A DNA stretch of 64,000 bases, taken from positions 1,922,001 through 1,986,000 of the forward strand of contig NZ_CP155449.1 in assembly GCF_040518285.1 (NCBI RefSeq), in the 5' to 3' direction. The translations under genes were made by a program, and so were the position numbers. The notes under the pieces were generated by a model. The model was not told the origin of the DNA and made no database searches. It saw nothing but the letters and a program-made list of their open reading frames with translations. Source of the stretch: Knoellia sp. S7-12 (GTDB lineage Bacteria > Actinomycetota > Actinomycetes > Actinomycetales > Dermatophilaceae). This document shows, in pieces, positions 1-64,000 of this stretch. Positions within the stretch are counted from its first letter, which is position 1; every line of letters begins with the position of its first letter.

Positions 1-14
1 CCAGCCCAGCCTGC

Positions 15-1730
15 CTACGCGCACCCCTCCGGGTATTGCACCTGCGGGACGAGCCCGGCGTTCAGGCCGGCGACCACGCCCTTGTCGTCGATGTCGAACA
101 CCAATGCCTTGGTCCGGTCCGGGCTGAACGCGGTCACGACCTTCCAGTCGATGGCGACCTCGCTCGGCTCCGTCGTGGCGCCCGGGTACGCAGCGAGCAC
201 GTCTCGCAGCCGGCTCCCGACGTGGATGCCCTTCGCGGTCACCACGCGCGACTGCCCCGCGGCGCCACCGTCGGGACTAACCCGGGGCACCGTGACGGAC
301 TGCACCGGCCCGCCGGCACCGGTGCCGTCGCTGAGCATGTTATAGCTCACGCCGTCGGCGGTGAACCGGCCCTGGGCGCACCCGCCGAAGTCCATCGTCT
401 CAGGCCGACTCGAGCCCAGCGCGGCCGCGAACTCCGTCATCCGCATCCCGATCCTGGCAGGGCCCACCCCGTCGAAGCCGAGCACCGGCCCAGCTGGCTG
501 CGCGGGCGCCGCCGACAGGTCCGTGTTGGTCACGGAGATGGTCAGGTGGTTGGTCTGGGTGACCTCACCGATCAGGCCGACCACTTGGGTGACCAGCAGC
601 GACGCCAGCGACGTCAGAACGCCGACGATGACCGCGGCCGCGCCCTCCACCTGCCCGCCGAAGCAGTCCAGCACGGTGCGCAGCACCCGGCCCGGGTCCG
701 GGTCGGCGCCGGCCTCGATGACCCCGGCGGCGCATTCCCCGAGTGCGCGGACCTGGTTGAAGGCCAGTTTGGTCCCGGTCACCGTCAGCGCCTCGTCGAT
801 GGCGGCCACCAAGACCGCGATCAGGCCCAAGCCAGCGTCGACGTCCGCGGCGACCTTGAAGTCCCGGTTCCCCGTGATCGCCAGGCCGGCCTGCCCGCCG
901 GGGACCAGGACTGTCCTGCGGTCTGCCAGTTTGAACACGGTGAAGTCGAACGCGGCGACGGTCGCGATCTGCGCCCAGTCCAGCGGGGCCACCGGCGGCA
1001 CCGGCTTGACTTGCCCCGCCGGCCCGGTCAGCGTCCAGACGAAGGGGGAGTTGCTGCGCAGGGTCAGTGTTGGGTCGCCGTTCACCTTCTCGGTGCAGGC
1101 GTAGATCCCGTTGCCGTTGACCTTCGCGGAGTACCGGTGCCCGCCGGTGGCCAGCGGCTTGCCGTTGCACGCCGGCGCGTCGTAGCGCAGTTTGAGGTAG
1201 TCGTTGATCGCCTTGGTGAACGTGGCCGCCAGCGAGTCACCCCACGCCCAAAAGCCACCCGAGAAGTGCCTCAGCGTCACGCTCGCGGTAGTGCCGGCCC
1301 GCTTGACCGGCAGGCCCTCCCAGGCGCCGGTGGTCGAGTCCTGGGTTACGAACGCCAGCCCGCCCCTCGAGGCGGCCGCCGCCGGCAGGTCGATGGTGAC
1401 CGTGACAGGCTCCTTCGGCTGCACACCACCCTCGAACGCGATGTCGAACCCGGGCGCGGCCGGCTCCCACCGCACACCCGCGGGCATCTCCGGGTCCGGC
1501 AGCGCGGTCAAGGTGGCCTCGGTCCCGGCCTGGGCGACCGCGGCCGGCCCGCTCACCGTGGAACTGCCATCGGTGATGGTGAACCCGGACGCGGTCACCG
1601 TCGCAGTGCGCTGCGGCCCGGTCGGGGACGGCGGCGCCTTCGCGTCCCCCGACATGCTGCACCCGGCCAGAGTGGCCACCAGCAGCCCGACAGCCACCGA
1701 CCTGGCCCGCCGGGCCCCCCATTTCCGCAT
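15..1730 (-). CDS. Secreted lipoprotein of unknown function
   Basis: I do not recognise the family. The chosen start (ATG at 1730) gives a 571-aa protein beginning MRKWGARRARS, a basic n-region followed by a hydrophobic stretch and the lipobox LAGC with Cys24 as the lipidation site. Upstream in-frame starts (ATG 1739, and one at 1844) would only lengthen the n-region. The mature protein begins with a Pro/Thr-rich linker. Two long hydrophobic stretches in the middle (around LGLIAVLVAAID and VIVGVLTSLASLLV) could be membrane helices or a buried core. The C-terminal ~130 residues look like a small repeated beta domain. It ends the left edge of the accessory island and faces away from the recombinase copy at 1978. 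Function unknown; lipoprotein export is well supported. Confidence 0.7.
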   Translation of the reverse strand: MRKWGARRARSVAVGLLVATLAGCSMSGDAKAPPSPTGPQRTATVTASGFTITDGSSTVSGPAAVAQAGTEATLTALPDPEMPAGVRWEPAAPGFDIAFEGGVQPKEPVTVTIDLPAAAASRGGLAFVTQDSTTGAWEGLPVKRAGTTASVTLRHFSGGFWAWGDSLAATFTKAINDYLKLRYDAPACNGKPLATGGHRYSAKVNGNGIYACTEKVNGDPTLTLRSNSPFVWTLTGPAGQVKPVPPVAPLDWAQIATVAAFDFTVFKLADRRTVLVPGGQAGLAITGNRDFKVAADVDAGLGLIAVLVAAIDEALTVTGTKLAFNQVRALGECAAGVIEAGADPDPGRVLRTVLDCFGGQVEGAAAVIVGVLTSLASLLVTQVVGLIGEVTQTNHLTISVTNTDLSAAPAQPAGPVLGFDGVGPARIGMRMTEFAAALGSSRPETMDFGGCAQGRFTADGVSYNMLSDGTGAGGPVQSVTVPRVSPDGGAAGQSRVVTAKGIHVGSRLRDVLAAYPGATTEPSEVAIDWKVVTAFSPDRTKALVFDIDDKGVVAGLNAGLVPQVQYPEGCA

Positions 1731-1847
1731 GACAAGCATTCTGGCGGACGGCGTCCGCTTCCCGATGAGGAACCGGGCGACTCTCGGTCTCTTTCCGGAG
1801 GATGCTCGCCACAGTCTGACTTCAATCCGATTGGCGAGTGGCACAGT

Positions 1848-2932
1848 GCGTCACATCGCCGCTCCGGACTCACTGCTTCGGCGAACGGGGTCTAGCGTCG
1901 ATGCGGTTCGGGTGCCTGGGCCGCGCTGGCGGCGGGCGTGACCTTGGCGTCTCGCGATCGCCGCATGAGGTGACGCCATGTCCGCTCCGACGAATCTCCT
2001 TCCGTTCCAGCCGTCTTCGATGTCGACCGCCCAGTTGGCGGTGGTCTCGTTCTTAGCCCGCTACTCCGGGCGCACCCACACCTTGTACGCGTTCCAGCTG
2101 CGGCAGTAGTTCGCCTGGTGTGAGGCGAACACGTTGGACCCCTTGGTGGGGGTCCAACGCGCCCATGTCGAGCTGTACATCCGCAGTCTCGGCGAGCGGG
2201 GCCTGATGGACTCCTCCGTCGTGACGATGATGCACGGCGTCCGTGGCTTCTTCCGGTTCACGCACATCGACGGTCTCATCCCCGCCGACCCGGCCGTCTA
2301 CGCGAGGCTGCCGAAAGTTCACCGCGACGAATCGCGCACTCAAGGTCTGGACCGCCTGGAGCTGATCCGTTTCCTCCAAGTCGCCCAGACCATCACCGTC
2401 CACCACGGCGCGCTCGCCTACCTGCTCGGCATCAACGCGCTGCGCGCATCGGAGGCCGCCGCGGTGCGGATCGAGGACTACGCCGACACCCTGCGTGGAC
2501 ACCGGGTGTTGCACCTGGTGGGCAAAGGCAACAAGCCCGCCACCATGCCGATCACCGTCCCAGTGCTGCGCGTCTTGGAGGCATGCCGAGGCGAGCGCAC
2601 CAGCGGCCCCTTGGTCCTGCGGCCGCTCACCGGCAAGGCGATCGACCGGCGCGACGCCTATCGGATGGTCGCCCGGATCGTCAAGGCCGCCCGCATCCCA
2701 CGGCACATCAGCCCGCACTCCTTGCGCCACGCCGCGATCACCAACGCCCTCGACGCCGGCGTCCCCCTGCGGGACGCCCAGATCCTGGCTCGGCACGCCG
2801 ACCCGAGAACCACCGAGCACTATGACCGAGCCCGAGGCAACCTCGACCGAGACGGCGTCCACTTCCTAACCGCATACGTCGCCGGCGTCTAGTCCACAGG
2901 CGACAGCTGCGTCGATTCCGCCCAGATAGGCC
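1848..2932. repeat. Recombinase element, copy 1
   Basis: About 1.09 kb that recurs in the same orientation at 12083-13170. Similarity starts ~130 bp before the recombinase start (around the shared string GGTTCGGGTGCCTGGGCC) and ends ~40 bp after its stop (shared string CTGCGTCGATTCCGCC). The copies differ at many scattered sites, so the duplication is old. No clear terminal inverted repeats or target duplications are visible. Confidence 0.75.
1978..2892 (+). pseudogene. Tyrosine recombinase (phage integrase family), amber-interrupted
   Basis: A 305-codon tyrosine recombinase gene with an in-frame TAG at 2107-2109 (codon 44), where copy 2 has TGG in the same context (FAWCEAN follows). The N-terminal SAM-like core-binding domain is therefore cut. 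The catalytic half is intact: Arg in GINALRASEA, Lys in LVGKGNKPA, the HxLR box in SPHSLRHAA, His in LARHADPRT and the Tyr nucleophile in EHYDRARG. A TTG codon at 2134 could restart translation but would drop the first ~52 residues. The usual role would be site-specific integration or excision. Likely inactive as full-length protein unless the amber is read through. Confidence 0.85.
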
Positions 2933-3019
2933 GCTGAGTCGGCTCTGTTGTCGGCGGATGTTCGCTCAGATGTCGACCGCCGCGACCGCGCTCTTGCCTC
3001 GCCTGCTACGCAACCGTGA

Positions 3020-5158
3020 CTATCGACGTCTGGCCGCGCGGACGGCTCCGAGCAAGTCATGGCTGAGGCTGACCCCCGCCCCAATTGTCTTGTCCAGCAT
3101 CAGTAACCACTGCGACGGAAACGGCTTCGGTGCGGCAACTGGGTTTTTGACCTTGGCTGCTAGATCCGCGGAATCTCGCGACGCTCCGGTTCTCACTTCA
3201 ACCGGCCCCGCCTCGAGGTCGCCTTCGATGTCGTCCGCTATGCCCGGCCCTGCGAGGAGCGTGACAAGCATGAGCGCTCGAAGAGCCAGAGCGGCATCAG
3301 CGAAAGAGACCTTCGTAACCCTTCCGTGAGCAATCTGATTACGCAGGTTCTTTCCTGAGTGGTCCGCAAGGAACCAGCGCATAAAGTACGCCCACGAGTC
3401 GTCAAATCCTAGCGACTCGAGGGCGTCGAGAAGCGAACCAAGGGCCGGGTAAACGCCGGGTCGCTGACCGAGTTGGGTGCGGTAGATAGCAACGTCAAGC
3501 TCGCGCAGCAGCAGCCGGATGGCGCTCTCCACGCGCGGGACTGTGACGTGCACACATGCTTCGAGGTCGCCATTCCAGTAGTGGTGCAGTCCCCGAGCCA
3601 CGACGGCCGCAAGTTCGTAGTTGCCCCGGCCTCCCCACGCGAGGTGCGCCGTTATGTCATCGACAGGCACTAACCCGTACCGGATGCGGATTCTGTCGAG
3701 AATCTCGGCAAGATGAGTCCCGGTAATCTCTGCCCGAAATGCCGCCTGTCTAGCCATAATCCACTCGCGCCGCTCGTCCTCGGTTTGCGGTTGCCAAGTG
3801 GGTAGCCGGTCCTCATCAAGAAGAACCGTGGAAAACAAGTCTGAAAGATAGGGACGTAGCCGACGCTCCTCGGCGTATTTGACGAGGTCCTCGTACTGAC
3901 CGGTCGGCGGAGTCGTACTCGCGAACAAGGATATACCGTGGCGCCAGTCCCGGTCGTCGGTGAATTTGCGGAAGTAGTGCTCGAGAGGGATGCGCGAGAC
4001 TCGGACTGTCGATGACACAGCGTCCAACTTGACGTCTTCAGGCGGAAGCCCCTGCAACTCGACGGTTAGGTCGTCCTGCATCGATTTGACCTGAAGACGA
4101 CGCGCCAGGTCGATGGCTTCTTTTAGCCGGATGACCTTAATCAGGCCCGTGGAGTTGCGCGCCTCTTCGGCGAGTGCACCGACCTGCCACATCGAGATGG
4201 CATTCCGCTCTTCTTGGGTCGCGGCGCGCCCACGGCGCAAATCTCCGATGTAGTTGACCGAGTCCGAACCAAAATACAGCTTTGAGGCCCGCTGGAGGAG
4301 TGCGTCCACCGGGACTGCGTCATCGACCGCATCCGCGTGCGTACGACACAGGGCGCCCAGCAGGGGGAGTAGGACTCCTGCCGCTCGCTCTCCTGCGTCC
4401 CAGGCGGCAGCGGTCGCCTTCGCGATCTCGACCCGGCACTCCTGCTCACGGTCAGCGCGACCGAACATCCTATCGATAGCCCACGCACGAAGTAGCGCAT
4501 ATGCGCGGTCCGAGTCGACGACATCGAGTGAAGAGGCGAACTCCAGATAGGCATCTCTTGCGGCCACGCCATGCAGGTATCTCTTCCGTCCGCGGCACAT
4601 TGCCAGGTCGTTGAAACGAGCACGGGCGGGAGGAGCGGAGACGTTGGCGGCAAGAATTTCCCATAGGTCTACGACCGACTCGGTTACCTTTTCGATACGA
4701 GGCGGCCACACGAAAGCGCTGCCTGTGTCGTAGTGCCCGAGGTTGCACATGACCGGTCCATCGAACGGCACCACGAGCTCGTACATCAAAGCCCGATCGA
4801 CCTCATGGGTTACTGGCTCCTCAATATCGCGCGCCCCAACCGCAGGCATTGAGGCGACAGTTGGCTCATCTACACGTTCTTGACTCTCGTTACCCACTTG
4901 GGCTCGGTCGGCGAACTTTGACGCGTTGTCACCATCCGATCCACACAACGCAGCGAGCGCAATCCGGATCTTGCCGTGCGCATTGATGTAGCCGGCATTG
5001 TCGGCAAATCCCTCGTCGATGACTGACGCTACCAAGATCGCTTCGTGAGCATCGAACACATATCCCGTGTCCTGAACGGCAACCGCGGTAAGATCGACTT
5101 CGGCCCCATTGGCGCCCGCAGAGGCGATTTCGCTATTGCTAGAGTTTTGCTCAGTCAT
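3020..5158 (-). CDS. DUF4209-type protein with HEPN-like RNxxxHG motif
   Basis: A 712-aa protein. The first ~60 residues are polar, the middle is alpha-helical and charged, and the C-terminal ~180 residues carry the signature of DUF4209: a helical domain ending in LRNQIAHG (residues ~605-612). The spacing RNQIAH fits the Rx4-6H catalytic motif of HEPN RNases, a fold common in abortive infection and toxin systems (family knowledge); RNase activity here is inference. The start ATG at 5158 has an AAGGA Shine-Dalgarno. The gene lies downstream of the small membrane protein at 5241-5786 on the same strand with an 82-bp gap, so the two may be cotranscribed. Base use is richer in A/T at third positions than the core genes, consistent with transfer. 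Confidence 0.75.
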   Translation of the reverse strand: MTEQNSSNSEIASAGANGAEVDLTAVAVQDTGYVFDAHEAILVASVIDEGFADNAGYINAHGKIRIALAALCGSDGDNASKFADRAQVGNESQERVDEPTVASMPAVGARDIEEPVTHEVDRALMYELVVPFDGPVMCNLGHYDTGSAFVWPPRIEKVTESVVDLWEILAANVSAPPARARFNDLAMCRGRKRYLHGVAARDAYLEFASSLDVVDSDRAYALLRAWAIDRMFGRADREQECRVEIAKATAAAWDAGERAAGVLLPLLGALCRTHADAVDDAVPVDALLQRASKLYFGSDSVNYIGDLRRGRAATQEERNAISMWQVGALAEEARNSTGLIKVIRLKEAIDLARRLQVKSMQDDLTVELQGLPPEDVKLDAVSSTVRVSRIPLEHYFRKFTDDRDWRHGISLFASTTPPTGQYEDLVKYAEERRLRPYLSDLFSTVLLDEDRLPTWQPQTEDERREWIMARQAAFRAEITGTHLAEILDRIRIRYGLVPVDDITAHLAWGGRGNYELAAVVARGLHHYWNGDLEACVHVTVPRVESAIRLLLRELDVAIYRTQLGQRPGVYPALGSLLDALESLGFDDSWAYFMRWFLADHSGKNLRNQIAHGRVTKVSFADAALALRALMLVTLLAGPGIADDIEGDLEAGPVEVRTGASRDSADLAAKVKNPVAAPKPFPSQWLLMLDKTIGAGVSLSHDLLGAVRAARRR

Positions 5159-5240
5159 CCTTCAGTTTCCTTGAGCGCAATTGGACGGCCGGAGCGTCGA
5201 TCAATTAGAGGCCACCCGCCTAATAGCACGCACGAGTAGG

Positions 5241-5786
5241 TCACGTACTGGCGACCGAACCGTCATAAATGGCGCGGATTCGTTCAGCGAGCAGTTGTTG
5301 TGCTTCGTCGACAATCTCGACCGTCGCGAGGAGTTCATCCTGGGCCTTGGCGACAGGACGCGAAATCGTTCCGAGACGGGCAGCGGCCGAAGTGAAGTTG
5401 CGAACCTTGTCTCTAGCGGCCCTGTCCATCACGAGTTCCACGAGAGATTGGACTCGCCGGTTAGCCTCGAAGAGCTCAGTGTCTATCGCTTCTGGCAGCA
5501 GTGTGCTTGGCATTGATGCCGAACCGGTCTCCCGCGCGTTCATCAAGTCGTAGTGGTGAGCCTTCCCCATGGCGCGCCCAAGGTCTGCAAGCGCGGCCTT
5601 GAGGTCGCGCAAGGTCTGGAGTTCGAACGCGCGGCGCTCAGTGATGTGAGCAATGCTGAGCGCGTCTTCACGCTCCTCCTTGGCGACTCGACGAGCTCGG
5701 TTCCCTTGCGCCGCCTCTGTGGTCAGCGTTCCGACGTACCCCAGAACGAGAGTTAGCACAGGAAGGACCGCGTTCCACCAGTTCAC
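5241..5786 (-). CDS. Small one-helix membrane protein
   Basis: I chose the GTG at 5786 because AGGAGAAGGT lies directly before it; the open frame extends upstream to 5975 but the extra residues look non-coding. The 181-aa product starts VNWWNAVLPVLTLVLGYVG, a short N-terminal transmembrane helix (Nout or Nin not predictable). A basic/acidic heptad-like helical region (about residues 25-70, with RRVAKEERED) and a second helical region to the C-terminus follow. No known domain is recognisable. Proteins of this shape often serve as membrane anchors or effectors in defence cassettes. Its position just upstream of the DUF4209/HEPN gene suggests a two-gene unit, but this is inference from layout only. 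Confidence 0.6.
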   Translation of the reverse strand: MNWWNAVLPVLTLVLGYVGTLTTEAAQGNRARRVAKEEREDALSIAHITERRAFELQTLRDLKAALADLGRAMGKAHHYDLMNARETGSASMPSTLLPEAIDTELFEANRRVQSLVELVMDRAARDKVRNFTSAAARLGTISRPVAKAQDELLATVEIVDEAQQLLAERIRAIYDGSVAST

Positions 5787-6205
5787 ACCTTCTCCTATTT
5801 CAGCCTGCGAACTTCTACTTGGCCAGGTCCGAATGGTGCTCGAGGATAGCCGAGACTGTACGTTCCTGATGCCGGCAATGCGGGCTCGTCTCCGGCCCAG
5901 TATCGCCCACACTCGGTCTGATGGGCGCGTTGAACGGCCACACCGACCGAGCGCGCCCGGACCGACGTCGACCAACAGCCCTCATCGCCGCCTCGATGAA
6001 CGACCAGCGCCGCAACATGCGGTGGTTGGTTCTCGCGGATGCACCTCCACGCCCCTAGTCGACCATGCGAGGCGAGCGGGATGGTCGGCTATTCCTGGAT
6101 TATCACTTCGCAGCACGTCATCGCGTCCGTATGCTCGCGCGGCCGAGCGACCAGCGCCACAGCAATGGCTGCCCATCTGTGTCCCTCATGAACTGGGCTG
6201 TGCAG
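5787..6205. other. Gene-free stretch
   Basis: About 420 bp between two minus-strand genes. It should contain the promoter for the 5786 gene. Short open frames here lack ribosome binding sites and resemble nothing I know. No repeat or tRNA is visible. Confidence 0.5.
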
Positions 6206-7912
6206 TCAGCCGTCAAGAGCCGCGAAGGCTTCCTCGACCCGGTCCAAGATCTCTGTCAAAGCCTGCTGCATGCGCGCTGGCCGCTCCCACTCCGACCCCC
6301 CATACCGCCGGAAGATGAAGTTGCGCAACGGCTCCTCGCCACCTTCGTGCACCCACGCGCGGAGCAGGTCTTCAGCAGAGTCGACGTCGTTGTTCACGAC
6401 CGTCGCAACCATCTCCAGTTCCTCGAGCGTGCACATTACCAGCGGCGTGCACTCTGGCTGGGTCAACCAGCCCGCCTCGAGCGCCTTCTCCCGCGCGTAC
6501 CTGACGGTCACCCGATTCACCGGGAAGTCGGCACCCTGGACCACGACCGGGACGATGCGTTGCGGACGCCGGCCGAGAGGGTGCAGCGGATCCGCGGCAC
6601 GCTCCAACAGGACCGCGGCGCTGCCGTCAAGCTGTTTCACCTTCGTCATCACCGTCAGGCGCATGTCCTTCTCGAAGGCGTCAGCGTCGAGCAGCATTCG
6701 GGTCGGAACCGTCAACTGGTGCTGCACGACATCAGCCAAGAAGACGAAGTCGCCGAAGTCAACGCCGCAGTCAACCGCCTTGCCACCCAATGGCGCCAGC
6801 GCCTCCTCGGTGAAGAATGTGTGCTGCGGGGCCGCGAAGCCGCGCAGGATCTCCTCGGCGCAAATCTCGACCAGCTCCGAGTACACCTGCGTCCACGCCC
6901 CCCGCTGCCGTTCCCCGCTTGCTTTTTCGTGGTCGTGGACTAGCCAGTACAAGGCGGAGGTGACGCGCAGTTTGAACAGTTGGATATCGAGCACCACGAC
7001 CTGCTGCCCTGGCCCGAGGCGCAACAGCGGCCGGTCCTCGAACGGCAGGAACATCCAATCGCCGTCGCCACCGGCGAGCTGGCGCGCGAACTCCGTCGCG
7101 GTAGCGGAGAACCGCGCCAAAAACCGCTCGATGCGTTCACCCGGGAGCCCGATGCGAGCTAGGTCCAACGGCGGGGCCAGATCGGGGCGGGAAGCGTCCG
7201 CGTGCGCGAATATCCCAAACGCCAGCACCAACAGGTCAATCACGGTCATGCCGGTCGCCTCACGCACCAACTCCCTCAGCGGGATGCGGGGTCGGTACCG
7301 CTCAAGCCGGCTCTCGTACTCGGTCCACAGCAAGTAGGTGCGCGCCAAGCGGTCCCCGAAGTCGAAAGAGGCGTTGAAGTGGCCGTTCGCCACGATCTCC
7401 AATGCCATGCCCTCCGGGATGCCGCCCAGACGCCGATCAGGCGACGTGGCTCTGCGCGAGGAGTAGGAGGAACGTGCCGCGAAGTGGCTCAGCATCGTCG
7501 CCACGACCGCCGGGTCCGCAGTACCTGTCGGACTCTGCGGAGGCGGTTCCGTGAGCGCGAGACGCGTTGCCAACAACACTGGCTGCCGAGCCAGAAGGAC
7601 CCGTCGCGGACCGCCGTCTGTGCCCTTCAGCCCAGCCAGCAGCGCCTTCGCCAGGGCCGGCTCGACATGGCTCAGCACGTACTCCTCCCACTCCTCAAGC
7701 GCGCTCTCGCCGGCCCCGGCGGCACGGGAGGCCGCTGCCAGTGCCACGAGCAGATGGTCGCGCGGGCACATCTGAAGCAGCAGAGAGCCCCACCGGCTCA
7801 TGTCGAGCGACTCGCCCTTGGTCTGCAGGAACTGAGGCGCATAGTCGTCGGAGACGACATACCGCGCCATCTGATCCCGCCACCGAACCGACGCCGATGT
7901 TCCCCCAGCCAT
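6206..7912 (-). CDS. Orphan 568-aa island protein, possible degenerate PD-(D/E)XK C-terminus
   Basis: No family recognised. The start is probably ATG 7912 (MAGGTSASVRW): a -10-like CATTAT lies just upstream and no Shine-Dalgarno is seen, so the mRNA may be leaderless. An in-frame ATG at 7930 is the alternative. The N-terminal ~330 residues are helical. The C-terminal part contains KAVDCGVDFGDFVFLADV, then a helix ending MTKVKQLDGSAAVLL. That layout (Asp on one strand, an acidic strand, then a lysine helix with KQLD) resembles the PD-(D/E)XK nuclease core, but the expected ExK reads DVVQ, so catalytic residues appear lost. Divergent from the HNH-like gene at 8026, with which it may share a regulatory region. 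Function unknown. Confidence 0.6.
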   Translation of the reverse strand: MAGGTSASVRWRDQMARYVVSDDYAPQFLQTKGESLDMSRWGSLLLQMCPRDHLLVALAAASRAAGAGESALEEWEEYVLSHVEPALAKALLAGLKGTDGGPRRVLLARQPVLLATRLALTEPPPQSPTGTADPAVVATMLSHFAARSSYSSRRATSPDRRLGGIPEGMALEIVANGHFNASFDFGDRLARTYLLWTEYESRLERYRPRIPLRELVREATGMTVIDLLVLAFGIFAHADASRPDLAPPLDLARIGLPGERIERFLARFSATATEFARQLAGGDGDWMFLPFEDRPLLRLGPGQQVVVLDIQLFKLRVTSALYWLVHDHEKASGERQRGAWTQVYSELVEICAEEILRGFAAPQHTFFTEEALAPLGGKAVDCGVDFGDFVFLADVVQHQLTVPTRMLLDADAFEKDMRLTVMTKVKQLDGSAAVLLERAADPLHPLGRRPQRIVPVVVQGADFPVNRVTVRYAREKALEAGWLTQPECTPLVMCTLEELEMVATVVNNDVDSAEDLLRAWVHEGGEEPLRNFIFRRYGGSEWERPARMQQALTEILDRVEEAFAALDG

Positions 7913-8025
7913 GCCACGATAATGCAGCATGTCGCGATGCCCGCGCTGCGACCGTCCACGGTCAGGGGTCTCAGACCCAAGAGGCGCACCTGGCGCGACG
8001 ACGCCCGAACTGCGATCGTCGTTGC

Positions 8026-9003
8026 GTGGCCAAGACCAAGTGCTCCATCTGCACCGTCAACGATGCAAGTCGAGTCGGTGAACACGTATGGCCACGCTGG
8101 TTTCTGAAACTGATGGACTCGCAGGGCAAGCCACCGACTGCGTGGTCGAAGAACGGCAACCCGATCCTAAACTCGCGCGGCACGCAGATAGCTCTGCCTC
8201 GGCGCACGCGCGTGTTCCTGCCTGTCTGCCAGGCGTGCAACGGCAAACTCGCGCAACGCTTTGAGGATCCGGCGATCGATACCGTGACCCAACTTTCCAC
8301 CAACCGTTGGTTAGGCGGACACAGCGCCGCCGAATGGCAAGCGGTCGGAATGTGGTGGGCCAAGATTGGTCTGATGCTCGGGCACGCAGATGCGCGGTAT
8401 GAACATCGAAAGTTGAACGAGGAAGCCATCCGGTTCAACAGCTCGCCCCCGGAGTACAAGTGGATGGTTGATGGGACCGCAGTCCCCGTCGACTTATCAG
8501 TCTTTGTCCACCACTCGTCGATGGATGCAGGCGAAACCGAGGCCATCCTAGGAGTACCTGAGCACATCGCACTGAGTAATGGCGCCTTCCGTGTGAGTCA
8601 CGTATTTCAGATAGTGACTCCGAACGTTGCTGTGGCGGTCGTTTCGCACCCGGGTTTGACAGTGGTGCACCCACTCGTGGAACGAGGTGAGGCGTGGGAG
8701 CTGCTTCGTGGATCGCCGTCGAATGGTGACTTGGCCGCGCTTCCACTGTTCGGGCACCGACGGGTCGTCTTTCGCCAAGGCCTCGTCGCTCATGAGGGTT
8801 TCCAGATCGACTCGAGCGAGACATCGCGACTGATGTCATTGATTGCCCACGAAGCGGAGGAGGTACCTGAGGTGTATCCACGACTTACGCGGTCCCAAGC
8901 GCGCAATGGAGTGCGTGAGCGGCTTGCGTCAGGCGTGCGACGCGTTCTTGGGCTCTGCAGACGCTCGGAAGGCCCCGCTCATCGCCATGATCGCGAGTCA
9001 TGA
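8026..9003 (+). CDS. HNH/zinc-ribbon-type protein (putative endonuclease)
   Basis: The GTG at 8026 gives 325 aa beginning VAKTKCSICTVND. The frame is open further upstream, but the extra residues overlap the divergent neighbour and look like noise. The N-terminal ~70 residues hold CSIC, then GEHVWPRW, then CQACNGKLAQRFE. The CxxC / EHxxP / CxxCN pattern is that of zinc-binding HNH-type nucleases in which the EH pair supplies the catalytic histidine. The remaining ~230 residues have no recognisable domain and end in a basic tail. It sits in the island cargo, 113 bp from the start of the divergent orphan gene. A nuclease role is inferred from the motif only; it could instead bind nucleic acid. 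Confidence 0.6.
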   Translation: MAKTKCSICTVNDASRVGEHVWPRWFLKLMDSQGKPPTAWSKNGNPILNSRGTQIALPRRTRVFLPVCQACNGKLAQRFEDPAIDTVTQLSTNRWLGGHSAAEWQAVGMWWAKIGLMLGHADARYEHRKLNEEAIRFNSSPPEYKWMVDGTAVPVDLSVFVHHSSMDAGETEAILGVPEHIALSNGAFRVSHVFQIVTPNVAVAVVSHPGLTVVHPLVERGEAWELLRGSPSNGDLAALPLFGHRRVVFRQGLVAHEGFQIDSSETSRLMSLIAHEAEEVPEVYPRLTRSQARNGVRERLASGVRRVLGLCRRSEGPAHRHDRES

Positions 9004-9216
9004 CGTGCTTCACTTCGCCGCCGGTGACCCGCCAACGATCGTCCGGTCATGTCGCTGTCGGTTCGGTCGTCCCGAGTTCCGGACGTGAAGGACTTGCCGA
9101 CTCGCACTTTCGGCGGGCGTCGTTGACCGAGGCGCGCCCCCGTAACTCAGCAAGTTGAGTGAGCAGCCCCACGGCGCATCGCAATATACCGACGTGCGAG
9201 GGCTCTTTCGTTCAGT

Positions 9217-10749
9217 ATGGGTTCCATGGCGCAACCGGGGGGTGATGATTCCGCGCGTTTGAGATTCCTCTTGGACTCGAACGTCGTGATCGCCGTCGAG
9301 CCGTTCTCCGGTGAGCTCGAGGGCAACATGGAACTCGGTGTGCGTTTCCTTCGGTTGGCGAACGAGCAGCGCCATTTGTTGTGTGTGGCACCGGCGACGC
9401 GCGATGACTTGCTAGAGGGGACGGACGTGGTTCGTCGCCGACAACGGCTCGCAGAACTCGGGAAGTTCCATCTTCTGGCGGAAGCGCCGGTCACTTCAGA
9501 ACTGGGGAAGCGAGCGGGCGTCAGTAGCCCTGGATCCAACGATGAGCGTGACCTGCGCCTGCTGGCCGAACTGCATGCGGGTGCTGTCACGTACCTCGTC
9601 ACTGACGACGGTCGCCTCCGTCGGCGGGCAGCGCGTGCAGGTCTGGGCGACCGCGCACTTTCCTTGGCGGACGCCGCCGCACTCCTTGCGGGCTTCGAGC
9701 CGACCGAGATCACGCCGCCGCCCCGAGTTGCCACTGTGCCGTGTTATGCCCTCAACCCAGATGACAAGATTTTCGACGGCCTGCGATTCGACTATCCCGA
9801 ATTTGACGAATGGTTCGCCGTGGTCCGCCGACAGAGCGACACTCGTCGTTGCTTCGTCATCGAGGAAGATGGCGCTTATGCCGCCTTGGCCTTGTTGAAG
9901 TTTGAGACTGACTGCGTCTACCTCATCGAGGGACCTGTAGTCAAGATCAGTACGTTCAAGGTATCGGAAGACCACTCGGGCGTGAAATATGGAGAGCTGC
10001 TGCTAAAGGCCATCCTTCTCAGCCTCACTACCACGGAGTCCGCCAGCCTCTACGTGGAAGTGCTCCCGTCACACGCTGAGGTCATCGACTTCCTCGCGGC
10101 ATTCGGCTTCGTGGACCAAGGTCATAGGAGTGGCAGGGGCGAGCACGTTGTGACGAAGTGTCTGCGACCCCCCGCCGACCCGACGCAACATTCCGACCTT
10201 GATCACCACGTTCTTTACGGCCCTCCCGCCCTTTTGTGCAGACAGCGTGTGTTCGCCGTGCCAATTGAACCTCGATGGCACGATCAGCTCTTCCCGGAGC
10301 GTGCCCCCCGCTATCAGTCCGCTCAGCTAACCTTATTCGGGCCTACCCAAGAACAGACTCACCCCTGGGGAAACGCAATCCGTAAGGCGTACCTGTGTAA
10401 TGCCTCCACCAATCAGGTCGAAGAAGGGGACGTACTGCTTTTCTACCGGTCGAGTGTCCAAAACTTCAGTGCCGTCGGGATCGTGGAGGACGTTCTACGC
10501 TCGAGTGACCCTAACGAGGTCACGCAGTTCGTCGGCCGCCGTACGGTGTACACCGCGACCGAGATTGCCGCCATGACTCGGCGCGCCCGCGGGGTCCTAG
10601 CGATCCGCTTCCGGCAAGATCGATTCTTGGAACCACCCATCACCTTGACCGACATGCAGCTGGCAGGAGCACTGAGATCGTGGCCCCAGTCGATCACCCG
10701 CCTTCGTCAGCAGGGCATCCCTTGGGTGCAGGACCTGCTCGTCGGGTAG
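9217..10749 (+). CDS. PIN-GNAT-PUA triple-domain protein
   Basis: 510 aa with three recognisable parts. Residues ~15-165 look like a PIN RNase domain: FLLDSNVVIA with Asp20, an acidic pair at NDERDL (109-112) and TDDGRL (130-133). Residues ~180-325 look like a GNAT acetyltransferase fold, with the strand-loop-helix around SGVKYGELLLKA and the final EVLPSHAEVIDFLAAFGF typical of GNAT motif B. Residues ~345-505 look like a PUA/EVE/ASCH-type beta barrel (WGNAIRKAYLC, EEGDVLLFYRS, AVGIVEDV). PIN cleaves RNA, GNAT acetylates amines and PUA-like barrels bind modified or structured nucleic acid (family knowledge). The combination suggests a toxin or RNA-targeting effector. Start could also be ATG 9226; neither has a good Shine-Dalgarno. 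An ASCH gene follows at once. Confidence 0.7.
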   Translation: MGSMAQPGGDDSARLRFLLDSNVVIAVEPFSGELEGNMELGVRFLRLANEQRHLLCVAPATRDDLLEGTDVVRRRQRLAELGKFHLLAEAPVTSELGKRAGVSSPGSNDERDLRLLAELHAGAVTYLVTDDGRLRRRAARAGLGDRALSLADAAALLAGFEPTEITPPPRVATVPCYALNPDDKIFDGLRFDYPEFDEWFAVVRRQSDTRRCFVIEEDGAYAALALLKFETDCVYLIEGPVVKISTFKVSEDHSGVKYGELLLKAILLSLTTTESASLYVEVLPSHAEVIDFLAAFGFVDQGHRSGRGEHVVTKCLRPPADPTQHSDLDHHVLYGPPALLCRQRVFAVPIEPRWHDQLFPERAPRYQSAQLTLFGPTQEQTHPWGNAIRKAYLCNASTNQVEEGDVLLFYRSSVQNFSAVGIVEDVLRSSDPNEVTQFVGRRTVYTATEIAAMTRRARGVLAIRFRQDRFLEPPITLTDMQLAGALRSWPQSITRLRQQGIPWVQDLLVG

Positions 10750-10754
10750 CACTC

Positions 10755-11264
10755 ATGGCCATCCAGCCTCCCTACGCGCGGGCGATTCTCGACGGGTCCA
10801 AGCAAGTCGAGTTCCGCAAGCGCCGGCTCGCCGCCGACATCGACACCGTACTGATCTACGAGAGCGCCCCAACGAAGCGAATTGTTGGCCACTTCATCAT
10901 TGAGCGGACCGTGCTCGCCACGCCCCGAAGACTGTGGAGGTCGTTCGGATCCGTCGGATCGATCGCGCGAGCCGACTACCTCAACTACTACGGAGCCAGC
11001 GAACTGGCAGTCGGGTTGGTCATCAAACGCGCTGAGCGCTACACGTACCCCGTCGCTCTAGCCGACCTTAGTTCTCGCCCGGCCGTCCCGCAGAGCTTCT
11101 CCTATCTGCCTACCTCTGCCCTCACGGAAGTGCAGTCATTGCAGAAGATCGACCCAGCCTGGATCGATTGGATACTCGACTTGGTCGCCATGCCGCTCCG
11201 GCACATCACGCAACTGAGCAGCCGAGCGACCTCGAAGATCAACACAGTCGCATCACCTCGCTGA
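10755..11264 (+). CDS. ASCH-domain protein
   Basis: About 169 aa from ATG 10755. The N-terminus (MAIQPPYARAILDGSKQVEFRKRR) matches the ASCH opening: a strand, then Y-A-x-I-L-x-G-x-K and E-x-R-K-R, followed by VLIYESAP and a strand with GHFIIERTV. ASCH proteins are PUA-like RNA- or nucleotide-binding barrels, and some have amidohydrolase or RNase activity. The ASCH fold normally has a strand before the first ATG, and the residues VAL just upstream fit it. An overlapping start (TTG 10722 or GTG 10680, inside the preceding gene) is therefore plausible and would couple translation to the PIN-GNAT-PUA gene. The two genes look like one functional unit, possibly effector plus partner or antitoxin (inference). 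Confidence 0.7.
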   Translation: MAIQPPYARAILDGSKQVEFRKRRLAADIDTVLIYESAPTKRIVGHFIIERTVLATPRRLWRSFGSVGSIARADYLNYYGASELAVGLVIKRAERYTYPVALADLSSRPAVPQSFSYLPTSALTEVQSLQKIDPAWIDWILDLVAMPLRHITQLSSRATSKINTVASPR

Positions 11265-11523
11265 TTCCTGGACCTCCACCGCGCTATGAAGTCCTGGCGC
11301 CCGAGACTCGTCAATAGGCATGCCGAGGTCATCGCTCGTGACGCTATCCGCTCGCTTGAGCCACGACGCAGATGCGTCCCTTCCGTCGCGAAGCGGCGGA
11401 CGCCTGCCATGAGGCACAAGGACGACACAGCGCGTCAGACCGATCACAAGGGCCGAACACCTTTGTGCAATCCGTCGTAGCGCACCTGGGCGATCGAGCC
11501 GTCCTCAGGACGCACCGTGGCGG

Positions 11524-11865
11524 CTACAGCGCCTTGACCAGCTGTGGCAGCGAGAAGGTCCCTCGTTCCGTGAACGCGGAGTCACTCGCCATCCAGGTCG
11601 TCTGCAGCAAGGTCGTCAGGACGACGAATCCTTCGATGATTATCTGCTGGGTTGCCGCGTCAATAGTCATGCGCGCCGAGCGACGGATACCGTCGGGGCC
11701 GATCTCAAGCAGGGTGTCGAGCTTGGCCTGCATCCTGATCAGCCAGGTGCAGAGCTCCAACCATGAACCGCCGTGCTTGGTGCTCTCGTCGAAATACATG
11801 GTGTCTGTCACCAGGTCCCGAACGACGTGTTGGATAGATTCCGGGATCATCAAGTCCGTGCTCAT
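11524..11865 (-). CDS. Small hypothetical protein
   Basis: 113 aa, not recognised. ATG at 11865 has a strong GAGGAG Shine-Dalgarno six bases upstream, which supports a real gene. The protein is mostly helical, with a Trp-containing segment (GSWLELCTWLIRMQAKL) and a hydrophobic segment (IIIEGFVVLTTLLQTTW) that is probably not a true transmembrane helix. It stands alone on the minus strand between the ASCH gene and recombinase copy 2, so it belongs to the island cargo. Confidence 0.55.
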   Translation of the reverse strand: MSTDLMIPESIQHVVRDLVTDTMYFDESTKHGGSWLELCTWLIRMQAKLDTLLEIGPDGIRRSARMTIDAATQQIIIEGFVVLTTLLQTTWMASDSAFTERGTFSLPQLVKAL

Positions 11866-12082
11866 TGGGTCTCCTCAGGTGGGGATTCGGGATGGTGTAG
11901 ATCTAGATCGAGAGCCGCCGGATACCGCATCGGCGCCTCTCACTCCCAACACGGCAGGGGGGTGGCGCACGCTCACCACCAAGGCATGGGGAGCTGGGTG
12001 GGAGGCGACCGTCTACCTCCAGACCAGTAGGAAATTGCCTACTCGGGATCTGCGATCGGCCGCCACCAGTGGCTCCTTGAGG
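11866..12082. other. Gene-free stretch before recombinase copy 2
   Basis: Together with the left arm of the repeat it makes ~350 bp without a gene. It should hold the promoter of the minus-strand 113-aa gene. Nothing else is recognisable. Confidence 0.4.
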
Positions 12083-13170
12083 TGAGTCACAACGCCGCCT
12101 GCGGACTCGCTGCTTGGCGAGGGGTCTAGCATCACTGCGGTTCGGGTGCCTGGGCCGTGCTGGCGGCGGGCGCGACCTTGGCCTCTCCCTGCGGTCGCCG
12201 CGTGAGGTGACGCCATGTCTGCTCCGACGACTGTCCTTCCGTTTCAGCCGTCTTCGATGTCGACCGCCCAGTTGGCAGCGGTCTCTTTCTTGGCGCGTTA
12301 CTCCGGGCGCATCCATACGCTGTACGCGTTCCAACTGCGGGAATGGTTCGCCTGGTGCGAGGCGAACACCTTGGATCCGTTGTTGGGGGTCCAGCGCGCC
12401 CACGTGGAGCTGTACATCCGCAGTCTCGGCGAGCGAGGTCTGATGGACTCGTCCGTCGTGACGATGATGCACGGCGTCCGGGGGTTTCTTTCGGTTCGCG
12501 CACATCGACGGTCTCATCCCCGCCGACCCGGCCGTGTACGCGAGGCTGCCCAAGGTCCACCGCGACGAGTCGCGCACTCAGGGACTGGACCGTCTAGAGC
12601 TGATCCGTTTCCTCCAAGTTGCCCAGACCATCACCGTCCACCACGGCGCGCTGGCCTTCCTGCTCGGCATCAATGCACTGCGAGCATCAGAGGCCGCTGC
12701 GGTGCGGGTCGAGAACTACGCCGACACACTGCGTGGACACCGGGTATTGCACCTGGTGGGCAAGGGCAACAAGCCGGCGACGATGCCTATCACCGTCCCG
12801 GTGCTGCGGGTCTTGGAGGCATGCCGGGGCGAGCGCACCTGCGGGCCTCTAATCCTGCGGCCACTCACCGGCAAGCCGATTGATCGGCGCGACGCCTATC
12901 GGATGGTCGCCCGGATCGCCAAGGCCACCGGCATCCCGCGTCACATCAGCCCGCACTCCCTGCGACATGCCGCGATCACCAACGCCCTCGACGCTGGCGT
13001 TCCCCTGCGGGACGCCCAGATCCTGGCCCGGCACGCCGACCCGAGAACCACCGAGCACTACGACCGCGCTCGAGGCAACCTCGACCGACACGGCGTCCAC
13101 TTCCTCACTGCCTACGTGGCCGGCGTCTGATCTGCTGGGGCAACTGCGTCGATTCCGCCTAATTAGACGC
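12083..13170. repeat. Recombinase element, copy 2
   Basis: Second copy of the ~1.09 kb element at 1848-2932, same orientation. The intervening cargo is ~9.2 kb. The left arm diverges more than the gene body, and the right arm ends soon after the recombinase stop, at the shared string CTGCGTCGATTCCGCC. Confidence 0.75.
12215..13130 (+). pseudogene. Tyrosine recombinase (phage integrase family), frameshifted
   Basis: Second copy of the recombinase. The gene is 916 bp from ATG to stop where copy 1 is 915 bp. The extra base lies in the run GGGGGTTTCTTTC at about 12480-12492, most simply an additional T at 12485-12487. The first ~90 codons (to HGVRGF) are in one frame and the rest, with all catalytic residues (RASEA Arg, GKGNK Lys, HSLRH, ARHAD, HYDRARG Tyr), in the next. 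Where copy 1 has its amber codon this copy has TGG, so the two copies carry different lesions and neither encodes a full enzyme. A sequencing error or programmed frameshift cannot be excluded. Confidence 0.85.
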
Positions 13171-13175
13171 ATGAA

Positions 13176-14786
13176 GTGGGGTGGTCGACTCGCCCAGGGT
13201 GCAGCTGCGGAGACTGCACCGGTTCAGCGCCAGCCAGGGGACGGTTGAACCTCGCCCCTCGCCCCTCGCCCACCGGCGGCGCGCCCGAAACTGAGGACGC
13301 CACTCGGCTTCCGATCTGCGAATGGAGCCACTGGGCGGCGAGACTGCATTATGGGTGGGTGCAACCATTCTCTTCAGTGGGCTACTTCTGGCTGCCTGAC
13401 GATCCGGCCAGGAGGGTCACCGGACGCGTCAATTTTGATGGGACGAGCATCGAACTATCGTTGTTCGACAACCTGACTGTGGTGGAGATGCCGCCAGATG
13501 GTCTGGGCTTGGGGCATCCTCAGCGTGAAACGCATCCCCGAATCTTTGGTCGGTTGATTGAGGACGGCGACGACGACACTTCATCCGTGGGCTTGGGCAA
13601 CGCCCATCACGTGACCCTGGTCGACGCCGTTGGGATGGTCTTGAACCTCCCCGCAGAGGAGCTCACGCAACGATGGGACATCGATTGCATTATTCTTGGC
13701 GCACATACCATCGACACCGCGACCAAGAAGGCGCGCCTTCACTTTGATGCGTTGAAGGGGTGGGCGAACCCGCCGTTTCTGGCCGGTGGGTACCGCAGGG
13801 ATGGTGTGGTTACTGCGGACATAACCGAATCAGTCCTCCATCAAGCGGTCACCGCTGACGCTACCTATCGCGTGCTTTCCTCGGCCGAGGGCGTCTGGGG
13901 CCTGGATGTCCACCTTGATCGGCGAACGTGGATTGAGGTCGAGGCACTGAACGAGTCGCCATTCGGCGGCCTTCACTCTAAGTGGATCCGGTCTATTCAC
14001 GACCTACTAATTGTGTGCATAGGTGGGCCGGTCGCTCTGAGCGAAGTCCGCGTCGAGGTCGGCTCCATCTGGGGTGGAACCAAATGGGCAGCACTCGTTT
14101 TTCGAGCGACTCAGGACACATCCAGGAGGGATATCTCGGCATTCCGGCTTCGCGAACACGGAACATTAGCCCTTCTGTTCCCTGAAGATGAGCCGGCAGA
14201 CTTCAGCTACTTCGTCCCGGAGTGGCTTCAGCTGCGCGACGACCTCGCCAAAGTGATCGAACCGATGACGAGTATTTTTTATTCGGCTTCGATCTACTCT
14301 GAGCACAGGTACGCGAATACGTTTAAGGCTGCGGAAGAGCTGGCAAAGAGGAGTTTCGAGACTTCGGACCTGCCGAAGGCCCAACATCAGGAGCGGGTCG
14401 AGATGATATTGGGAGCATCGCGAGACGCCTGCGTCCCGGACGCTCACATCGATTGGGCCGAGCGGGTTCTTCGGTCCAGAAACGACAGTCCTCTGCGCGT
14501 GCTCATCGAAAAGCTCATCGACGACACTGGCGAAGTCGGCGCGGCTATCAATCGCGCGATACCCGGCGCGGCTCAGCGGATGTCGGCGGCCCGAACAGCC
14601 GTCTCTCACGGGGGCATGAAGACCGACACCACGCAGCAGCAATGGCTCGGGGCTCTCCTGATGTTGGTTCTGCGTCTTCACGTCCTCCGAGAGATCGGAC
14701 TGGAACCATCTGTTGTCGAATCAAGGGTGCTCACGTCTCGGTCTTTCCAGCGTGCGCTCCGGGCGCTGCAGCCTCAGAATCGATGA
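13176..14786 (+). CDS. ApeA-like HEPN defence protein
   Basis: The N-terminal region from GYFWLPDDPARRVTG (residue ~68) through RIFGRLIEDG and HVTLVDAV matches the ApeA N-terminal domain type (a W-L-P-D opening, a 'G-x-L/V' strand, later I-x-G and T-L-x-D). The C-terminal ~180 residues are helical and contain RTAVSHGG (Arg473, His478), the Rx4H spacing of a HEPN RNase site. ApeA-family proteins were described as HEPN-based anti-phage systems; activity here is inference. The start is uncertain: GTG 13176 gives 536 aa, but the first ~60 residues are Cys/Pro-rich and may be untranslated, and GTG 13359 just before the domain is a good alternative. The gene begins directly after recombinase copy 2 and is A/T-richer than core genes. 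Confidence 0.7.
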   Translation: MGWSTRPGCSCGDCTGSAPARGRLNLAPRPSPTGGAPETEDATRLPICEWSHWAARLHYGWVQPFSSVGYFWLPDDPARRVTGRVNFDGTSIELSLFDNLTVVEMPPDGLGLGHPQRETHPRIFGRLIEDGDDDTSSVGLGNAHHVTLVDAVGMVLNLPAEELTQRWDIDCIILGAHTIDTATKKARLHFDALKGWANPPFLAGGYRRDGVVTADITESVLHQAVTADATYRVLSSAEGVWGLDVHLDRRTWIEVEALNESPFGGLHSKWIRSIHDLLIVCIGGPVALSEVRVEVGSIWGGTKWAALVFRATQDTSRRDISAFRLREHGTLALLFPEDEPADFSYFVPEWLQLRDDLAKVIEPMTSIFYSASIYSEHRYANTFKAAEELAKRSFETSDLPKAQHQERVEMILGASRDACVPDAHIDWAERVLRSRNDSPLRVLIEKLIDDTGEVGAAINRAIPGAAQRMSAARTAVSHGGMKTDTTQQQWLGALLMLVLRLHVLREIGLEPSVVESRVLTSRSFQRALRALQPQNR

Positions 14787-15048
14787 CGACCTTGCACGTT
14801 CTCGACGAGCAGCCAACGAGGTCTGTGACTGCGGCGAGCCGCTTGGCGAAGTATCAGGCCGAGCCGGTGAGGTGGGGGCCGTTCATCGTCGGGGCTGCGG
14901 CTCGCCAATGCCATGGGTTCGTGAACGGTATTCTTTGCCCAGGGTGGATTGTGGGGAATCTTCGGTCGGTGCTGACCGCTCTCCGCGGCATGAGTGCGTC
15001 ACTTCGCCGCGTAGAGGTCTGGCTGGGCGGTTTGTCAGTAGTCGCCGG

Positions 15049-15951
15049 TCAGGTGTCGGCCCGGGGATCAGGCAGGACGTCGCGCCACGAGTGTTGTGGC
15101 TCATAGCCGAGAAGGCGGCGGGCCTTGTCGATGGAGTAGAACGTCTCGTTGGGCCCCATCTGCCGGGTCAGCTCGATCCCGTCGTAGAAGCGGTCCTGGA
15201 CCTCTTGGGTCGTTGCCGCGACGGACATGTCGGCGTTGGCCACGTTGAACACCTCGTAGCCGAGCCCGTCGACCTCGAGGCAGCGCTGCACCATCTGACC
15301 AAGGTCGCGAGTGTCTATGTAGGCGAAGATGTTGCGCCGCCTCAGCGACGGATCGGTGAGGAAGTCAGGGAACATGTCGGCGTACTCGTGTGGCTCGATG
15401 ACGTTGTTGATCCGCAGACCGTAGATGTCGGCTCCGGTGCGTGCCTGGAACGAGCGCGCGGTCACCTCGCCCGCCACCTTGGACATCGCATAGGAGTCCT
15501 CGGGCACGGTGGGGTGTTCCTCGTCCACCGGCACGTACTGAGGTCGCCGCTCACCCTGGGCGAAGCAGACGCCGTAGGTCGTTTCCGAGGAGGCGAACAC
15601 GATCTTGCGGATGCCCAACCGGGTTGCGGCCTCGAGCACGTTGTAGGTGCTGAGCACATTGGTTGCGTAGGTCTTCGCGTCGGGCGCGAGCAAGATCGCC
15701 GGCACCGCGGCGAAGTGGACGACGGCGTCGTAGTTGGGCTTGCTCCCCAGGTCCAACTCGTCCATCCTCGCCAGCCCTGCCATTGCCGAGTAGGTCTCGC
15801 CGACGTCCGTGAGGTCGACCTTCAGGTCGGTGACCGAGGGGTATCCAAGATGGACGAGGTCGGCGTTGGTGACCTGGTGGCCGAGGTCAGCGAGGTGCGT
15901 CGCGACGTGCTTGCCGGCCTTGCCACTGCCACCGGTGAAGAAGATGCGCAT
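15049..15951 (-). CDS. NAD-dependent epimerase/dehydratase
   Basis: 300 aa from ATG 15951 (MRIFFTGGSGKAG), which places the Rossmann glycine motif TGGSGKAG at the N-terminus as in extended short-chain dehydrogenases. The catalytic YxxxK is present as YAMSK (about residue 145), preceded by the Ser in FASSETTYG. The C-terminal half carries the substrate-binding region with RINNVIEP. Such enzymes epimerise or dehydrate nucleotide sugars; the substrate cannot be read from sequence. Upstream in-frame ATG codons would add residues that overlap the next gene. It follows the hydrolase at 16025-16825 on the same strand and begins the core-like part of the window. Confidence 0.8.
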   Translation of the reverse strand: MRIFFTGGSGKAGKHVATHLADLGHQVTNADLVHLGYPSVTDLKVDLTDVGETYSAMAGLARMDELDLGSKPNYDAVVHFAAVPAILLAPDAKTYATNVLSTYNVLEAATRLGIRKIVFASSETTYGVCFAQGERRPQYVPVDEEHPTVPEDSYAMSKVAGEVTARSFQARTGADIYGLRINNVIEPHEYADMFPDFLTDPSLRRRNIFAYIDTRDLGQMVQRCLEVDGLGYEVFNVANADMSVAATTQEVQDRFYDGIELTRQMGPNETFYSIDKARRLLGYEPQHSWRDVLPDPRADT

Positions 15952-16024
15952 GAGTCGATCCAACCACCGTTTTGCATCCACTTCTCCCCTGGGGAGTGGC
16001 GGTCCCGCGTCGGGGCGGCACCCA

Positions 16025-16825
16025 TCAGGTCGCACGCGGCGGGTGCGCGCGGCAGAACTCACGCAGAGCAGCATTGACCTGCTCGGGCCGCTCGAGACTG
16101 CTCAGGTGGCCGGCCGCCTCGATCACGACGAGCTTCGTGCCGGGGATGGCCTCCTCGAACTGGCGGGCGACGGTCAGCGGCGAGCGAACATCGGAGTCGC
16201 CCCACAGCAGCAGGGTGGGGACGGCGACATGAGGCAGCAGGCCACGCAGGTCGGTCTCGGCCATGATGGCCAGCTCCTGCTCGAGGGTGGCGGGACGGAC
16301 GTCAGCGGCGATGGCGGCGAGCAACTCCACGTGAGCCGCGGGTGGATCGCCTGCGAAAAGTCCGGGGAAGGTGGGATCGAACTCCGCCGGGGGTGCGGAG
16401 AGCATCCGGCGGGCGCCGGCGACTCGCGCCCGGACCTCGTCGGCGGGGAGCGACCCCTTCCACCCGGCGTAGGTGTCGATCATGATCAGGGTTGCGACGA
16501 GCCCGGGGTGGCGGCGGTACAGCTCGAGGGCCACCGTGCCGCCCCACGACATCCCGGCCAGGTGCGCAGGCCCGAGCTGCAGCGACTCGATGAGCGCCGC
16601 GAGCGCGTCCGCGAAGCCCTCGAGGGTCCACTCATCGGGCAGGTCGCTGGACCGCCCGGCGCCGGGCTCGTCCCACGCGAGGACGGTGAACTCGTCGGCA
16701 AGGGCGGCGAGCTGTGGGTGCCAGATGCGGCTGTCGTCGGCCGCGCCGTGGACTAGGACCAGAGGGTGCCCCTCACCGACCCGCTCGTAGGCGATCGTGA
16801 GCCCGTTCGTCTCGACAAACTTCAT
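16025..16825 (-). CDS. Alpha/beta hydrolase
   Basis: 266 aa (ATG 16825; a second ATG directly before is possible). Classic alpha/beta-hydrolase features: oxyanion-hole HGAADD near residue 29, nucleophile elbow GMSWGG (Ser ~95), acidic residue in GDSDVRSP, and catalytic His in AGHLSS. Reaction specificity is unknown; esterase or C-C hydrolase roles are both possible. It lies 30 bp downstream of the glutamate-synthase-like gene on the same strand and 73 bp before the epimerase gene, so the three could form an operon. Confidence 0.8.
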   Translation of the reverse strand: MKFVETNGLTIAYERVGEGHPLVLVHGAADDSRIWHPQLAALADEFTVLAWDEPGAGRSSDLPDEWTLEGFADALAALIESLQLGPAHLAGMSWGGTVALELYRRHPGLVATLIMIDTYAGWKGSLPADEVRARVAGARRMLSAPPAEFDPTFPGLFAGDPPAAHVELLAAIAADVRPATLEQELAIMAETDLRGLLPHVAVPTLLLWGDSDVRSPLTVARQFEEAIPGTKLVVIEAAGHLSSLERPEQVNAALREFCRAHPPRAT

Positions 16826-16855
16826 CATCGAAAGGTAGCCCGGTCGAGGGTCAGG

Positions 16856-18436
16856 TCAGGCCGTGGAGGTGGCGGATTCGGGGGCCTCGGTGTCCCGGTC
16901 ACGCTCGGGCCACATGATCGAGGTGATCTCCCGGGCGAGGTCCGGGCCGAGCGCGCCCCAGCCGGGCTCGTAGCCGTAGACCTCGCGCAACGGTGTGCCT
17001 GATCGGTTGCCGTCCAGGATCTCGACAGCGTCCGCATCGATGAGCCCGGGATGGGCCACCCCGCAGGCTTCCGACACCTTGAGCAGATCCCGCCGGAGCG
17101 TCTGCAGATAGTTGGCCAGTCGTACCGACTTGAGCGTGGGGTCGAGACCGTGTGCCAGCCACGGGTCCTGGGTCGCGACGCCGGTGGGGCAGTGGTCGGT
17201 GTGGCACTTCTGCGCCTGGATGCACCCGAGCGCCAGCATCGGCTCTCGTGCAACGTTGACCATGTCGACACCCAGTGCGAAAGCGACGAGCGCGTTGTCG
17301 GGCAGGCCAAGCTTGCCGCTGCCGATGAACGCGACGTCGTCGGTCAGACCGGCTTGGGCGAACGTCGAATAGACCCGGGCAAAGCCGATCCGGAACGGCA
17401 GGGCGACGTTGTCGGTGAAGACGAGCGGCGCCGCACCCGTGCCACCCTCACCGCCGTCGACGGTGATGAAATCCACCCCTCGCGTGCGCCCGGACATCTG
17501 CTGCGCGAGCTCGGTCCAGAAGTCCATCTCGCCGACGGCCGACTTGATCCCGACGGGCAGGCCGGTCTCGTCAGCGATGAGCTCGACCCAGTCGAGCATG
17601 CTGTCGACGCTGTCGAATTCGGCGTGCCGTGACGGACTGACACAGTCCTCACCCTTGGGTATGCCGCGGATCCGGCTGATCTCGTCGGTGATCTTCGCGG
17701 CGGGCAGGACCCCACCGAGACCGGGTTTGGCACCCTGGCTCAACTTGATCTCGATCGTCTTGACCGGGGCAGTCTGGACGAGGTCCTTGAGCCGGGCGAG
17801 GTCAAAACGACCTTGGTTGTCGCGGCAGCCAAAATAGGCGGTGCCGATCTGGAGGATGAGGTCGCCACCCTTGCGGTGATGGTCGGACAGGCCGCCCTCG
17901 CCGGTGTTGTGGAGGGCGCCTGCGAGAGCGACTCCTCGGTTCATCGCCTCGATGGCGTTGCCCGACAGTGAGCCGAAGCTCATCGCCGACACGTTGACGA
18001 CCGAACCCGGGCGGAAGGCGTGGCGGCGACCGCGCGGCGCTCCGAGCACCTTGGCGGCCGGCAGTTCGACCTTCTCGTCATGGTGCCCGTGCGCGACGGC
18101 CGTCGACGGGGCCATCGGCGAGAAGGTGCGGTGCTTGACGATCGGGTAGTTCTCGAGGTGCTCGATGTCGTTGTCGGTGCCGAAGCCGACGTAGTTGTTC
18201 TCGAGCTTGCTGCTGGCATAGACCCAGGAGCGCTGGTCGCGGGAGAACGGTCGCTCGGCGTCGTTGCCCGTGATGATGTATTGCCGCAGCTCAGGCCCCA
18301 CCTTCTCGAGCAGGTAGCGCAGGTTCGCGACGACCGGAAAGTTGCGTTTGAGCGAGTGCTTCTTCTGGGTGAGGTCGCGAACCGCCACTCCTGCGAGCCC
18401 GACGACCGTGGCACCAATGAGCGACTTCGCTTTCAT
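16856..18436 (-). CDS. FMN-binding glutamate-synthase-like protein
   Basis: 526 aa from ATG 18436 (MKAKSLIGATVVG). The body matches the central/FMN domain of glutamate synthase in its stand-alone form: VNVSAMSFGSLS, NTGEGGLSDHH, KLSQGAKPGLGG, FITVDGGEGGTGAAP and a late C-x5-C-x4-C cluster (CIQAQKCHTDHC) that in GltB binds a 3Fe-4S centre. No glutaminase domain is present, so it is not a complete glutamate synthase. Proteins of this type are annotated as FMN-binding glutamate synthase family and their substrate is generally unproven. The N-terminus has one hydrophobic segment that could anchor it to the membrane. Divergent from the intradiol dioxygenase at 18568, with 131 bp between starts. 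Confidence 0.85.
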   Translation of the reverse strand: MKAKSLIGATVVGLAGVAVRDLTQKKHSLKRNFPVVANLRYLLEKVGPELRQYIITGNDAERPFSRDQRSWVYASSKLENNYVGFGTDNDIEHLENYPIVKHRTFSPMAPSTAVAHGHHDEKVELPAAKVLGAPRGRRHAFRPGSVVNVSAMSFGSLSGNAIEAMNRGVALAGALHNTGEGGLSDHHRKGGDLILQIGTAYFGCRDNQGRFDLARLKDLVQTAPVKTIEIKLSQGAKPGLGGVLPAAKITDEISRIRGIPKGEDCVSPSRHAEFDSVDSMLDWVELIADETGLPVGIKSAVGEMDFWTELAQQMSGRTRGVDFITVDGGEGGTGAAPLVFTDNVALPFRIGFARVYSTFAQAGLTDDVAFIGSGKLGLPDNALVAFALGVDMVNVAREPMLALGCIQAQKCHTDHCPTGVATQDPWLAHGLDPTLKSVRLANYLQTLRRDLLKVSEACGVAHPGLIDADAVEILDGNRSGTPLREVYGYEPGWGALGPDLAREITSIMWPERDRDTEAPESATSTA

Positions 18437-18567
18437 GTCTCGCAGTCTGCCGTGCGGCGCCGGGTTCCGACGGTGGGTCGCTCGACAGAGATGGTGGGGG
18501 GAGCGCTCACAGGCGCCGCACAGCCGACTCATGGTTCGCGGTAGGCCAGAGCCGCCACAGTGGAGTC

Positions 18568-19443
18568 ATGAGCGAACGTCAGATCCCCAACCAGCCCCAC
18601 CCGAACCACGACCGCGGCCTCGAGTTCGACGTCGCCACCCTGCTCGGACGACGCAAGGCCCTCGGCCTCTTCGGCGGAGCCGGCCTCCTTGCCCTCGCGG
18701 GGTGCGCCGATGCCACGACCGGGTCAACCGGCACGGCAGCTTCGTCCACCGGCTCGGCGTCCGCGTCCGCGTCGGCTTCGAGCACGGCTTCCGCGAGCGC
18801 CTCTGCGACCACGGTGGACACCGAGGTGCCCGACGAGACCGGCGGCCCATACCCCGGTGACGGCAGCAACGGGGCCAACGTCCTCGACGACGCGGGCATC
18901 ATCCGCTCCGACATCACACGTTCGATCGGCACGTCAACGACGAAGGCCGAAGGCGTTCCCCTCACCATCAACCTCACGGTCACCGACAGTGCCAACGGGT
19001 ATGCCGCCATGGAGGGCGTCGCCGTCTATCTCTGGCACTGCGACCGGGAGGGCAACTACTCGATGTACTCCGAGGGTGTCGAGAACGAGAACTACCTGCG
19101 CGGGGTGCAACCGACGAACGCCAACGGCACGGCGACGTTCACGAGCATCTTCCCCGCGGCATACATGGGTCGTTGGCCGCACATCCACTTCGAGGTCTAC
19201 AAGTCCACGGCCGAGGCGACGAGCAGCGGTCAGATCGTCAAGACCTCGCAGCTCGCCCTGCCCGAGGCCGTGTGCAAGACGGTCTATGCGTCCTCCGGCT
19301 ACGAGCAGAGTGTGCGCAACATGTCGCAGACATCCCTCACCTCGGACATGGTCTTCGGTGACGACGGCGGCATCCACCAGCTCGCGACAGTGACGGGCGA
19401 TGCGGCGAGCGGCTACGTCGCGAACCTCACGATCGGGGTCTGA
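18568..19443 (+). CDS. Tat-exported lipoprotein, intradiol ring-cleavage dioxygenase
   Basis: 291 aa. The N-terminus carries a twin-arginine motif (GRRKALGLFGG) and a lipobox (LALAGC), so it is predicted to be folded in the cytoplasm, exported by Tat and lipidated. A low-complexity Ser/Ala/Thr linker (~50 residues) follows. The catalytic domain resembles protocatechuate/catechol intradiol dioxygenases: YLWHCDREGNYSMYS, then ENYLRGVQPTNANG, then YMGRWPHIHFEVY. These contain candidate Tyr and His ligands for non-haem Fe(III). Such extracytoplasmic dioxygenase-like lipoproteins are known in actinobacteria, but their aromatic substrate is unclear. Start ATG 18568 is the first in frame and gives a complete Tat signal. 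Confidence 0.85.
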   Translation: MSERQIPNQPHPNHDRGLEFDVATLLGRRKALGLFGGAGLLALAGCADATTGSTGTAASSTGSASASASASSTASASASATTVDTEVPDETGGPYPGDGSNGANVLDDAGIIRSDITRSIGTSTTKAEGVPLTINLTVTDSANGYAAMEGVAVYLWHCDREGNYSMYSEGVENENYLRGVQPTNANGTATFTSIFPAAYMGRWPHIHFEVYKSTAEATSSGQIVKTSQLALPEAVCKTVYASSGYEQSVRNMSQTSLTSDMVFGDDGGIHQLATVTGDAASGYVANLTIGV

Positions 19444-19470
19444 GCGGGGAGTGGCTCTAGACTCCGACCC

Positions 19471-20067
19471 ATGGCAGCCCAGCACACGTCGTCCCCGTCC
19501 GAGAACGGCGGTGACGCCGTGCTCACCTACGTCCTCGTCGACGGCGAGAACATCGACGCCACCCTCGGCACCTCGATCCTGGGTCGACGCCCGCAGCCCG
19601 ACGAGCGTCCGCGGTGGGACCGCCTCCTCTCGTTCGCTCGCGACCAGTGGGACCAGGACGTGCGGGGGCTGTTCTTCCTCAACGCGACGACGAGCATGCC
19701 GATGTCGTTCATCCAGGCGCTCAACGCGCTCGGGTTCACGCCGGTGCCGCTGTCAGGTGCCACCGACGTCAAGGTCGTCGACGTCGCCATTCAGAAGACC
19801 CTGCGGGCCATCCGCGACCGCGACGCCGATGTCATGCTCGTCAGCCACGACGGTGACTTCCTCGAGGAGATCGAGGGACTGCTCGATGACGACCGCCGCG
19901 TCGGGGTCATGGCCTTCCGCGAGTTCCGCAACAGCGGGTTCACTGCCCTGGAGGCCGACGGGCTGGAGACCTTCGACCTCGAGTACGACGTCAAGGCGTT
20001 CACTTCACGCCTGCCGCGCGTCCGGGTCATCCCGATTGACGAGTTCGACCCGTCGCAGTTCCTCTGA
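19471..20067 (+). CDS. NYN-domain protein (PIN-like RNase fold)
   Basis: 198 aa. The NYN core is clear: VLVDGENID (residues ~21-29) supplies the first acidic residue, KVVDVAIQK the second, and LVSHDGDFLEEI the Asp pair near the C-terminal end of the domain. NYN proteins share the PIN-type nuclease fold and usually process RNA. It lies upstream of efp and nusB on the same strand, a context with translation and transcription functions. The ~160-bp gap to efp suggests a separate promoter for efp. Confidence 0.8.
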   Translation: MAAQHTSSPSENGGDAVLTYVLVDGENIDATLGTSILGRRPQPDERPRWDRLLSFARDQWDQDVRGLFFLNATTSMPMSFIQALNALGFTPVPLSGATDVKVVDVAIQKTLRAIRDRDADVMLVSHDGDFLEEIEGLLDDDRRVGVMAFREFRNSGFTALEADGLETFDLEYDVKAFTSRLPRVRVIPIDEFDPSQFL

Positions 20068-20228
20068 GTCGCGGCCTTCGAGTCGTGGAATTCGGGCGTC
20101 AGCGTCCTGCCGGATAGACTCACCGGCGAATCTCAGCGCCAGACTTCCGTGCCGCCTGCGTGACGCCTCAGCGCGCCCTGCGCACACGGCATACCGAATC
20201 TTTTCAATCTCATCGAAAGTGAACCCAC

Positions 20229-20789
20229 GTGGCATCGACGAACGAACTCAAGAACGGCCTCGTCCTCAACCTCGAGGGCCAGCTGTGGACCGTCGTGGAG
20301 TTCCAGCACGTCAAGCCCGGCAAGGGACCGGCCTTCGTGCGGACCAAGCTCAAGCACGTGCTGTCGGGCAAGGTCGTCGACAAGACGTTCAACGCCGGCA
20401 CCAAGGTCGAGACCGCCAGCGTGGACAAGCGCAACATGCAGTACCTCTACAACGACGGCACCGACTACGTCTTCATGGACGGCGACACGTTCGACCAGAT
20501 CACGGTCACCCCCACCGTCGTCGGTGACGCAGCCAAGTACATGCTCGAGAACCAGGACGCCATCGTCGCGCGGCACGAGGGCAACGTCCTCTTCATCGAG
20601 TTGCCTGCCTCGGTCGTCCTGTCGATCCAGTACACCGAGCCGGGTCTGCAGGGTGACCGCTCGACCGGTGGCACCAAGCCGGCGACGCTCGAGACCGGCG
20701 CCGAGATCGGCGTCCCGCTCTTCCTCAACACCGGCGACAAGGTCAAGGTGGACACGCGCGACGGGTCCTACCTCGGCCGCGTCAACTGA
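20229..20789 (+). CDS. efp: Translation elongation factor P
   Basis: 186 aa with the three-domain EF-P architecture. N-terminal KOW-like domain with the tip loop KPGKGPAF, whose Lys is the position modified in many bacteria; then an OB-type middle domain ([19 protein letters not shown]) and the C-terminal OB domain with the conserved tail [15 protein letters not shown] binds between the P and E sites and relieves stalling at polyproline. Start is ATG 20229 ([10 protein letters not shown]). nusB follows 18 bp downstream, the usual efp-nusB pair. Confidence 0.97.
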
Positions 20790-20807
20790 TCGGCGGACTC
20801 CCACCAC

Positions 20808-21218
20808 ATGGCTGCCCGCACCAAATCGCGCCGACGCGCCATCGACCTGCTCTTCGAGGCCGAGCAGCGTCAGGTCAACGCGACTGAGCTCCTCAAGGAA
20901 CGCCTCGCCACTCCCGTGACCGAGGCGCCTCTCAACGAGTTCACGGCCGACCTCGTCACGGGCGTCGTCGACAACTGGACCCAGATCAACGACCTGCTCA
21001 CGACCTACTCGCAGGGTTGGTCGGTCGAGCGGATGCCTGCAGTCGACCGCGCCATCCTGCGTGTCGGCGCGTTCGAGGTGCTCTTCGGCGAGGTGCCCGA
21101 GGGCGTCGCGATCAGTGAGGCCGTGGCGATCGCGACCGAGCTGTCGACCGATGACTCGCCGAAGTTCGTCAATGGACTCCTCGCACGTCTCGCCGAGGTC
21201 AAGCCGACCCTGGCCTGA
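20808..21218 (+). CDS. nusB: Transcription antitermination factor NusB
   Basis: 136 aa, all-helical NusB fold beginning with the basic RTKSRRRAIDLLFEAEQR RNA-binding helix and ending with VNGLLARLAEVKP. NusB with NusE (S10) binds boxA in rRNA leaders and supports antitermination. It lies 18 bp after efp and is followed by a strong hairpin, which ends the efp-nusB transcript. Confidence 0.96.
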   Translation: MAARTKSRRRAIDLLFEAEQRQVNATELLKERLATPVTEAPLNEFTADLVTGVVDNWTQINDLLTTYSQGWSVERMPAVDRAILRVGAFEVLFGEVPEGVAISEAVAIATELSTDDSPKFVNGLLARLAEVKPTLA

Positions 21219-21236
21219 CGTCCCCGTAGTCGCCTG

Positions 21237-21268
21237 ACGGCCGCTGACCCTTTCGGGTCGGCGGCCGT
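21237..21268 (+). terminator. Hairpin after nusB
   Basis: Near-perfect inverted repeat ACGGCCGC-TGACCC / GGGTC-GGCGGCCGT with a TTTC loop, 18 bp after the nusB stop. It lacks a long T tract, as is common in high-GC actinobacteria. Confidence 0.75.
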
Positions 21269-21340
21269 TGGGCTGTGCTCCGACCCAGCATTTCGGCGTA
21301 TGCCGTGTGCTCGCCTCCCGCTTCGTCCCCCGCGTCGCGG

Positions 21341-21354
21341 TGCTAGCATTGACA
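21341..21354 (+). promoter_or_regulatory. Possible fitAB operator/promoter element
   Basis: An 8-bp palindrome TGCTAGCA is followed at once by TTGACA, 30-43 bp before the antitoxin start. Autoregulation by a palindrome near the promoter is usual for FitA-type antitoxins. No matching -10 is evident, so the role is tentative. Confidence 0.3.
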
Positions 21355-21383
21355 GCACTGAACGAGCGACAGGGGCGGCAGCG

Positions 21384-21641
21384 ATGAGCACACTGACCAT
21401 CCGTCAGGTTGACGAGGACGTGAAGAAGCGGCTTCAGGTGCGAGCGGCGCGCAATGGCCGCTCAATGGAGGCTGAGGTTCGGGCGATTCTGACTGAGGCG
21501 GTCTCGATCGACGCGGCGGTGGAAACGGAGGATCCACTCTTCGCGGCACTGCGCGACTTCCGCCGGCTGACCGGGGGCCTCGAACTAGACATCCCGTCGC
21601 GAGCTGACGACATCGAGCGACCCGTTCCCGACTTCTCGTGA
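21384..21641 (+). CDS. FitA-type ribbon-helix-helix antitoxin
   Basis: 85 aa from ATG 21384 (MSTLTIRQVDEDVKKRL). The N-terminal ~45 residues are a ribbon-helix-helix DNA-binding domain with TIRQVDEDV as the strand and RAARNGRSMEAEVRAIL as the second helix, the FitA signature. The acidic/aromatic C-terminal tail would wrap the cognate toxin. It overlaps the PIN toxin by 4 nt (GTGA). As in other FitAB pairs the complex probably represses its own promoter. Confidence 0.88.
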   Translation: MSTLTIRQVDEDVKKRLQVRAARNGRSMEAEVRAILTEAVSIDAAVETEDPLFAALRDFRRLTGGLELDIPSRADDIERPVPDFS

Positions 21642-22057
21642 TCGTCCTCGACACCAACGTCCTGTCCGAGACATTGCAACCCGCCCCTGACGAGCGCGTC
21701 GTCGAGTGGCTCCTCGAACTGCCTCACCGCCACCGTCGCATCACCGTGATCACTGCAGCGGAGCTCTTGCAGGGGGTGTTTGTCCTGCCTCAGGGCCAAC
21801 GCCGAGACCACCTTCATGAGGCTGTCGACAGTGTCCTGGCGACGTTTCGCGGTGGAGTTCTGGACGCCGACACGCGGACCGCTCCGTACTTTGCCGACAT
21901 CAGGGCCACGAGGCGACGACTTGGCCGTCCCATAGGAGCCATGGATGCGTGGATCGCGGCCATCTGCCGTCGCCATGATGTCCCGCTTGCGACCCGGAAC
22001 ATCAGGGACTTCGAGGACACCGGCATTGCCGTCATGAATCCGTGGGTGGGCACCTGA
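21638..22057 (+). CDS. FitB/VapC-type PIN toxin
   Basis: 139 aa from GTG 21638, overlapping the antitoxin stop. PIN-domain acidic residues are visible: Asp in VLDTNVLSE, Glu in ITAAELLQG, Asp in GAMDAWIAAI and the closing LATRNIRDFEDTGI. FitB toxins are Mg-dependent RNases neutralised by FitA. The module lies between nusB and the pyr operon. Confidence 0.9.
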   Translation: MIVLDTNVLSETLQPAPDERVVEWLLELPHRHRRITVITAAELLQGVFVLPQGQRRDHLHEAVDSVLATFRGGVLDADTRTAPYFADIRATRRRLGRPIGAMDAWIAAICRRHDVPLATRNIRDFEDTGIAVMNPWVGT

Positions 22058-22070
22058 CAGGATTGGCGCC

Positions 22071-22654
22071 ATGCGCAAACTCGTCTACTACGTCGCTGTC
22101 ACACTCGATGGGTTCATCGCAGGACCGGACGGGGAGACCCCAGTGGGGCCGAGTTCTTCCCGATCACCCCGGATCTCATCGAGTTCATCGTGGCGAATTA
22201 CCCCGAGACGCTTCCCGGGCCAGCGCGTGACGCCATGGGGATCACGGGGCAGGGGCAACACTTCGACACGGTCATCGAGGGGCGGGCTTCCTATGATCTG
22301 GGCCTGGCCGCCGGTCTCGATGACGCCTATCCGCATCTGCGACACCTGGTCGTGTCGACCACGTTGGGCGAGCGCACTGAGCTGCCGGTCGAGATCGTCA
22401 GCGGCGACCCGATCACGAGGGTCCGCGAACTCAAGGCGCAGGACGGTCTCGACATCTGGTTGGTCGGGGGCGGCCCTCTCGCCCACGCGCTCCTGCCGGA
22501 GATCGACCGGCTCGTCCTCAAGGTCAACCCGTCGGCCATTGGCTCCGGGATCCCGCTGTTCGCGGGGGAGTTCACGCACGCACGGTTCACTCCGGTCGGC
22601 CAGGAGGACCTTGCCGGTGGGGTCCGCGTCGTCACCCTCGACCGGGCTTCCTGA
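22071..22654 (+). pseudogene. DHFR/RibD-C-like reductase, frameshifted
   Basis: The N-terminus MRKLVYYVAVTLDGFIAGPDG is the start of the YyaP/RibD-C dihydrofolate-reductase-like family, but after GETPVG the frame is lost. The expected continuation (AEFFPITPDLIEF, then VANYPETLPG to the end at 22654) is in the -1 frame. The total length (584 bp) is one base short of a multiple of three, and restoring one G in the GGGG run at 22145-22148 would rejoin the two parts. The rest (WLVGGGPLAHALL, NPSAIGSGIPLF) is well conserved. Either a recent pseudogene or a homopolymer sequencing error. Intact members reduce pteridine- or pyrimidine-like substrates with NADPH; exact roles are mostly unknown. Confidence 0.8.
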
Positions 22655-22685
22655 CGCGAGGAGTCACAGCCCGCCGGGGGACAGC

Positions 22686-22877
22686 TCAGTGTGAGGTGGT
22701 GGCAGGCATCCTTGCGCCGAACACGACTTCGGGCCACGCGGCACGAGCGAGCCAGGCGCGATACGTGTCGGCGTCGGCGTCACGCGGCGGGAAGAGCGGG
22801 GCGCGTTCTGAGTTCATTGGTAGGGCCGGGGCACAGGTGTCGCCAGAGGTGGGTGTCGTGAGCGTCTGTGGGTGCAC
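22686..22877 (-). CDS. Small 63-aa protein divergent from pyr operon
   Basis: A GTG at 22877 has a full AAGGAGG Shine-Dalgarno four bases upstream (rc at 22882-22888), which is the main reason to accept it. The product is Thr/Pro-rich at the start, then PPRDADADTYRAWLARAAWPEVVFGARM. The second half looks like a folded helix with conserved-looking Trp residues. No family recognised. It is transcribed away from pyrR with ~200 bp between starts and could share the pyr regulatory region. It could be a small regulator or a decayed gene end. Confidence 0.5.
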   Translation of the reverse strand: MHPQTLTTPTSGDTCAPALPMNSERAPLFPPRDADADTYRAWLARAAWPEVVFGARMPATTSH

Positions 22878-22938
22878 GGTGCCTCCTTCGGCTGGGAACG
22901 TTGTCCTATTACATCACGTGACCTTGGGGCAGGCATAG

Positions 22939-24703
<1,765 letters not shown>

Positions 24704-24707
<4 letters not shown>

Positions 24708-25996
24708 CGAACCTGCACATCACGGGGGCCACACTTCTCGGGGGCGAGGCCAACGATGTCCTTGTTCTCGAGGGTCAGATCGCGGCGATCGGCGGCGGAC
24801 TCGATGTGCCCCAGGGAGTCGAGAGCATCGACGCCGATGGTCTCGCGCTGCTGCCCGGCTTCGTCGACCTCCACACGCATTTGCGCGAACCTGGTCGGGA
24901 GGACGCCGAGACGATCGCGACGGGAGCTGCCGCTGCAGCCTTCGGGGGCTTCACCGCAGTGCTCGCCATGGCCAACACCAACCCGGTGACCGACACGGCG
25001 GAGGCCGCAGAGCGGGTCCTCGACCTCGGCCGCGCCACCGGCCTCGTTGACGTTCAGCCCATCGGCGCCGTGACCAAGGGCCTCGCGGGCGAGGAGCTCG
25101 CCGAGCTCGCGCTCATGCACCGCTCACGCGCCAACGTCCGGGTCTTCTCTGATGACGGTCGCTGTGTCCACGACGCGCGAGTCATGCGCCGGGCCCTCGA
25201 GTACGTGCGCGCCTTCGGCGGTGTCGTCAGTCAACACAGTCAGGATCCCGACCTGGCCGGGTCCAGTGCCTGCTGCCACGAGGGTGAACTCAGCGGCCGC
25301 CTCGGACTGCCGGGCTGGCCCGCCGTCGCCGAGTCGAGCATCATCGCCCGCGATGCGCAGCTCGCCCAGCACACGGGTTCGCGCGTCCACGTGGCGCATG
25401 TGACCACCGCGGAGGGCGTCGAGGTCGTCCGCTGGGCCAAGGCTCGCGGCATCGACCTCACCGCCGAGGTGACTCCACACCACCTGCTCCTCACGCAGGA
25501 CCTGGTCAGTGGCTACGACCCGACGTTCAAGGTCAACCCGCCGCTGCGACCTTCTGAGGACGTCGAGGCCCTTCGGGCAGCCTTGGTCGACGGGACCATC
25601 GACGCGGTCGCCACCGACCACGCGCCGCACGCCCGACACGACAAGGAGCATGCCTTCGTCGACGCGGCGTTCGGCATGCTCGGCCTCGAGACCGCCTTCG
25701 CCGTGGTCCACGACACGATGGTCCTGAGCGGGGCGCTCGACCTCGCCGGTCTGGCCGATCGCATGTCGACCGCCCCGGCGCGCATCGCCGGCCTGTCCGA
25801 CCATGGCCGGGCACTCGAGGTGGGCGCCCCCGCCAACCTCGTCCTCATCGACACCGAGGCCAACCAGACCGTGGACGCCGAAGCCTCCCATTCCCAGTCC
25901 CGCAACAATCCGTGGCACGGCATGAGCTTCACCGGTGCCGTCCACACGACCATCCTGCGCGGCCGGGTCACGGCCACGCTTCAGGAGCACGCATGA
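24704..25996 (+). CDS. pyrC: Dihydroorotase
   Basis: 430 aa amidohydrolase of the class I type: metal-binding [10 protein letters not shown] near residue 60, [19 protein letters not shown] and [12 protein letters not shown] with the catalytic Asp. Converts carbamoyl-aspartate to dihydroorotate. Overlaps pyrB and carA by 4 nt each; here pyrC abuts carA directly with no intervening membrane gene. Confidence 0.97.
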
Positions 25997-27155
25997 ACAC
26001 CACAGTCCATACCCGCGAACTGGCAGTGCTCGTCCTCGAGGACGGTCGCACCTTCACCGGGCGCTCCTACGGCAGCCGTGGGGAGACGGTCGGCGAGGCC
26101 GTCTTCTGCACAGCGATGACCGGCTATCAGGAGACGCTGACCGATCCGAGCTATCACCGCCAGGTCGTCGTCATGACGGCCCCGCACGTGGGGAACACCG
26201 GCTGGAACGACGAGGACGACGAGTCCTCGCGCATCTGGGTCGCCGGCTACGTCGTGCGCGACCCTGCCCTGCGGCCCTCGAACTGGCGCTCGCAGCGCAG
26301 CCTCGAGGACGAGCTCGTGGCCCAGGGCGTCGTGGGCATCTGCGACATCGACACCCGCGCCCTCACGCGCCACCTGCGTGAGCGTGGAGCCATGCGAGTC
26401 GGCATCTTCTCCGGGGACGAGGCGCGTATGCCGTCGCACGAGCTCGTCGAGCGCGTCACCGCCGCGCCCCAGATGGCGGGTGCCTCCCTCGCCCAAGAGG
26501 TCAGCACCAAAGAGCCCTACGTCGTGCAGGCGGTGGGGGAGAAGCGCTTCACCGTCGCCGCAATCGACCTCGGCATCAAGGCGATGACGCCGCAGTGCAT
26601 GGCCGAGCGCGGTATCGAGGTCCACGTCCTCCCCGCGACCACGACTTTCGCGCAGATCGAGGCGCTCAGCCCCGACGGTGTCTTCTTCAGCAACGGCCCG
26701 GGAGACCCGTCGAGCGCCGACCACGAAGTTGGAGTCCTGCGCGAGGTGCTCGCTGCCGGGATCCCGTTCTTCGGGATCTGCTTCGGCAACCAGCTGTTCG
26801 GCCGGGCGTTGGGCTTCGGCACCTTCAAGCTTAAGTACGGCCACCGCGGCATCAACCAGCCGGTCATGGACCGCACGACGGGCAAGGTCGAGGTCACCGC
26901 GCACAACCACGGCTTCGCGGTCGATGCTCCCCTCGACGAGGACAGCCATACCGAGTTCGGGCAGGCGCGGGTCTCGCACGTGTGCCTCAACGACGACGTC
27001 GTCGAAGGCCTCGAACTCCATGATGCGAACTCCGGTGTCCTCAGGGCGTTCTCAGTCCAGTACCACCCGGAAGCAGCAGCGGGACCGCACGATGCGGCCT
27101 ATCTGTTTGATCGGTTTGTTGAACTTCTCTCGAGCAACACGAAGGTGGGCGCCTG

Positions 27156-27156
<1 letters not shown>
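25993..27156 (+). CDS. carA: Carbamoyl-phosphate synthase small chain
   Basis: 387 aa from ATG 25993, which overlaps the pyrC stop (ATGA); the frame is open further upstream but those residues lie inside pyrC. The N-terminal CPSase small domain ([12 protein letters not shown]) is followed by a class I glutamine amidotransferase with nucleophile Cys in [16 protein letters not shown] and His/Glu in [11 protein letters not shown]. Supplies ammonia to CarB. Confidence 0.96.
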
Positions 27157-30469
<3,313 letters not shown>

Positions 30470-30473
<4 letters not shown>

Positions 30474-31372
30474 GCAGTGCGGGCACGAACGGCGCGGCTC
30501 AGGCGGGTGTGATCCAGGTGCAGGGCGAAATCATCGCGACCCGCCGGGCCGGCGCCTATCACCACCTGACGATCGTCGCTCCCGGTGTCGCCGAGCTCGC
30601 GCGCCCGGGACAGTTCGCGGCGCTGGCGGTCGGCGGCCCCACGACGGGCAACCTGCTGCGGCGCTCCTTCTCGATCCACAAGGTGAGCCCTTCCGGCACC
30701 TACGGCGGGACGCTCGACCTCGTCATCGCCGCCAAGGGCGCCGGGACCGAGTGGCTCACGTCGCTGCGTGCCCACGACACGGTTGACGTGGTGGCTCCGC
30801 TCGGACGGCCCTTCCCGTTGCCGACCGAGCCAGTGCCTTGCGTGCTCGTCGGAGGCGGCTACGGATCTGCACCACTCTTCTGGCTGGCCGAGGTCCTGCG
30901 CGCGCGGGGCTGCACCGTCGAGATGGTGCTCGGTGCGGCCTCGGAGGACCGGCTCTTCGGTGTCGTCGAGGCCCGACGGGCCGCTGATCGCGTCACGGTG
31001 ACGACCGATGACGGCTCCGCCGGACAGCGCGGCTGGGTGAGCGACGTTCTGCCGGACGTGTTCCGGCGCACCGGTGCGCCGGTGGCCTATGCGTGCGGAC
31101 CCATGGGGATGCTGCAGTCCGTCACGCGCGTCGCGTCCGAGCACGGGGCGGTGGCCCAGGTCGCGGTCGAGGAATCGATGGCCTGCGGCATCGGGGTCTG
31201 CATGACGTGTGTCATGCCCGTGCGGGGCAGGGACGGCGTGACGTCGATGGTGCGCTCGTGTGTCGAGGGACCCGTCTTTCGCGGTGACCGCATCCGCTGG
31301 GAGGCGTTCCACGACGGTGTCTGCGGCGTCCCCGACGATGCGGTGGGTGCGCCGAGAGTGGGAGGTCACTGA
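30470..31372 (+). CDS. pyrK: Dihydroorotate dehydrogenase electron-transfer subunit
   Basis: 300 aa. An FAD-binding ferredoxin-reductase fold (RRSFSIHKV for [18 protein letters not shown] for NAD) and a C-terminal [2Fe-2S] binding pattern C-x4-C-x2-C in [13 protein letters not shown] with a fourth Cys in VRSCVEG. PyrK channels electrons from PyrD to NAD+, defining a class 1B system. Overlaps carB by 4 nt and pyrD by 1 nt. Confidence 0.93.
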
Positions 31373-32334
31373 TGGCGGTCGACATGTCCGTGACCTTCAC
31401 CGGTCGGACCCTTCCCAACCCTGTCATGACCGCGTCAGGGTGCGCCGCCAACGGCCGCGAGCTGCACCGCTTCTTTGATGTCTCCCAGCTCGGGGCCTTC
31501 GTCACCAAGACCGTGATGATGGATCCGCGCTCTGGTCGCGGAACTCCGCGCATGGCCGAGACGAGCTCAGGCATGCTCAACTCGATCGGCCTTCAGGGTC
31601 CAGGAATCCACGCCTTCGTCGAGAAGGACCTGCCCTGGCTGAAGTCTGTCGGTGCGCGCGTGCTCGTGTCGATCGCGGGCAACACCGCGGGGGAGTTCGC
31701 GGATGTGGCGCAGGTGCTCGCGGCCAGCGACGCGTTCGACTGTGTCGTTGGCGTCGAGGTCAACATCTCGTGCCCCAACGTCGCCAACCGCGGCCTGGTC
31801 TTCGCGTGCGACCCGCTCGCCTCTGGCAAGGTCATCGCGCTCGTGCGCGAACAGCTGCCTCGCGACGTGCCGATGTTCGCCAAGCTCACCCCCGACGTCA
31901 CCGACATCGTGTCGATCGCTGACGCGTCGGTGAAGGCTGGTGCCACTGGCCTCACGATGATCAACACCCTCCTGGGCATGGTCATCGACACCGACCGTCT
32001 GCGACCGCAACTTGGTGGCATCACTGGCGGACTCTCCGGGCCTTCGATCCGACCAGTTGCCGTCCGTGCCCTGTGGCAGGTCACCGCCGCAATGCGCGCC
32101 GGGCGCTTCCAGACGGTGCCGCTCATCGGGGTCGGGGGTGTGCGCACCGGCCGAGACGCCCTCGAGCTCATCGCTGCCGGCGCGACCGGCATCCAGGTGG
32201 GCACAGCGACCTTCAACGACCCGACCGCTCCCCAGCGCGTCCTCACCGAGCTCGAGGCGCTCGCCGAGTCCCACGGCGTCGCCCGCATCACCGAGCTCGT
32301 TGGCGTCGCGCACGACAGGATGGTGATCCCGTGA
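31372..32334 (+). CDS. pyrD: Dihydroorotate dehydrogenase, class 1B catalytic subunit
   Basis: 320 aa TIM-barrel FMN enzyme. NPVMTASGCAANG at the start, GLQGPGIHAF, the active-site Cys in VEVNISCPNVANRG, KLTPDVTDI and GVGGVRTGRDALELI (phosphate-binding) are all present. Cys as the catalytic base and adjacency to pyrK mark it as NAD-linked class 1B, not the membrane class 2 enzyme common in actinobacteria. Confidence 0.95.
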   Translation: MAVDMSVTFTGRTLPNPVMTASGCAANGRELHRFFDVSQLGAFVTKTVMMDPRSGRGTPRMAETSSGMLNSIGLQGPGIHAFVEKDLPWLKSVGARVLVSIAGNTAGEFADVAQVLAASDAFDCVVGVEVNISCPNVANRGLVFACDPLASGKVIALVREQLPRDVPMFAKLTPDVTDIVSIADASVKAGATGLTMINTLLGMVIDTDRLRPQLGGITGGLSGPSIRPVAVRALWQVTAAMRAGRFQTVPLIGVGGVRTGRDALELIAAGATGIQVGTATFNDPTAPQRVLTELEALAESHGVARITELVGVAHDRMVIP

Positions 32335-33215
32335 CCGCATCCACCGAGACCAGCGCCGACGCCATGACAGCGACCTTCGGGCAGCGGCTGCGCGCCGTGA
32401 TGGAACAGCACGGCCCCCTGTGCGCCGGCATCGACCCGCACCGGGCCCTGCTCGAGTCGTGGGGACTCGCCCATGACCTCGACGGACTGCGCGCCTTCAC
32501 CGGGGCGTGTGTCGATGCCTTCGGCGGCCACGTCGGAGTGGTCAAACCACAGTCGGCGTTCTTCGAGGTGTTCGGTTCCGCAGGTGTGGCTGTTCTCGAG
32601 GGCGCGATCACGGCACTGCGCGAGCGGGGGACGGTGGTCATCCTTGACGCGAAGCGGGGCGACATCGGCACGACGATGGATGCCTACGCCGAGGCGTTCC
32701 TCGGCAAGGACGCGGTTGACCCCGCTGACGCGCTCACTGTGAGCCCCTATCTCGGCTACGGCTCGCTCCGCCCCGCGATTGACCTCGCCGACCAGACCGG
32801 TCGCGGTGTCTTCGTCCTTGCGCTGACCTCCAATCCCGAGGGTGCGCAGGTCCAGCACGCGGTGCGCGAGGGCCGCTCGGTCGCTGGCTCGATCGTCGAC
32901 GGGGCCCGGGCGGACAACGCGGACGCACTGGCTCGAGGCGAGCTCGGCCATGTCGGTCTCGTCGTGGGCGCCACCGTCGGCAGCGCCGTCCAAGACCTCG
33001 ACCTCGATCTGGCGGCCATGGGCGGCCCGATCCTGGCACCGGGCGTCGGCGCACAGGGTGGCACGTCCGAGGACCTCAAGCGCGTCTTCGGTGACGCTCT
33101 GCGCAACGTCCTCCCGGCGAGCAGTCGTGAGGTCCTCTCCGCTGGCCCCGATGTGCCCACGCTGCGCGCCCAGGCCGCTCGGACCAACGAGGCCCTGGCC
33201 GCGCTGCTGCGCTGA
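32331..33215 (+). CDS. pyrF: Orotidine 5'-phosphate decarboxylase
   Basis: 294 aa from GTG 32331 (overlaps the pyrD stop); ATG 32364 just before TFGQRL is an alternative. Long-type OMP decarboxylase: CAGIDPHRALL, VVKPQSAFFEVFG, the catalytic DAKRGDIGTT and GVGAQGGTSEDL. Final step to UMP and the last gene of the operon. Confidence 0.95.
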   Translation: MTASTETSADAMTATFGQRLRAVMEQHGPLCAGIDPHRALLESWGLAHDLDGLRAFTGACVDAFGGHVGVVKPQSAFFEVFGSAGVAVLEGAITALRERGTVVILDAKRGDIGTTMDAYAEAFLGKDAVDPADALTVSPYLGYGSLRPAIDLADQTGRGVFVLALTSNPEGAQVQHAVREGRSVAGSIVDGARADNADALARGELGHVGLVVGATVGSAVQDLDLDLAAMGGPILAPGVGAQGGTSEDLKRVFGDALRNVLPASSREVLSAGPDVPTLRAQAARTNEALAALLR

Positions 33216-33481
33216 GACGTGGGGTCGGGATTCCTGCTGGCGCGACCGACACATCCATCAAAGGCGTCGAGTTGCGGATCAGGGAGGGTGCGCGCGGCCG
33301 CAACACGCGCGCACGCACTTATGATGTCGAGAACGCGCTGGGCGTGCAGCCCGGGACAACCCCGAGATGCGCGGACTTCACCCCTCACTTCTGGGGGGCG
33401 GCCCACTCACCCTGACGTGATTAAATCGCGGGAGGCGTTGAGAAGCAGCGCCGCCCAAGATTCATACGGAGGACATCCCCC

Positions 33482-33799
33482 ATGGCACTCCCGCCGCTGA
33501 CACCGGAGCAACGCGCCGCCGCGCTGCAGAAAGCGGCGGAGGCACGGCGCGAGCGGGCCACCGTCAAGAACCGCCTCAAGTACGCCCAGGGTGACCTCGG
33601 TGAGGTCATCACCGAAGGGAAGTCGAACGACGTGATCGGCAAGATGCGGGTCTCCGCGTTGCTCGAGTCCATGCCCGGGGTCGGTCGGGTCAAGGCCAAG
33701 GCCCTCATGCAGGAGATCGGCATCAGCGAGAGCCGTCGTGTCCGGGGACTGGGTCAGAACCAGATCTCTGCCCTGCTGGCCCGGTTCGCCAAGGCGTGA
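33482..33799 (+). CDS. mihF: Integration host factor, actinobacterial type
   Basis: 105 aa. The actinobacterial IHF (not homologous to enterobacterial IHF): basic helical N-terminus ([15 protein letters not shown]), then a helix-two-turn-helix with [16 protein letters not shown] that inserts into the minor groove, and [13 protein letters not shown]. Essential nucleoid protein in mycobacteria. ATG 33482 has GGAGG nine bases upstream. The ~266 bp before it hold a TATGAT (33320-33325) that could be a -10 but no clear -35. Overlaps gmk by 4 nt. Confidence 0.95.
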
Positions 33800-34374
33800 G
33801 CGGCGCCTCCCGGCTCACCGTGCTCGCCGGCCCCACCGCAGTCGGCAAGGGCACCGTCGCAGCCTTTGTTCGTGAGCACCACCCGGACGTGTGGCTGTCG
33901 GTCTCCGCCACGACCCGGAGCCCGCGGCCTACTGAGGTCGATGGTCGTCACTATCATTTCGTGTCCAACGAGCAGTTCGGCCGCATGGTCGATCATGGCG
34001 AGTTCCTCGAGTTCGCCACCGTCCACGGCCGCGCGCAGTACGGCACGCCGCGCGGGCCGGTCGAGGCCGCTCTGGCAGAAGGCCGTCCGGCCCTCCTCGA
34101 GATCGATCTCCAGGGGGCCCGTCAGGTCCGCGAAACCATGCCAGACGCGCTCTTCGTGTTCCTCGCACCGCCCAGCTGGGACGAGTTGGTCCGCCGGTTG
34201 GTCGGGCGTGGCACCGAATCCCAGGAGGAGCGAGAGGTCCGGCTGACCACCGCCAAGGCCGAGCTGGCCGCCGCCGAGGAGTTCGACGTGACCCTCGTGA
34301 ACGACGACGTTCGGCGTGTGGCCGACGAACTCGTATCATTGATGCGCACCCCCCACCAGACGAAACGAGACTGA
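33796..34374 (+). CDS. gmk: Guanylate kinase
   Basis: 192 aa from GTG 33796. P-loop [15 protein letters not shown]-binding [35 protein letters not shown] and [11 protein letters not shown]. Phosphorylates GMP to GDP. Start overlaps the mihF stop. rpoZ follows after 4 bp, a common actinobacterial order. Confidence 0.96.
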
Positions 34375-34378
34375 TTCC

Positions 34379-34642
34379 GTGTCAGGCACCAAGGCCAACC
34401 CCATCGGCATCACCAACCCGCCGATCGACGATCTCCTCACGCACGTCGACTCCAAGTACTCCTTGGTCCTCTACTCGGCCAAGCGCGCGCGCCAGATCAA
34501 CGCCTACTACGCGCAGCTCCAGGACGGTCTGCTCGAGTACGTCGGCCCGCTGGTTGACGCCGAGGTCCACGAGAAGCCCCTCTCCATCGCCCTGCGCGAG
34601 ATCAATGGCAACCTGCTGACCTCAGAGAAGATCGAGGACTGA
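34379..34642 (+). CDS. rpoZ: RNA polymerase omega subunit
   Basis: 87 aa from GTG 34379. [32 protein letters not shown] contains the conserved omega motif [26 protein letters not shown] is the second conserved block. Assists beta' folding and assembly. Lies in gmk-rpoZ-coaBC. Confidence 0.96.
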
Positions 34643-34649
34643 GCAACCA

Positions 34650-35957
34650 GTGCGCGTCGTCCTCGGTGTGGCGGGCGGCATCGCGGCCTACAAGGCCTGC
34701 TCGCTCCTTCGCCTCCTCGCCGAGGCCGGACACGACGTCACGGTCGTGCCGACGGCTGCTGCGCTGAAGTTCGTCGGCGCCCCCACGTGGGCGGCGCTCT
34801 CCGGCAAGCCGGTGAGCCCCGACGTGTGGTCCAGCGTCCATGAAGTGCCGCACGTGCGCCTGGGGCAGGAGGCCGACCTCGTCATCGTCGCGCCTGCCAC
34901 CGCCGACCTGTTGGCGAAGGCCGCAACCGGTCAGGCTGACGACCTGCTCACCAACGTCCTGCTCACCGCGCGTTGTCCCGTCGTCATGGCCCCCGCCATG
35001 CACACCGAGATGTGGGACCACCCCGCGACGCAGGCCAACGTCTCGACCCTGACCGAGCGGGGAGTGCACATCGTGCCTCCCGCGAGCGGTCGCCTCACCG
35101 GCAAGGACACCGGTCCCGGTCGTCTTCCGGAACCCGAGGTCCTGTATGCCGTGTGCGAGCGTGAGATGGCCCGCTCAGCCACCGCAGCCCACACCGTTGC
35201 GTCCGCGGATGCGGCGGCCAGAGCGACCACTTCCGCAGACGTTGCGAGGGGTCCCGGTCGCGGTCGTGGCGACCTCACTGGTCGACGGGTTGTCGTGAGC
35301 GCCGGAGGCACCCGCGAACCCTTGGATCCGGTGCGTTATCTCGGCAATCGGAGCTCGGGCAAGCAGGGGCATGCCCTCGCAGTCTCGGCAGCCGAGCGAG
35401 GCGCTCGAGTGACCCTCGTGACGTCTGCGGCAGCCGATCTCCCGGGCATCGACGTCGTCGCGGTCGAGACAGCCCTGCAGATGCGTGAAGCCGTCCTCGC
35501 GGCGTTCGCCGACAGCGATGTCGTCGTCATGGCTGCAGCCGTCGCGGACTTCCGCCCGGCCGCCTATGCGCCGTCCAAGATCAAGAAGTCCCACTCAGCC
35601 CACGTCGACGGCAGCGAGGACGACTCCGCTCCGACGATCACGCTCGTGCGCAACCCCGACATCCTCGCCGAGCTCGTCCGGGCCCGCGGCGGCTCGGGGA
35701 GTCCTGTCATCGTGGGGTTCGCCGCCGAGACCGGCGACGACGACGGCACGGTCCTCGAGCACGGCCGCGCCAAGCTCGAGCGCAAGGGCTGCGACGTCCT
35801 CGTCGTCAACGAGGTGGGCGAAGGCAAGACGTTCGGCGCCGACGACAACACCGTCACCGTCCTGCGCCGCGGCAGTGACGAGTCCGTCGAGGTCGGTCCG
35901 GCCACCAAGGCAGCAGTGTCCGACGCGGTCTGGGACGTCGTCGCCACCCTCCTCTGA
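34650..35957 (+). CDS. coaBC: Bifunctional phosphopantothenoylcysteine decarboxylase/ligase
   Basis: 435 aa from GTG 34650. The N-terminal flavoprotein CoaC half has GGIAAYKACSLL, the His in VHEVPHVRLG and PAMHTEMW. The C-terminal CoaB half has SAGGTREPLDPVRYLGNRSSG and the VAAVADFRP-like MAAAVADFRP, with KLERKGCDVLVVNEV. Two steps of CoA synthesis: ligation of cysteine to phosphopantothenate and decarboxylation. A ~30-residue Ala/Arg-rich linker joins the halves. Confidence 0.95.
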   Translation: MRVVLGVAGGIAAYKACSLLRLLAEAGHDVTVVPTAAALKFVGAPTWAALSGKPVSPDVWSSVHEVPHVRLGQEADLVIVAPATADLLAKAATGQADDLLTNVLLTARCPVVMAPAMHTEMWDHPATQANVSTLTERGVHIVPPASGRLTGKDTGPGRLPEPEVLYAVCEREMARSATAAHTVASADAAARATTSADVARGPGRGRGDLTGRRVVVSAGGTREPLDPVRYLGNRSSGKQGHALAVSAAERGARVTLVTSAAADLPGIDVVAVETALQMREAVLAAFADSDVVVMAAAVADFRPAAYAPSKIKKSHSAHVDGSEDDSAPTITLVRNPDILAELVRARGGSGSPVIVGFAAETGDDDGTVLEHGRAKLERKGCDVLVVNEVGEGKTFGADDNTVTVLRRGSDESVEVGPATKAAVSDAVWDVVATLL

Positions 35958-35981
35958 CCTGGCGATCCAGTCTCGATTGGG

Positions 35982-37106
35982 TCAGCGCGTCTTGGCGTTC
36001 GCCTTCGGCGTGGACTCGGCCTTCGTCTGGGTTTCCGTCCCAGTCCGAGTGTCGGCTTCTGACGTGGCAGCGGGTGCCTCGACCTTGTCCACTGCTACGC
36101 GCTCGGACTTGACCTCGACCTCGACCTCGGGCTTGTCCTCGGCCCCGGCCTCGGTGGGCGCCGCGGTCGGGGTGTCGTCGACGGGCACATCCACCTGGCC
36201 GAGGGCCGAAGCGCCGCCGAGGGTGCCCAGCATGTTGCGGACGTTGCTCAACTGGGCGGTGATGCTGTCGCGGCGGGCCGTGGCAGCAGCGAGCTCGCGC
36301 TCGGAGTCCCGCTTGATCCGCTCGGCCTGTTCCTTGGCCGCTGTGACGATCGCGGAGGCCTCCGCCTTGGCCTGGTCGAGGATCGACGCGGACTCGGCCG
36401 AGCGGGCCGTGTGCTCCGCCTCGGATTCCTTGGCGAGCTGGTCCGTACGTTCCTGAAGCTCCCGGAGGCGGTCCTCGAGGCTGCTCTGCGCGAGGGTGAA
36501 CTCGCTCGCTGCCTTGTCGCGGCGCCCCTGAAGGGTGCCCTCGAAATCGGCGGCGGCCGCAGCAGCACGAGCGCGCTGGTTCTCGAAGTAGGCCTCTGCC
36601 TCCTCGCGACGGGCCGAGGCTTCGCGTCCCGCGTCATCGATCAGTGCGCTCGCATCCCGCTTCGCCTTGGCGACGAGCTCAGAGACGTCGACCTCGGCAC
36701 GGGAACGGAGCTCCTCTGCGTAGCGGTCCGCCCCGGCGCGCACTGCCGCAGCTGACTCGTCAGCGAGGCGGCGGTGCTCGTTGGCATCGGTCGTCGCCGA
36801 CTCACGGATCGAGGCCGCTTCCTCGTCGGCGAGACCGAGCATGCTGCCGATGCGCTCACCCAGGTGGGCGAAGGTCGGTGAGGAGACCTGCGCCTGCTTG
36901 GCCTCGAGGGAGGCGACGAGGGCTTTCTGCTGCTTCAGGCTCTGCTCGAGGTCGGCGTTGTGCTGCTTGGCCTTGGTCAGTTCGACGGTGATCTCCGAGA
37001 CTTCCTGTCGGGCCGAGTCGACGGTGCCGCCAATGGAGGCGAGGTGTCGGTCGACCTGGACCGGGTCGTATCCACGAAAGATGGTCGGGAACTGGGGCGT
37101 GCTCAT
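35982..37106 (-). CDS. DivIVA-like coiled-coil protein
   Basis: 374 aa from ATG 37106 (MSTPQFPTIFRGYDPVQVDRHL). The opening F-R-G-Y-D-P-x-Q-V-D is the DivIVA/GpsB signature that binds membranes. Residues ~25-280 are long coiled coil rich in Ala, Glu and Arg. The C-terminal ~80 residues are acidic and Pro/Thr/Val-rich, probably unstructured. Such proteins organise polar growth or cell division. It starts at the stop of the upstream coiled-coil gene (one-base TGATG overlap), so the two are translationally coupled. Confidence 0.82.
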   Translation of the reverse strand: MSTPQFPTIFRGYDPVQVDRHLASIGGTVDSARQEVSEITVELTKAKQHNADLEQSLKQQKALVASLEAKQAQVSSPTFAHLGERIGSMLGLADEEAASIRESATTDANEHRRLADESAAAVRAGADRYAEELRSRAEVDVSELVAKAKRDASALIDDAGREASARREEAEAYFENQRARAAAAAADFEGTLQGRRDKAASEFTLAQSSLEDRLRELQERTDQLAKESEAEHTARSAESASILDQAKAEASAIVTAAKEQAERIKRDSERELAAATARRDSITAQLSNVRNMLGTLGGASALGQVDVPVDDTPTAAPTEAGAEDKPEVEVEVKSERVAVDKVEAPAATSEADTRTGTETQTKAESTPKANAKTR

Positions 37107-38596
37107 CAGTGCTCCTGGGGCTGGATGCGGTGCGGGGCGGACAGTGGCAGTGGGTCGTCGTCGAGGGGGGCCGGGGAGGGGCTGTCGTTCATGGCGAGAG
37201 CATCGATGACCCCGCTGAGATCGCCCAGCTGAGTGGTGATGGCATTGCGTCGGGCAGTGAGCACGGCCACCTCGGCCCGGGTCCGGGTGAGGCTCTCCTG
37301 TGCTTCGGCCCGGATCTCGTCGGAGCGACGCTGCGCCTCTTCGGTGATCCGGAGGATCTCGGCGCGCGCGGCACGGTGCTGTTCGTGGGCCTGGCGCTGG
37401 AACTCTTCGATGTCGTCGGCGGCGCTCTGGCGGACGAGCTGAGCACCCTTCTCGGCTTCGCTCAGCCGGCGGTCGGCCCGGGCCTCCGCCTCCTGGAGCC
37501 GTTCGCGCGCAGATCGCGTGATGCGTTCGGCCTCGCGGCGGGCGTCGTCGAGCGTGCGGGCAGCATCGGCCCTGGCCACTTCGAGGACCGATGTGGCCTG
37601 GGCGCGGATCCGGTCCGACTCGGCCTCGGTCTCGGCGCTGAGATCGGTGGCGCGGGCGGTGGCAGCGGCCAGCAGGTTTGTCGCTCGCGCACGATGTTGC
37701 TGGGAGCGTTCTGCCAGGGACTGGTGGTGCGCACGCTTGTGGGTCGACGTCTCCCGCTCGGTCTTGTCGAGGATCTCCCGGACCGTCGTCTGCGCCCACG
37801 CCAGGTGGGTCTGGGCCGACTCCATGACTTCGTCGGCCTCGGCGCGGGTCTGCTCGAGGTGGGCGGAAGCTTCCTCGCGGGCCTGACGGACAACCGCCTC
37901 GCGCTCACTCGACGAGTCACTCGTGAGGCGGTCGATCTCGGCCAACCGGGCACTCACTTCGCGCTCGGCCTCGTCACGGTGCGCCACGGCATACGCCTCT
38001 GCTTCCGCGCGGAGGCGAGCGGCCTCACCCTCGGCGAGTTCGCGCATCCGCGAGATCGCACTCTCGGCGCTCGCACGGTCGGTGTCCCACGCCCACTGAG
38101 CGGCAGCGACATCAGCGGCAGCCCGCTCGAGGGTCTGACGGCTGGAGCGCTCAGCCGCCTCGACGATCTCGCTCGCGCGCCGTGCGGCCGTGGCCATGCT
38201 CGTTGCCGCGTCGTCCTCGGCGATCGAGAGGGCCTCGTCGGCGGCCTTCGATGAGCGGGAGCGCACGAGGGCCGCCTGATCAGAGGCATCGACGAGGAGT
38301 GAGTGGGCCTCCTGACGGGCCGCTTCGATGACGGCATCCGCCTCGGCGCGAGCGCTGTTGAGCGATGCCGTGATGGTCTCCAGCTCAGAGAGTGCGTCGG
38401 CAGTTCGGGCGCGCACCTGCGCGGCATCCCGCCTGGCCTCGGCCACCTCACGGACCGACTCGCCACGCACCTGATCGGCGAGCATCTGGGCCCGGACCAG
38501 GAGGTCGAGAGGGTTGCCGGAGATCGAGGTCGCCGCCACCGTGTCCGTGGGTTCTGGCGAACTCACGGGGGCCTCGGGCTCCGGCCGGTCATTCAC
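37106..38596 (-). CDS. Long coiled-coil protein, partner of the DivIVA-like protein
   Basis: 496 aa from GTG 38596 (VNDRPEPEAP); the frame extends to 38779 but the added residues look non-coding. After a short acidic Pro-rich N-terminus comes SGNPLDLLVRAQMLADQVRGE, then ~400 residues of nearly continuous coiled coil with regular Ala/Arg/Glu heptads. The C-terminal ~40 residues resemble the matching segment of the downstream protein (LTARRNAITTQLGDLSGVID vs ATARRDSITAQLSNVRN), suggesting a shared ancestry. Probably a cytoskeletal or polarity scaffold; exact function unknown. Confidence 0.78.
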   Translation of the reverse strand: MNDRPEPEAPVSSPEPTDTVAATSISGNPLDLLVRAQMLADQVRGESVREVAEARRDAAQVRARTADALSELETITASLNSARAEADAVIEAARQEAHSLLVDASDQAALVRSRSSKAADEALSIAEDDAATSMATAARRASEIVEAAERSSRQTLERAAADVAAAQWAWDTDRASAESAISRMRELAEGEAARLRAEAEAYAVAHRDEAEREVSARLAEIDRLTSDSSSEREAVVRQAREEASAHLEQTRAEADEVMESAQTHLAWAQTTVREILDKTERETSTHKRAHHQSLAERSQQHRARATNLLAAATARATDLSAETEAESDRIRAQATSVLEVARADAARTLDDARREAERITRSARERLQEAEARADRRLSEAEKGAQLVRQSAADDIEEFQRQAHEQHRAARAEILRITEEAQRRSDEIRAEAQESLTRTRAEVAVLTARRNAITTQLGDLSGVIDALAMNDSPSPAPLDDDPLPLSAPHRIQPQEH

Positions 38597-38769
38597 GCGG
38601 ACATTCTGGCACCTCGTGGCCGTCGGCGCGCCCCAGGATCGTCCATCGTGGCGCACGCCACCGTGCCACGTGGTGGGCCCCGCACCCATGAGCACGTGGG
38701 ACCCGTTAGGTTTGTCGTCTCGTGCCGTGTTGGCGCGATCAACCATTCCCGCACGAAGGAGTACCCCGG

Positions 38770-39993
38770 GTGGCTGCACGCCTGTTCACGTCCGAGTCCG
38801 TCACCGAGGGGCACCCCGACAAGATCTGCGACCAGATCTCCGACTCGATCCTCGACGCGATGCTCGCGCAGGATCCGCGGGCGCGCGTCGCCGTCGAGAC
38901 CATGGTCACGACCGGGCTCGTCCATGTCGCCGGAGAGGTGACGACCGAGGCCTACGTCGAGATCCCCAAGATCGTGCGCGACACCGTGCTCGGGATTGGC
39001 TATGACTCTTCGACCAAGGGCTTTGACGGCGCCTCCTGTGGTGTCGAGGTCTCGATCGGTCAGCAGAGCCCCGACATTGCCCAGGGTGTTGACACTGCAT
39101 ACGAGAGCCGCACCGGGGCCGTCGACCCGCTCGACAAGCAGGGCGCTGGCGACCAGGGCCTCATGTTCGGCTACGCGTGCGACGACACGGCTGAGTTCAT
39201 GCCACTCCCGATCTATCTGGCCCACCGGCTGGCCGAGCGCCTCAGCGCGGTCCGCAAGTCCGAGGAGCTGGCCTACCTGCGACCGGACGGCAAGACGCAG
39301 GTGACGATCAGCTACGAAGGGGACAAGGCAGTCAAGCTCGACACCGTCGTCCTTTCGACTCAGCACGCCGACGGCATCTCGCTCGACGGTCTGCTGAGCC
39401 CCGACATCGAGAAGCACGTCATCGCGCCGGTGCTCGCCGAGCTCGCCGAGTCCGGCACGGCCGACCTTGACACCTCTGACTATCGCTCGCTCATCAACCC
39501 CACGGGCACCTTCGTCATCGGTGGTCCGATGGGCGACGCCGGCCTCACCGGCCGCAAGATCATCGTCGACACCTACGGCGGCATGGCCCGCCACGGAGGT
39601 GGCGCCTTCTCGGGCAAGGACCCGAGCAAGGTCGACCGTTCGGCTGCCTACGCCACGCGCTGGGTCGCCAAGAACGTCGTTGCCGCTGGCCTGGCCCGTC
39701 GTTGTGAGGTCCAGGTCGCCTACGCCATCGGCAAGGCGCAGCCCGTCGGCATCTATGTCGAGACCTTCGGCACCGAGACCGCCCCGGCGGACAAGATCCA
39801 GGACGCGATCCTCTCGGTCTTCGACCTGCGGCCCGCCGCGATCCTCGACGCGCTCGACCTGCTCCGCCCGATCTACAAGCCCACGGCGGCCTATGGTCAC
39901 TTCGGCCGCACGACGGCCGACGGTGTCCACAACCCGTTCACGTGGGAGCGCACGGACCGCGTCGAGGACCTCCAGCGCGCGGTCAAGGGCTGA
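38770..39993 (+). CDS. metK: S-adenosylmethionine synthase
   Basis: 407 aa from GTG 38770, with AAGGAG eight bases upstream; the open frame before it has no support. [19 protein letters not shown] (ATP/Met site), [31 protein letters not shown] and the P-loop-like [19 protein letters not shown]. Makes SAM from methionine and ATP. Faces the coiled-coil pair across ~170 bp. No SAM riboswitch is recognisable upstream. Confidence 0.96.
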
Positions 39994-40799
39994 CGACGCT
40001 GAACAGCACCTCGGGCCCGCTGCTCCTCGCGCATGATGACGAGGGCAGCGGGTCCGCTGTCGTTCTCCTGCACTCCGGGGTCACCGATCGGGGCATGTGG
40101 GCGCCGATCGTCCCTGCGCTGAGCGCTGCCCACCGAGTCATCGCGCCTGACCTTCGTGGTTTCGGCGAGACGCCAATCCCTGGCGAGGTCTATGCGGATG
40201 CCGATGATGTCGCGCACCTGCTCGAGGTTCTCGGTGTCGACCGGGCTGTGGTCGTCGGCGCGTCGTTCGGCGGCCGCGTCGCGCTGGAGCTGGCGACACG
40301 GCACGCGCAACGAGTGCGTTCGCTCGTCCTGCTCTGCCCGGCCTACCGCGGACTCGAGGTGACCGACCCCGTGGTCCTGGCCTTCGGCGAGCGTGAGGAC
40401 GAGCTGCTCGAGGTCGGTGACCTCGACGGTGCGGTTGCTCTCAACATCGACATGTGGGTCGGGCCCGAGGCCACCTCGTCCGCCCGCGCCGACGTGGCCC
40501 GGATGCAGCGTCGCGCGTTCGAGGTCCAGCTCGCCGCGGACGCGCTCGACCCACCGCCGCAGCCGGAGCGGGTCGAGGTCGACCCGTCCGCCATCACCAC
40601 CTCGACGCTCGTTGTCTCCGGCGACCTCGACGTCGCTCACCACCGGGACATCGCGACAGTGCTCGCTCGTGAGGTCGGCGCCGCCGAGCTGGTCGAGCTG
40701 AGCTGGGCCGGGCACCTGCCGTCCGTCGAGCGACCCGACGAGGTCGCTGAGCTCTTGCTCGCACACCTCGGGAGTGGGCCTGTCGCCCCGGTCGTCTAG
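39942..40799 (+). CDS. Alpha/beta hydrolase
   Basis: Up to 285 aa. The first usable start is GTG 39942, which overlaps metK by 52 nt in another frame; no ATG or GTG follows before the domain, so either the overlap is real or a non-standard start is used. HG-type oxyanion region [12 protein letters not shown], nucleophile [13 protein letters not shown] (Ser), acidic [10 protein letters not shown] and His in [11 protein letters not shown]. Substrate unknown. Follows metK and precedes priA by 9 bp. Confidence 0.75.
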
Positions 40800-40808
40800 T
40801 TTCGGGGC

Positions 40809-42860
40809 ATGACCGAGCCGGGTGAGGGGACGCAGCTGGAGCTCATCCAGCCGTCTGCTCGGGCGCGACCCAGGCCCAAGTCCGGCGGAGAGCCGGTGGC
40901 CGAGGTCGATCCGGTCGCCTCCGTCCTCGTCGACACCGGACTGGCTCACCTCGACCGCCCGTTCGAGTACCTCGTGCCGGCATCCATGGCCGACGACGTC
41001 GTGCCGGGGGTGCGCGTCAAGGTGCGCTTTGCGGGCCAGGACCTTGACGGGTTCGTCATCTTGCGCACAGCGGATCCCGAGCACGAAGGTCGGCTCGCCC
41101 TGATCCGGCGGGTCGTCTCGCCAGAGGGAGTCCTCACCGCGCCGGTGCTCGAGACGGCAAAGGCCGTTGCGCGTCGCTATGGGGGTGTCGTGGGGGACGT
41201 GCTGCGGCAGGCCGTGCCGCCACGCCACGCGGCGGCCGAGAAGGCCCTTGCGCGCGACGCACCTGAAGTCGACGCCGTGCCAGATTCCGTCTCGTCCGCC
41301 TGGAGCCGGTATGCCGTGGGGCCGGCCTTCCTGTCCCGGGTCACCGCCGGCGAAGCCCCGACCGCGTCCGTGCTCGCCGCTCCGTCGTCCGACCCCGCCG
41401 AGGACTGGCCGCGGTTGCTCGCCGACGCCGCCGCTGCCGCACTGGCCGGAGACAGAGGCAGCGTTATCGTCGTTCCCGACGCCCGTGATGTGGCTCGAGT
41501 GGAGGCTGCACTCACGGATCGCCTCGGCAAGGGGCACCACGTGCGCCTGACCGCAGACCAAGGGCCGCAGGCCCGCTACACGGCATACCTCAAAGTTCTG
41601 CGCGGTCACGTGCGCGTCGTGGTGGGGACACGTGCAGCGGCGTTCGCGCCGGTGCGAGACCTGGGCCTCGTCGCGTGGTGGGACGACGGCGACGACCTCC
41701 ATGACGAGCAGCGCGCCCCCTATCCGCAGGTACGTGAGGTCGCCCGCCTCCGTGCCGAGCTCGAGGGAGCGGCCCTGCTCAGCGCCGGTTTCACGCGGAG
41801 CGCGGCGCTGGCGCAGTGGTGTGCCAAGGGTGTCGTCGTGGCCCTCGAGGTCGAGCGGTCCGTGTTGCGCAGGGTGGTTGCCCGGGTGCGGGTGGCCGGT
41901 GAAGGGGCGGACCTCGCCCGGGATCCGGCAGCCGCGCGGGCCCATCTGCCGTCGGCGGCGTGGCAGGTCGCCAAGGAGGCACTGTCTCGTGGACCGGTGC
42001 TCGTCCAGGTGCCTCGGCGCGGCTATCTGCCCTCGCTCTCGTGCCAGGACTGCCGGCGCCCGGCGCGATGTGGCGTGTGTTCGGGGCCACTCGGCCTTGT
42101 CGGTCCGGGTCAGCCGCCGACGTGTCGGTGGTGCGGCGCGGTCGAGACCCGCTTCGAGTGCTCGCACTGCGGATCTCCGCGGCTGCGCTCGTCGGTCGTC
42201 GGTGCGCGTCGGACTGCCGAAGAGCTGGGGCGTGCCTTCCCCGGTGTGCCCGTGACCACTTCGGGAGCCGGAGCGGTGGTCGACCACGTGAACGCCAAAC
42301 CGCGCCTCGTCATCTCGACGCCGGGCGCCGAGCCGGTCGCCGAGGGTGGCTACGCCGCCTGCTTGCTCCTCGACGCCTGGGCACTGCTCGACCGACCCTC
42401 ACTCGACGCGGCCGAGGAATCCCTGCGGCGGTGGATGAACGCCGTCGCGCTGACCCGCGGTGCCGCCGACGGGGGGGTCGCCGTGCTCGCCGGGGTGCCG
42501 ACCCACACGACGGTGCCGGCCATCGAGGCGCTGGTGCGCTGGGACCCCGCGTGGTTCGCCGAACGCGAATTGGCCGAGCGGCTCGAGCTGTCGCTGCCTC
42601 CGACCGCACGAGTCGCGACGTTGACCGGTGCCCGGTCGGCACTGCAGGCGGCGGTGTCCGAGATGAGGTTGGGGGAGTCGGTGCGCGTCCTTGGCCCGCT
42701 GCCCGTGGACGCCGAGAACGAGCGACTGGTCCTGAGTGCACCCCTGCCCGACGGACCCGCGCTCGCAGCCGAGGTCGCGGCGATGAGAGCGCGCCGCTCC
42801 GCGCGCAAGGATCCGGCTCCGATCACGGCTCGACTGGACCCACGCGACCCGACGAGCTGA
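40809..42860 (+). CDS. priA: Primosomal protein N' (PriA), helicase-degenerate actinobacterial form
   Basis: 683 aa. The N-terminal DNA-binding domain is recognisable (VASVLVDTGLAHLDRPFEYLVP, PGVRVKVRFAGQDLDGFV). The central zinc-ribbon region has CQDCRRPARCGVCSGPL and CRWCG...CSHCG. But no Walker A (GSGKTxxY) is present in the helicase region, where GEAPTASVLAAPSSDP stands instead, and the DEEH box reads WWDDGDDLHDEQ. So it probably binds forked DNA and loads the primosome without ATP-driven unwinding. This loss is known for actinobacterial PriA. Confidence 0.9.
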   Translation: MTEPGEGTQLELIQPSARARPRPKSGGEPVAEVDPVASVLVDTGLAHLDRPFEYLVPASMADDVVPGVRVKVRFAGQDLDGFVILRTADPEHEGRLALIRRVVSPEGVLTAPVLETAKAVARRYGGVVGDVLRQAVPPRHAAAEKALARDAPEVDAVPDSVSSAWSRYAVGPAFLSRVTAGEAPTASVLAAPSSDPAEDWPRLLADAAAAALAGDRGSVIVVPDARDVARVEAALTDRLGKGHHVRLTADQGPQARYTAYLKVLRGHVRVVVGTRAAAFAPVRDLGLVAWWDDGDDLHDEQRAPYPQVREVARLRAELEGAALLSAGFTRSAALAQWCAKGVVVALEVERSVLRRVVARVRVAGEGADLARDPAAARAHLPSAAWQVAKEALSRGPVLVQVPRRGYLPSLSCQDCRRPARCGVCSGPLGLVGPGQPPTCRWCGAVETRFECSHCGSPRLRSSVVGARRTAEELGRAFPGVPVTTSGAGAVVDHVNAKPRLVISTPGAEPVAEGGYAACLLLDAWALLDRPSLDAAEESLRRWMNAVALTRGAADGGVAVLAGVPTHTTVPAIEALVRWDPAWFAERELAERLELSLPPTARVATLTGARSALQAAVSEMRLGESVRVLGPLPVDAENERLVLSAPLPDGPALAAEVAAMRARRSARKDPAPITARLDPRDPTS

Positions 42861-42944
42861 GCGGCGCCGTGGCACGGCCAGCACCGGCGGGCGTGGTGGC
42901 GGAACACATGGTCGACCGTGCTGGCCGGGCCTACTGTCGGGCCC

Positions 42945-44006
42945 ATGGGTGAATTCATCGACGCCGGTGGGATTCGACAGCACCTTCGCGTGTGGGGGCC
43001 AGAGGACGGCACACCGGTCCTGTTGATCCACGGCAACTGCTCGAGCGGCGGTTTCTTTGAGCCGTTCGTCCGGAACGCGCTCGACGGTGGCTCGGGATCG
43101 TGGCGGATCGTCGCCCCGGACCTTCGCGGGTTCGGCGAGACCGAGACAGCACCGGTCGACGCGACGCGCGGGCTGCGGGACTTTGCCGACGACCTCGAGG
43201 CGCTGCTGGGTGCCGAGTGAGTGTTCGGATCCGACGCGCCCATCGTGGTGGTGGGCCACTCCATGGGATGCGGCGTTGCGATGCAGTGGACCGTCGATCA
43301 CCCCGAGCGCTGTGCCGGGCTGTTGCTCACGGCTCCGCTGTCGCCCTACGGTTTCGGCGGAACGCGAGACGTGAACGGCACCGCGACCACGGACGACTTC
43401 GCCGGCACGGGCGGTGGCACGGTCAACCCCGACTTCGTCGCGCGGGTCGCGGCGGGCGACAGGAGCAGTGACGAGCCGACCAGTCCACGCAACGTCATGC
43501 GGACGGCATACATCGCAGATCCCGACGTCCTCGGAGCCGACGAGGACGCGATGCTCGACACGGTCCTCTCGACGGCGACCGGCGACCACAACTACCCGGG
43601 CGACTCGGTGCCGAGCGCACACTGGCCGATGGTCGGTCCGGGGACGCGCGGCGTGGCCAACGCGATGTCACCGCGCTGGTTCTCGGTGGCCGAGGATCTG
43701 TTGGCCCTGGACCCCAAGCCGCCGGTGGAGTGGGTGCGCGGCACTGCCGACGTCATCGTCAGTGACACTTCCCTGTTCGACCTGGCCCACCTCGGCCAAC
43801 TCGGGGTCGTGCCCGGATGGCCCGGTGCAGATGCCTGTCCGCCGCAGCCGATGGTGGGGCAGACGCGGGCGGTCCTCGAGCGCTACGCCGCGGCCGGTGG
43901 CACCTTCACGGAGACGACGCTGGAGGGGTGTGGGCACTCGGCGCACCTCGAGCGGCCGGACGCCGTGCGTGAGGCGCTGGAACGGCTCACTGCAGAGCGG
44001 CCCTGA
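42945..44006 (+). pseudogene. Alpha/beta hydrolase interrupted by an in-frame TGA
   Basis: One 354-codon frame from ATG 42945, with a TGA at 43218-43220 (codon 92). The first piece ends LRGFGETETAP...ALLGAE. The second begins with GTG at 43221 as VFGSDAPIVVVGHSMGCG. In homologues Trp would be expected at this point, so TGG to TGA is the simplest cause. The nucleophile GHSMGCG (Ser) and the final His (CGHSAHLERPD) are in the second piece. The stop-start TGAGTG may allow re-initiation, giving two polypeptides, or the gene may be dead or misread. Ends 20 bp inside the convergent TetR gene. Confidence 0.8.
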
Positions 44007-44526
44007 CGGCGAGCTCGATGACGGCCCGCTGGTCGCTCGCGTCACCACGGGTGATGCGGTGGAAGATCAGCCCTTCGAGGCAGGCCATGACTGTGGTGGC
44101 AGACACCTGGGGGTCAGACGCACCGAGGTCGGCGAACACTGGCACGACGAGGGCCTCGAGGGCGGAGCGGCCCTCATTGGCCGCGTCGCGAATCTCCCTG
44201 TTGTGGACCGCTTCGGTGAAGAGGACGACGCGCGCCGTGGTGAGCTCGCGAGAGGGACCCGTCGTCAGCTCGAAGAGGGCGTTCAGCGCGTCGACCAACC
44301 CGTCGGCGGAGCGGGGGAGGGCGGCGCCAGCGACGCGAGGCGCTTCGATCGCGATGATCCAGTCCATCACTCCGCTGACGAGGGCCGCTCGGGTGCGGAA
44401 GAAGTTGGAGGTCGACCCCTTGGGCAGGCCCGCGCGCTCGTCGATGCGGCCGTGGGTGAGCGACCGCAGCCCGCCCTCGGCGAGGAGGGAGACGGCGGCT
44501 GTGAGGGCGCGTTCTCTGGTGGACAT
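43987..44526 (-). CDS. TetR-family regulator
   Basis: 179 aa from ATG 44526 (a GTG at 44535 is possible). The N-terminal HTH is STRERALTAAVSLLAEGG...THGRIDERAGLPKGSTSNFF, typical TetR. The C-terminal ~120 residues form the ligand-binding helical domain. Divergent from the epoxide-hydrolase gene at 44581 with only 54 bp between, over two inverted repeats, so it probably represses that gene and itself. The effector is unknown, plausibly a hydrolase substrate. Confidence 0.85.
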   Translation of the reverse strand: MSTRERALTAAVSLLAEGGLRSLTHGRIDERAGLPKGSTSNFFRTRAALVSGVMDWIIAIEAPRVAGAALPRSADGLVDALNALFELTTGPSRELTTARVVLFTEAVHNREIRDAANEGRSALEALVVPVFADLGASDPQVSATTVMACLEGLIFHRITRGDASDQRAVIELAVRAALQ

Positions 44527-44543
44527 GAGCCTCACGATAAACG

Positions 44544-44569
44544 TAGTGACATCACACTATGAACATAGT
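44544..44569. promoter_or_regulatory. Nested inverted repeats, probable TetR operator
   Basis: Two overlapping inverted repeats in the 54-bp divergent region: TAGTG-ACATCA-CACTA (44544-44559) and the perfect ACTATG-AA-CATAGT (44556-44569). Placement between a TetR gene and its divergent target fits an operator covering both promoters. Confidence 0.65.
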
Positions 44570-44580
44570 AAAATACCCGT

Positions 44581-45483
44581 ATGGAGACGAACGCGCGGCG
44601 CGTCGACCTCGATGGCGTCGAACACCACTGGCTCGACCGGTCCGGTGTGCGACTCCACGTCGTCACCGCTGGGGCAGGTCCGAACCTCGTGCTGCTCCAC
44701 GGATTCCCGGAGTCTTGGTGGGAGTACCGCGACGTCATCGGGTCCCTCGCCCAGCACCACCGCGTCATCTGCCCGGACATGCGCGGCTCGGGAGACAGCG
44801 ACGCCCCACCTTCCGGCTATGACGGGCCTACGCTGACCGCCGACCTGCTCGACATCCTCGACCACTTCGGCGTCGAGCGGGCGGGGTTCGTCGCCCACGA
44901 CTGGGGCGCGGTCCTGTCCTTCGGTCTCGCGCTGGACCACCCGACGCGGGTCGAATGGCTGTTGGCGATGTCGGTGCCGCACCCGTGGACCCGGATGAGT
45001 GCGTCGATGCTGTGGGCCTTCCGGCACTCGTGGTACCTCCCGTTGGTCCTCACGCCCGGACTCGGGCCGTGGCTGCTCAGGGCGGGCAAGCAGCGCTTCC
45101 AGAAGCACCTCTTCCGGACCTTCACCGCGGACCCGAACGCGTGGACCGACGAAGTCATCGAGCCGTATCTCGCGGCGATGCGTGAGCCGGCTCGGGCGCG
45201 AGCCGGGCACCTGCTCTATCGCGACTACATCCTGCCTGCGGGGATGGAGCTGACGCGTGGGCGCCGAGAGGGCTACGCCATGCCGTGTCCGACCCTGCTG
45301 CTCACCGGCGTCCACGACCCGGTGGTCCGGGCGGAGTTCGTCGCAGGGGACGCGGCGCAGGCAGCTGGGGTGCAGGTCGAGGAGGTCACCGGGGCCGGGC
45401 ACTGGATGGTCGAGGAGCGTCCCGACGTGGTCATCGCTCGGGCGCTCGCCCTCGGTGCAGGGGAGAGGGCCCACGATTCGTAG
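44581..45483 (+). CDS. Epoxide hydrolase / dehalogenase-type alpha/beta hydrolase
   Basis: 300 aa. HGFPESWWEYRDVI (oxyanion hole), RGSGDSDAP, and the nucleophile elbow VAHDWGAVLS with Asp as nucleophile. That is the hallmark of epoxide hydrolases and haloalkane dehalogenases rather than esterases. Tyr residues in the cap (YLPLVL, YRDYILP) suit an epoxide hydrolase. Acid TGVHDPVV and His GAGHWMVEE complete the triad. Probably regulated by the divergent TetR. Confidence 0.85.
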   Translation: METNARRVDLDGVEHHWLDRSGVRLHVVTAGAGPNLVLLHGFPESWWEYRDVIGSLAQHHRVICPDMRGSGDSDAPPSGYDGPTLTADLLDILDHFGVERAGFVAHDWGAVLSFGLALDHPTRVEWLLAMSVPHPWTRMSASMLWAFRHSWYLPLVLTPGLGPWLLRAGKQRFQKHLFRTFTADPNAWTDEVIEPYLAAMREPARARAGHLLYRDYILPAGMELTRGRREGYAMPCPTLLLTGVHDPVVRAEFVAGDAAQAAGVQVEEVTGAGHWMVEERPDVVIARALALGAGERAHDS

Positions 45484-45519
45484 ACTGGCCCGCGTGACGA
45501 GCCAGAACTGCAACACCCG

Positions 45520-46497
45520 ATGAGGCTGGTCTTCGCCGGCACCCCCGAGACCGCCGTGCCTGCCCTCGAGGCGCTGCTCGCCTCCTCGCACGAGGTCGTC
45601 GCTGTCCTCACGCGGCCCGACGCACGCGCCGGTCGCGGTCGCACGCTCCACCCGTCGCCGGTGAAGGCGCTCGCGGTCGAGCGGGAGATCGAGGTGCTCA
45701 CGCCGGTCTCACCGAGGGATCCCGAGTTCCAGGCTCGCCTGCGCGAGATCGCCCCCGATGCCTGCCCGGTCGTTGCGTATGGGGCGCTCCTGCCGCGCGA
45801 CGTCCTCGACATCCCGACCCACGGTTGGATCAACCTTCACTTCTCGGTGCTCCCGGCGTGGCGCGGTGCCGCGCCCGTCCAGCGCGCCATCATGGCCGGC
45901 GATGAGGCCACCGGTGCGACGACGTTCGTCATCGAGGAGGGACTCGACACCGGACCGGTGCTGGGCCTCATGACCGAGACGATCCGGTCCGACGACACCT
46001 CCGGCACCCTCCTTGACCGGCTCGCCCAGGCAGGCGCTGGCCTGCTCGTCGCGACCATGGACGGCCTCGAGAGCGGCGACCTCCACGCGGTGCCGCAACC
46101 TGGCGAGGGTGTCTCGCATGCTGCGAAGCTGACGACCGCCGATGCGGAGATCTCGTGGAGCACCCCTGCGTATGCCGTGAATCGTCACGTCCGCGGGTGC
46201 ACGCCGGCTCCTGGCGCCTGGACGACGTTCCGCGACGAGCGCCTCGGGGTCGGCCCCGTGGTGGCCGCGGGTGGTGATGCACTTGACGCCCTTGACGCGC
46301 GGGAGTCCACGCAACCGTTGGCACCGGGGGAGATCCACGTCACCAAGAAGGCTGTCCACGTCGGGACTGCGTCGGGTGTGGTGACACTCGGTGAAGTGCG
46401 TCCTCAGGGCAAGAAGCCCATGGCGGCCGCCGACTGGGCCCGCGGGGTCAGGATCGACGTGGGTGAGGTGCTCGGTCGCGCCACTACGCTGACCTGA
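45520..46497 (+). CDS. fmt: Methionyl-tRNA formyltransferase
   Basis: 325 aa. [20 protein letters not shown], the formyl-donor site [21 protein letters not shown] (with Asn, His) and DTGPVLG, then the C-terminal tRNA-binding OB domain. Formylates initiator Met-tRNA. rsmB starts at its stop (TGATG). Confidence 0.96.
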
Positions 46498-47999
46498 TGC
46501 CCGCACCCGACTCCTCCCAGCCCCGACGCCCCCAAGGCCGGTCGGGACCACGCGGTAGCCAGCGCTCGCTCCAGAAGCCGAGCGAGCGGGCCAAGCACGC
46601 CGAACCGGCGCGCCTGGCGGCATACACACTGCTCCGGGCCGTCGACGAGGGTGCCTACGCGAACCTCGAGTTCCCCGCGATCATCCGACGCCACCGACTC
46701 GATTCGCGGGACGCGGCGTTCGCGACCGAGCTCGCCTTCGGGACCCTGCGGATGCAGGGCTTCTATGACGCGGTCATCGAGCGTGCGGCCGGTCGGCCCA
46801 CCAGCAAGATCGACAACGGGGTGCTCGACGTCCTGCGGCTCGGTGCGCACCAGCTGCTCGGCATGCGCGTCCCGTCGCACGCCGCCGCCGACCAGACCGT
46901 TGGTCTTGCGCGCACCGTGAGTGGCGCCGGTGCCAGCGGCTTCGTCAACGCAGTGATGCGCCGGGTCAGTGAGCGGACGCGCGAGGAGTGGGTGACCGAG
47001 GTTGTGCCAGAGGGTGGGTCGACGGCCGCGCTGGCCGTGGAGTACTCCCACCCCGAGTGGGTGGTCAGCGCCATGCGGGGGGCCCTGCTCTCAGGCGGGC
47101 GCGCCACCGCCGAGACCGTCGACGGTGAGCTGCGCGAGCTGCTCGACAGCGACAACACCCCCGCCAAGGTCAGCCTCGTCGCCCGCCCGGGTCTCGCCAC
47201 GGTCGAAGAACTCGTCGATGCCGGCGCCACAGCCAGCGAGACCTCACCCTTTGGTGCCGTCCTCGACCACGGCGAGCCGGGGGCCATCGCCGCGATCCGT
47301 GATCGCCGGGCCGCCGTGCAGGACGAGGGGTCGCAGCTGCTGGCTGCCGCTCTCGCCCTGGCTCCTGTCGACCCTGATGTGCCGACCCGCTGGCTCGACC
47401 TCTGTGCAGGGCCGGGAGGCAAGAGCGGTGTGCTCGGCGCGCTCGCCGTCGAGGCCGGAGCCGACCTCGTGGCCGTCGAGATCAGCGACCACCGAGCCGA
47501 CCTCGTGCGTTCCACACTCGAACCCGTCATTGCTCTGGCCAACGCTGCCGGACGGCGCATCGAGGTGCGCACCGCTGACGGTCGCGAGGTCGGAGAAGCC
47601 GAGCCGGCGGCATACGGACGCGTTCTCGTCGATGCGCCCTGCACCGGGCTCGGCGCGCTGCGTCGGCGACCCGAGGCCCGGTGGCGTCGTCAGCCGAGTG
47701 ATCTCGTCCAGCTCGGCCCCCTGCAGCGCGACCTGCTGCGCAGTGCGCTCGACGCCGTCGCTCCGGGTGGGCTCGTCGGCTATGCCACGTGCAGCCCGCA
47801 CCCGGCCGAGACGACGTTCGTGGTCCGCGACGTGCTCAAGAAGCGTGACGACATCGAGGTCGTCGACGCGCGCGAACTGTTCCGCAACGCCTCCGGCGAC
47901 GTGCTCCACGACCTCGGAGACGGCCCGGAAGTGCAGCTGTGGCCGCACGTCCACGGCACCGACGCGATGTTCTTCACGCTGCTGCGCAAGAAGGCCTGA
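46497..47999 (+). CDS. rsmB: 16S rRNA (cytosine-C5) methyltransferase RsmB
   Basis: 500 aa. A basic, Ser-rich tail (~40 residues), a NusB-like N-terminal domain (RLAAYTLLRAVDEGAYANL) and a SAM methyltransferase with WLDLCAGPGGKSGVLGA. The two conserved Cys are in VDAPCTGLGALRR and YATCSPHPAETT; the second is the likely nucleophile. Methylates C967 of 16S rRNA. Overlaps fmt by one base. Confidence 0.94.
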   Translation: MPAPDSSQPRRPQGRSGPRGSQRSLQKPSERAKHAEPARLAAYTLLRAVDEGAYANLEFPAIIRRHRLDSRDAAFATELAFGTLRMQGFYDAVIERAAGRPTSKIDNGVLDVLRLGAHQLLGMRVPSHAAADQTVGLARTVSGAGASGFVNAVMRRVSERTREEWVTEVVPEGGSTAALAVEYSHPEWVVSAMRGALLSGGRATAETVDGELRELLDSDNTPAKVSLVARPGLATVEELVDAGATASETSPFGAVLDHGEPGAIAAIRDRRAAVQDEGSQLLAAALALAPVDPDVPTRWLDLCAGPGGKSGVLGALAVEAGADLVAVEISDHRADLVRSTLEPVIALANAAGRRIEVRTADGREVGEAEPAAYGRVLVDAPCTGLGALRRRPEARWRRQPSDLVQLGPLQRDLLRSALDAVAPGGLVGYATCSPHPAETTFVVRDVLKKRDDIEVVDARELFRNASGDVLHDLGDGPEVQLWPHVHGTDAMFFTLLRKKA

Positions 48000-48033
48000 C
48001 GACCGGACAGCACCCCACCCTTAGGCTGCTCGC

Positions 48034-48690
48034 GTGCAGATCTCACCGTCGATCCTCTCCGCCGACTTCGCCAACCTCCAGTCCGAGCTCGCCGCGATCT
48101 CGAACGCCGACTGGGCGCACGTCGACGTCATGGACAACCACTTCGTCCCCAACCTCACCCTCGGCCTGCCGATCGTCGAGTCCCTGCTCAAGGTGTCGCC
48201 GATTCCGCTCGACTGCCACCTCATGATCGAGGACCCGGACCGCTGGGCACCCGCATATGCCGAGGCCGGAGCGCAGTCGGTGACCTTCCACGTGGAGGCA
48301 GCCCGCGACCCGCGCACCCTGGCGCGCAACCTGCGCGGCGCCGGGGCGCGGGCCGGCATGGCGCTCAAGCCGGGGACGGCCTGGGAGCCCTATGCGGACC
48401 TGTTGCCCGAGCTCGACATGGTGCTCGTCATGACGGTCGAGCCCGGCTTCGGCGGTCAGTCCTTCATGGCCGATCAGATGTCCAAGGTCGCGCAGGTCCG
48501 CAAGGCGGTCGAGAAGCACGGCGGCGAGGTGTGGATCCAGGTCGACGGGGGAGTGTCGGCCAAGACCATTGAGCAGTGCGCCGAGGCCGGAGCAGACGTC
48601 TTCGTCGCCGGGTCTGCGGTCTATGGCGCGGAGTCCGCGTCCACTGCCATCGACGAGCTCCGCGCTCTAGCAACCTCGCACGCCCACTGA
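48034..48690 (+). CDS. rpe: Ribulose-phosphate 3-epimerase
   Basis: 218 aa from GTG 48034. [30 protein letters not shown], the metal/catalytic [10 protein letters not shown] and [13 protein letters not shown]. Interconverts ribulose-5-P and xylulose-5-P in the pentose phosphate pathway. The next gene starts two bases after its stop. Confidence 0.96.
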
Positions 48691-48692
48691 TC

Positions 48693-49256
48693 GTGGCCGA
48701 GCAGGTGCTGGAGTCGTTGGCAGTGGGTGAGACCCTGCGCGGTCGCGAGCTGATGGGTGAGGAGCTCAACAGGCTCAACTGGGAGAGCGCCACGCTGCTC
48801 GACTGCGTCTTCGAGGAGTGCACCTTCACGAGCTGCAACTTCTCGATGACGGCTCTGACCGACACCCGGTTCGTCGAGTGCACGTTCGTCGGCTGCAAGA
48901 TGCTGGCGGTCAACTGGACCGTGACCGGTGCCGGCTCGCTGCTGGCGCAGCCGCTTCGGTTCGAACGATGCCGCCTCGATGGGACGACGTTCGCCGGGCT
49001 GGACCTCACCGCCTTCGTGTTCCGCGACTGCGTCCTCACCGACGTCGACTTCACCGACGCCGACCTGCGCCGCGTGGACCTCGGCGGCTCGGAGCTTTCC
49101 GGTGCACGGTTCGCCAACACCGACCTGCGCGACGCCGATCTGCGGGGAACCCGCGGGCTTGCCCTAGACCCGCGGGACAACCGGCTCAAGGGTGCGCGCC
49201 TCGACCTCGATGCCGCGCCCGGCCTGCTCGACGTCTTCGGAGTCACGTTCCTCTGA
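48693..49256 (+). CDS. Pentapeptide-repeat protein
   Basis: 187 aa from GTG 48693 (VAEQVLESL); earlier starts would overlap rpe. About 20 A(D/N)Lxx-like repeats form a right-handed beta-helix, e.g. LDCVFEECTFTSC, VDFTDADLRRVDL and ANTDLRDADLRG, including a Cys-rich patch in the middle. Related proteins mimic DNA (MfpA/Qnr bind gyrase) or act as scaffolds; function here is unknown. Cotranscription with rpe is likely. A long hairpin follows. Confidence 0.85.
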   Translation: MAEQVLESLAVGETLRGRELMGEELNRLNWESATLLDCVFEECTFTSCNFSMTALTDTRFVECTFVGCKMLAVNWTVTGAGSLLAQPLRFERCRLDGTTFAGLDLTAFVFRDCVLTDVDFTDADLRRVDLGGSELSGARFANTDLRDADLRGTRGLALDPRDNRLKGARLDLDAAPGLLDVFGVTFL

Positions 49257-49268
49257 CCCCTCTGGCCC

Positions 49269-49310
49269 TGTGTGCCTCAGGGGACGCTCCGGCGTCCCCA
49301 GAGGCACACA
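49269..49310 (+). terminator. Long hairpin terminator upstream of the rib operon
   Basis: TGTGTGCCTC-A-GGGGACGC, loop TCCG, GCGTCCCC-A-GAGGCACACA: 18 base pairs with one A-A mismatch. It ends the fmt-rsmB-rpe-pentapeptide transcript before the FMN riboswitch. No T tract, as usual in high-GC Gram-positives. Confidence 0.8.
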
Positions 49311-49381
49311 AGGCGAGAGATGAGTGTCACGGTGGACAGAGGTGCGGTGACGGGGGTCGCCTGCGGCATAATGGCCAGTGA

Positions 49382-49506
49382 CGTGCTCCGGGGTCGGTGC
49401 AATTCCGAACCGGCGGTGACAGTCCGCGACCCGACCGCAACCAGCGGCCGGTTGACTGGGTGGAACTCCCAGACCGACGGTTAAAGTCCGGATGGTAGGC
49501 AGCACG
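49382..49506 (+). ncRNA. FMN riboswitch (RFN element)
   Basis: Conserved RFN blocks in order: CTCCGGGGTCGGTG, AATTCCGAACCGGCGGTGA, AGTCCGCGACC, GGTTGACTGGGTGGAACTC, GACCGACGG and TTAAAGTCCGGATGG. The P1 stem CGTGCT pairs with AGCACG at 49501-49506. It binds FMN and represses the downstream rib genes, by translational or transcriptional control. About 110 bp separate it from ribD. Confidence 0.96.
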
Positions 49507-49616
49507 CGACAGCTAAGACCTTTCGGGGTCGCGCCGTCCGGCGTCATGCGTCGACGGCACCCGCTGCACGTCCCCCGGAGCTCGACTTCACGGTCTCGAG
49601 CACGAGGGCAGGACGC

Positions 49617-50642
49617 ATGCAGGAGCGCAGCACGACCGACGCACAGTGGATGCTGCGCGCGCTGGGCCTCGCGACCAACGGTCCCGAGGCTGACGCCAAT
49701 CCGCGCGTCGGCTGTGTTCTCGTTGACCCCGACGGGGCTCTCGTCGCCGAGGGCTGGCACCACGGTGCTGGCACGGACCACGCCGAAGCCGCCACCCTCG
49801 CGGCCGCAGGGGAGCGCGCGGCCGGTTGCACGGCATACGTCACGCTTGAGCCCTGCAACCACACCGGACGCACGTCACCGTGTTCGCGCGCCTTGGCCGC
49901 GGCTGGTGTTGCCCGTGTCGTGTATGCCGTGAGCGACCCGAACGCTCCGGCTGCCGGTGGCGCTGCCTGGCTGGCGACGCAGGGCGTCGCCGTCGAGGGC
50001 GGCGTGCTCGAAGCGGATGGTGAGGCACTCAACCGAAGCTGGCTGCATAGCGTCCGCGCGGGCCGGCCCTGGGTCACGTGGAAGGTTGCGACGACACTCG
50101 ACGGTCGCAGCGCGGCCGCCGACGGCACGAGCCAGTGGATCACCGGCCCCGAGGCACGAGCCGACGTCCACGACCAGCGGGCCCGCAGCGGGGCGATCGT
50201 CGTCGGCACCGGCACTGCCCTCACCGACAACCCGCAACTCACCGCTCGTCGCCCCGACGGCACGCTGCACGATCGCCAGCCGTTGCGCGTCGTCATGGGT
50301 CAGCGCGACCTGCCCGCTGATGCCCACCTCTTCGACGATGCGGCCGAGACCGTGCACCTGCGCACCCGAAGCCCTCGCGAGGTCCTGGCCCATTTGGCAG
50401 GGCGCAAGATCCACCGCGTCTGGCTCGAGGGAGGCCCGACGGTCGCCGCCGCCTTCATGGCCGACCACCTCGTCGACGAGATCGTCGTCTACGTCGCGCC
50501 CGTCCTGCTCGGGCGAGGTCGACCATCCGTGAGCGACCTCGGAATCACGACGATGGCCGACGCGCTGCGTCTCGAACCCACTGACACCCGGATCGTCGGT
50601 CACGACATCCGCATCACCGCCACCTTGGAGGAGTCCCGCTGA
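49617..50642 (+). CDS. ribD: Riboflavin biosynthesis deaminase/reductase
   Basis: 341 aa. The N-terminal zinc deaminase has HAEAATLAAAGERA and PCNHTGRTSPCSRAL (PC-x-x-x-G-x-x-x-PC). The C-terminal NADPH reductase has VTWKVATTLDGRSAAADGTSQWIT and VWLEGGPTVAAAFM. It catalyses two steps after GTP cyclohydrolase II. Start ATG 49617 (MQERSTTDAQ). First gene under the FMN riboswitch. Confidence 0.95.
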   Translation: MQERSTTDAQWMLRALGLATNGPEADANPRVGCVLVDPDGALVAEGWHHGAGTDHAEAATLAAAGERAAGCTAYVTLEPCNHTGRTSPCSRALAAAGVARVVYAVSDPNAPAAGGAAWLATQGVAVEGGVLEADGEALNRSWLHSVRAGRPWVTWKVATTLDGRSAAADGTSQWITGPEARADVHDQRARSGAIVVGTGTALTDNPQLTARRPDGTLHDRQPLRVVMGQRDLPADAHLFDDAAETVHLRTRSPREVLAHLAGRKIHRVWLEGGPTVAAAFMADHLVDEIVVYVAPVLLGRGRPSVSDLGITTMADALRLEPTDTRIVGHDIRITATLEESR

Positions 50643-51286
50643 TGTTTACCGGAATCGTCGAAGAGCTCGGTCGGGTCGAAGTCCTCGCCCTGGGTGAGAC
50701 CTCTGCCCGGCTCACGTTGCACGGGCCACTCGTGACGAGCGACGCCGTGCACGGTGCCTCCATCGCGGTCAACGGCGTGTGCCTCACCGTCGTGGAGCAC
50801 GATGCCGATGCAGGCCGGTTCACCGTCGATGTGATGGCAGAGACCCTGTCCCGCACCGGTCTTGGCGACCTGGTGGCCGGAGCGCCGGTCAACCTTGAGC
50901 GCGCCATGGCTGCGTCGAGTCGCTTCGGTGGCCACATCGTCCAAGGGCATGTCGACGGCACTGCCACCGTCCTCGAGCGCGTCCCCGGTGACCGCTGGGA
51001 GGTCGTCACCTTCACGTTGCCCACGGATCTGGCGCGCTACGTCGTCGAGAAGGGTTCCATCACCGTCGACGGGGTGAGTCTCACGGTCTCGGCCGTCACC
51101 GACGACACGTTCAGCGTCTCGCTCATCCCCACCACGCTCGCCCTCACGACGCTTGGTCACCGCGCCGTCGGAGACACCGTCAACCTCGAGGTCGACGTCC
51201 TCGCGAAGTACGTCGAGCGTCTCCTCACCACCACCCCCGGCGCCCGCGCCACCATCGACCCAACCACCACGGAGGTTCTCGCATGA
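50642..51286 (+). CDS. ribE: Riboflavin synthase, alpha chain
   Basis: 214 aa built from two lumazine-binding repeats. MFTGIVEELGRVE is the canonical start, GASIAVNGVCLTV and its repeat KGSITVDGVSLTVS, with RFGGHIVQGHVDG. Dismutates 6,7-dimethyl-8-ribityllumazine to riboflavin. Overlaps ribD by 1 nt. Confidence 0.95.
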   Translation: MFTGIVEELGRVEVLALGETSARLTLHGPLVTSDAVHGASIAVNGVCLTVVEHDADAGRFTVDVMAETLSRTGLGDLVAGAPVNLERAMAASSRFGGHIVQGHVDGTATVLERVPGDRWEVVTFTLPTDLARYVVEKGSITVDGVSLTVSAVTDDTFSVSLIPTTLALTTLGHRAVGDTVNLEVDVLAKYVERLLTTTPGARATIDPTTTEVLA

Positions 51287-51984
51287 ACTGGCTCGAGCGT
51301 CTCTTCGAGGCCCAGCTGACGATCGGCAGCTCGCACATCCTGTGGCGCGAGATCGTCGGCAACGTCTTCGGCTTCGCCTCCGCGATCGGTGGCATGCGGC
51401 GCCGCGTGTGGGCGTGGCCAGCCGGCATCATCGGCAATGTCCTGCTCTTCACGGTCTTCTTCGGCGTGGCCTTCGCCAACCCGCAGCATCAGACCCTCTA
51501 TGGCCAGGCCGGCCGTCAGGTGTTCTTCATCATCACGAGCGTCTATGGCTGGTGGCTCTGGCAGCAGCATCGCAAGGTGCGCGGCGACGACTCGCCGGCC
51601 ATCACGCCGCGCTGGGCCACGGTGCGTGAGCGCGCGGCCTACGTCGGGGTCTGGGCCGCTGGGCTCGTCGTCGGCCAGTGGATCTTCGCGACGATCGGCG
51701 CCGAATGGCCCGCGCCTCGCTGGTACTTCTGGTGCGACGCCTGGATCTTCGTCGGCTCGATGCTCGCGACCTATGCCATGGCGCGCGGCTGGAACGACTT
51801 CTGGCTCATGTGGATCGCCGTGGATCTTGTCGGTGTTCCACTCCTCTGGCACTCGAAGTTCTATCCGTCCGCAGTCCTGTATGCCGTCTACGGCGCCTTG
51901 GTGCTCTACGGCTTCACGGTGTGGCTCAAGGCTTCTCGCGAAGAGCGAGACCCTGAGCGCGAGTTGGCGGAGATGCGCTCATGA
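51283..51984 (+). CDS. ribM: PnuC-family transporter, probable riboflavin importer RibM (PnuX)
   Basis: 233 aa with about six to seven hydrophobic helices. WREIVGNVFGFASAIGGMRRRVWAWPAGIIGN and FFIITSVYGWWLWQ match the PnuC fold, including the WxW motif near YGWW. PnuC homologues import nicotinamide riboside, but members encoded inside FMN-riboswitch operons (RibM/PnuX of Corynebacterium and Streptomyces) import riboflavin. The order ribE-ribM-ribBA-ribH matches the Streptomyces davaonensis operon, so riboflavin is the better call. Overlaps both neighbours by 4 nt. Confidence 0.85.
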   Translation: MNWLERLFEAQLTIGSSHILWREIVGNVFGFASAIGGMRRRVWAWPAGIIGNVLLFTVFFGVAFANPQHQTLYGQAGRQVFFIITSVYGWWLWQQHRKVRGDDSPAITPRWATVRERAAYVGVWAAGLVVGQWIFATIGAEWPAPRWYFWCDAWIFVGSMLATYAMARGWNDFWLMWIAVDLVGVPLLWHSKFYPSAVLYAVYGALVLYGFTVWLKASREERDPERELAEMRS

Positions 51985-53210
51985 GCCAGCTCTCGACGAT
52001 CGAGGAGGCACTGGAGGCCTTGCGTGCTGGCCGTCCGGTGCTGGTCACTGACGACGAGGACCGAGAGAACGAGGGCGACGTCATCCTGGCCGCGCAGAGC
52101 CTGACCGACGAGTGGATGGCGTGGACCATCCGCCACTCGTCGGGCTACGTCTGCGCCCCCATGCCCGATGCCGTCGCCGACCGTCTGGACCTGCCGCTCA
52201 TGGTGAGGGACAACGCTGACCGGTTGCGGACGGCATACACGATCACGGTCGACGCGGCGCAAGGCGTGACGACGGGGATCAGCGCGGCGGATCGCGCTCA
52301 CACGATCCGGACACTCTCGTCGCAGGAGGCGAACGCCGACAGCTTCGTGCGCCCCGGTCACGTCGTGCCGCTGCGCGCGCGTGCCGGGGGAGTGCTCGTG
52401 CGCCGCGGTCACACAGAGGCTGCCGTGGACCTGTGCCGCCTCGCAGGACTTGAGCCGGTGGGCGCCATCGCCGAGCTGACTCACGACGACGGCACGATGA
52501 TGCGACTGCCCGCTGTCCTCGACCTCGGAGCACAGCACGACCTGCCCGTCATCACCATCGAGCAGCTCGTCGCGCACCGTCAGCGCCACGACCGGGTCAC
52601 CCGTCACGCGACGACGACGCTGCCGACAGCGGACGGCACCTTCACCGCTCACGCCTACCGCGACACCCTCACCGGCGACGAGCACCTCGCCCTCGTCAGC
52701 CCACTCGGGCTCGGTGACGGCTCGGTCCTCACCCGTCTCCACAGCGAGTGCCTCACCGGCGACGTCTTCGGTTCGGCACGTTGCGACTGCGGCCCGCAGC
52801 TGCGTCGCGCCCAGAGCCGGGTCGCCCGCGAGGGAGGCGTTGTCGTCTACGTCCGTGGTCACGAGGGTCGCGGGGTTGGCCTTGCTGACAAGATCGCGGC
52901 GTATGCCGTGCAGGACAGCGGGATTGACACCGTCGCCGCGCAGGTGGAGCTGGGTCTGCCCATTGACGCCCGCGACTACTCGGCGGCCACGGCGATCCTC
53001 CACGACCTCGGTGTGACCGCTGTCCGGCTGCTCACCAACAACCCCGACAAGGTCGAAGCCGTCCGGGCCGCAGGCATCGACATCACGACGGTCGAGCGGC
53101 TCCAGGTCGCCCCCGTCGCGACGAACGCCGCCTATCTGCGGACCAAGCGCGACCGTCTCGGGCACGACCTCGTCCTCGACTCCCACGACTCCTCGGAGGC
53201 AAGCGCATGA
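51981..53210 (+). CDS. ribBA: DHBP synthase / GTP cyclohydrolase II
   Basis: 409 aa fusion. RibB half: [34 protein letters not shown] and [10 protein letters not shown]. RibA half: [21 protein letters not shown] with the three Zn-binding Cys, [15 protein letters not shown] and the catalytic region [10 protein letters not shown]. Supplies both branch substrates for riboflavin. Starts at ATG 51981. Confidence 0.95.
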
Positions 53211-53689
53211 AAGCCGGAGCACCTGAGGTGCACACCAACGGGAGTGGCCTGCGGGTCGCCATCGTCGCGGCGTCCTGGCACAAGGCCGTCATGGACGGGC
53301 TCGTCGACGGAGCCGTCGCGGCCCTCGCCGAAGCCGGACTCACCGACGTCCCCGTCGTCCGAGTCCCCGGCACGGTCGAGCTGTCGGTCGCCTGCGCCCG
53401 CCTCGCGCCGACCCACGACGCCCTCGTCGCCCTGGGAGTCGTCATCCGCGGCGGCACACCGCACTTCGACTACGTCTGCAGCGGGGTGACCCATGGCCTC
53501 ACCGACGTCAGCATCCGCACCGGAGTCCCCATCGGCTTCGGCGTCCTCACCTGCGACACGGCCGAGCAGGCTCTGGCGCGGGCCGGGCTGCCGGGGTCGA
53601 GTGAGGACAAGGGTGCAGAGGCTGCTCTGGCCGCCGTCGCGACCGCCGTGACGTTGCGTGACCTCGCCCCTCGTACGATTGACGCGTGA
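53207..53689 (+). CDS. ribH: 6,7-dimethyl-8-ribityllumazine synthase
   Basis: 160 aa. [58 protein letters not shown] (the catalytic His in the G-T-P-H-F/Y-x-Y-V motif) and [20 protein letters not shown]. Condenses the pyrimidine and butanone-phosphate. Its stop overlaps hisE. Confidence 0.96.
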
Positions 53690-53949
53690 AGACCTTCGAC
53701 GCGCTGTTCGCCGAGCTCACCGACAAGGCCGCGACCCGTCCGGAGGGTTCGCGCACCGTCGCGGAGCTCGATGCGGGCGTGCATGCCATCGGCAAGAAGA
53801 TCGTCGAGGAGGCCGCCGAAGTCTGGATGGCCGCCGAGCACGAGAGCGACGAGCGCGCAGCTGAAGAGATCTCCCAGCTGCTCTATCACCTGCAGGTCCT
53901 CATGGTCGCCAAGGGTCTGACCCTCGATGACGTCTACACCCACCTCTGA
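53686..53949 (+). CDS. hisE: Phosphoribosyl-ATP pyrophosphatase
   Basis: 87 aa from GTG 53686, overlapping ribH. All-alpha MazG-like fold with [19 protein letters not shown] and [14 protein letters not shown] carrying the metal-binding Glu residues. Second step of histidine synthesis. hisG follows after 14 bp. Confidence 0.93.
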
Positions 53950-53963
53950 GACTCGAGCCCTTC

Positions 53964-54809
53964 ATGCTGCGCATTGCCGTTCCCAACAAGGGTTCTCTTG
54001 CCGACCCCGCCGCCGAGATGCTGCGCGAAGCGGGCTACCGCACGCGCCGTGACTCCAAGGAGCTCGTCGTCAACGACGAGGCCAACGGGGTCGAGCTGTT
54101 CTATCTGCGACCGCGCGACATCGCGGTCTATGTCGGCTCCGGCACCGTCGACTGCGGCATCACCGGCCGCGACCTGCTCCTCGACTCGGGCAGTGCCGCC
54201 ACCGAGGTGATGACGCTCGGCTTCGGAGGATCGACCTTCCGGTATGCCGGTCGGCCGGGTTCCGTGTCCGCCGTTGCGGACATCGCGGGTCGCCGGGTGG
54301 CCACGAGCTATCAGGGACTCGTCGAGAAGCACCTTGCCGAGCAGGGTGTGCAGGCCGAGGTCGTGCGCCTCGATGGTGCGGTGGAGACGGCGATCACCCT
54401 GGGCGTCGCCGATGTCATCGCCGACGTGGTCGAGACCGGTGCGACATTGCGCAGCCAGGGACTCGAGGTCTTCGGTGACCCGATCCTGCGCAGCGAGGCC
54501 GTGCTCATTCGCCGCGATGGCAGCCACGAGGACTCGGGGATCGAGGTGCTGCACCGCCGCATGCTCGGTGTCGTGACCGCCCGCCACTACGTGATGCTCG
54601 ACTACGACGTGCCGGCCACGCTCGTCGACGAGGCCTGCGCGATCACACCCGGCCTGGAGTCCCCGACGGTCTCGAACCTGCAGAACCCGGAGTGGAAGGC
54701 CGTGCGCGCCATGGTCCCCAGGTCGGTGACGAACCAGATCATGGACCAGCTCTGGGAGATGGGGGCGCGAGCCATCCTCGTCACCGACATCGCTGCGTGC
54801 CGCCTGTGA
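53964..54809 (+). CDS. hisG: ATP phosphoribosyltransferase, long form
   Basis: 281 aa. MLRIAVPNKGSLADPAAEML, VGSGTVDCGITGRDLLLD, the PRPP loop region DVIADVVETGATLRSQGLEV and a C-terminal regulatory ACT-like domain (~75 residues) that binds histidine. The long form is feedback-inhibited and does not need HisZ. First step of histidine synthesis. It overlaps the PH-like gene by 4 nt. Confidence 0.95.
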   Translation: MLRIAVPNKGSLADPAAEMLREAGYRTRRDSKELVVNDEANGVELFYLRPRDIAVYVGSGTVDCGITGRDLLLDSGSAATEVMTLGFGGSTFRYAGRPGSVSAVADIAGRRVATSYQGLVEKHLAEQGVQAEVVRLDGAVETAITLGVADVIADVVETGATLRSQGLEVFGDPILRSEAVLIRRDGSHEDSGIEVLHRRMLGVVTARHYVMLDYDVPATLVDEACAITPGLESPTVSNLQNPEWKAVRAMVPRSVTNQIMDQLWEMGARAILVTDIAACRL

Positions 54810-55276
54810 CCGAGCCCGGGGCAGCTTCGGTCTCCTCAGCCTCGCGGGCCTCGTTCCGGTCGCGCCGCGGCCGTCGCATGGCGATCGTCATGGCGGTCCT
54901 CTCGGTCGTGCTCTTCACCGTGCTCGCCCTGCTCGTGGCCGGGCCCGACGCCGGTGGTGACTGGGTCGTCGCCGACCGGATCATGATGGCCGTCCTCGGT
55001 CTGGGCCTGGGTGCTGTCCTCTGGCGGTGGGCCATCATCGCGGCCGTGCCCGACGAATCAGGGCTGTCGATCCACAATCTCGTCGGTCGAAGGCACATCC
55101 TGTGGGACGAGATCGCCGACGTCACGTTCGACGAGGGCGACCCGTGGGCGACCGTTCACCTCAGGGACACCGAGTCCGTGGCGGTCATGGCGATCCAGCG
55201 CGCCGACGGCGACGCTGCCCGCGGGGAGGCCCAGCGGCTCGCCGACCTCGTCGCCGAGTCCCGCACCCGACCCTGA
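54806..55276 (+). CDS. PH-domain membrane protein
   Basis: 156 aa from GTG 54806 (VTEPGAASVS), overlapping hisG. Two N-terminal transmembrane helices (IVMAVLSVVLFTVLALLVAG and IMMAVLGLGLGAVLWRWAII) and then a ~90-residue soluble domain, DESGLSIHNLVGRRHILWDEIADVTF and DPWATVHLRDTESVAV. This is the bPH6-like arrangement of actinobacterial PH-domain proteins. Role unknown; such genes often sit near histidine or pyrimidine genes. The last 13 codons are repeated ~260 bp downstream. Confidence 0.8.
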   Translation: MTEPGAASVSSASRASFRSRRGRRMAIVMAVLSVVLFTVLALLVAGPDAGGDWVVADRIMMAVLGLGLGAVLWRWAIIAAVPDESGLSIHNLVGRRHILWDEIADVTFDEGDPWATVHLRDTESVAVMAIQRADGDAARGEAQRLADLVAESRTRP

Positions 55277-55280
55277 CGCA
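55236..55280 (+). repeat. Direct repeat unit 1 (end of PH gene)
   Basis: 45 bp encoding the C-terminus LADLVAESRTRP and the stop of the PH gene, matched at 39 of 45 positions by 55496-55540, exactly 260 bp downstream. Confidence 0.75.
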
Positions 55281-55294
55281 TCGGAGGGAGTTCC

Positions 55295-55438
55295 ATGACC
55301 GAGGGCGAGTTCGTCTTCCAGTTTCAGCGCTTCGATCTGCGAATCGACGATGTGGACGCCCTGATGCGTTCCGCACGACTGCTCATCCAGGTCCTCCCGG
55401 ACTGCGATGTACGACCTGTCCGAGCAGGAACTCGATGA
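55295..55438 (+). CDS. Small 47-aa ORF, possibly a frameshift remnant
   Basis: ATG 55295 has GGAGGGAG eight bases upstream. The product starts MTEGEFVFQFQRFDLRIDD and ends at TGA 55436. Another short frame (ATG 55407 to 55490, MYDLSEQELDDSMDD) overlaps it in +1 phase, so an originally longer protein may have been split by a frameshift. The segment lies between the two 45-bp direct repeats. No homology recognised; coding status is uncertain. Confidence 0.4.
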   Translation: MTEGEFVFQFQRFDLRIDDVDALMRSARLLIQVLPDCDVRPVRAGTR

Positions 55439-55495
55439 CTCCATGGACGACCCGTTCCGCTGGGGTGTCAACGATGACGACGAGGACTGAGGTCC

Positions 55496-55540
55496 GACTC
55501 GCAGACCTCGCCGCCGGGTCCCGCACCCGCCCCTGACGCT
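55496..55540 (+). repeat. Direct repeat unit 2
   Basis: Duplicate of 55236-55280 that still encodes LADLAAGSRTRP followed by a stop, but is no longer joined to the PH domain. Confidence 0.75.
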
Positions 55541-55697
55541 GAGCGGCGGGTGACGACCCCGTGATACATGTGTGGTTTCGGGTCTACAACCGAAAGGTGT
55601 TCACCTGCGCACCTATGGGTTATCGACGCCGACAGCACCTAGGTCGAGGCGCTGGGGAAGCCGACGAGGGGCCGAACGGCAGGACCCGTCGGACGGG

Positions 55698-57470
55698 TCA
55701 GCGGACGGGGGGTCGGCTGGGTTTGAGGGTCAGGGTCGCGGCGAGCTGGACGAGCATGAGCAGCGCCAGCACCAACCAGATCGCCGAGTAGCCACCGGTG
55801 AGGTCTCGCACCGCGCCCATCGTGGTGGGCCCCATCGACGCCACCGAGTAGGACATGAGGAACGCCATCGCGGTGAACCGAGCAGCGGCGGCCGGCGACA
55901 CGGCATACCGGACGAGCAGGACGAGCCCGATCGCGAAGGACGCGCCCTGGGCGGCACCGAGCAGCAGCGCCCACACCCAGGGCGCGGCATCGGGGGCGGC
56001 CCACACGCCCGTCTGGCCAGCCAGGCCGAACAGACCGGCGCCCACGAGCGGGATCCGCCAGTCGCCCACGCGGTCGGTGATCGCCGGACCGACGAGCCCC
56101 GAGACGAGCTGGGCGCCGGTGAAGACCGACAGCAAGAGGCCAGCGTCACGGGCGTCCCATCCGTGGTCGACATAGGTGGGTGAGAGCCAGGCCAGCGTCG
56201 AGTAGAACTGCCAGGACTGGATGGCGAGAAAGGCCGCGACGAGCCAGGCGGTGGTGCTGCGCCAAGGGAGGCCGTGGCTGGTGTCAGCCGGGTGCTGGTC
56301 GTGGTCGCCACCGCGGTGCACCGCCCGGTCGACGGGGATCCAGAACACGAGACCGACCACCGCGACGAGTCCCCAGAACCCGAGCGCGAGGTCCCAGTCG
56401 CCCAGCGCACCGGCCAACGGGACCGAGACGGCGGCGGCCAGTCCGGCGCCACCCATCATCGCGAGCATCTGCACTCCGGTCGCCAGACCCGAGCGGCCAG
56501 TGGGGAAGAAGCCCTTGACCATGCCCGGCAGCAGGGTCCCGGCGAGCGCCATCCCGGCGCCGGCGCAGAGGGTGCCGAGATAGAGGGCGACGAGCTCATG
56601 CCCGAACCCGCGCACGAGGTTGCCGACGGCCACCGCCACCATGGCGAGCGAGATGCACCGGGCCACGCCGAGACGCAGCCCCAACCGGGCCGCCGCCGGT
56701 GCGAGCAGGCCCATGCAGAGCACCGGGAGTGTCGTGAGGACACCGAGCCAGACCGAGCTCAGGCCGAGGTCTCCACGGATCCGCGGCAGCAGCGGTGGCA
56801 GCGACGTCATGAGGGTCCGCATGCTCAGCGACACCGCGACCACCCCGATGACGACGAGAGCCAGTGATGGTCCGCGTGGGGCGTCGACCGCAGGTTCGGC
56901 ACCCACCCTGCCGGTGTCGACGCGCAGGTCGGCCTCTGCGCGCCCGGGCGAGACGGCATAGAGCTGGCGTTCCTGGTCCGCCCACACGTCCCAGTGCGAC
57001 GCGAACACCTCGCCGTCGCGGGCGATCGCGCGGTCGTGACGCTGTTCGCACGGCGCCTCGACCCAGACCCCGGCCGTCGCGATGCCCGCCGCGATCGCGA
57101 AGGCCCCGACCCCTTCGAGCACGACGAGCTTCGCCTGCGGCACTGCGAGGTCGGGTCCGCGAACGCCCACCTCCCAGTTCCAGGTCGGGTGACTGGCCGG
57201 CTCACCCCGCAACCACGCGTCCACCATGGTCGCGCGCGCCAGGTCCACCGTCTCGAGCAGTCCTGTCCACCCCTGGTGCATGTCGTCCACGTGCAGGATG
57301 AGCGCGTCGAGCTCGTCCCCGAGGTCGGCAGCGAGCGTGGTCTTGCCCGATCCACTGGGCCCGTCGATGGCGATGAGGGTGACGGAGCCGCAGCGCGCAC
57401 CCCGTTCCGCAGCGAGTGCTCGAACCTCGGTCGCGAGATCGCCCACGTCGGTCATCGCCTCCATCGCCAC
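55698..57470 (-). CDS. P-loop kinase fused to an MFS transporter
   Basis: 590 aa in one frame. Residues ~1-200 are a P-loop (d)NTP/uridine-kinase-like domain: IAIDGPSGSGKTTLAADL (Walker A at 37-45) and LHVDDMHQGWTGL as the acidic strand, followed by a lid-like helix. Residues ~205-590 form a 12-helix MFS transporter of the CynX/NimT-like type (VAVSLSMRTLMTSLPPLL, GMVKGFFPTGRSGLATG, SYSVASMGPTTMGAV). The two parts are normally separate proteins. There is no stop codon or re-start between them (near VGAEPAVDAPRGPS), so a real fusion is likely unless a base is missing. Possible role: uptake coupled to phosphorylation of a nucleoside or related compound (inference). Start is GTG 57470; ATG 57464 and 57455 follow. 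Confidence 0.75.
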   Translation of the reverse strand: MAMEAMTDVGDLATEVRALAAERGARCGSVTLIAIDGPSGSGKTTLAADLGDELDALILHVDDMHQGWTGLLETVDLARATMVDAWLRGEPASHPTWNWEVGVRGPDLAVPQAKLVVLEGVGAFAIAAGIATAGVWVEAPCEQRHDRAIARDGEVFASHWDVWADQERQLYAVSPGRAEADLRVDTGRVGAEPAVDAPRGPSLALVVIGVVAVSLSMRTLMTSLPPLLPRIRGDLGLSSVWLGVLTTLPVLCMGLLAPAAARLGLRLGVARCISLAMVAVAVGNLVRGFGHELVALYLGTLCAGAGMALAGTLLPGMVKGFFPTGRSGLATGVQMLAMMGGAGLAAAVSVPLAGALGDWDLALGFWGLVAVVGLVFWIPVDRAVHRGGDHDQHPADTSHGLPWRSTTAWLVAAFLAIQSWQFYSTLAWLSPTYVDHGWDARDAGLLLSVFTGAQLVSGLVGPAITDRVGDWRIPLVGAGLFGLAGQTGVWAAPDAAPWVWALLLGAAQGASFAIGLVLLVRYAVSPAAAARFTAMAFLMSYSVASMGPTTMGAVRDLTGGYSAIWLVLALLMLVQLAATLTLKPSRPPVR

Positions 57471-57480
57471 ACCGGCAACC

Positions 57481-58647
57481 CTAATTCGGGGTCGACTCGT
57501 CCTCGTCAGCGCCGTCGCCCTCGCCGTCGCCCTCGTCAGTGGGTCGACCCGACACCGGGATGTAGCCGCCCGCCTCGTCCAGCGGCACGCCGGTGAGGAG
57601 CAGCAGGTCGACGACCATCGACCTCACCTGTGCGCGGATGACCTCGCCGGAGAGTCCCGAGTCGGGGTCGATCGCGGCACTTCGTTCGCCGAGTCGTCGC
57701 AGCCCGGCCCGCGCCGCCACCGGTGCGTGCCGCTCGTGGAGCTCGCGAGAGATGTCGGCGCACGACCGCGCCAGGTCATCGATCAGGGCGACGTATGCCG
57801 CCGGGACGACTTCGTGACGTTTGGTCCCGACCGCGGCCCGCCGGACGAGCACGCGCAGGTTGCGGATGCTGCGGTCGAGCGGCTCGAGCAGGTCCGAGAT
57901 CGCCTGGGCGCCGGGCAGGTGCCGGCGGCGAAACGGTGAGAGCCGCACGACCGCGACCCCCTCGGAGGCGAGGGACTGCAGCTCGACGAGCATCGCCTCG
58001 GACGCGCGTGCCCGCTCGAGCGTGCGAGTGGCGAGGGCCGTGTCGTCGGTCCGGATGACTCGGGCCGTCTCGTTGAGGATGGCGGCGATCTCGTCGACGA
58101 CCCGCGCAGCCTGCTGGCGGGGTCGATGCAGGCCCGTCGCAGGAACGAGCGCACTGATGATGAGGGCGACGCTGCCACCGATGACGGCGTCGAGCCAGCG
58201 GGTGAACGCCTGACCCGGTGCGGCCACGAGCGTCGTGATGATGGCCGCCTGGACCCCCGCCTGGATCGTGATGAGCAGTCCTGCCCCGAAGAGCGAGGCG
58301 ATGGTCATGGCGAGCATGATGACGACGAGCAGTTGGATGACCCCGCTGCCGAAGAGGTGGGCGAAGATGTCGCCGATGAGGACGCCGATCGCGACGCCGA
58401 TCATCACCTCGACGGCGCGACGCACCCGCTGCCCGTAGGACAGGCCGAGCGAGATGATCGCCGTCACGGGGGCGAAGAAGGGCAATGGGTGGTCGAAGAC
58501 GTCCTTCGCGAGCCACCATGCGAGCGCCGCCCCGATCCCGCACTGGACGATGAAGACGAACCGGCCGGACAGGCGGTCGGTGCGGATCCGCGCCTCGGTG
58601 CGCGAGCGCGCGGCGACGCGGGCAGGCAGTTCGGAGGCGGACGGCAT
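57481..58647 (-). CDS. FUSC-family membrane protein (aromatic acid exporter type)
   Basis: 388 aa from ATG 58647. About six N-terminal transmembrane helices (FVFIVQCGIGAALAWWLA, FFAPVTAIISLGLSYG, MIGVAIGVLIGDIFAHLF and LLVVIMLAMTIASLFGAG). A long cytoplasmic helical domain and an acidic low-complexity tail follow. FUSC/ArAE proteins export aromatic carboxylates or fusaric-acid-like compounds; substrate here unknown. Ten bases before the kinase-MFS gene, likely one operon, and divergent from hisF. Confidence 0.8.
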   Translation of the reverse strand: MPSASELPARVAARSRTEARIRTDRLSGRFVFIVQCGIGAALAWWLAKDVFDHPLPFFAPVTAIISLGLSYGQRVRRAVEVMIGVAIGVLIGDIFAHLFGSGVIQLLVVIMLAMTIASLFGAGLLITIQAGVQAAIITTLVAAPGQAFTRWLDAVIGGSVALIISALVPATGLHRPRQQAARVVDEIAAILNETARVIRTDDTALATRTLERARASEAMLVELQSLASEGVAVVRLSPFRRRHLPGAQAISDLLEPLDRSIRNLRVLVRRAAVGTKRHEVVPAAYVALIDDLARSCADISRELHERHAPVAARAGLRRLGERSAAIDPDSGLSGEVIRAQVRSMVVDLLLLTGVPLDEAGGYIPVSGRPTDEGDGEGDGADEDESTPN

Positions 58648-58682
58648 ACACCGCATCATCCCCTGCCGGATAACCTGCGGAC

Positions 58683-59456
58683 GTGAGCGTCGCCATCCGT
58701 GTCATCCCATGCCTCGACGTCGACGCCGGTCGCGTCGTCAAGGGCGTGAACTTCGAGAACCTGCGTGACGCAGGAGACCCCGTCGAGCTCGCCCGCTCCT
58801 ATGGCGAGCAGGGCGCCGACGAGCTGACCTTCCTCGACGTCACCGCGAGCAGCGGTGACCGGGCGACGACCTATGACGTCGTGCGGCGCACCGCAGAGCA
58901 GGTCTTCATCCCGCTCACTGTCGGCGGGGGAGTGCGCACAGTCGACGACGTCGACCGCCTGCTGCGCAGTGGCGCAGACAAGGTGGGCGTCAATACGGCC
59001 GCCATCGCCCGCCCCGAGCTCATCGCCGAGACCGCTGACCGCTTCGGTTCGCAGGTGCTCGTGCTGTCGGCGGACGTGCGTCGCCGCCGCGCCGTTGACG
59101 GCAGCGTGACCGATGACGTCGAGGTGACCACCCACGGCGGGCGGACCCGAACCGGGCTCGACGCCATCGAGTGGTGTGTCCGCGCGGCCGAGTTCGGCGC
59201 CGGTGAGATCCTGCTCAACTCGATGGACGCCGATGGGACCAAGGCGGGCTTCGACCTCGACCTCATCCAGCGGGTCCGGCGAGAGGTGTCGATTCCCGTC
59301 ATCGCCAGTGGTGGCGCGGGGGCCGTGGAGCACTTCGCACCCGCTGTCCGGGCCGGTGCTGACGCAGTCCTCGCCGCCAGTGTCTTCCACTTCGGCGACC
59401 TCACGATCGGCCAGGTCAAGGACGCGCTGCGCGCCGACGGTCACCCCGTCCGCTGA
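58683..59456 (+). CDS. hisF: Imidazole glycerol phosphate synthase, cyclase subunit
   Basis: 257 aa from GTG 58683. TIM barrel with [26 protein letters not shown], the catalytic Asp residues near the N-terminus and at [21 protein letters not shown] and [13 protein letters not shown]. Works with HisH (not in this window). Its stop abuts that of the DinB-like gene on the other strand. Confidence 0.96.
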
Positions 59457-60104
59457 TCAGAGTCCGAAGCGGGACGTCTCGAAGCGGGCCATGGCGGCCT
59501 CGTCGCCCGTCAGGTCGATCTGTGCGACCTGGCGACGCCCGTATGCCGTGAGCAACAGTTCCAGCGGCGCTCCCGACACGTGGACGGTGACGTCGCCGCC
59601 ACTCACGGTGAGCGCACCACGGCCGGGCGCGTGCAGCTCGACGCCGTCCGGAACCTTGCGGAAGAGGAGCCGACCCATGCGGGAGAGAAGGGCCCAGGCC
59701 GCGGCTTCGAGGTGCGCAGTGGGCTCGCGACGCGGGCCCGGTGTCCCGTCGCCGCGCAGCACGTCCTCGTGGTGGACGACCATCTCGGCGAGGTTGACCG
59801 CGTTGTCTATGGGGGCCATCTGCGCCGGGTGCCACCTCGGTGGGCCGGAGCGGACCGCTTCGACGAGGGCGGGCCATGGCTGGGCCGCGACCTTGGCCTG
59901 TTCGCGCTCGGTGCGGTCCGCCAGAAAGGGGACCCAGATGCCCGAGGCGAGGTCGGGGCGACCCTCACGGATGACGAGGTGCGCCGCGAGATCGCGGGTG
60001 GTCCACGGCATACACAGCGTGGGAGCGTCCGGGCCCACCAGTTCGAAGGTCTCGCACAGGTCGAGGCGCTCCCTGCGTGCAATGTTCACCGAGGCTTGGG
60101 TCAT
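59457..60104 (-). CDS. TIGR03085-type DinB-fold metal-binding protein
   Basis: 215 aa from ATG 60104. The conserved opening [22 protein letters not shown] and [17 protein letters not shown] match the TIGR03085 / mycothiol-dependent maleylpyruvate isomerase-like group. Metal-binding His residues are in AAHLV and VHHEDVLRG. Members of this fold act as mycothiol- or metal-dependent transferases; the substrate is unknown. Divergent from hisI with 36 bp between starts. Confidence 0.83.
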
Positions 60105-60140
60105 GGACCCATCCTCGCGCCAAATGCACCGCGCGGCACA

Positions 60141-60545
60141 ATGGCGGACGTGCCCGATCTCGACCCTGCTGTCTCCAGCCGCCTTCGCTTCGACGACGCC
60201 GGCCTCGTTGCCGCGGTCATCCAGCAGCACGACACCGGTGAGGTGCTCATGCTCGGGTGGATGGACATCGAGGCGGTCCGTCGCACGCTGAGTGAGGGGC
60301 GCGTGACGTTCTGGTCGCGCAGCCGACAGGAGTACTGGCGCAAGGGCGACACCTCGGGCCACGCCCAGTTCGTGAAGTCGGCGGCGGTCGACTGCGACGG
60401 TGATGCCCTTCTCGTCCGGGTCGAGCAGGTCGGTGCGGCCTGCCACACGGGTGACCGCACCTGCTTCGATGCCGGCGCACTCGAGGTCGTCGTCGGGGTC
60501 GCTGGGGGCGTCGGTGGCATCGATGTCGGAGAGGTGCGCCAGTGA
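60141..60545 (+). CDS. hisI: Phosphoribosyl-AMP cyclohydrolase
   Basis: 134 aa from ATG 60141. [58 protein letters not shown] and [10 protein letters not shown] with the Zn-binding Cys residues. Third step of histidine synthesis. trpE overlaps its stop, so his and trp genes are joined. Confidence 0.94.
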
Positions 60546-62110
60546 GCACGAGTGAGCAGCCGCAGCCCGCCCCTGATCTCAGTTTCGGCACGACCTGGCC
60601 CTCGCTCGACGTCTTCTCCGTCCTTGCTGAAGGGCGACGGGTCATCCCCGTCGTCCGACGCCTCATGGCCGACGCCGAGACACCCGTCGGGCTCTATCGC
60701 AAGCTCGCCCAGAATCGTCCCGGGACCTTCCTCCTCGAGTCGGCCGAACATGGCGGCGTGTGGTCGCGCTACTCCATCGTCGGGGTCGCCAGTCACGCGA
60801 CGCTGACCGAGAAGGATGGCGAGGTGCACTGGGTCGGCGAACCTCCGGTCGGTGCCCCCACCACCGGGCTCGCCACCGAGGCGCTGCGCGACACTGTCGC
60901 CGCCCTCGCGACCGACCCGATCCCGGGCCTGCCTCCCCTCACCGGGGGCATGGTCGGGATGATCTCCTACGACGCCGTGCGTCGCTGGGAGAAGGTGCCG
61001 TCCACGACCCCTGACGTCCTGCACATCCCCGAGATCGCGATGATGCTCGCCACCGACCTTGCCGTCCTCGACCACGCCGATGGTTCGGTCCTGCTCATCG
61101 CCAACGCCGTGAACTACGACGCCACGGACGAACGCGTCGAGGACGCCTGGGCCGACGCAGTCGCGCGGCTCGACACGATGACCCGCGACCTCGGTGCGAG
61201 CGCCGAGAGCACCGTGTCCTTCGTGGAGACCGAAGTGGTCGATCAGGCTCTGGACACGGTCACCGCGAACCTCACGCGTGACGAGTACGAGGCGATGGTC
61301 GAGAGCGCCAAGGAGGACATTCGCGCCGGCGAGGTCTTCCAGGTCGTTCTCTCACAACGGTTCTCGATGCCCTGCCCCGCCGACGCCCTCGACGTCTACC
61401 GCGCTCTGCGCGTCGGCAACCCCAGCCCCTACATGTACCTGTTCCGGTTCACGCGACCGGACGGCACGGCATACGACGTCGTGGGTAGTTCGCCGGAGGC
61501 GCTCGTCAAGGTGACCGGCACCCAGGCCATCACGCATCCCATTGCCGGGTCACGGCCACGTGGCAAGTCGCCCGAGGATGACGTGCGCCTGGCCGAGGAC
61601 CTTCTCGCCGATCCCAAGGAACGGTCCGAGCACGTGATGCTCGTCGACCTCGGACGCAACGACCTCGGACGCGTCTGCCGAGCGGGGACGGTTGACGTCG
61701 TCGAGTTCATGGACGTACGCCGATACAGCCATGTCATGCACATCGAGTCCACGGTCGTGGGGGAGCTGCGCCCGGGCGTGCGGGCCTATGACGTCCTCGT
61801 GTCCACCTTCCCTGCCGGGACGCTGTCGGGGGCGCCGAAGCCGCGCGCGCTCGCCCTCATCGAGGGCTACGAGCCGTCGCGACGTGGCGTCTACGGCGGC
61901 GTCGTCGGCTATCTCGATTTCCACGGAGACCTCGACATGGCGATCGCCATCCGCACCGCCCTCATCGACGGTGCGGTGGCCCATGTCCAGGCAGGAGCCG
62001 GCATCGTCGCCGATTCTGTCCCGCGCAACGAGCACGACGAGTGCATCGCCAAGGCGACCGCGGTGCTGCGTGCCGTCGCGACGGCATCGGCGTTGCGGAG
62101 AGTGCCATGA
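60542..62110 (+). CDS. trpE: Anthranilate synthase component I
   Basis: 522 aa from GTG 60542. [18 protein letters not shown] contains the Ser-rich tryptophan-feedback motif region. The chorismate-binding core has [57 protein letters not shown] and [11 protein letters not shown]. Makes anthranilate with TrpG (not in this window). No leader peptide with Trp codons is visible, since the gene overlaps hisI. Confidence 0.95.
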
Positions 62111-62679
62111 GGGTGCTCCGCCGCCGCGGCGTCCTCGTCCTGCTCGTCATCCTCGGGGCCCTCCTCGTGGTGGTCACGGCGTCGCGCACCTGGCTCACCG
62201 GATCCGTCGATGACGTCGTCCTCGGCGCCCGGTCGGTGAGCGCCACGGGTGCCGAGGCCGCTGGGGGAGTCGTTGCGCTGGCGCTCGTGGTCGTGGCGGG
62301 AGCCGTGGCGTCAGCGACCGCTGGACCCCGCGCTCGCATCGTCGCGCTCGTCCTCACTGCGTTGGCAACGGTTGTCGGCATCGTCAACGTGGCTCGGGTG
62401 CTGCTCGACCCGGACACGGTGTTGGGCCCGATCGCGGCGGCCGCAGCCGGTCGAACCGGCTCCCTCGAGACGCACTCCAGCGTCAACGCCTGGCCCTGGG
62501 TGGCGATGCTCGGTTTCGCCCTGGCCGGGCTTGCGCTGGCGGGTCTGACCCGGGTCAGACGCGTCGCCCCTGGGCTGTCGTCACGCTACGAGGCGCCGGG
62601 TCGAGCCCCCGAGAGCGACTGGGACCAGCTCAGCGCAGGGGAGGACCCCACCGATGTCAGTCCGACGTCGCGAACCTGA
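62107..62679 (+). CDS. Trp biosynthesis-associated membrane protein
   Basis: 190 aa from ATG 62107, overlapping trpE. Four hydrophobic segments: VLVLLVILGALLVVVTASR, a central GGVVALALVVVAGAVASA and LVLTALATVVGIVNV, then WPWVAMLGFALAGLALAGL. This is the actinobacterial Trp-operon-associated membrane protein family. Its function is unproven, perhaps export or channeling of intermediates. Confidence 0.85.
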   Translation: MRVLRRRGVLVLLVILGALLVVVTASRTWLTGSVDDVVLGARSVSATGAEAAGGVVALALVVVAGAVASATAGPRARIVALVLTALATVVGIVNVARVLLDPDTVLGPIAAAAAGRTGSLETHSSVNAWPWVAMLGFALAGLALAGLTRVRRVAPGLSSRYEAPGRAPESDWDQLSAGEDPTDVSPTSRT

Positions 62680-62718
62680 CAGAATGACGCGCGAACTCAC
62701 ATCTTCCGGGAGGCACCC

Positions 62719-62955
62719 ATGGCTGAGCACGACGACGACGACAACCACGGCAACAGCGTGGCCGCTTGGGTCATGGTCGGTCTTGTCCTCCTCGGGTCGT
62801 TCATCATGTCGCTCGCGTTCATCTTCCCCAGCGTCGCGCTCTTCGTCGTCGGTGTCGTCGTGGTGATCGCGGGTCTCGTCGCGGGCAAGCTGATGGCCCT
62901 CGCGGGCTATGGCATCAACGGCGACGTCGCACGCAGCGACACCAACCTCTCCTGA
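62719..62955 (+). CDS. HGxxPAAW-type small membrane protein
   Basis: 78 aa. The signature region reads [20 protein letters not shown]: the family's HGxxPAAW motif is present except that Pro is Val. Two transmembrane helices follow ([19 protein letters not shown] and [19 protein letters not shown]), then the tail [10 protein letters not shown]. Found beside trpC in many actinobacteria; function unknown. Start ATG 62719 after GGGAGG. Confidence 0.85.
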
Positions 62956-62965
62956 GCCGGCGTCC

Positions 62966-63790
62966 ATGACCACCGTGCTCGACGCCATCGTCGCCGGTGT
63001 GCGCGAGGACCTCGCCGTCCGTGCCGAGCGGGTCAGCCTGGGCGACCTCGAACGTCGGGTGGGTGAGGTCCCCGGAGCGATCGACGCCGAGGAACGACTG
63101 CGCGCCGACGGCCTCTCACTCATCGCCGAGGTCAAGCGGGCCAGCCCCAGCAAGGGTGCCCTGGCCGACATCCCTGATCCGGCTTCCCTGGCGCGCACCT
63201 ATGCCGAGGCCGGCGCCACCGCCATCAGCGTCCTCACCGAGCAGCGCCGCTTCGGTGGCAGCCTCGACGATCTCGACGCAGTGCGGTCAGCAGTCACCAT
63301 CCCGGTGCTGCGCAAGGACTTCATGGTCACCGACTACCAGCTGTGGGAGGCCCGGGCCCACGGCGCGGACATCATCCTGCTCATCGTCGCGTCGCTCACC
63401 GATGAGGAGCTCTTCCGGATGCACAGCCTCGCCCATGACCTCGGCATGACCGCCCTCGTCGAGGTCCACGACGAGGGTGAGACCCAGCGCGCCGTCGACG
63501 CCGGTGCCCGCGTCATCGGCGTGAACGCCCGCAACCTCAAGACCCTCGACATCCACACCGACACCTTCTCGCGTCTCGTGCCGCTCATCCCGCCGGGTGT
63601 CGTGACCGTGGCCGAGTCCGGAATCCGTGGGGCCCAGGACGCAGCCATGTATGCCGCCCAGGGCGCGCAGGCCGTGCTCGTCGGTGAGACGCTCGTGCGA
63701 GGCACGGACCCGAGTGCCGCGGTGCGCGACATCATCGCGGCCGGTGCCGCCAGCCCCATGGGCACCGTGGGCACTGAGGGCACTGCATGA
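62966..63790 (+). CDS. trpC: Indole-3-glycerol phosphate synthase
   Basis: 274 aa from ATG 62966. [58 protein letters not shown] and [14 protein letters not shown] with catalytic Lys/Glu positions. TIM barrel. Closes the indole ring. Overlaps trpB by 4 nt. Confidence 0.96.
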
Positions 63791-64000
63791 CCGCCGGACG
63801 CTTCGGCCAATTCGGTGGACGCTACGTCCCCGAAGCGCTCATCCCCGCCCTCGAGCAGCTCGACGAGGCCCGACTCACGGCGATGCAGGACCCGACCTTC
63901 CAGGCCGAGCTCGATGAGCTGCACCGCACCTACACCGGTCGCCCGAGCATCATCACCGAGGTGCCCCGGTTCGCGGCGCACGCCGGTGGAGCCCGGATCA
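63787..64000 (+). CDS. trpB: Tryptophan synthase beta chain (start only, cut by window end)
   Basis: ATG 63787 begins [20 protein letters not shown], the characteristic TrpB N-terminus, and [15 protein letters not shown] continues it. The pyridoxal-phosphate domain lies beyond the window. Overlaps trpC by 4 nt. Confidence 0.95.

Follow-up and report, generated by a model that had tools for sequence, protein, structure and literature searches.

The octamer GTATGCCG is strongly enriched in the genome of Knoellia sp. S7-12, lies on both strands without polarity, is conserved site by site within the genus and has a second spelling, GGATGCCG, within the family; we see about an even chance that it serves these Gram-positive bacteria as a self-recognition motif akin to an uptake signal. 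The window analysed here, a stretch of 64,000 nucleotides, contains 30 exact matches (15 per strand; Table 1), where a third-order Markov model of the window expects 1.5 and 100 dinucleotide shuffles gave a mean of 0.98 and a maximum of 4, and the word ranks first among octamers. All 30 occurrences of GTATGCC in the window continue with G, followed by T in 20 and C in 8, and GTATGCCG is often extended as GTATGCCGTG. The initial annotation had thus counted well (about 30 matches, 15 per orientation, none in the first 17.6 kb, GTATGCC always followed by G and then mostly by T or C), and the enrichment over composition that it claimed proved far larger across the whole genome (4.16 Mb), with 2805 copies (1406 forward, 1399 reverse) versus 79 (33 and 46 by strand) for a reversed-letter control word. 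A count no higher than a third-order Markov expectation had been named as grounds for abandoning the claim, and in 464 kb of the genome we found 271 copies versus 12 from such a model. A preference for terminators was not seen.

Table 1. GTATGCCG sites and the motif-free stretch in the window
Feature	Position	Strand	Basis
Stretch without any GTATGCCG, probable acquired island	1..17658		Count; G+C 0.61-0.63 between 4 kb and 16 kb
GTATGCCG site, in glutamate-synthase-like gene	17659..17666	+	Exact match; protein there Gly-Ile-Pro
GTATGCCG site	18999..19006	+	Exact match
GTATGCCG site	19157..19164	-	Exact match
GTATGCCG site, between called genes	20187..20194	-	Exact match, gene calls
GTATGCCG site, between called genes	21298..21305	+	Exact match, gene calls
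GTATGCCG site	26426..26433	+	Exact match
GTATGCCG site, in carB-like gene	28666..28673	+	Exact match
GTATGCCG site, in carB-like gene	29236..29243	-	Exact match
GTATGCCG site, in carB-like gene	30001..30008	-	Exact match
GTATGCCG site	35144..35151	+	Exact match
GTATGCCG site	37987..37994	-	Exact match
GTATGCCG site, in priA-like gene	41309..41316	+	Exact match
GTATGCCG site, in priA-like gene	41581..41588	-	Exact match
GTATGCCG site	43504..43511	-	Exact match
GTATGCCG site, kept in G006 and G004	46170..46177	+	Exact match, comparison
GTATGCCG site, kept in G006 and G004	46618..46625	-	Exact match, comparison
GTATGCCG site, kept in G006; GTAGGCCG in G004	47608..47615	-	Exact match, comparison
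GTATGCCG site, kept in G006 and G004	49831..49838	-	Exact match, comparison
GTATGCCG site, kept in G006 and G004	49922..49929	+	Exact match, comparison
GTATGCCG site, kept in G004, not G006	51879..51886	+	Exact match, comparison
GTATGCCG site, kept in G006 and G004	52231..52238	-	Exact match, comparison
GTATGCCG site, kept in G006 and G004	52901..52908	+	Exact match, comparison
GTATGCCG site, kept in G006 and G004	54242..54249	+	Exact match, comparison
GTATGCCG site	55901..55908	-	Exact match
GTATGCCG site	57793..57800	+	Exact match
GTATGCCG site	58642..58649	-	Exact match
GTATGCCG site	59541..59548	+	Exact match
GTATGCCG site	60006..60013	-	Exact match
GTATGCCG site	61467..61474	-	Exact match
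GTATGCCG site	63649..63656	+	Exact match

Within the genus, GTATGCCG was kept in 146 of 175 directional comparisons among five genomes (4 further comparisons facing gaps were set aside), and permuted octamers were kept in 4158 of 14195 comparisons (29%); identity was 79%. Between positions 46100 and 55000 of the window, G006 and G004 each keep 8 of the 9 sites. At family level, 107 of 186 genomes carry at least 394 copies (hand count) in a distribution that is patchy by genus, and none of the 392 genomes sampled from the rest of the phylum exceeds 386. A 23 kb locus of Terrabacter tumescens contains 8 copies. The octamer can also be near-absent in a single species of a genus, as in G118, G141 and G065 (the last 89% complete). 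In presumed acquired stretches, their acquired status being itself a presumption, GTATGCCG is sparse or absent: the first 17,658 positions of the window have none, as had been noticed, and the 27 kb sampled between the halves of a split Flp pilin gene hold 3. Equal density inside acquired islands, the other outcome named as fatal to the claim, was not what these presumed islands gave.

Lineage-specific spellings are firmly established for GGATGCCG and weaker for other words. One letter off GTATGCCG, GGATGCCG reaches 2099-4480 copies in 7 of the 186 genomes (next highest, 1336), belonging to genera g17, g26 and g54, and two of them, G084 and G085, contain both words. A tree of the Tad ATPase places the two sampled GGATGCCG genera as sisters, in a group that also includes one genus poor in GTATGCCG and three rich in it. 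Aligning 7 kb of G082 and G084 revealed no site changed between GTATGCCG and GGATGCCG (3 of 9 GGATGCCG sites of G082 kept, 0 of 1 for GTATGCCG), so the switch was not seen site by site. We rejected GTACGNCG (G118, G122, G030, G059, Allobranchiibius) as a firm dialect because Streptomyces shows a mild excess of it as well, and Nocardioides a larger one, and we regard CGATGCGG (G117), CCCCTTCG (G097/G098, G125), GTAGACCG (G065) and GTACGCCC (G031) as candidate words that serve as leads only. Where G118 aligns with 12 GTATGCCG sites of G119, it reads GTACGACG four times, GTACGCCG four times and GTATGCCG never; since the GTACGCCG changes could simply restore the common Tyr codon, this is no more than suggestive. 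The small samples, taken without G022 (where no genes were called), gave a moderate CGGTGACG in G072, words raised almost only outside called genes in G207, a local repeat, and no clear new word in G009, G187, G067, G086, G127, G035, G058, G141, G113, G114 or G026. Together with site conservation, the lineage-specific spellings strengthen the likeness to uptake sequences that the initial annotation had drawn.

If GTATGCCG is such a signal, the putative reader, a DNA-binding component of competence machinery in which a Tad/Flp-type pilus would pass DNA on to ComEA and ComEC, would prefer octamer-bearing DNA; kin DNA would then be taken up and recombined more often, old sites would be kept and new ones would spread, and a shift in reader specificity would respell the site set over time, as may have happened with GGATGCCG. 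Three steps of this account are ones that we infer: a competence protein as the reader, its recognition of double-stranded DNA, and uptake bias as the driving force. The fuller proposal, to which we give somewhat less than an even chance, is that the family around Terrabacter has a self-DNA uptake-signal system with dialects in Gram-positive bacteria, in which a Tad/Flp competence pilus would read a lineage-specific octamer and the switch between GTATGCCG and GGATGCCG would have been caught within g54, two species having both.

As for the machinery, comEA adjoins comEC, and genes for a Tad/Flp pilus occur as well; natural transformation of Micrococcus luteus needs tad genes, and tad together with comEA/comEC is described as frequent in actinobacteria (PMC4322843). 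ComEC (180 of 186 family genomes) and the Flp pilin (172 of 186) are equally common in motif-poor genomes, and a Tad-type ATPase occurs in 58 of 58 relatives (52 above the curated cut-off). Being near-universal, ComEC and the pilin were rejected as discriminating genes; the presence of machinery does not predict the motif, and its link to DNA uptake is one that we infer. No weight attaches to the overlap of ATGCCGT with neisserial DUS that had been offered in support, since none of the 9 genomes of the genus yielded the type IV pilus gene pilM and a T4P minor pilin of the ComP type is therefore not to be expected; with PilM in 2 of the 36 family genomes examined (G027, G032) and 13 of 58 overall, co-occurrence of a type IV pilus with the motif was rejected.

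Some observations count against the uptake reading. In the source genome, 161 kb separate the two halves of a split Flp pilin gene. Genomes with USS and DUS contain both near-matches and inverted pairs; for GTATGCCG, one-mismatch variants show no overall excess (331 observed vs 374 expected, a codon-shuffle figure inflated because the motif itself contributes TAT codons), nor do close neighbours (10 within 60 bp vs 9.0 expected). A is weakly preferred 8-9 bases upstream in the source genome, as is T at +18; these preferences were not seen in three other GTATGCCG genera sampled (G131, G191, G137), and a flank signature common to genera was rejected.

A small though appreciable probability goes to a site that an abundant nucleoid or chromosome-organising protein would bind and that selection on chromosome structure would maintain; this would suit the genome-wide presence on both strands, in genes and between them, and the strong site conservation. 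Spacing is random (CV 1.05 vs null 1.02 +/- 0.06), however, the regular 1.5 kb once proposed being the mean only, and this explanation becomes harder with words that differ between genera, with two words side by side in G084 and in G085, and with near-absence in the three species named above. We think it rather unlikely that the octamer is a HIP1-like methylation-linked word, at GTATGCCG or CGGCATAC, which an orphan methyltransferase, perhaps through mismatch-repair bias, would create and keep, other methyltransferases giving other spellings: HIP1 and alternate HIPs of cyanobacteria pair with matching methyltransferases (PMC4390886) and gain and loss of such enzymes would fit the patchiness by genus, whereas GTATGCCG is no palindrome, which speaks against HIP1, and differing orthologous sites show several kinds of substitution (GTAGGCCG, GTGTGCCG, GCATGCCG and others) with no single precursor. 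A Chi-like recombination hotspot read by AdnAB, compatible with an octamer enriched in the core and poor in foreign DNA, seems improbable given that copies are not oriented along the direction of replication (115 of 241, with a DnaA-like motif near contig position 625 and the terminus assumed at half), in agreement with the non-polarity claimed earlier. Chi words do differ between bacteria; none of the 9 genomes of the genus has RecC, nor do 18 of 21 motif-rich genomes (of the 12 from other genera, 3 have it: G019, G032, G034; overall, it occurs in 18 of 58), which argues against RecBCD-Chi, and RecBCD was rejected as the reader. A codon-pair or composition artefact is practically out of the question: 161 of the 209 copies in called genes do encode Tyr-Ala or Ala-Tyr, but synonymous codon shuffling left 23, 17 and 25 in three runs (an 8- to 12-fold reduction), GTATGCCG is denser in the 20-600 bp gaps that separate called genes than in genes (37 copies in 26.6 kb, 1.39/kb), the reversed-letter control is rare and members of the same family lack the word. 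The earlier argument for a DNA-level motif was also sound in its details, with 23 of the 28 genic sites in the window in two frames (Tyr-Ala, Ala-Tyr) and 5 in three further frames, all six frames used in 484 kb of the genome, both proposed intergenic sites outside gene calls and isoleucine encoded at the glutamate-synthase-like site.

Whatever the reader, some 2800 sites per genome, which the comparisons made within the genus show to be largely kept, speak for a sequence-specific system, one that we could not match to any known system here. Among the matches listed from open-licence literature, judged by title and start of abstract, there were neither uptake experiments for the family nor an uptake sequence in the group, and for the octamer itself one Ralstonia typing paper matched. 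If the uptake reading is true, an Actinomycetota motif with several spellings in one family would make the origin and switching of such signals testable, as well as whether a Tad/Flp pilus reads sequence and how spelling isolates species.

Among known systems, REP/BIME elements are longer, extragenic and palindromic, whereas GTATGCCG has 8 bases and 209 of 287 copies inside called genes; KOPS/AIMS differ in that GTATGCCG has no strand skew along replichores. Chi is likewise a core-enriched octamer, yet it is polar, RecBCD-linked and less over-represented, while GTATGCCG lacks polarity and the genus lacks RecC. HIP1 and alternate HIPs are also highly over-represented octamers, with different words taking over in certain lineages (PMC4390886), but they are palindromes tied to methyltransferases and GTATGCCG differs from its reverse complement. 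With uptake sequences as a class, tags by which some Gram-negative bacteria favour DNA of their own kind, GTATGCCG shares copies far above chance, both orientations, depletion in presumed acquired DNA and lineage spellings. USS combine a short core with A/T flanks about one helical turn away; GTATGCCG has a similar density and, in the source genome, a short core with weak A/T preferences about that far off, and differs in the flanks unseen in three other genera and in having no overall near-match excess. DUS occur on both strands with core enrichment; GTATGCCG differs in its Gram-positive, high G+C host, its 8-base core and its putative uptake role. Naturally competent members of the Pasteurellaceae and Neisseriaceae have documented short uptake sequences (PMC7811141), and the likeness to DUS extends to thousands of copies, lineage spellings and two spellings in one genome: neisserial DUS dialects number 943 to 5918 copies per genome, a range that includes 2805, and Simonsiella muelleri carries two dialects in near-equal numbers (PMC3630211).

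Exact counting in the window returned 30 copies of the dispersed octamer GTATGCCG, 15 per strand and all within 17659–63656, in agreement with the roughly 30 matches, evenly divided by orientation, that the initial annotation had claimed. Shuffling the window left a mean of 0.98 copies (maximum 4), and GTATGCCG was the most over-represented octamer of the 64 kb (30 versus 1.5 under a third-order Markov model). The excess stands beyond the window, with 271 copies present versus 12 expected (third-order) in 464 kb comprising the window and 20 spaced stretches. Across the source genome (G000), a single contig of 4,163,720 bases in which the window is C1:1922001–1986000, we counted 1406 forward and 1399 reverse copies, with 33 and 46 for a reversed-letter control (the same letters read backwards).

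We find the octamer to be a signal in the DNA, neither a protein nor a codon effect. Using gene calls from a simple script of our own on a 484 kb sample, called genes held 209 copies versus 23 after within-gene synonymous codon shuffling (17 and 25 in repeat shufflings), with six of six frames used and the Tyr-Ala and Ala-Tyr frames contributing 161 of the 209. Outside called genes there were 78 copies in 96 kb, a figure that takes in some genic sites because the caller overlooks genes (comEA among them), and gaps of 20–600 bp separating called genes held 37 copies in 26.6 kb (24 tandem, 7 divergent, 6 convergent). With only 17–25 of 209 copies left by shuffling and 1.39 per kb in these gaps, codon-pair bias is indeed an insufficient cause, as first argued.

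The word is sharply bounded in the source genome, where T is favoured as the next base (45%), then G, and the flanks mildly favour A (−8, −9) and T (+18); the bases after it are C, then G, in two relatives (G131, G191), and no distant A/T preferences were seen in these two or in G137. One-mismatch variants showed no excess overall (331 versus 374 expected), two being somewhat raised (GTAGGCCG, 39 versus 26; GTGTGCCG, 40 versus 24). With a DnaA-like motif near contig position 625 and the terminus taken to lie midway along the contig, we divided the 20 spaced stretches between the two contig halves and counted 68 forward and 64 reverse copies in the first half and 62 and 47 in the second, such that one orientation relative to replication was common to 115 of 241 copies and the proposed lack of polarity holds. 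The spacing near 1.5 kb once read as a pattern does not: gaps between copies were random (CV 1.05 versus a null of 1.02 ± 0.06), and we saw no excess of close neighbours (10 versus 9.0 expected). Separately, a palindromic repeat of about 50 bases, placed directly before an FMN riboswitch in the window, has dispersed relatives elsewhere in the genome.

Five genomes of the source genus were compared for site conservation across their Tad region (117 kb of pairwise alignment, 78.8% identity). Of 175 directional comparisons without gaps, which share genomes and are not independent, 146 kept GTATGCCG, versus 4158 of 14195 for same-letter octamers in permuted order; four comparisons opposite gaps were set aside. 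Pairs involving the source genome alone gave 44 of 56 versus 1088 of 4074. Within window 46100–55000, G006 and G004 each kept 8 of 9 sites and had, respectively, 3 and 1 extra sites of their own. From these high unchanged-site fractions it follows that selection or a conversion-like force keeps the sites, for the most part, where they are.

The reported absence from the island was also borne out, as none of the first 17.6 kb carries the octamer; G+C is lower in part of this stretch, which includes an ApeA-like HEPN gene that is a candidate anti-phage gene by its domains. The DNA separating the two halves of a split Flp pilin gene, presumably an insert, is likewise poor, the parts sampled giving no copy over 7 kb and 3 over 20 kb (comparison density in the genome sample, 0.6 per kb).

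Coordinates of features discussed in the text (L numbers are fetched sequence stretches)
Feature	Location	Remark
ApeA N-terminal and Apea-like HEPN domains	window 13176–14786	in the motif-free island
Palindromic repeat	window 49261–49318	
FMN riboswitch	window 49380–49508	
Split Flp pilin gene (DUF4244), one half	G000 C1:680895–680963	= L242:12895–12963
Split Flp pilin gene (DUF4244), other half	G000 C1:842354–842452	161 kb apart
GTATGCCG copy in the pilin gene	L242:12933	
GTATGCCG copy at the predicted comEA start codon	L128:12649	

Among relatives, the best named matches to carbamoyl-phosphate synthase (own or near-identical records possibly left out) were from Allobranchiibius (82%, Dermacoccaceae) and Terrabacter tumescens (81%, Intrasporangiaceae); a 23 kb Terrabacter locus held 8 copies of GTATGCCG and 3 of the control, and the Allobranchiibius locus none. 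Copy number runs from 1971 to 3277 across the 9 genomes of the source genus, all of them rich, and in the family f1, which we take to be the GTDB family Dermatophilaceae, a hand count gave at least 394 copies in 107 of 186 genomes, patchy by genus, with the excess over control ranging from about 2.5-fold (G023) to 70-fold (G146). Exceptions occur within genera: the genomes of g25 carry 19, 1062 and 3681 copies, G141 of g68 has 50 with at least 394 in each of the remaining 30, and G065 of g52 (89% complete) has 37 with 1251 to 1660 in the remaining four. Elsewhere in the order, the maximum among 22 genomes of other families was 167 (its control, 184), and in a phylum-wide draw of 396 genomes the 392 outside the family had at most 386, a maximum reached in a genome of 7.5 Mb whose control count was 176; among those with more than 100 copies, the clearest excess was in G478 (161 versus 30).

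Different octamers were over-represented in the sampled motif-poor genomes, the firm dialect case being GGATGCCG, one letter from GTATGCCG, with further candidate words weaker. In G033 (genus g26) it is raised both in called genes (114 versus 23 to 25) and outside them (67 versus 5.2), and it reaches 3949 copies there, 3816 and 3838 in g17 genomes, and 4480, 3619, 2195 and 2099 in four g54 genomes, the next highest count among the 186 family genomes being 1336. In most of these genomes GTATGCCG is low (G033, 40; g17, 235 and 272; G082, 361; G083, 288), but G084 and G085, with 1217 and 1189 copies of GTATGCCG, have both spellings in each genome. In a one-gene Tad ATPase tree of 32 rows, G024 and G033 are sisters (support 98/91) in a group that also has GTATGCCG-rich G028, G023 and G032 and motif-poor G035, a placement that suggests replacement of GTATGCCG by GGATGCCG in the G024/G033 lineage; along a 7 kb alignment of G082 with G084, no site had either word opposite the other. 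A further dispersed word, CCCCTTCG, occurs in genera g63 and g67 (L126, L127, L257–L259, L149, L150, L260, L261), raised within called genes and between them (32 versus 9.8 and 21 versus 2.5; 49 versus 11.5 and 28 versus 4.2). At Nocardioides loci (L081, L082, L090, L094, L099), GTACGNCG words are raised 1.9- to 2.8-fold within called genes, and outside them the increase is 1.4- to 4.4-fold.

Turning to competence machinery, comEA (SLBB and helix-hairpin-helix) adjoins comEC in the source genome, a Tad-type ATPase (helicase-secretion neighbourhood family) has a match in 58 of 58 relatives (52 above the curated cut-off), and the family carries DUF4244 Flp pilin in 172 and ComEC in 180 of 186 genomes; pilM was absent from the source genus. 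Natural transformation of Micrococcus luteus is described as needing tad genes (PMC4322843). Since motif-poor genomes also carry comEC and the pilin, the machinery only makes an uptake role possible. With its pilin gene split, the source genome's own pilus may not work now; two or three weaker Flp pilin matches in each of G001, G134, G137, G143 and G193 may be similar splits, and the competence pilin gene is a possible integration hotspot. The 7 kb inspected at the split showed no integrase-box pattern, and comparison of the two halves gave no identical stretch as long as 10 bases. The pilin gene itself bears GTATGCCG, its conserved Glu-Tyr-Ala-Val being written GAG TAT GCC GTG, and the predicted comEA start codon sits within another copy.

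As to function, GTATGCCG would most likely be an uptake-like signal, a reading by analogy to which we give an even chance. A binding site for a nucleoid protein is an unlikely alternative, a methylation-linked word is somewhat less probable again, and a Chi sequence for AdnAB is the most doubtful of the three; RecBCD-Chi, KOPS, HIP1 and REP readings each fail on tested features. Abundance, strand balance, core restriction and site conservation are features of the neisserial DNA uptake sequence (DUS). Its dialects and pattern of lineage spellings are described in PMC3630211. Taken together with lineage spellings that include two-spelling genomes, the same features in GTATGCCG form the neisserial DUS pattern, and the octamer would act as a DUS does; we do not class GTATGCCG as a DUS of the neisserial kind, which a type IV minor pilin reads.
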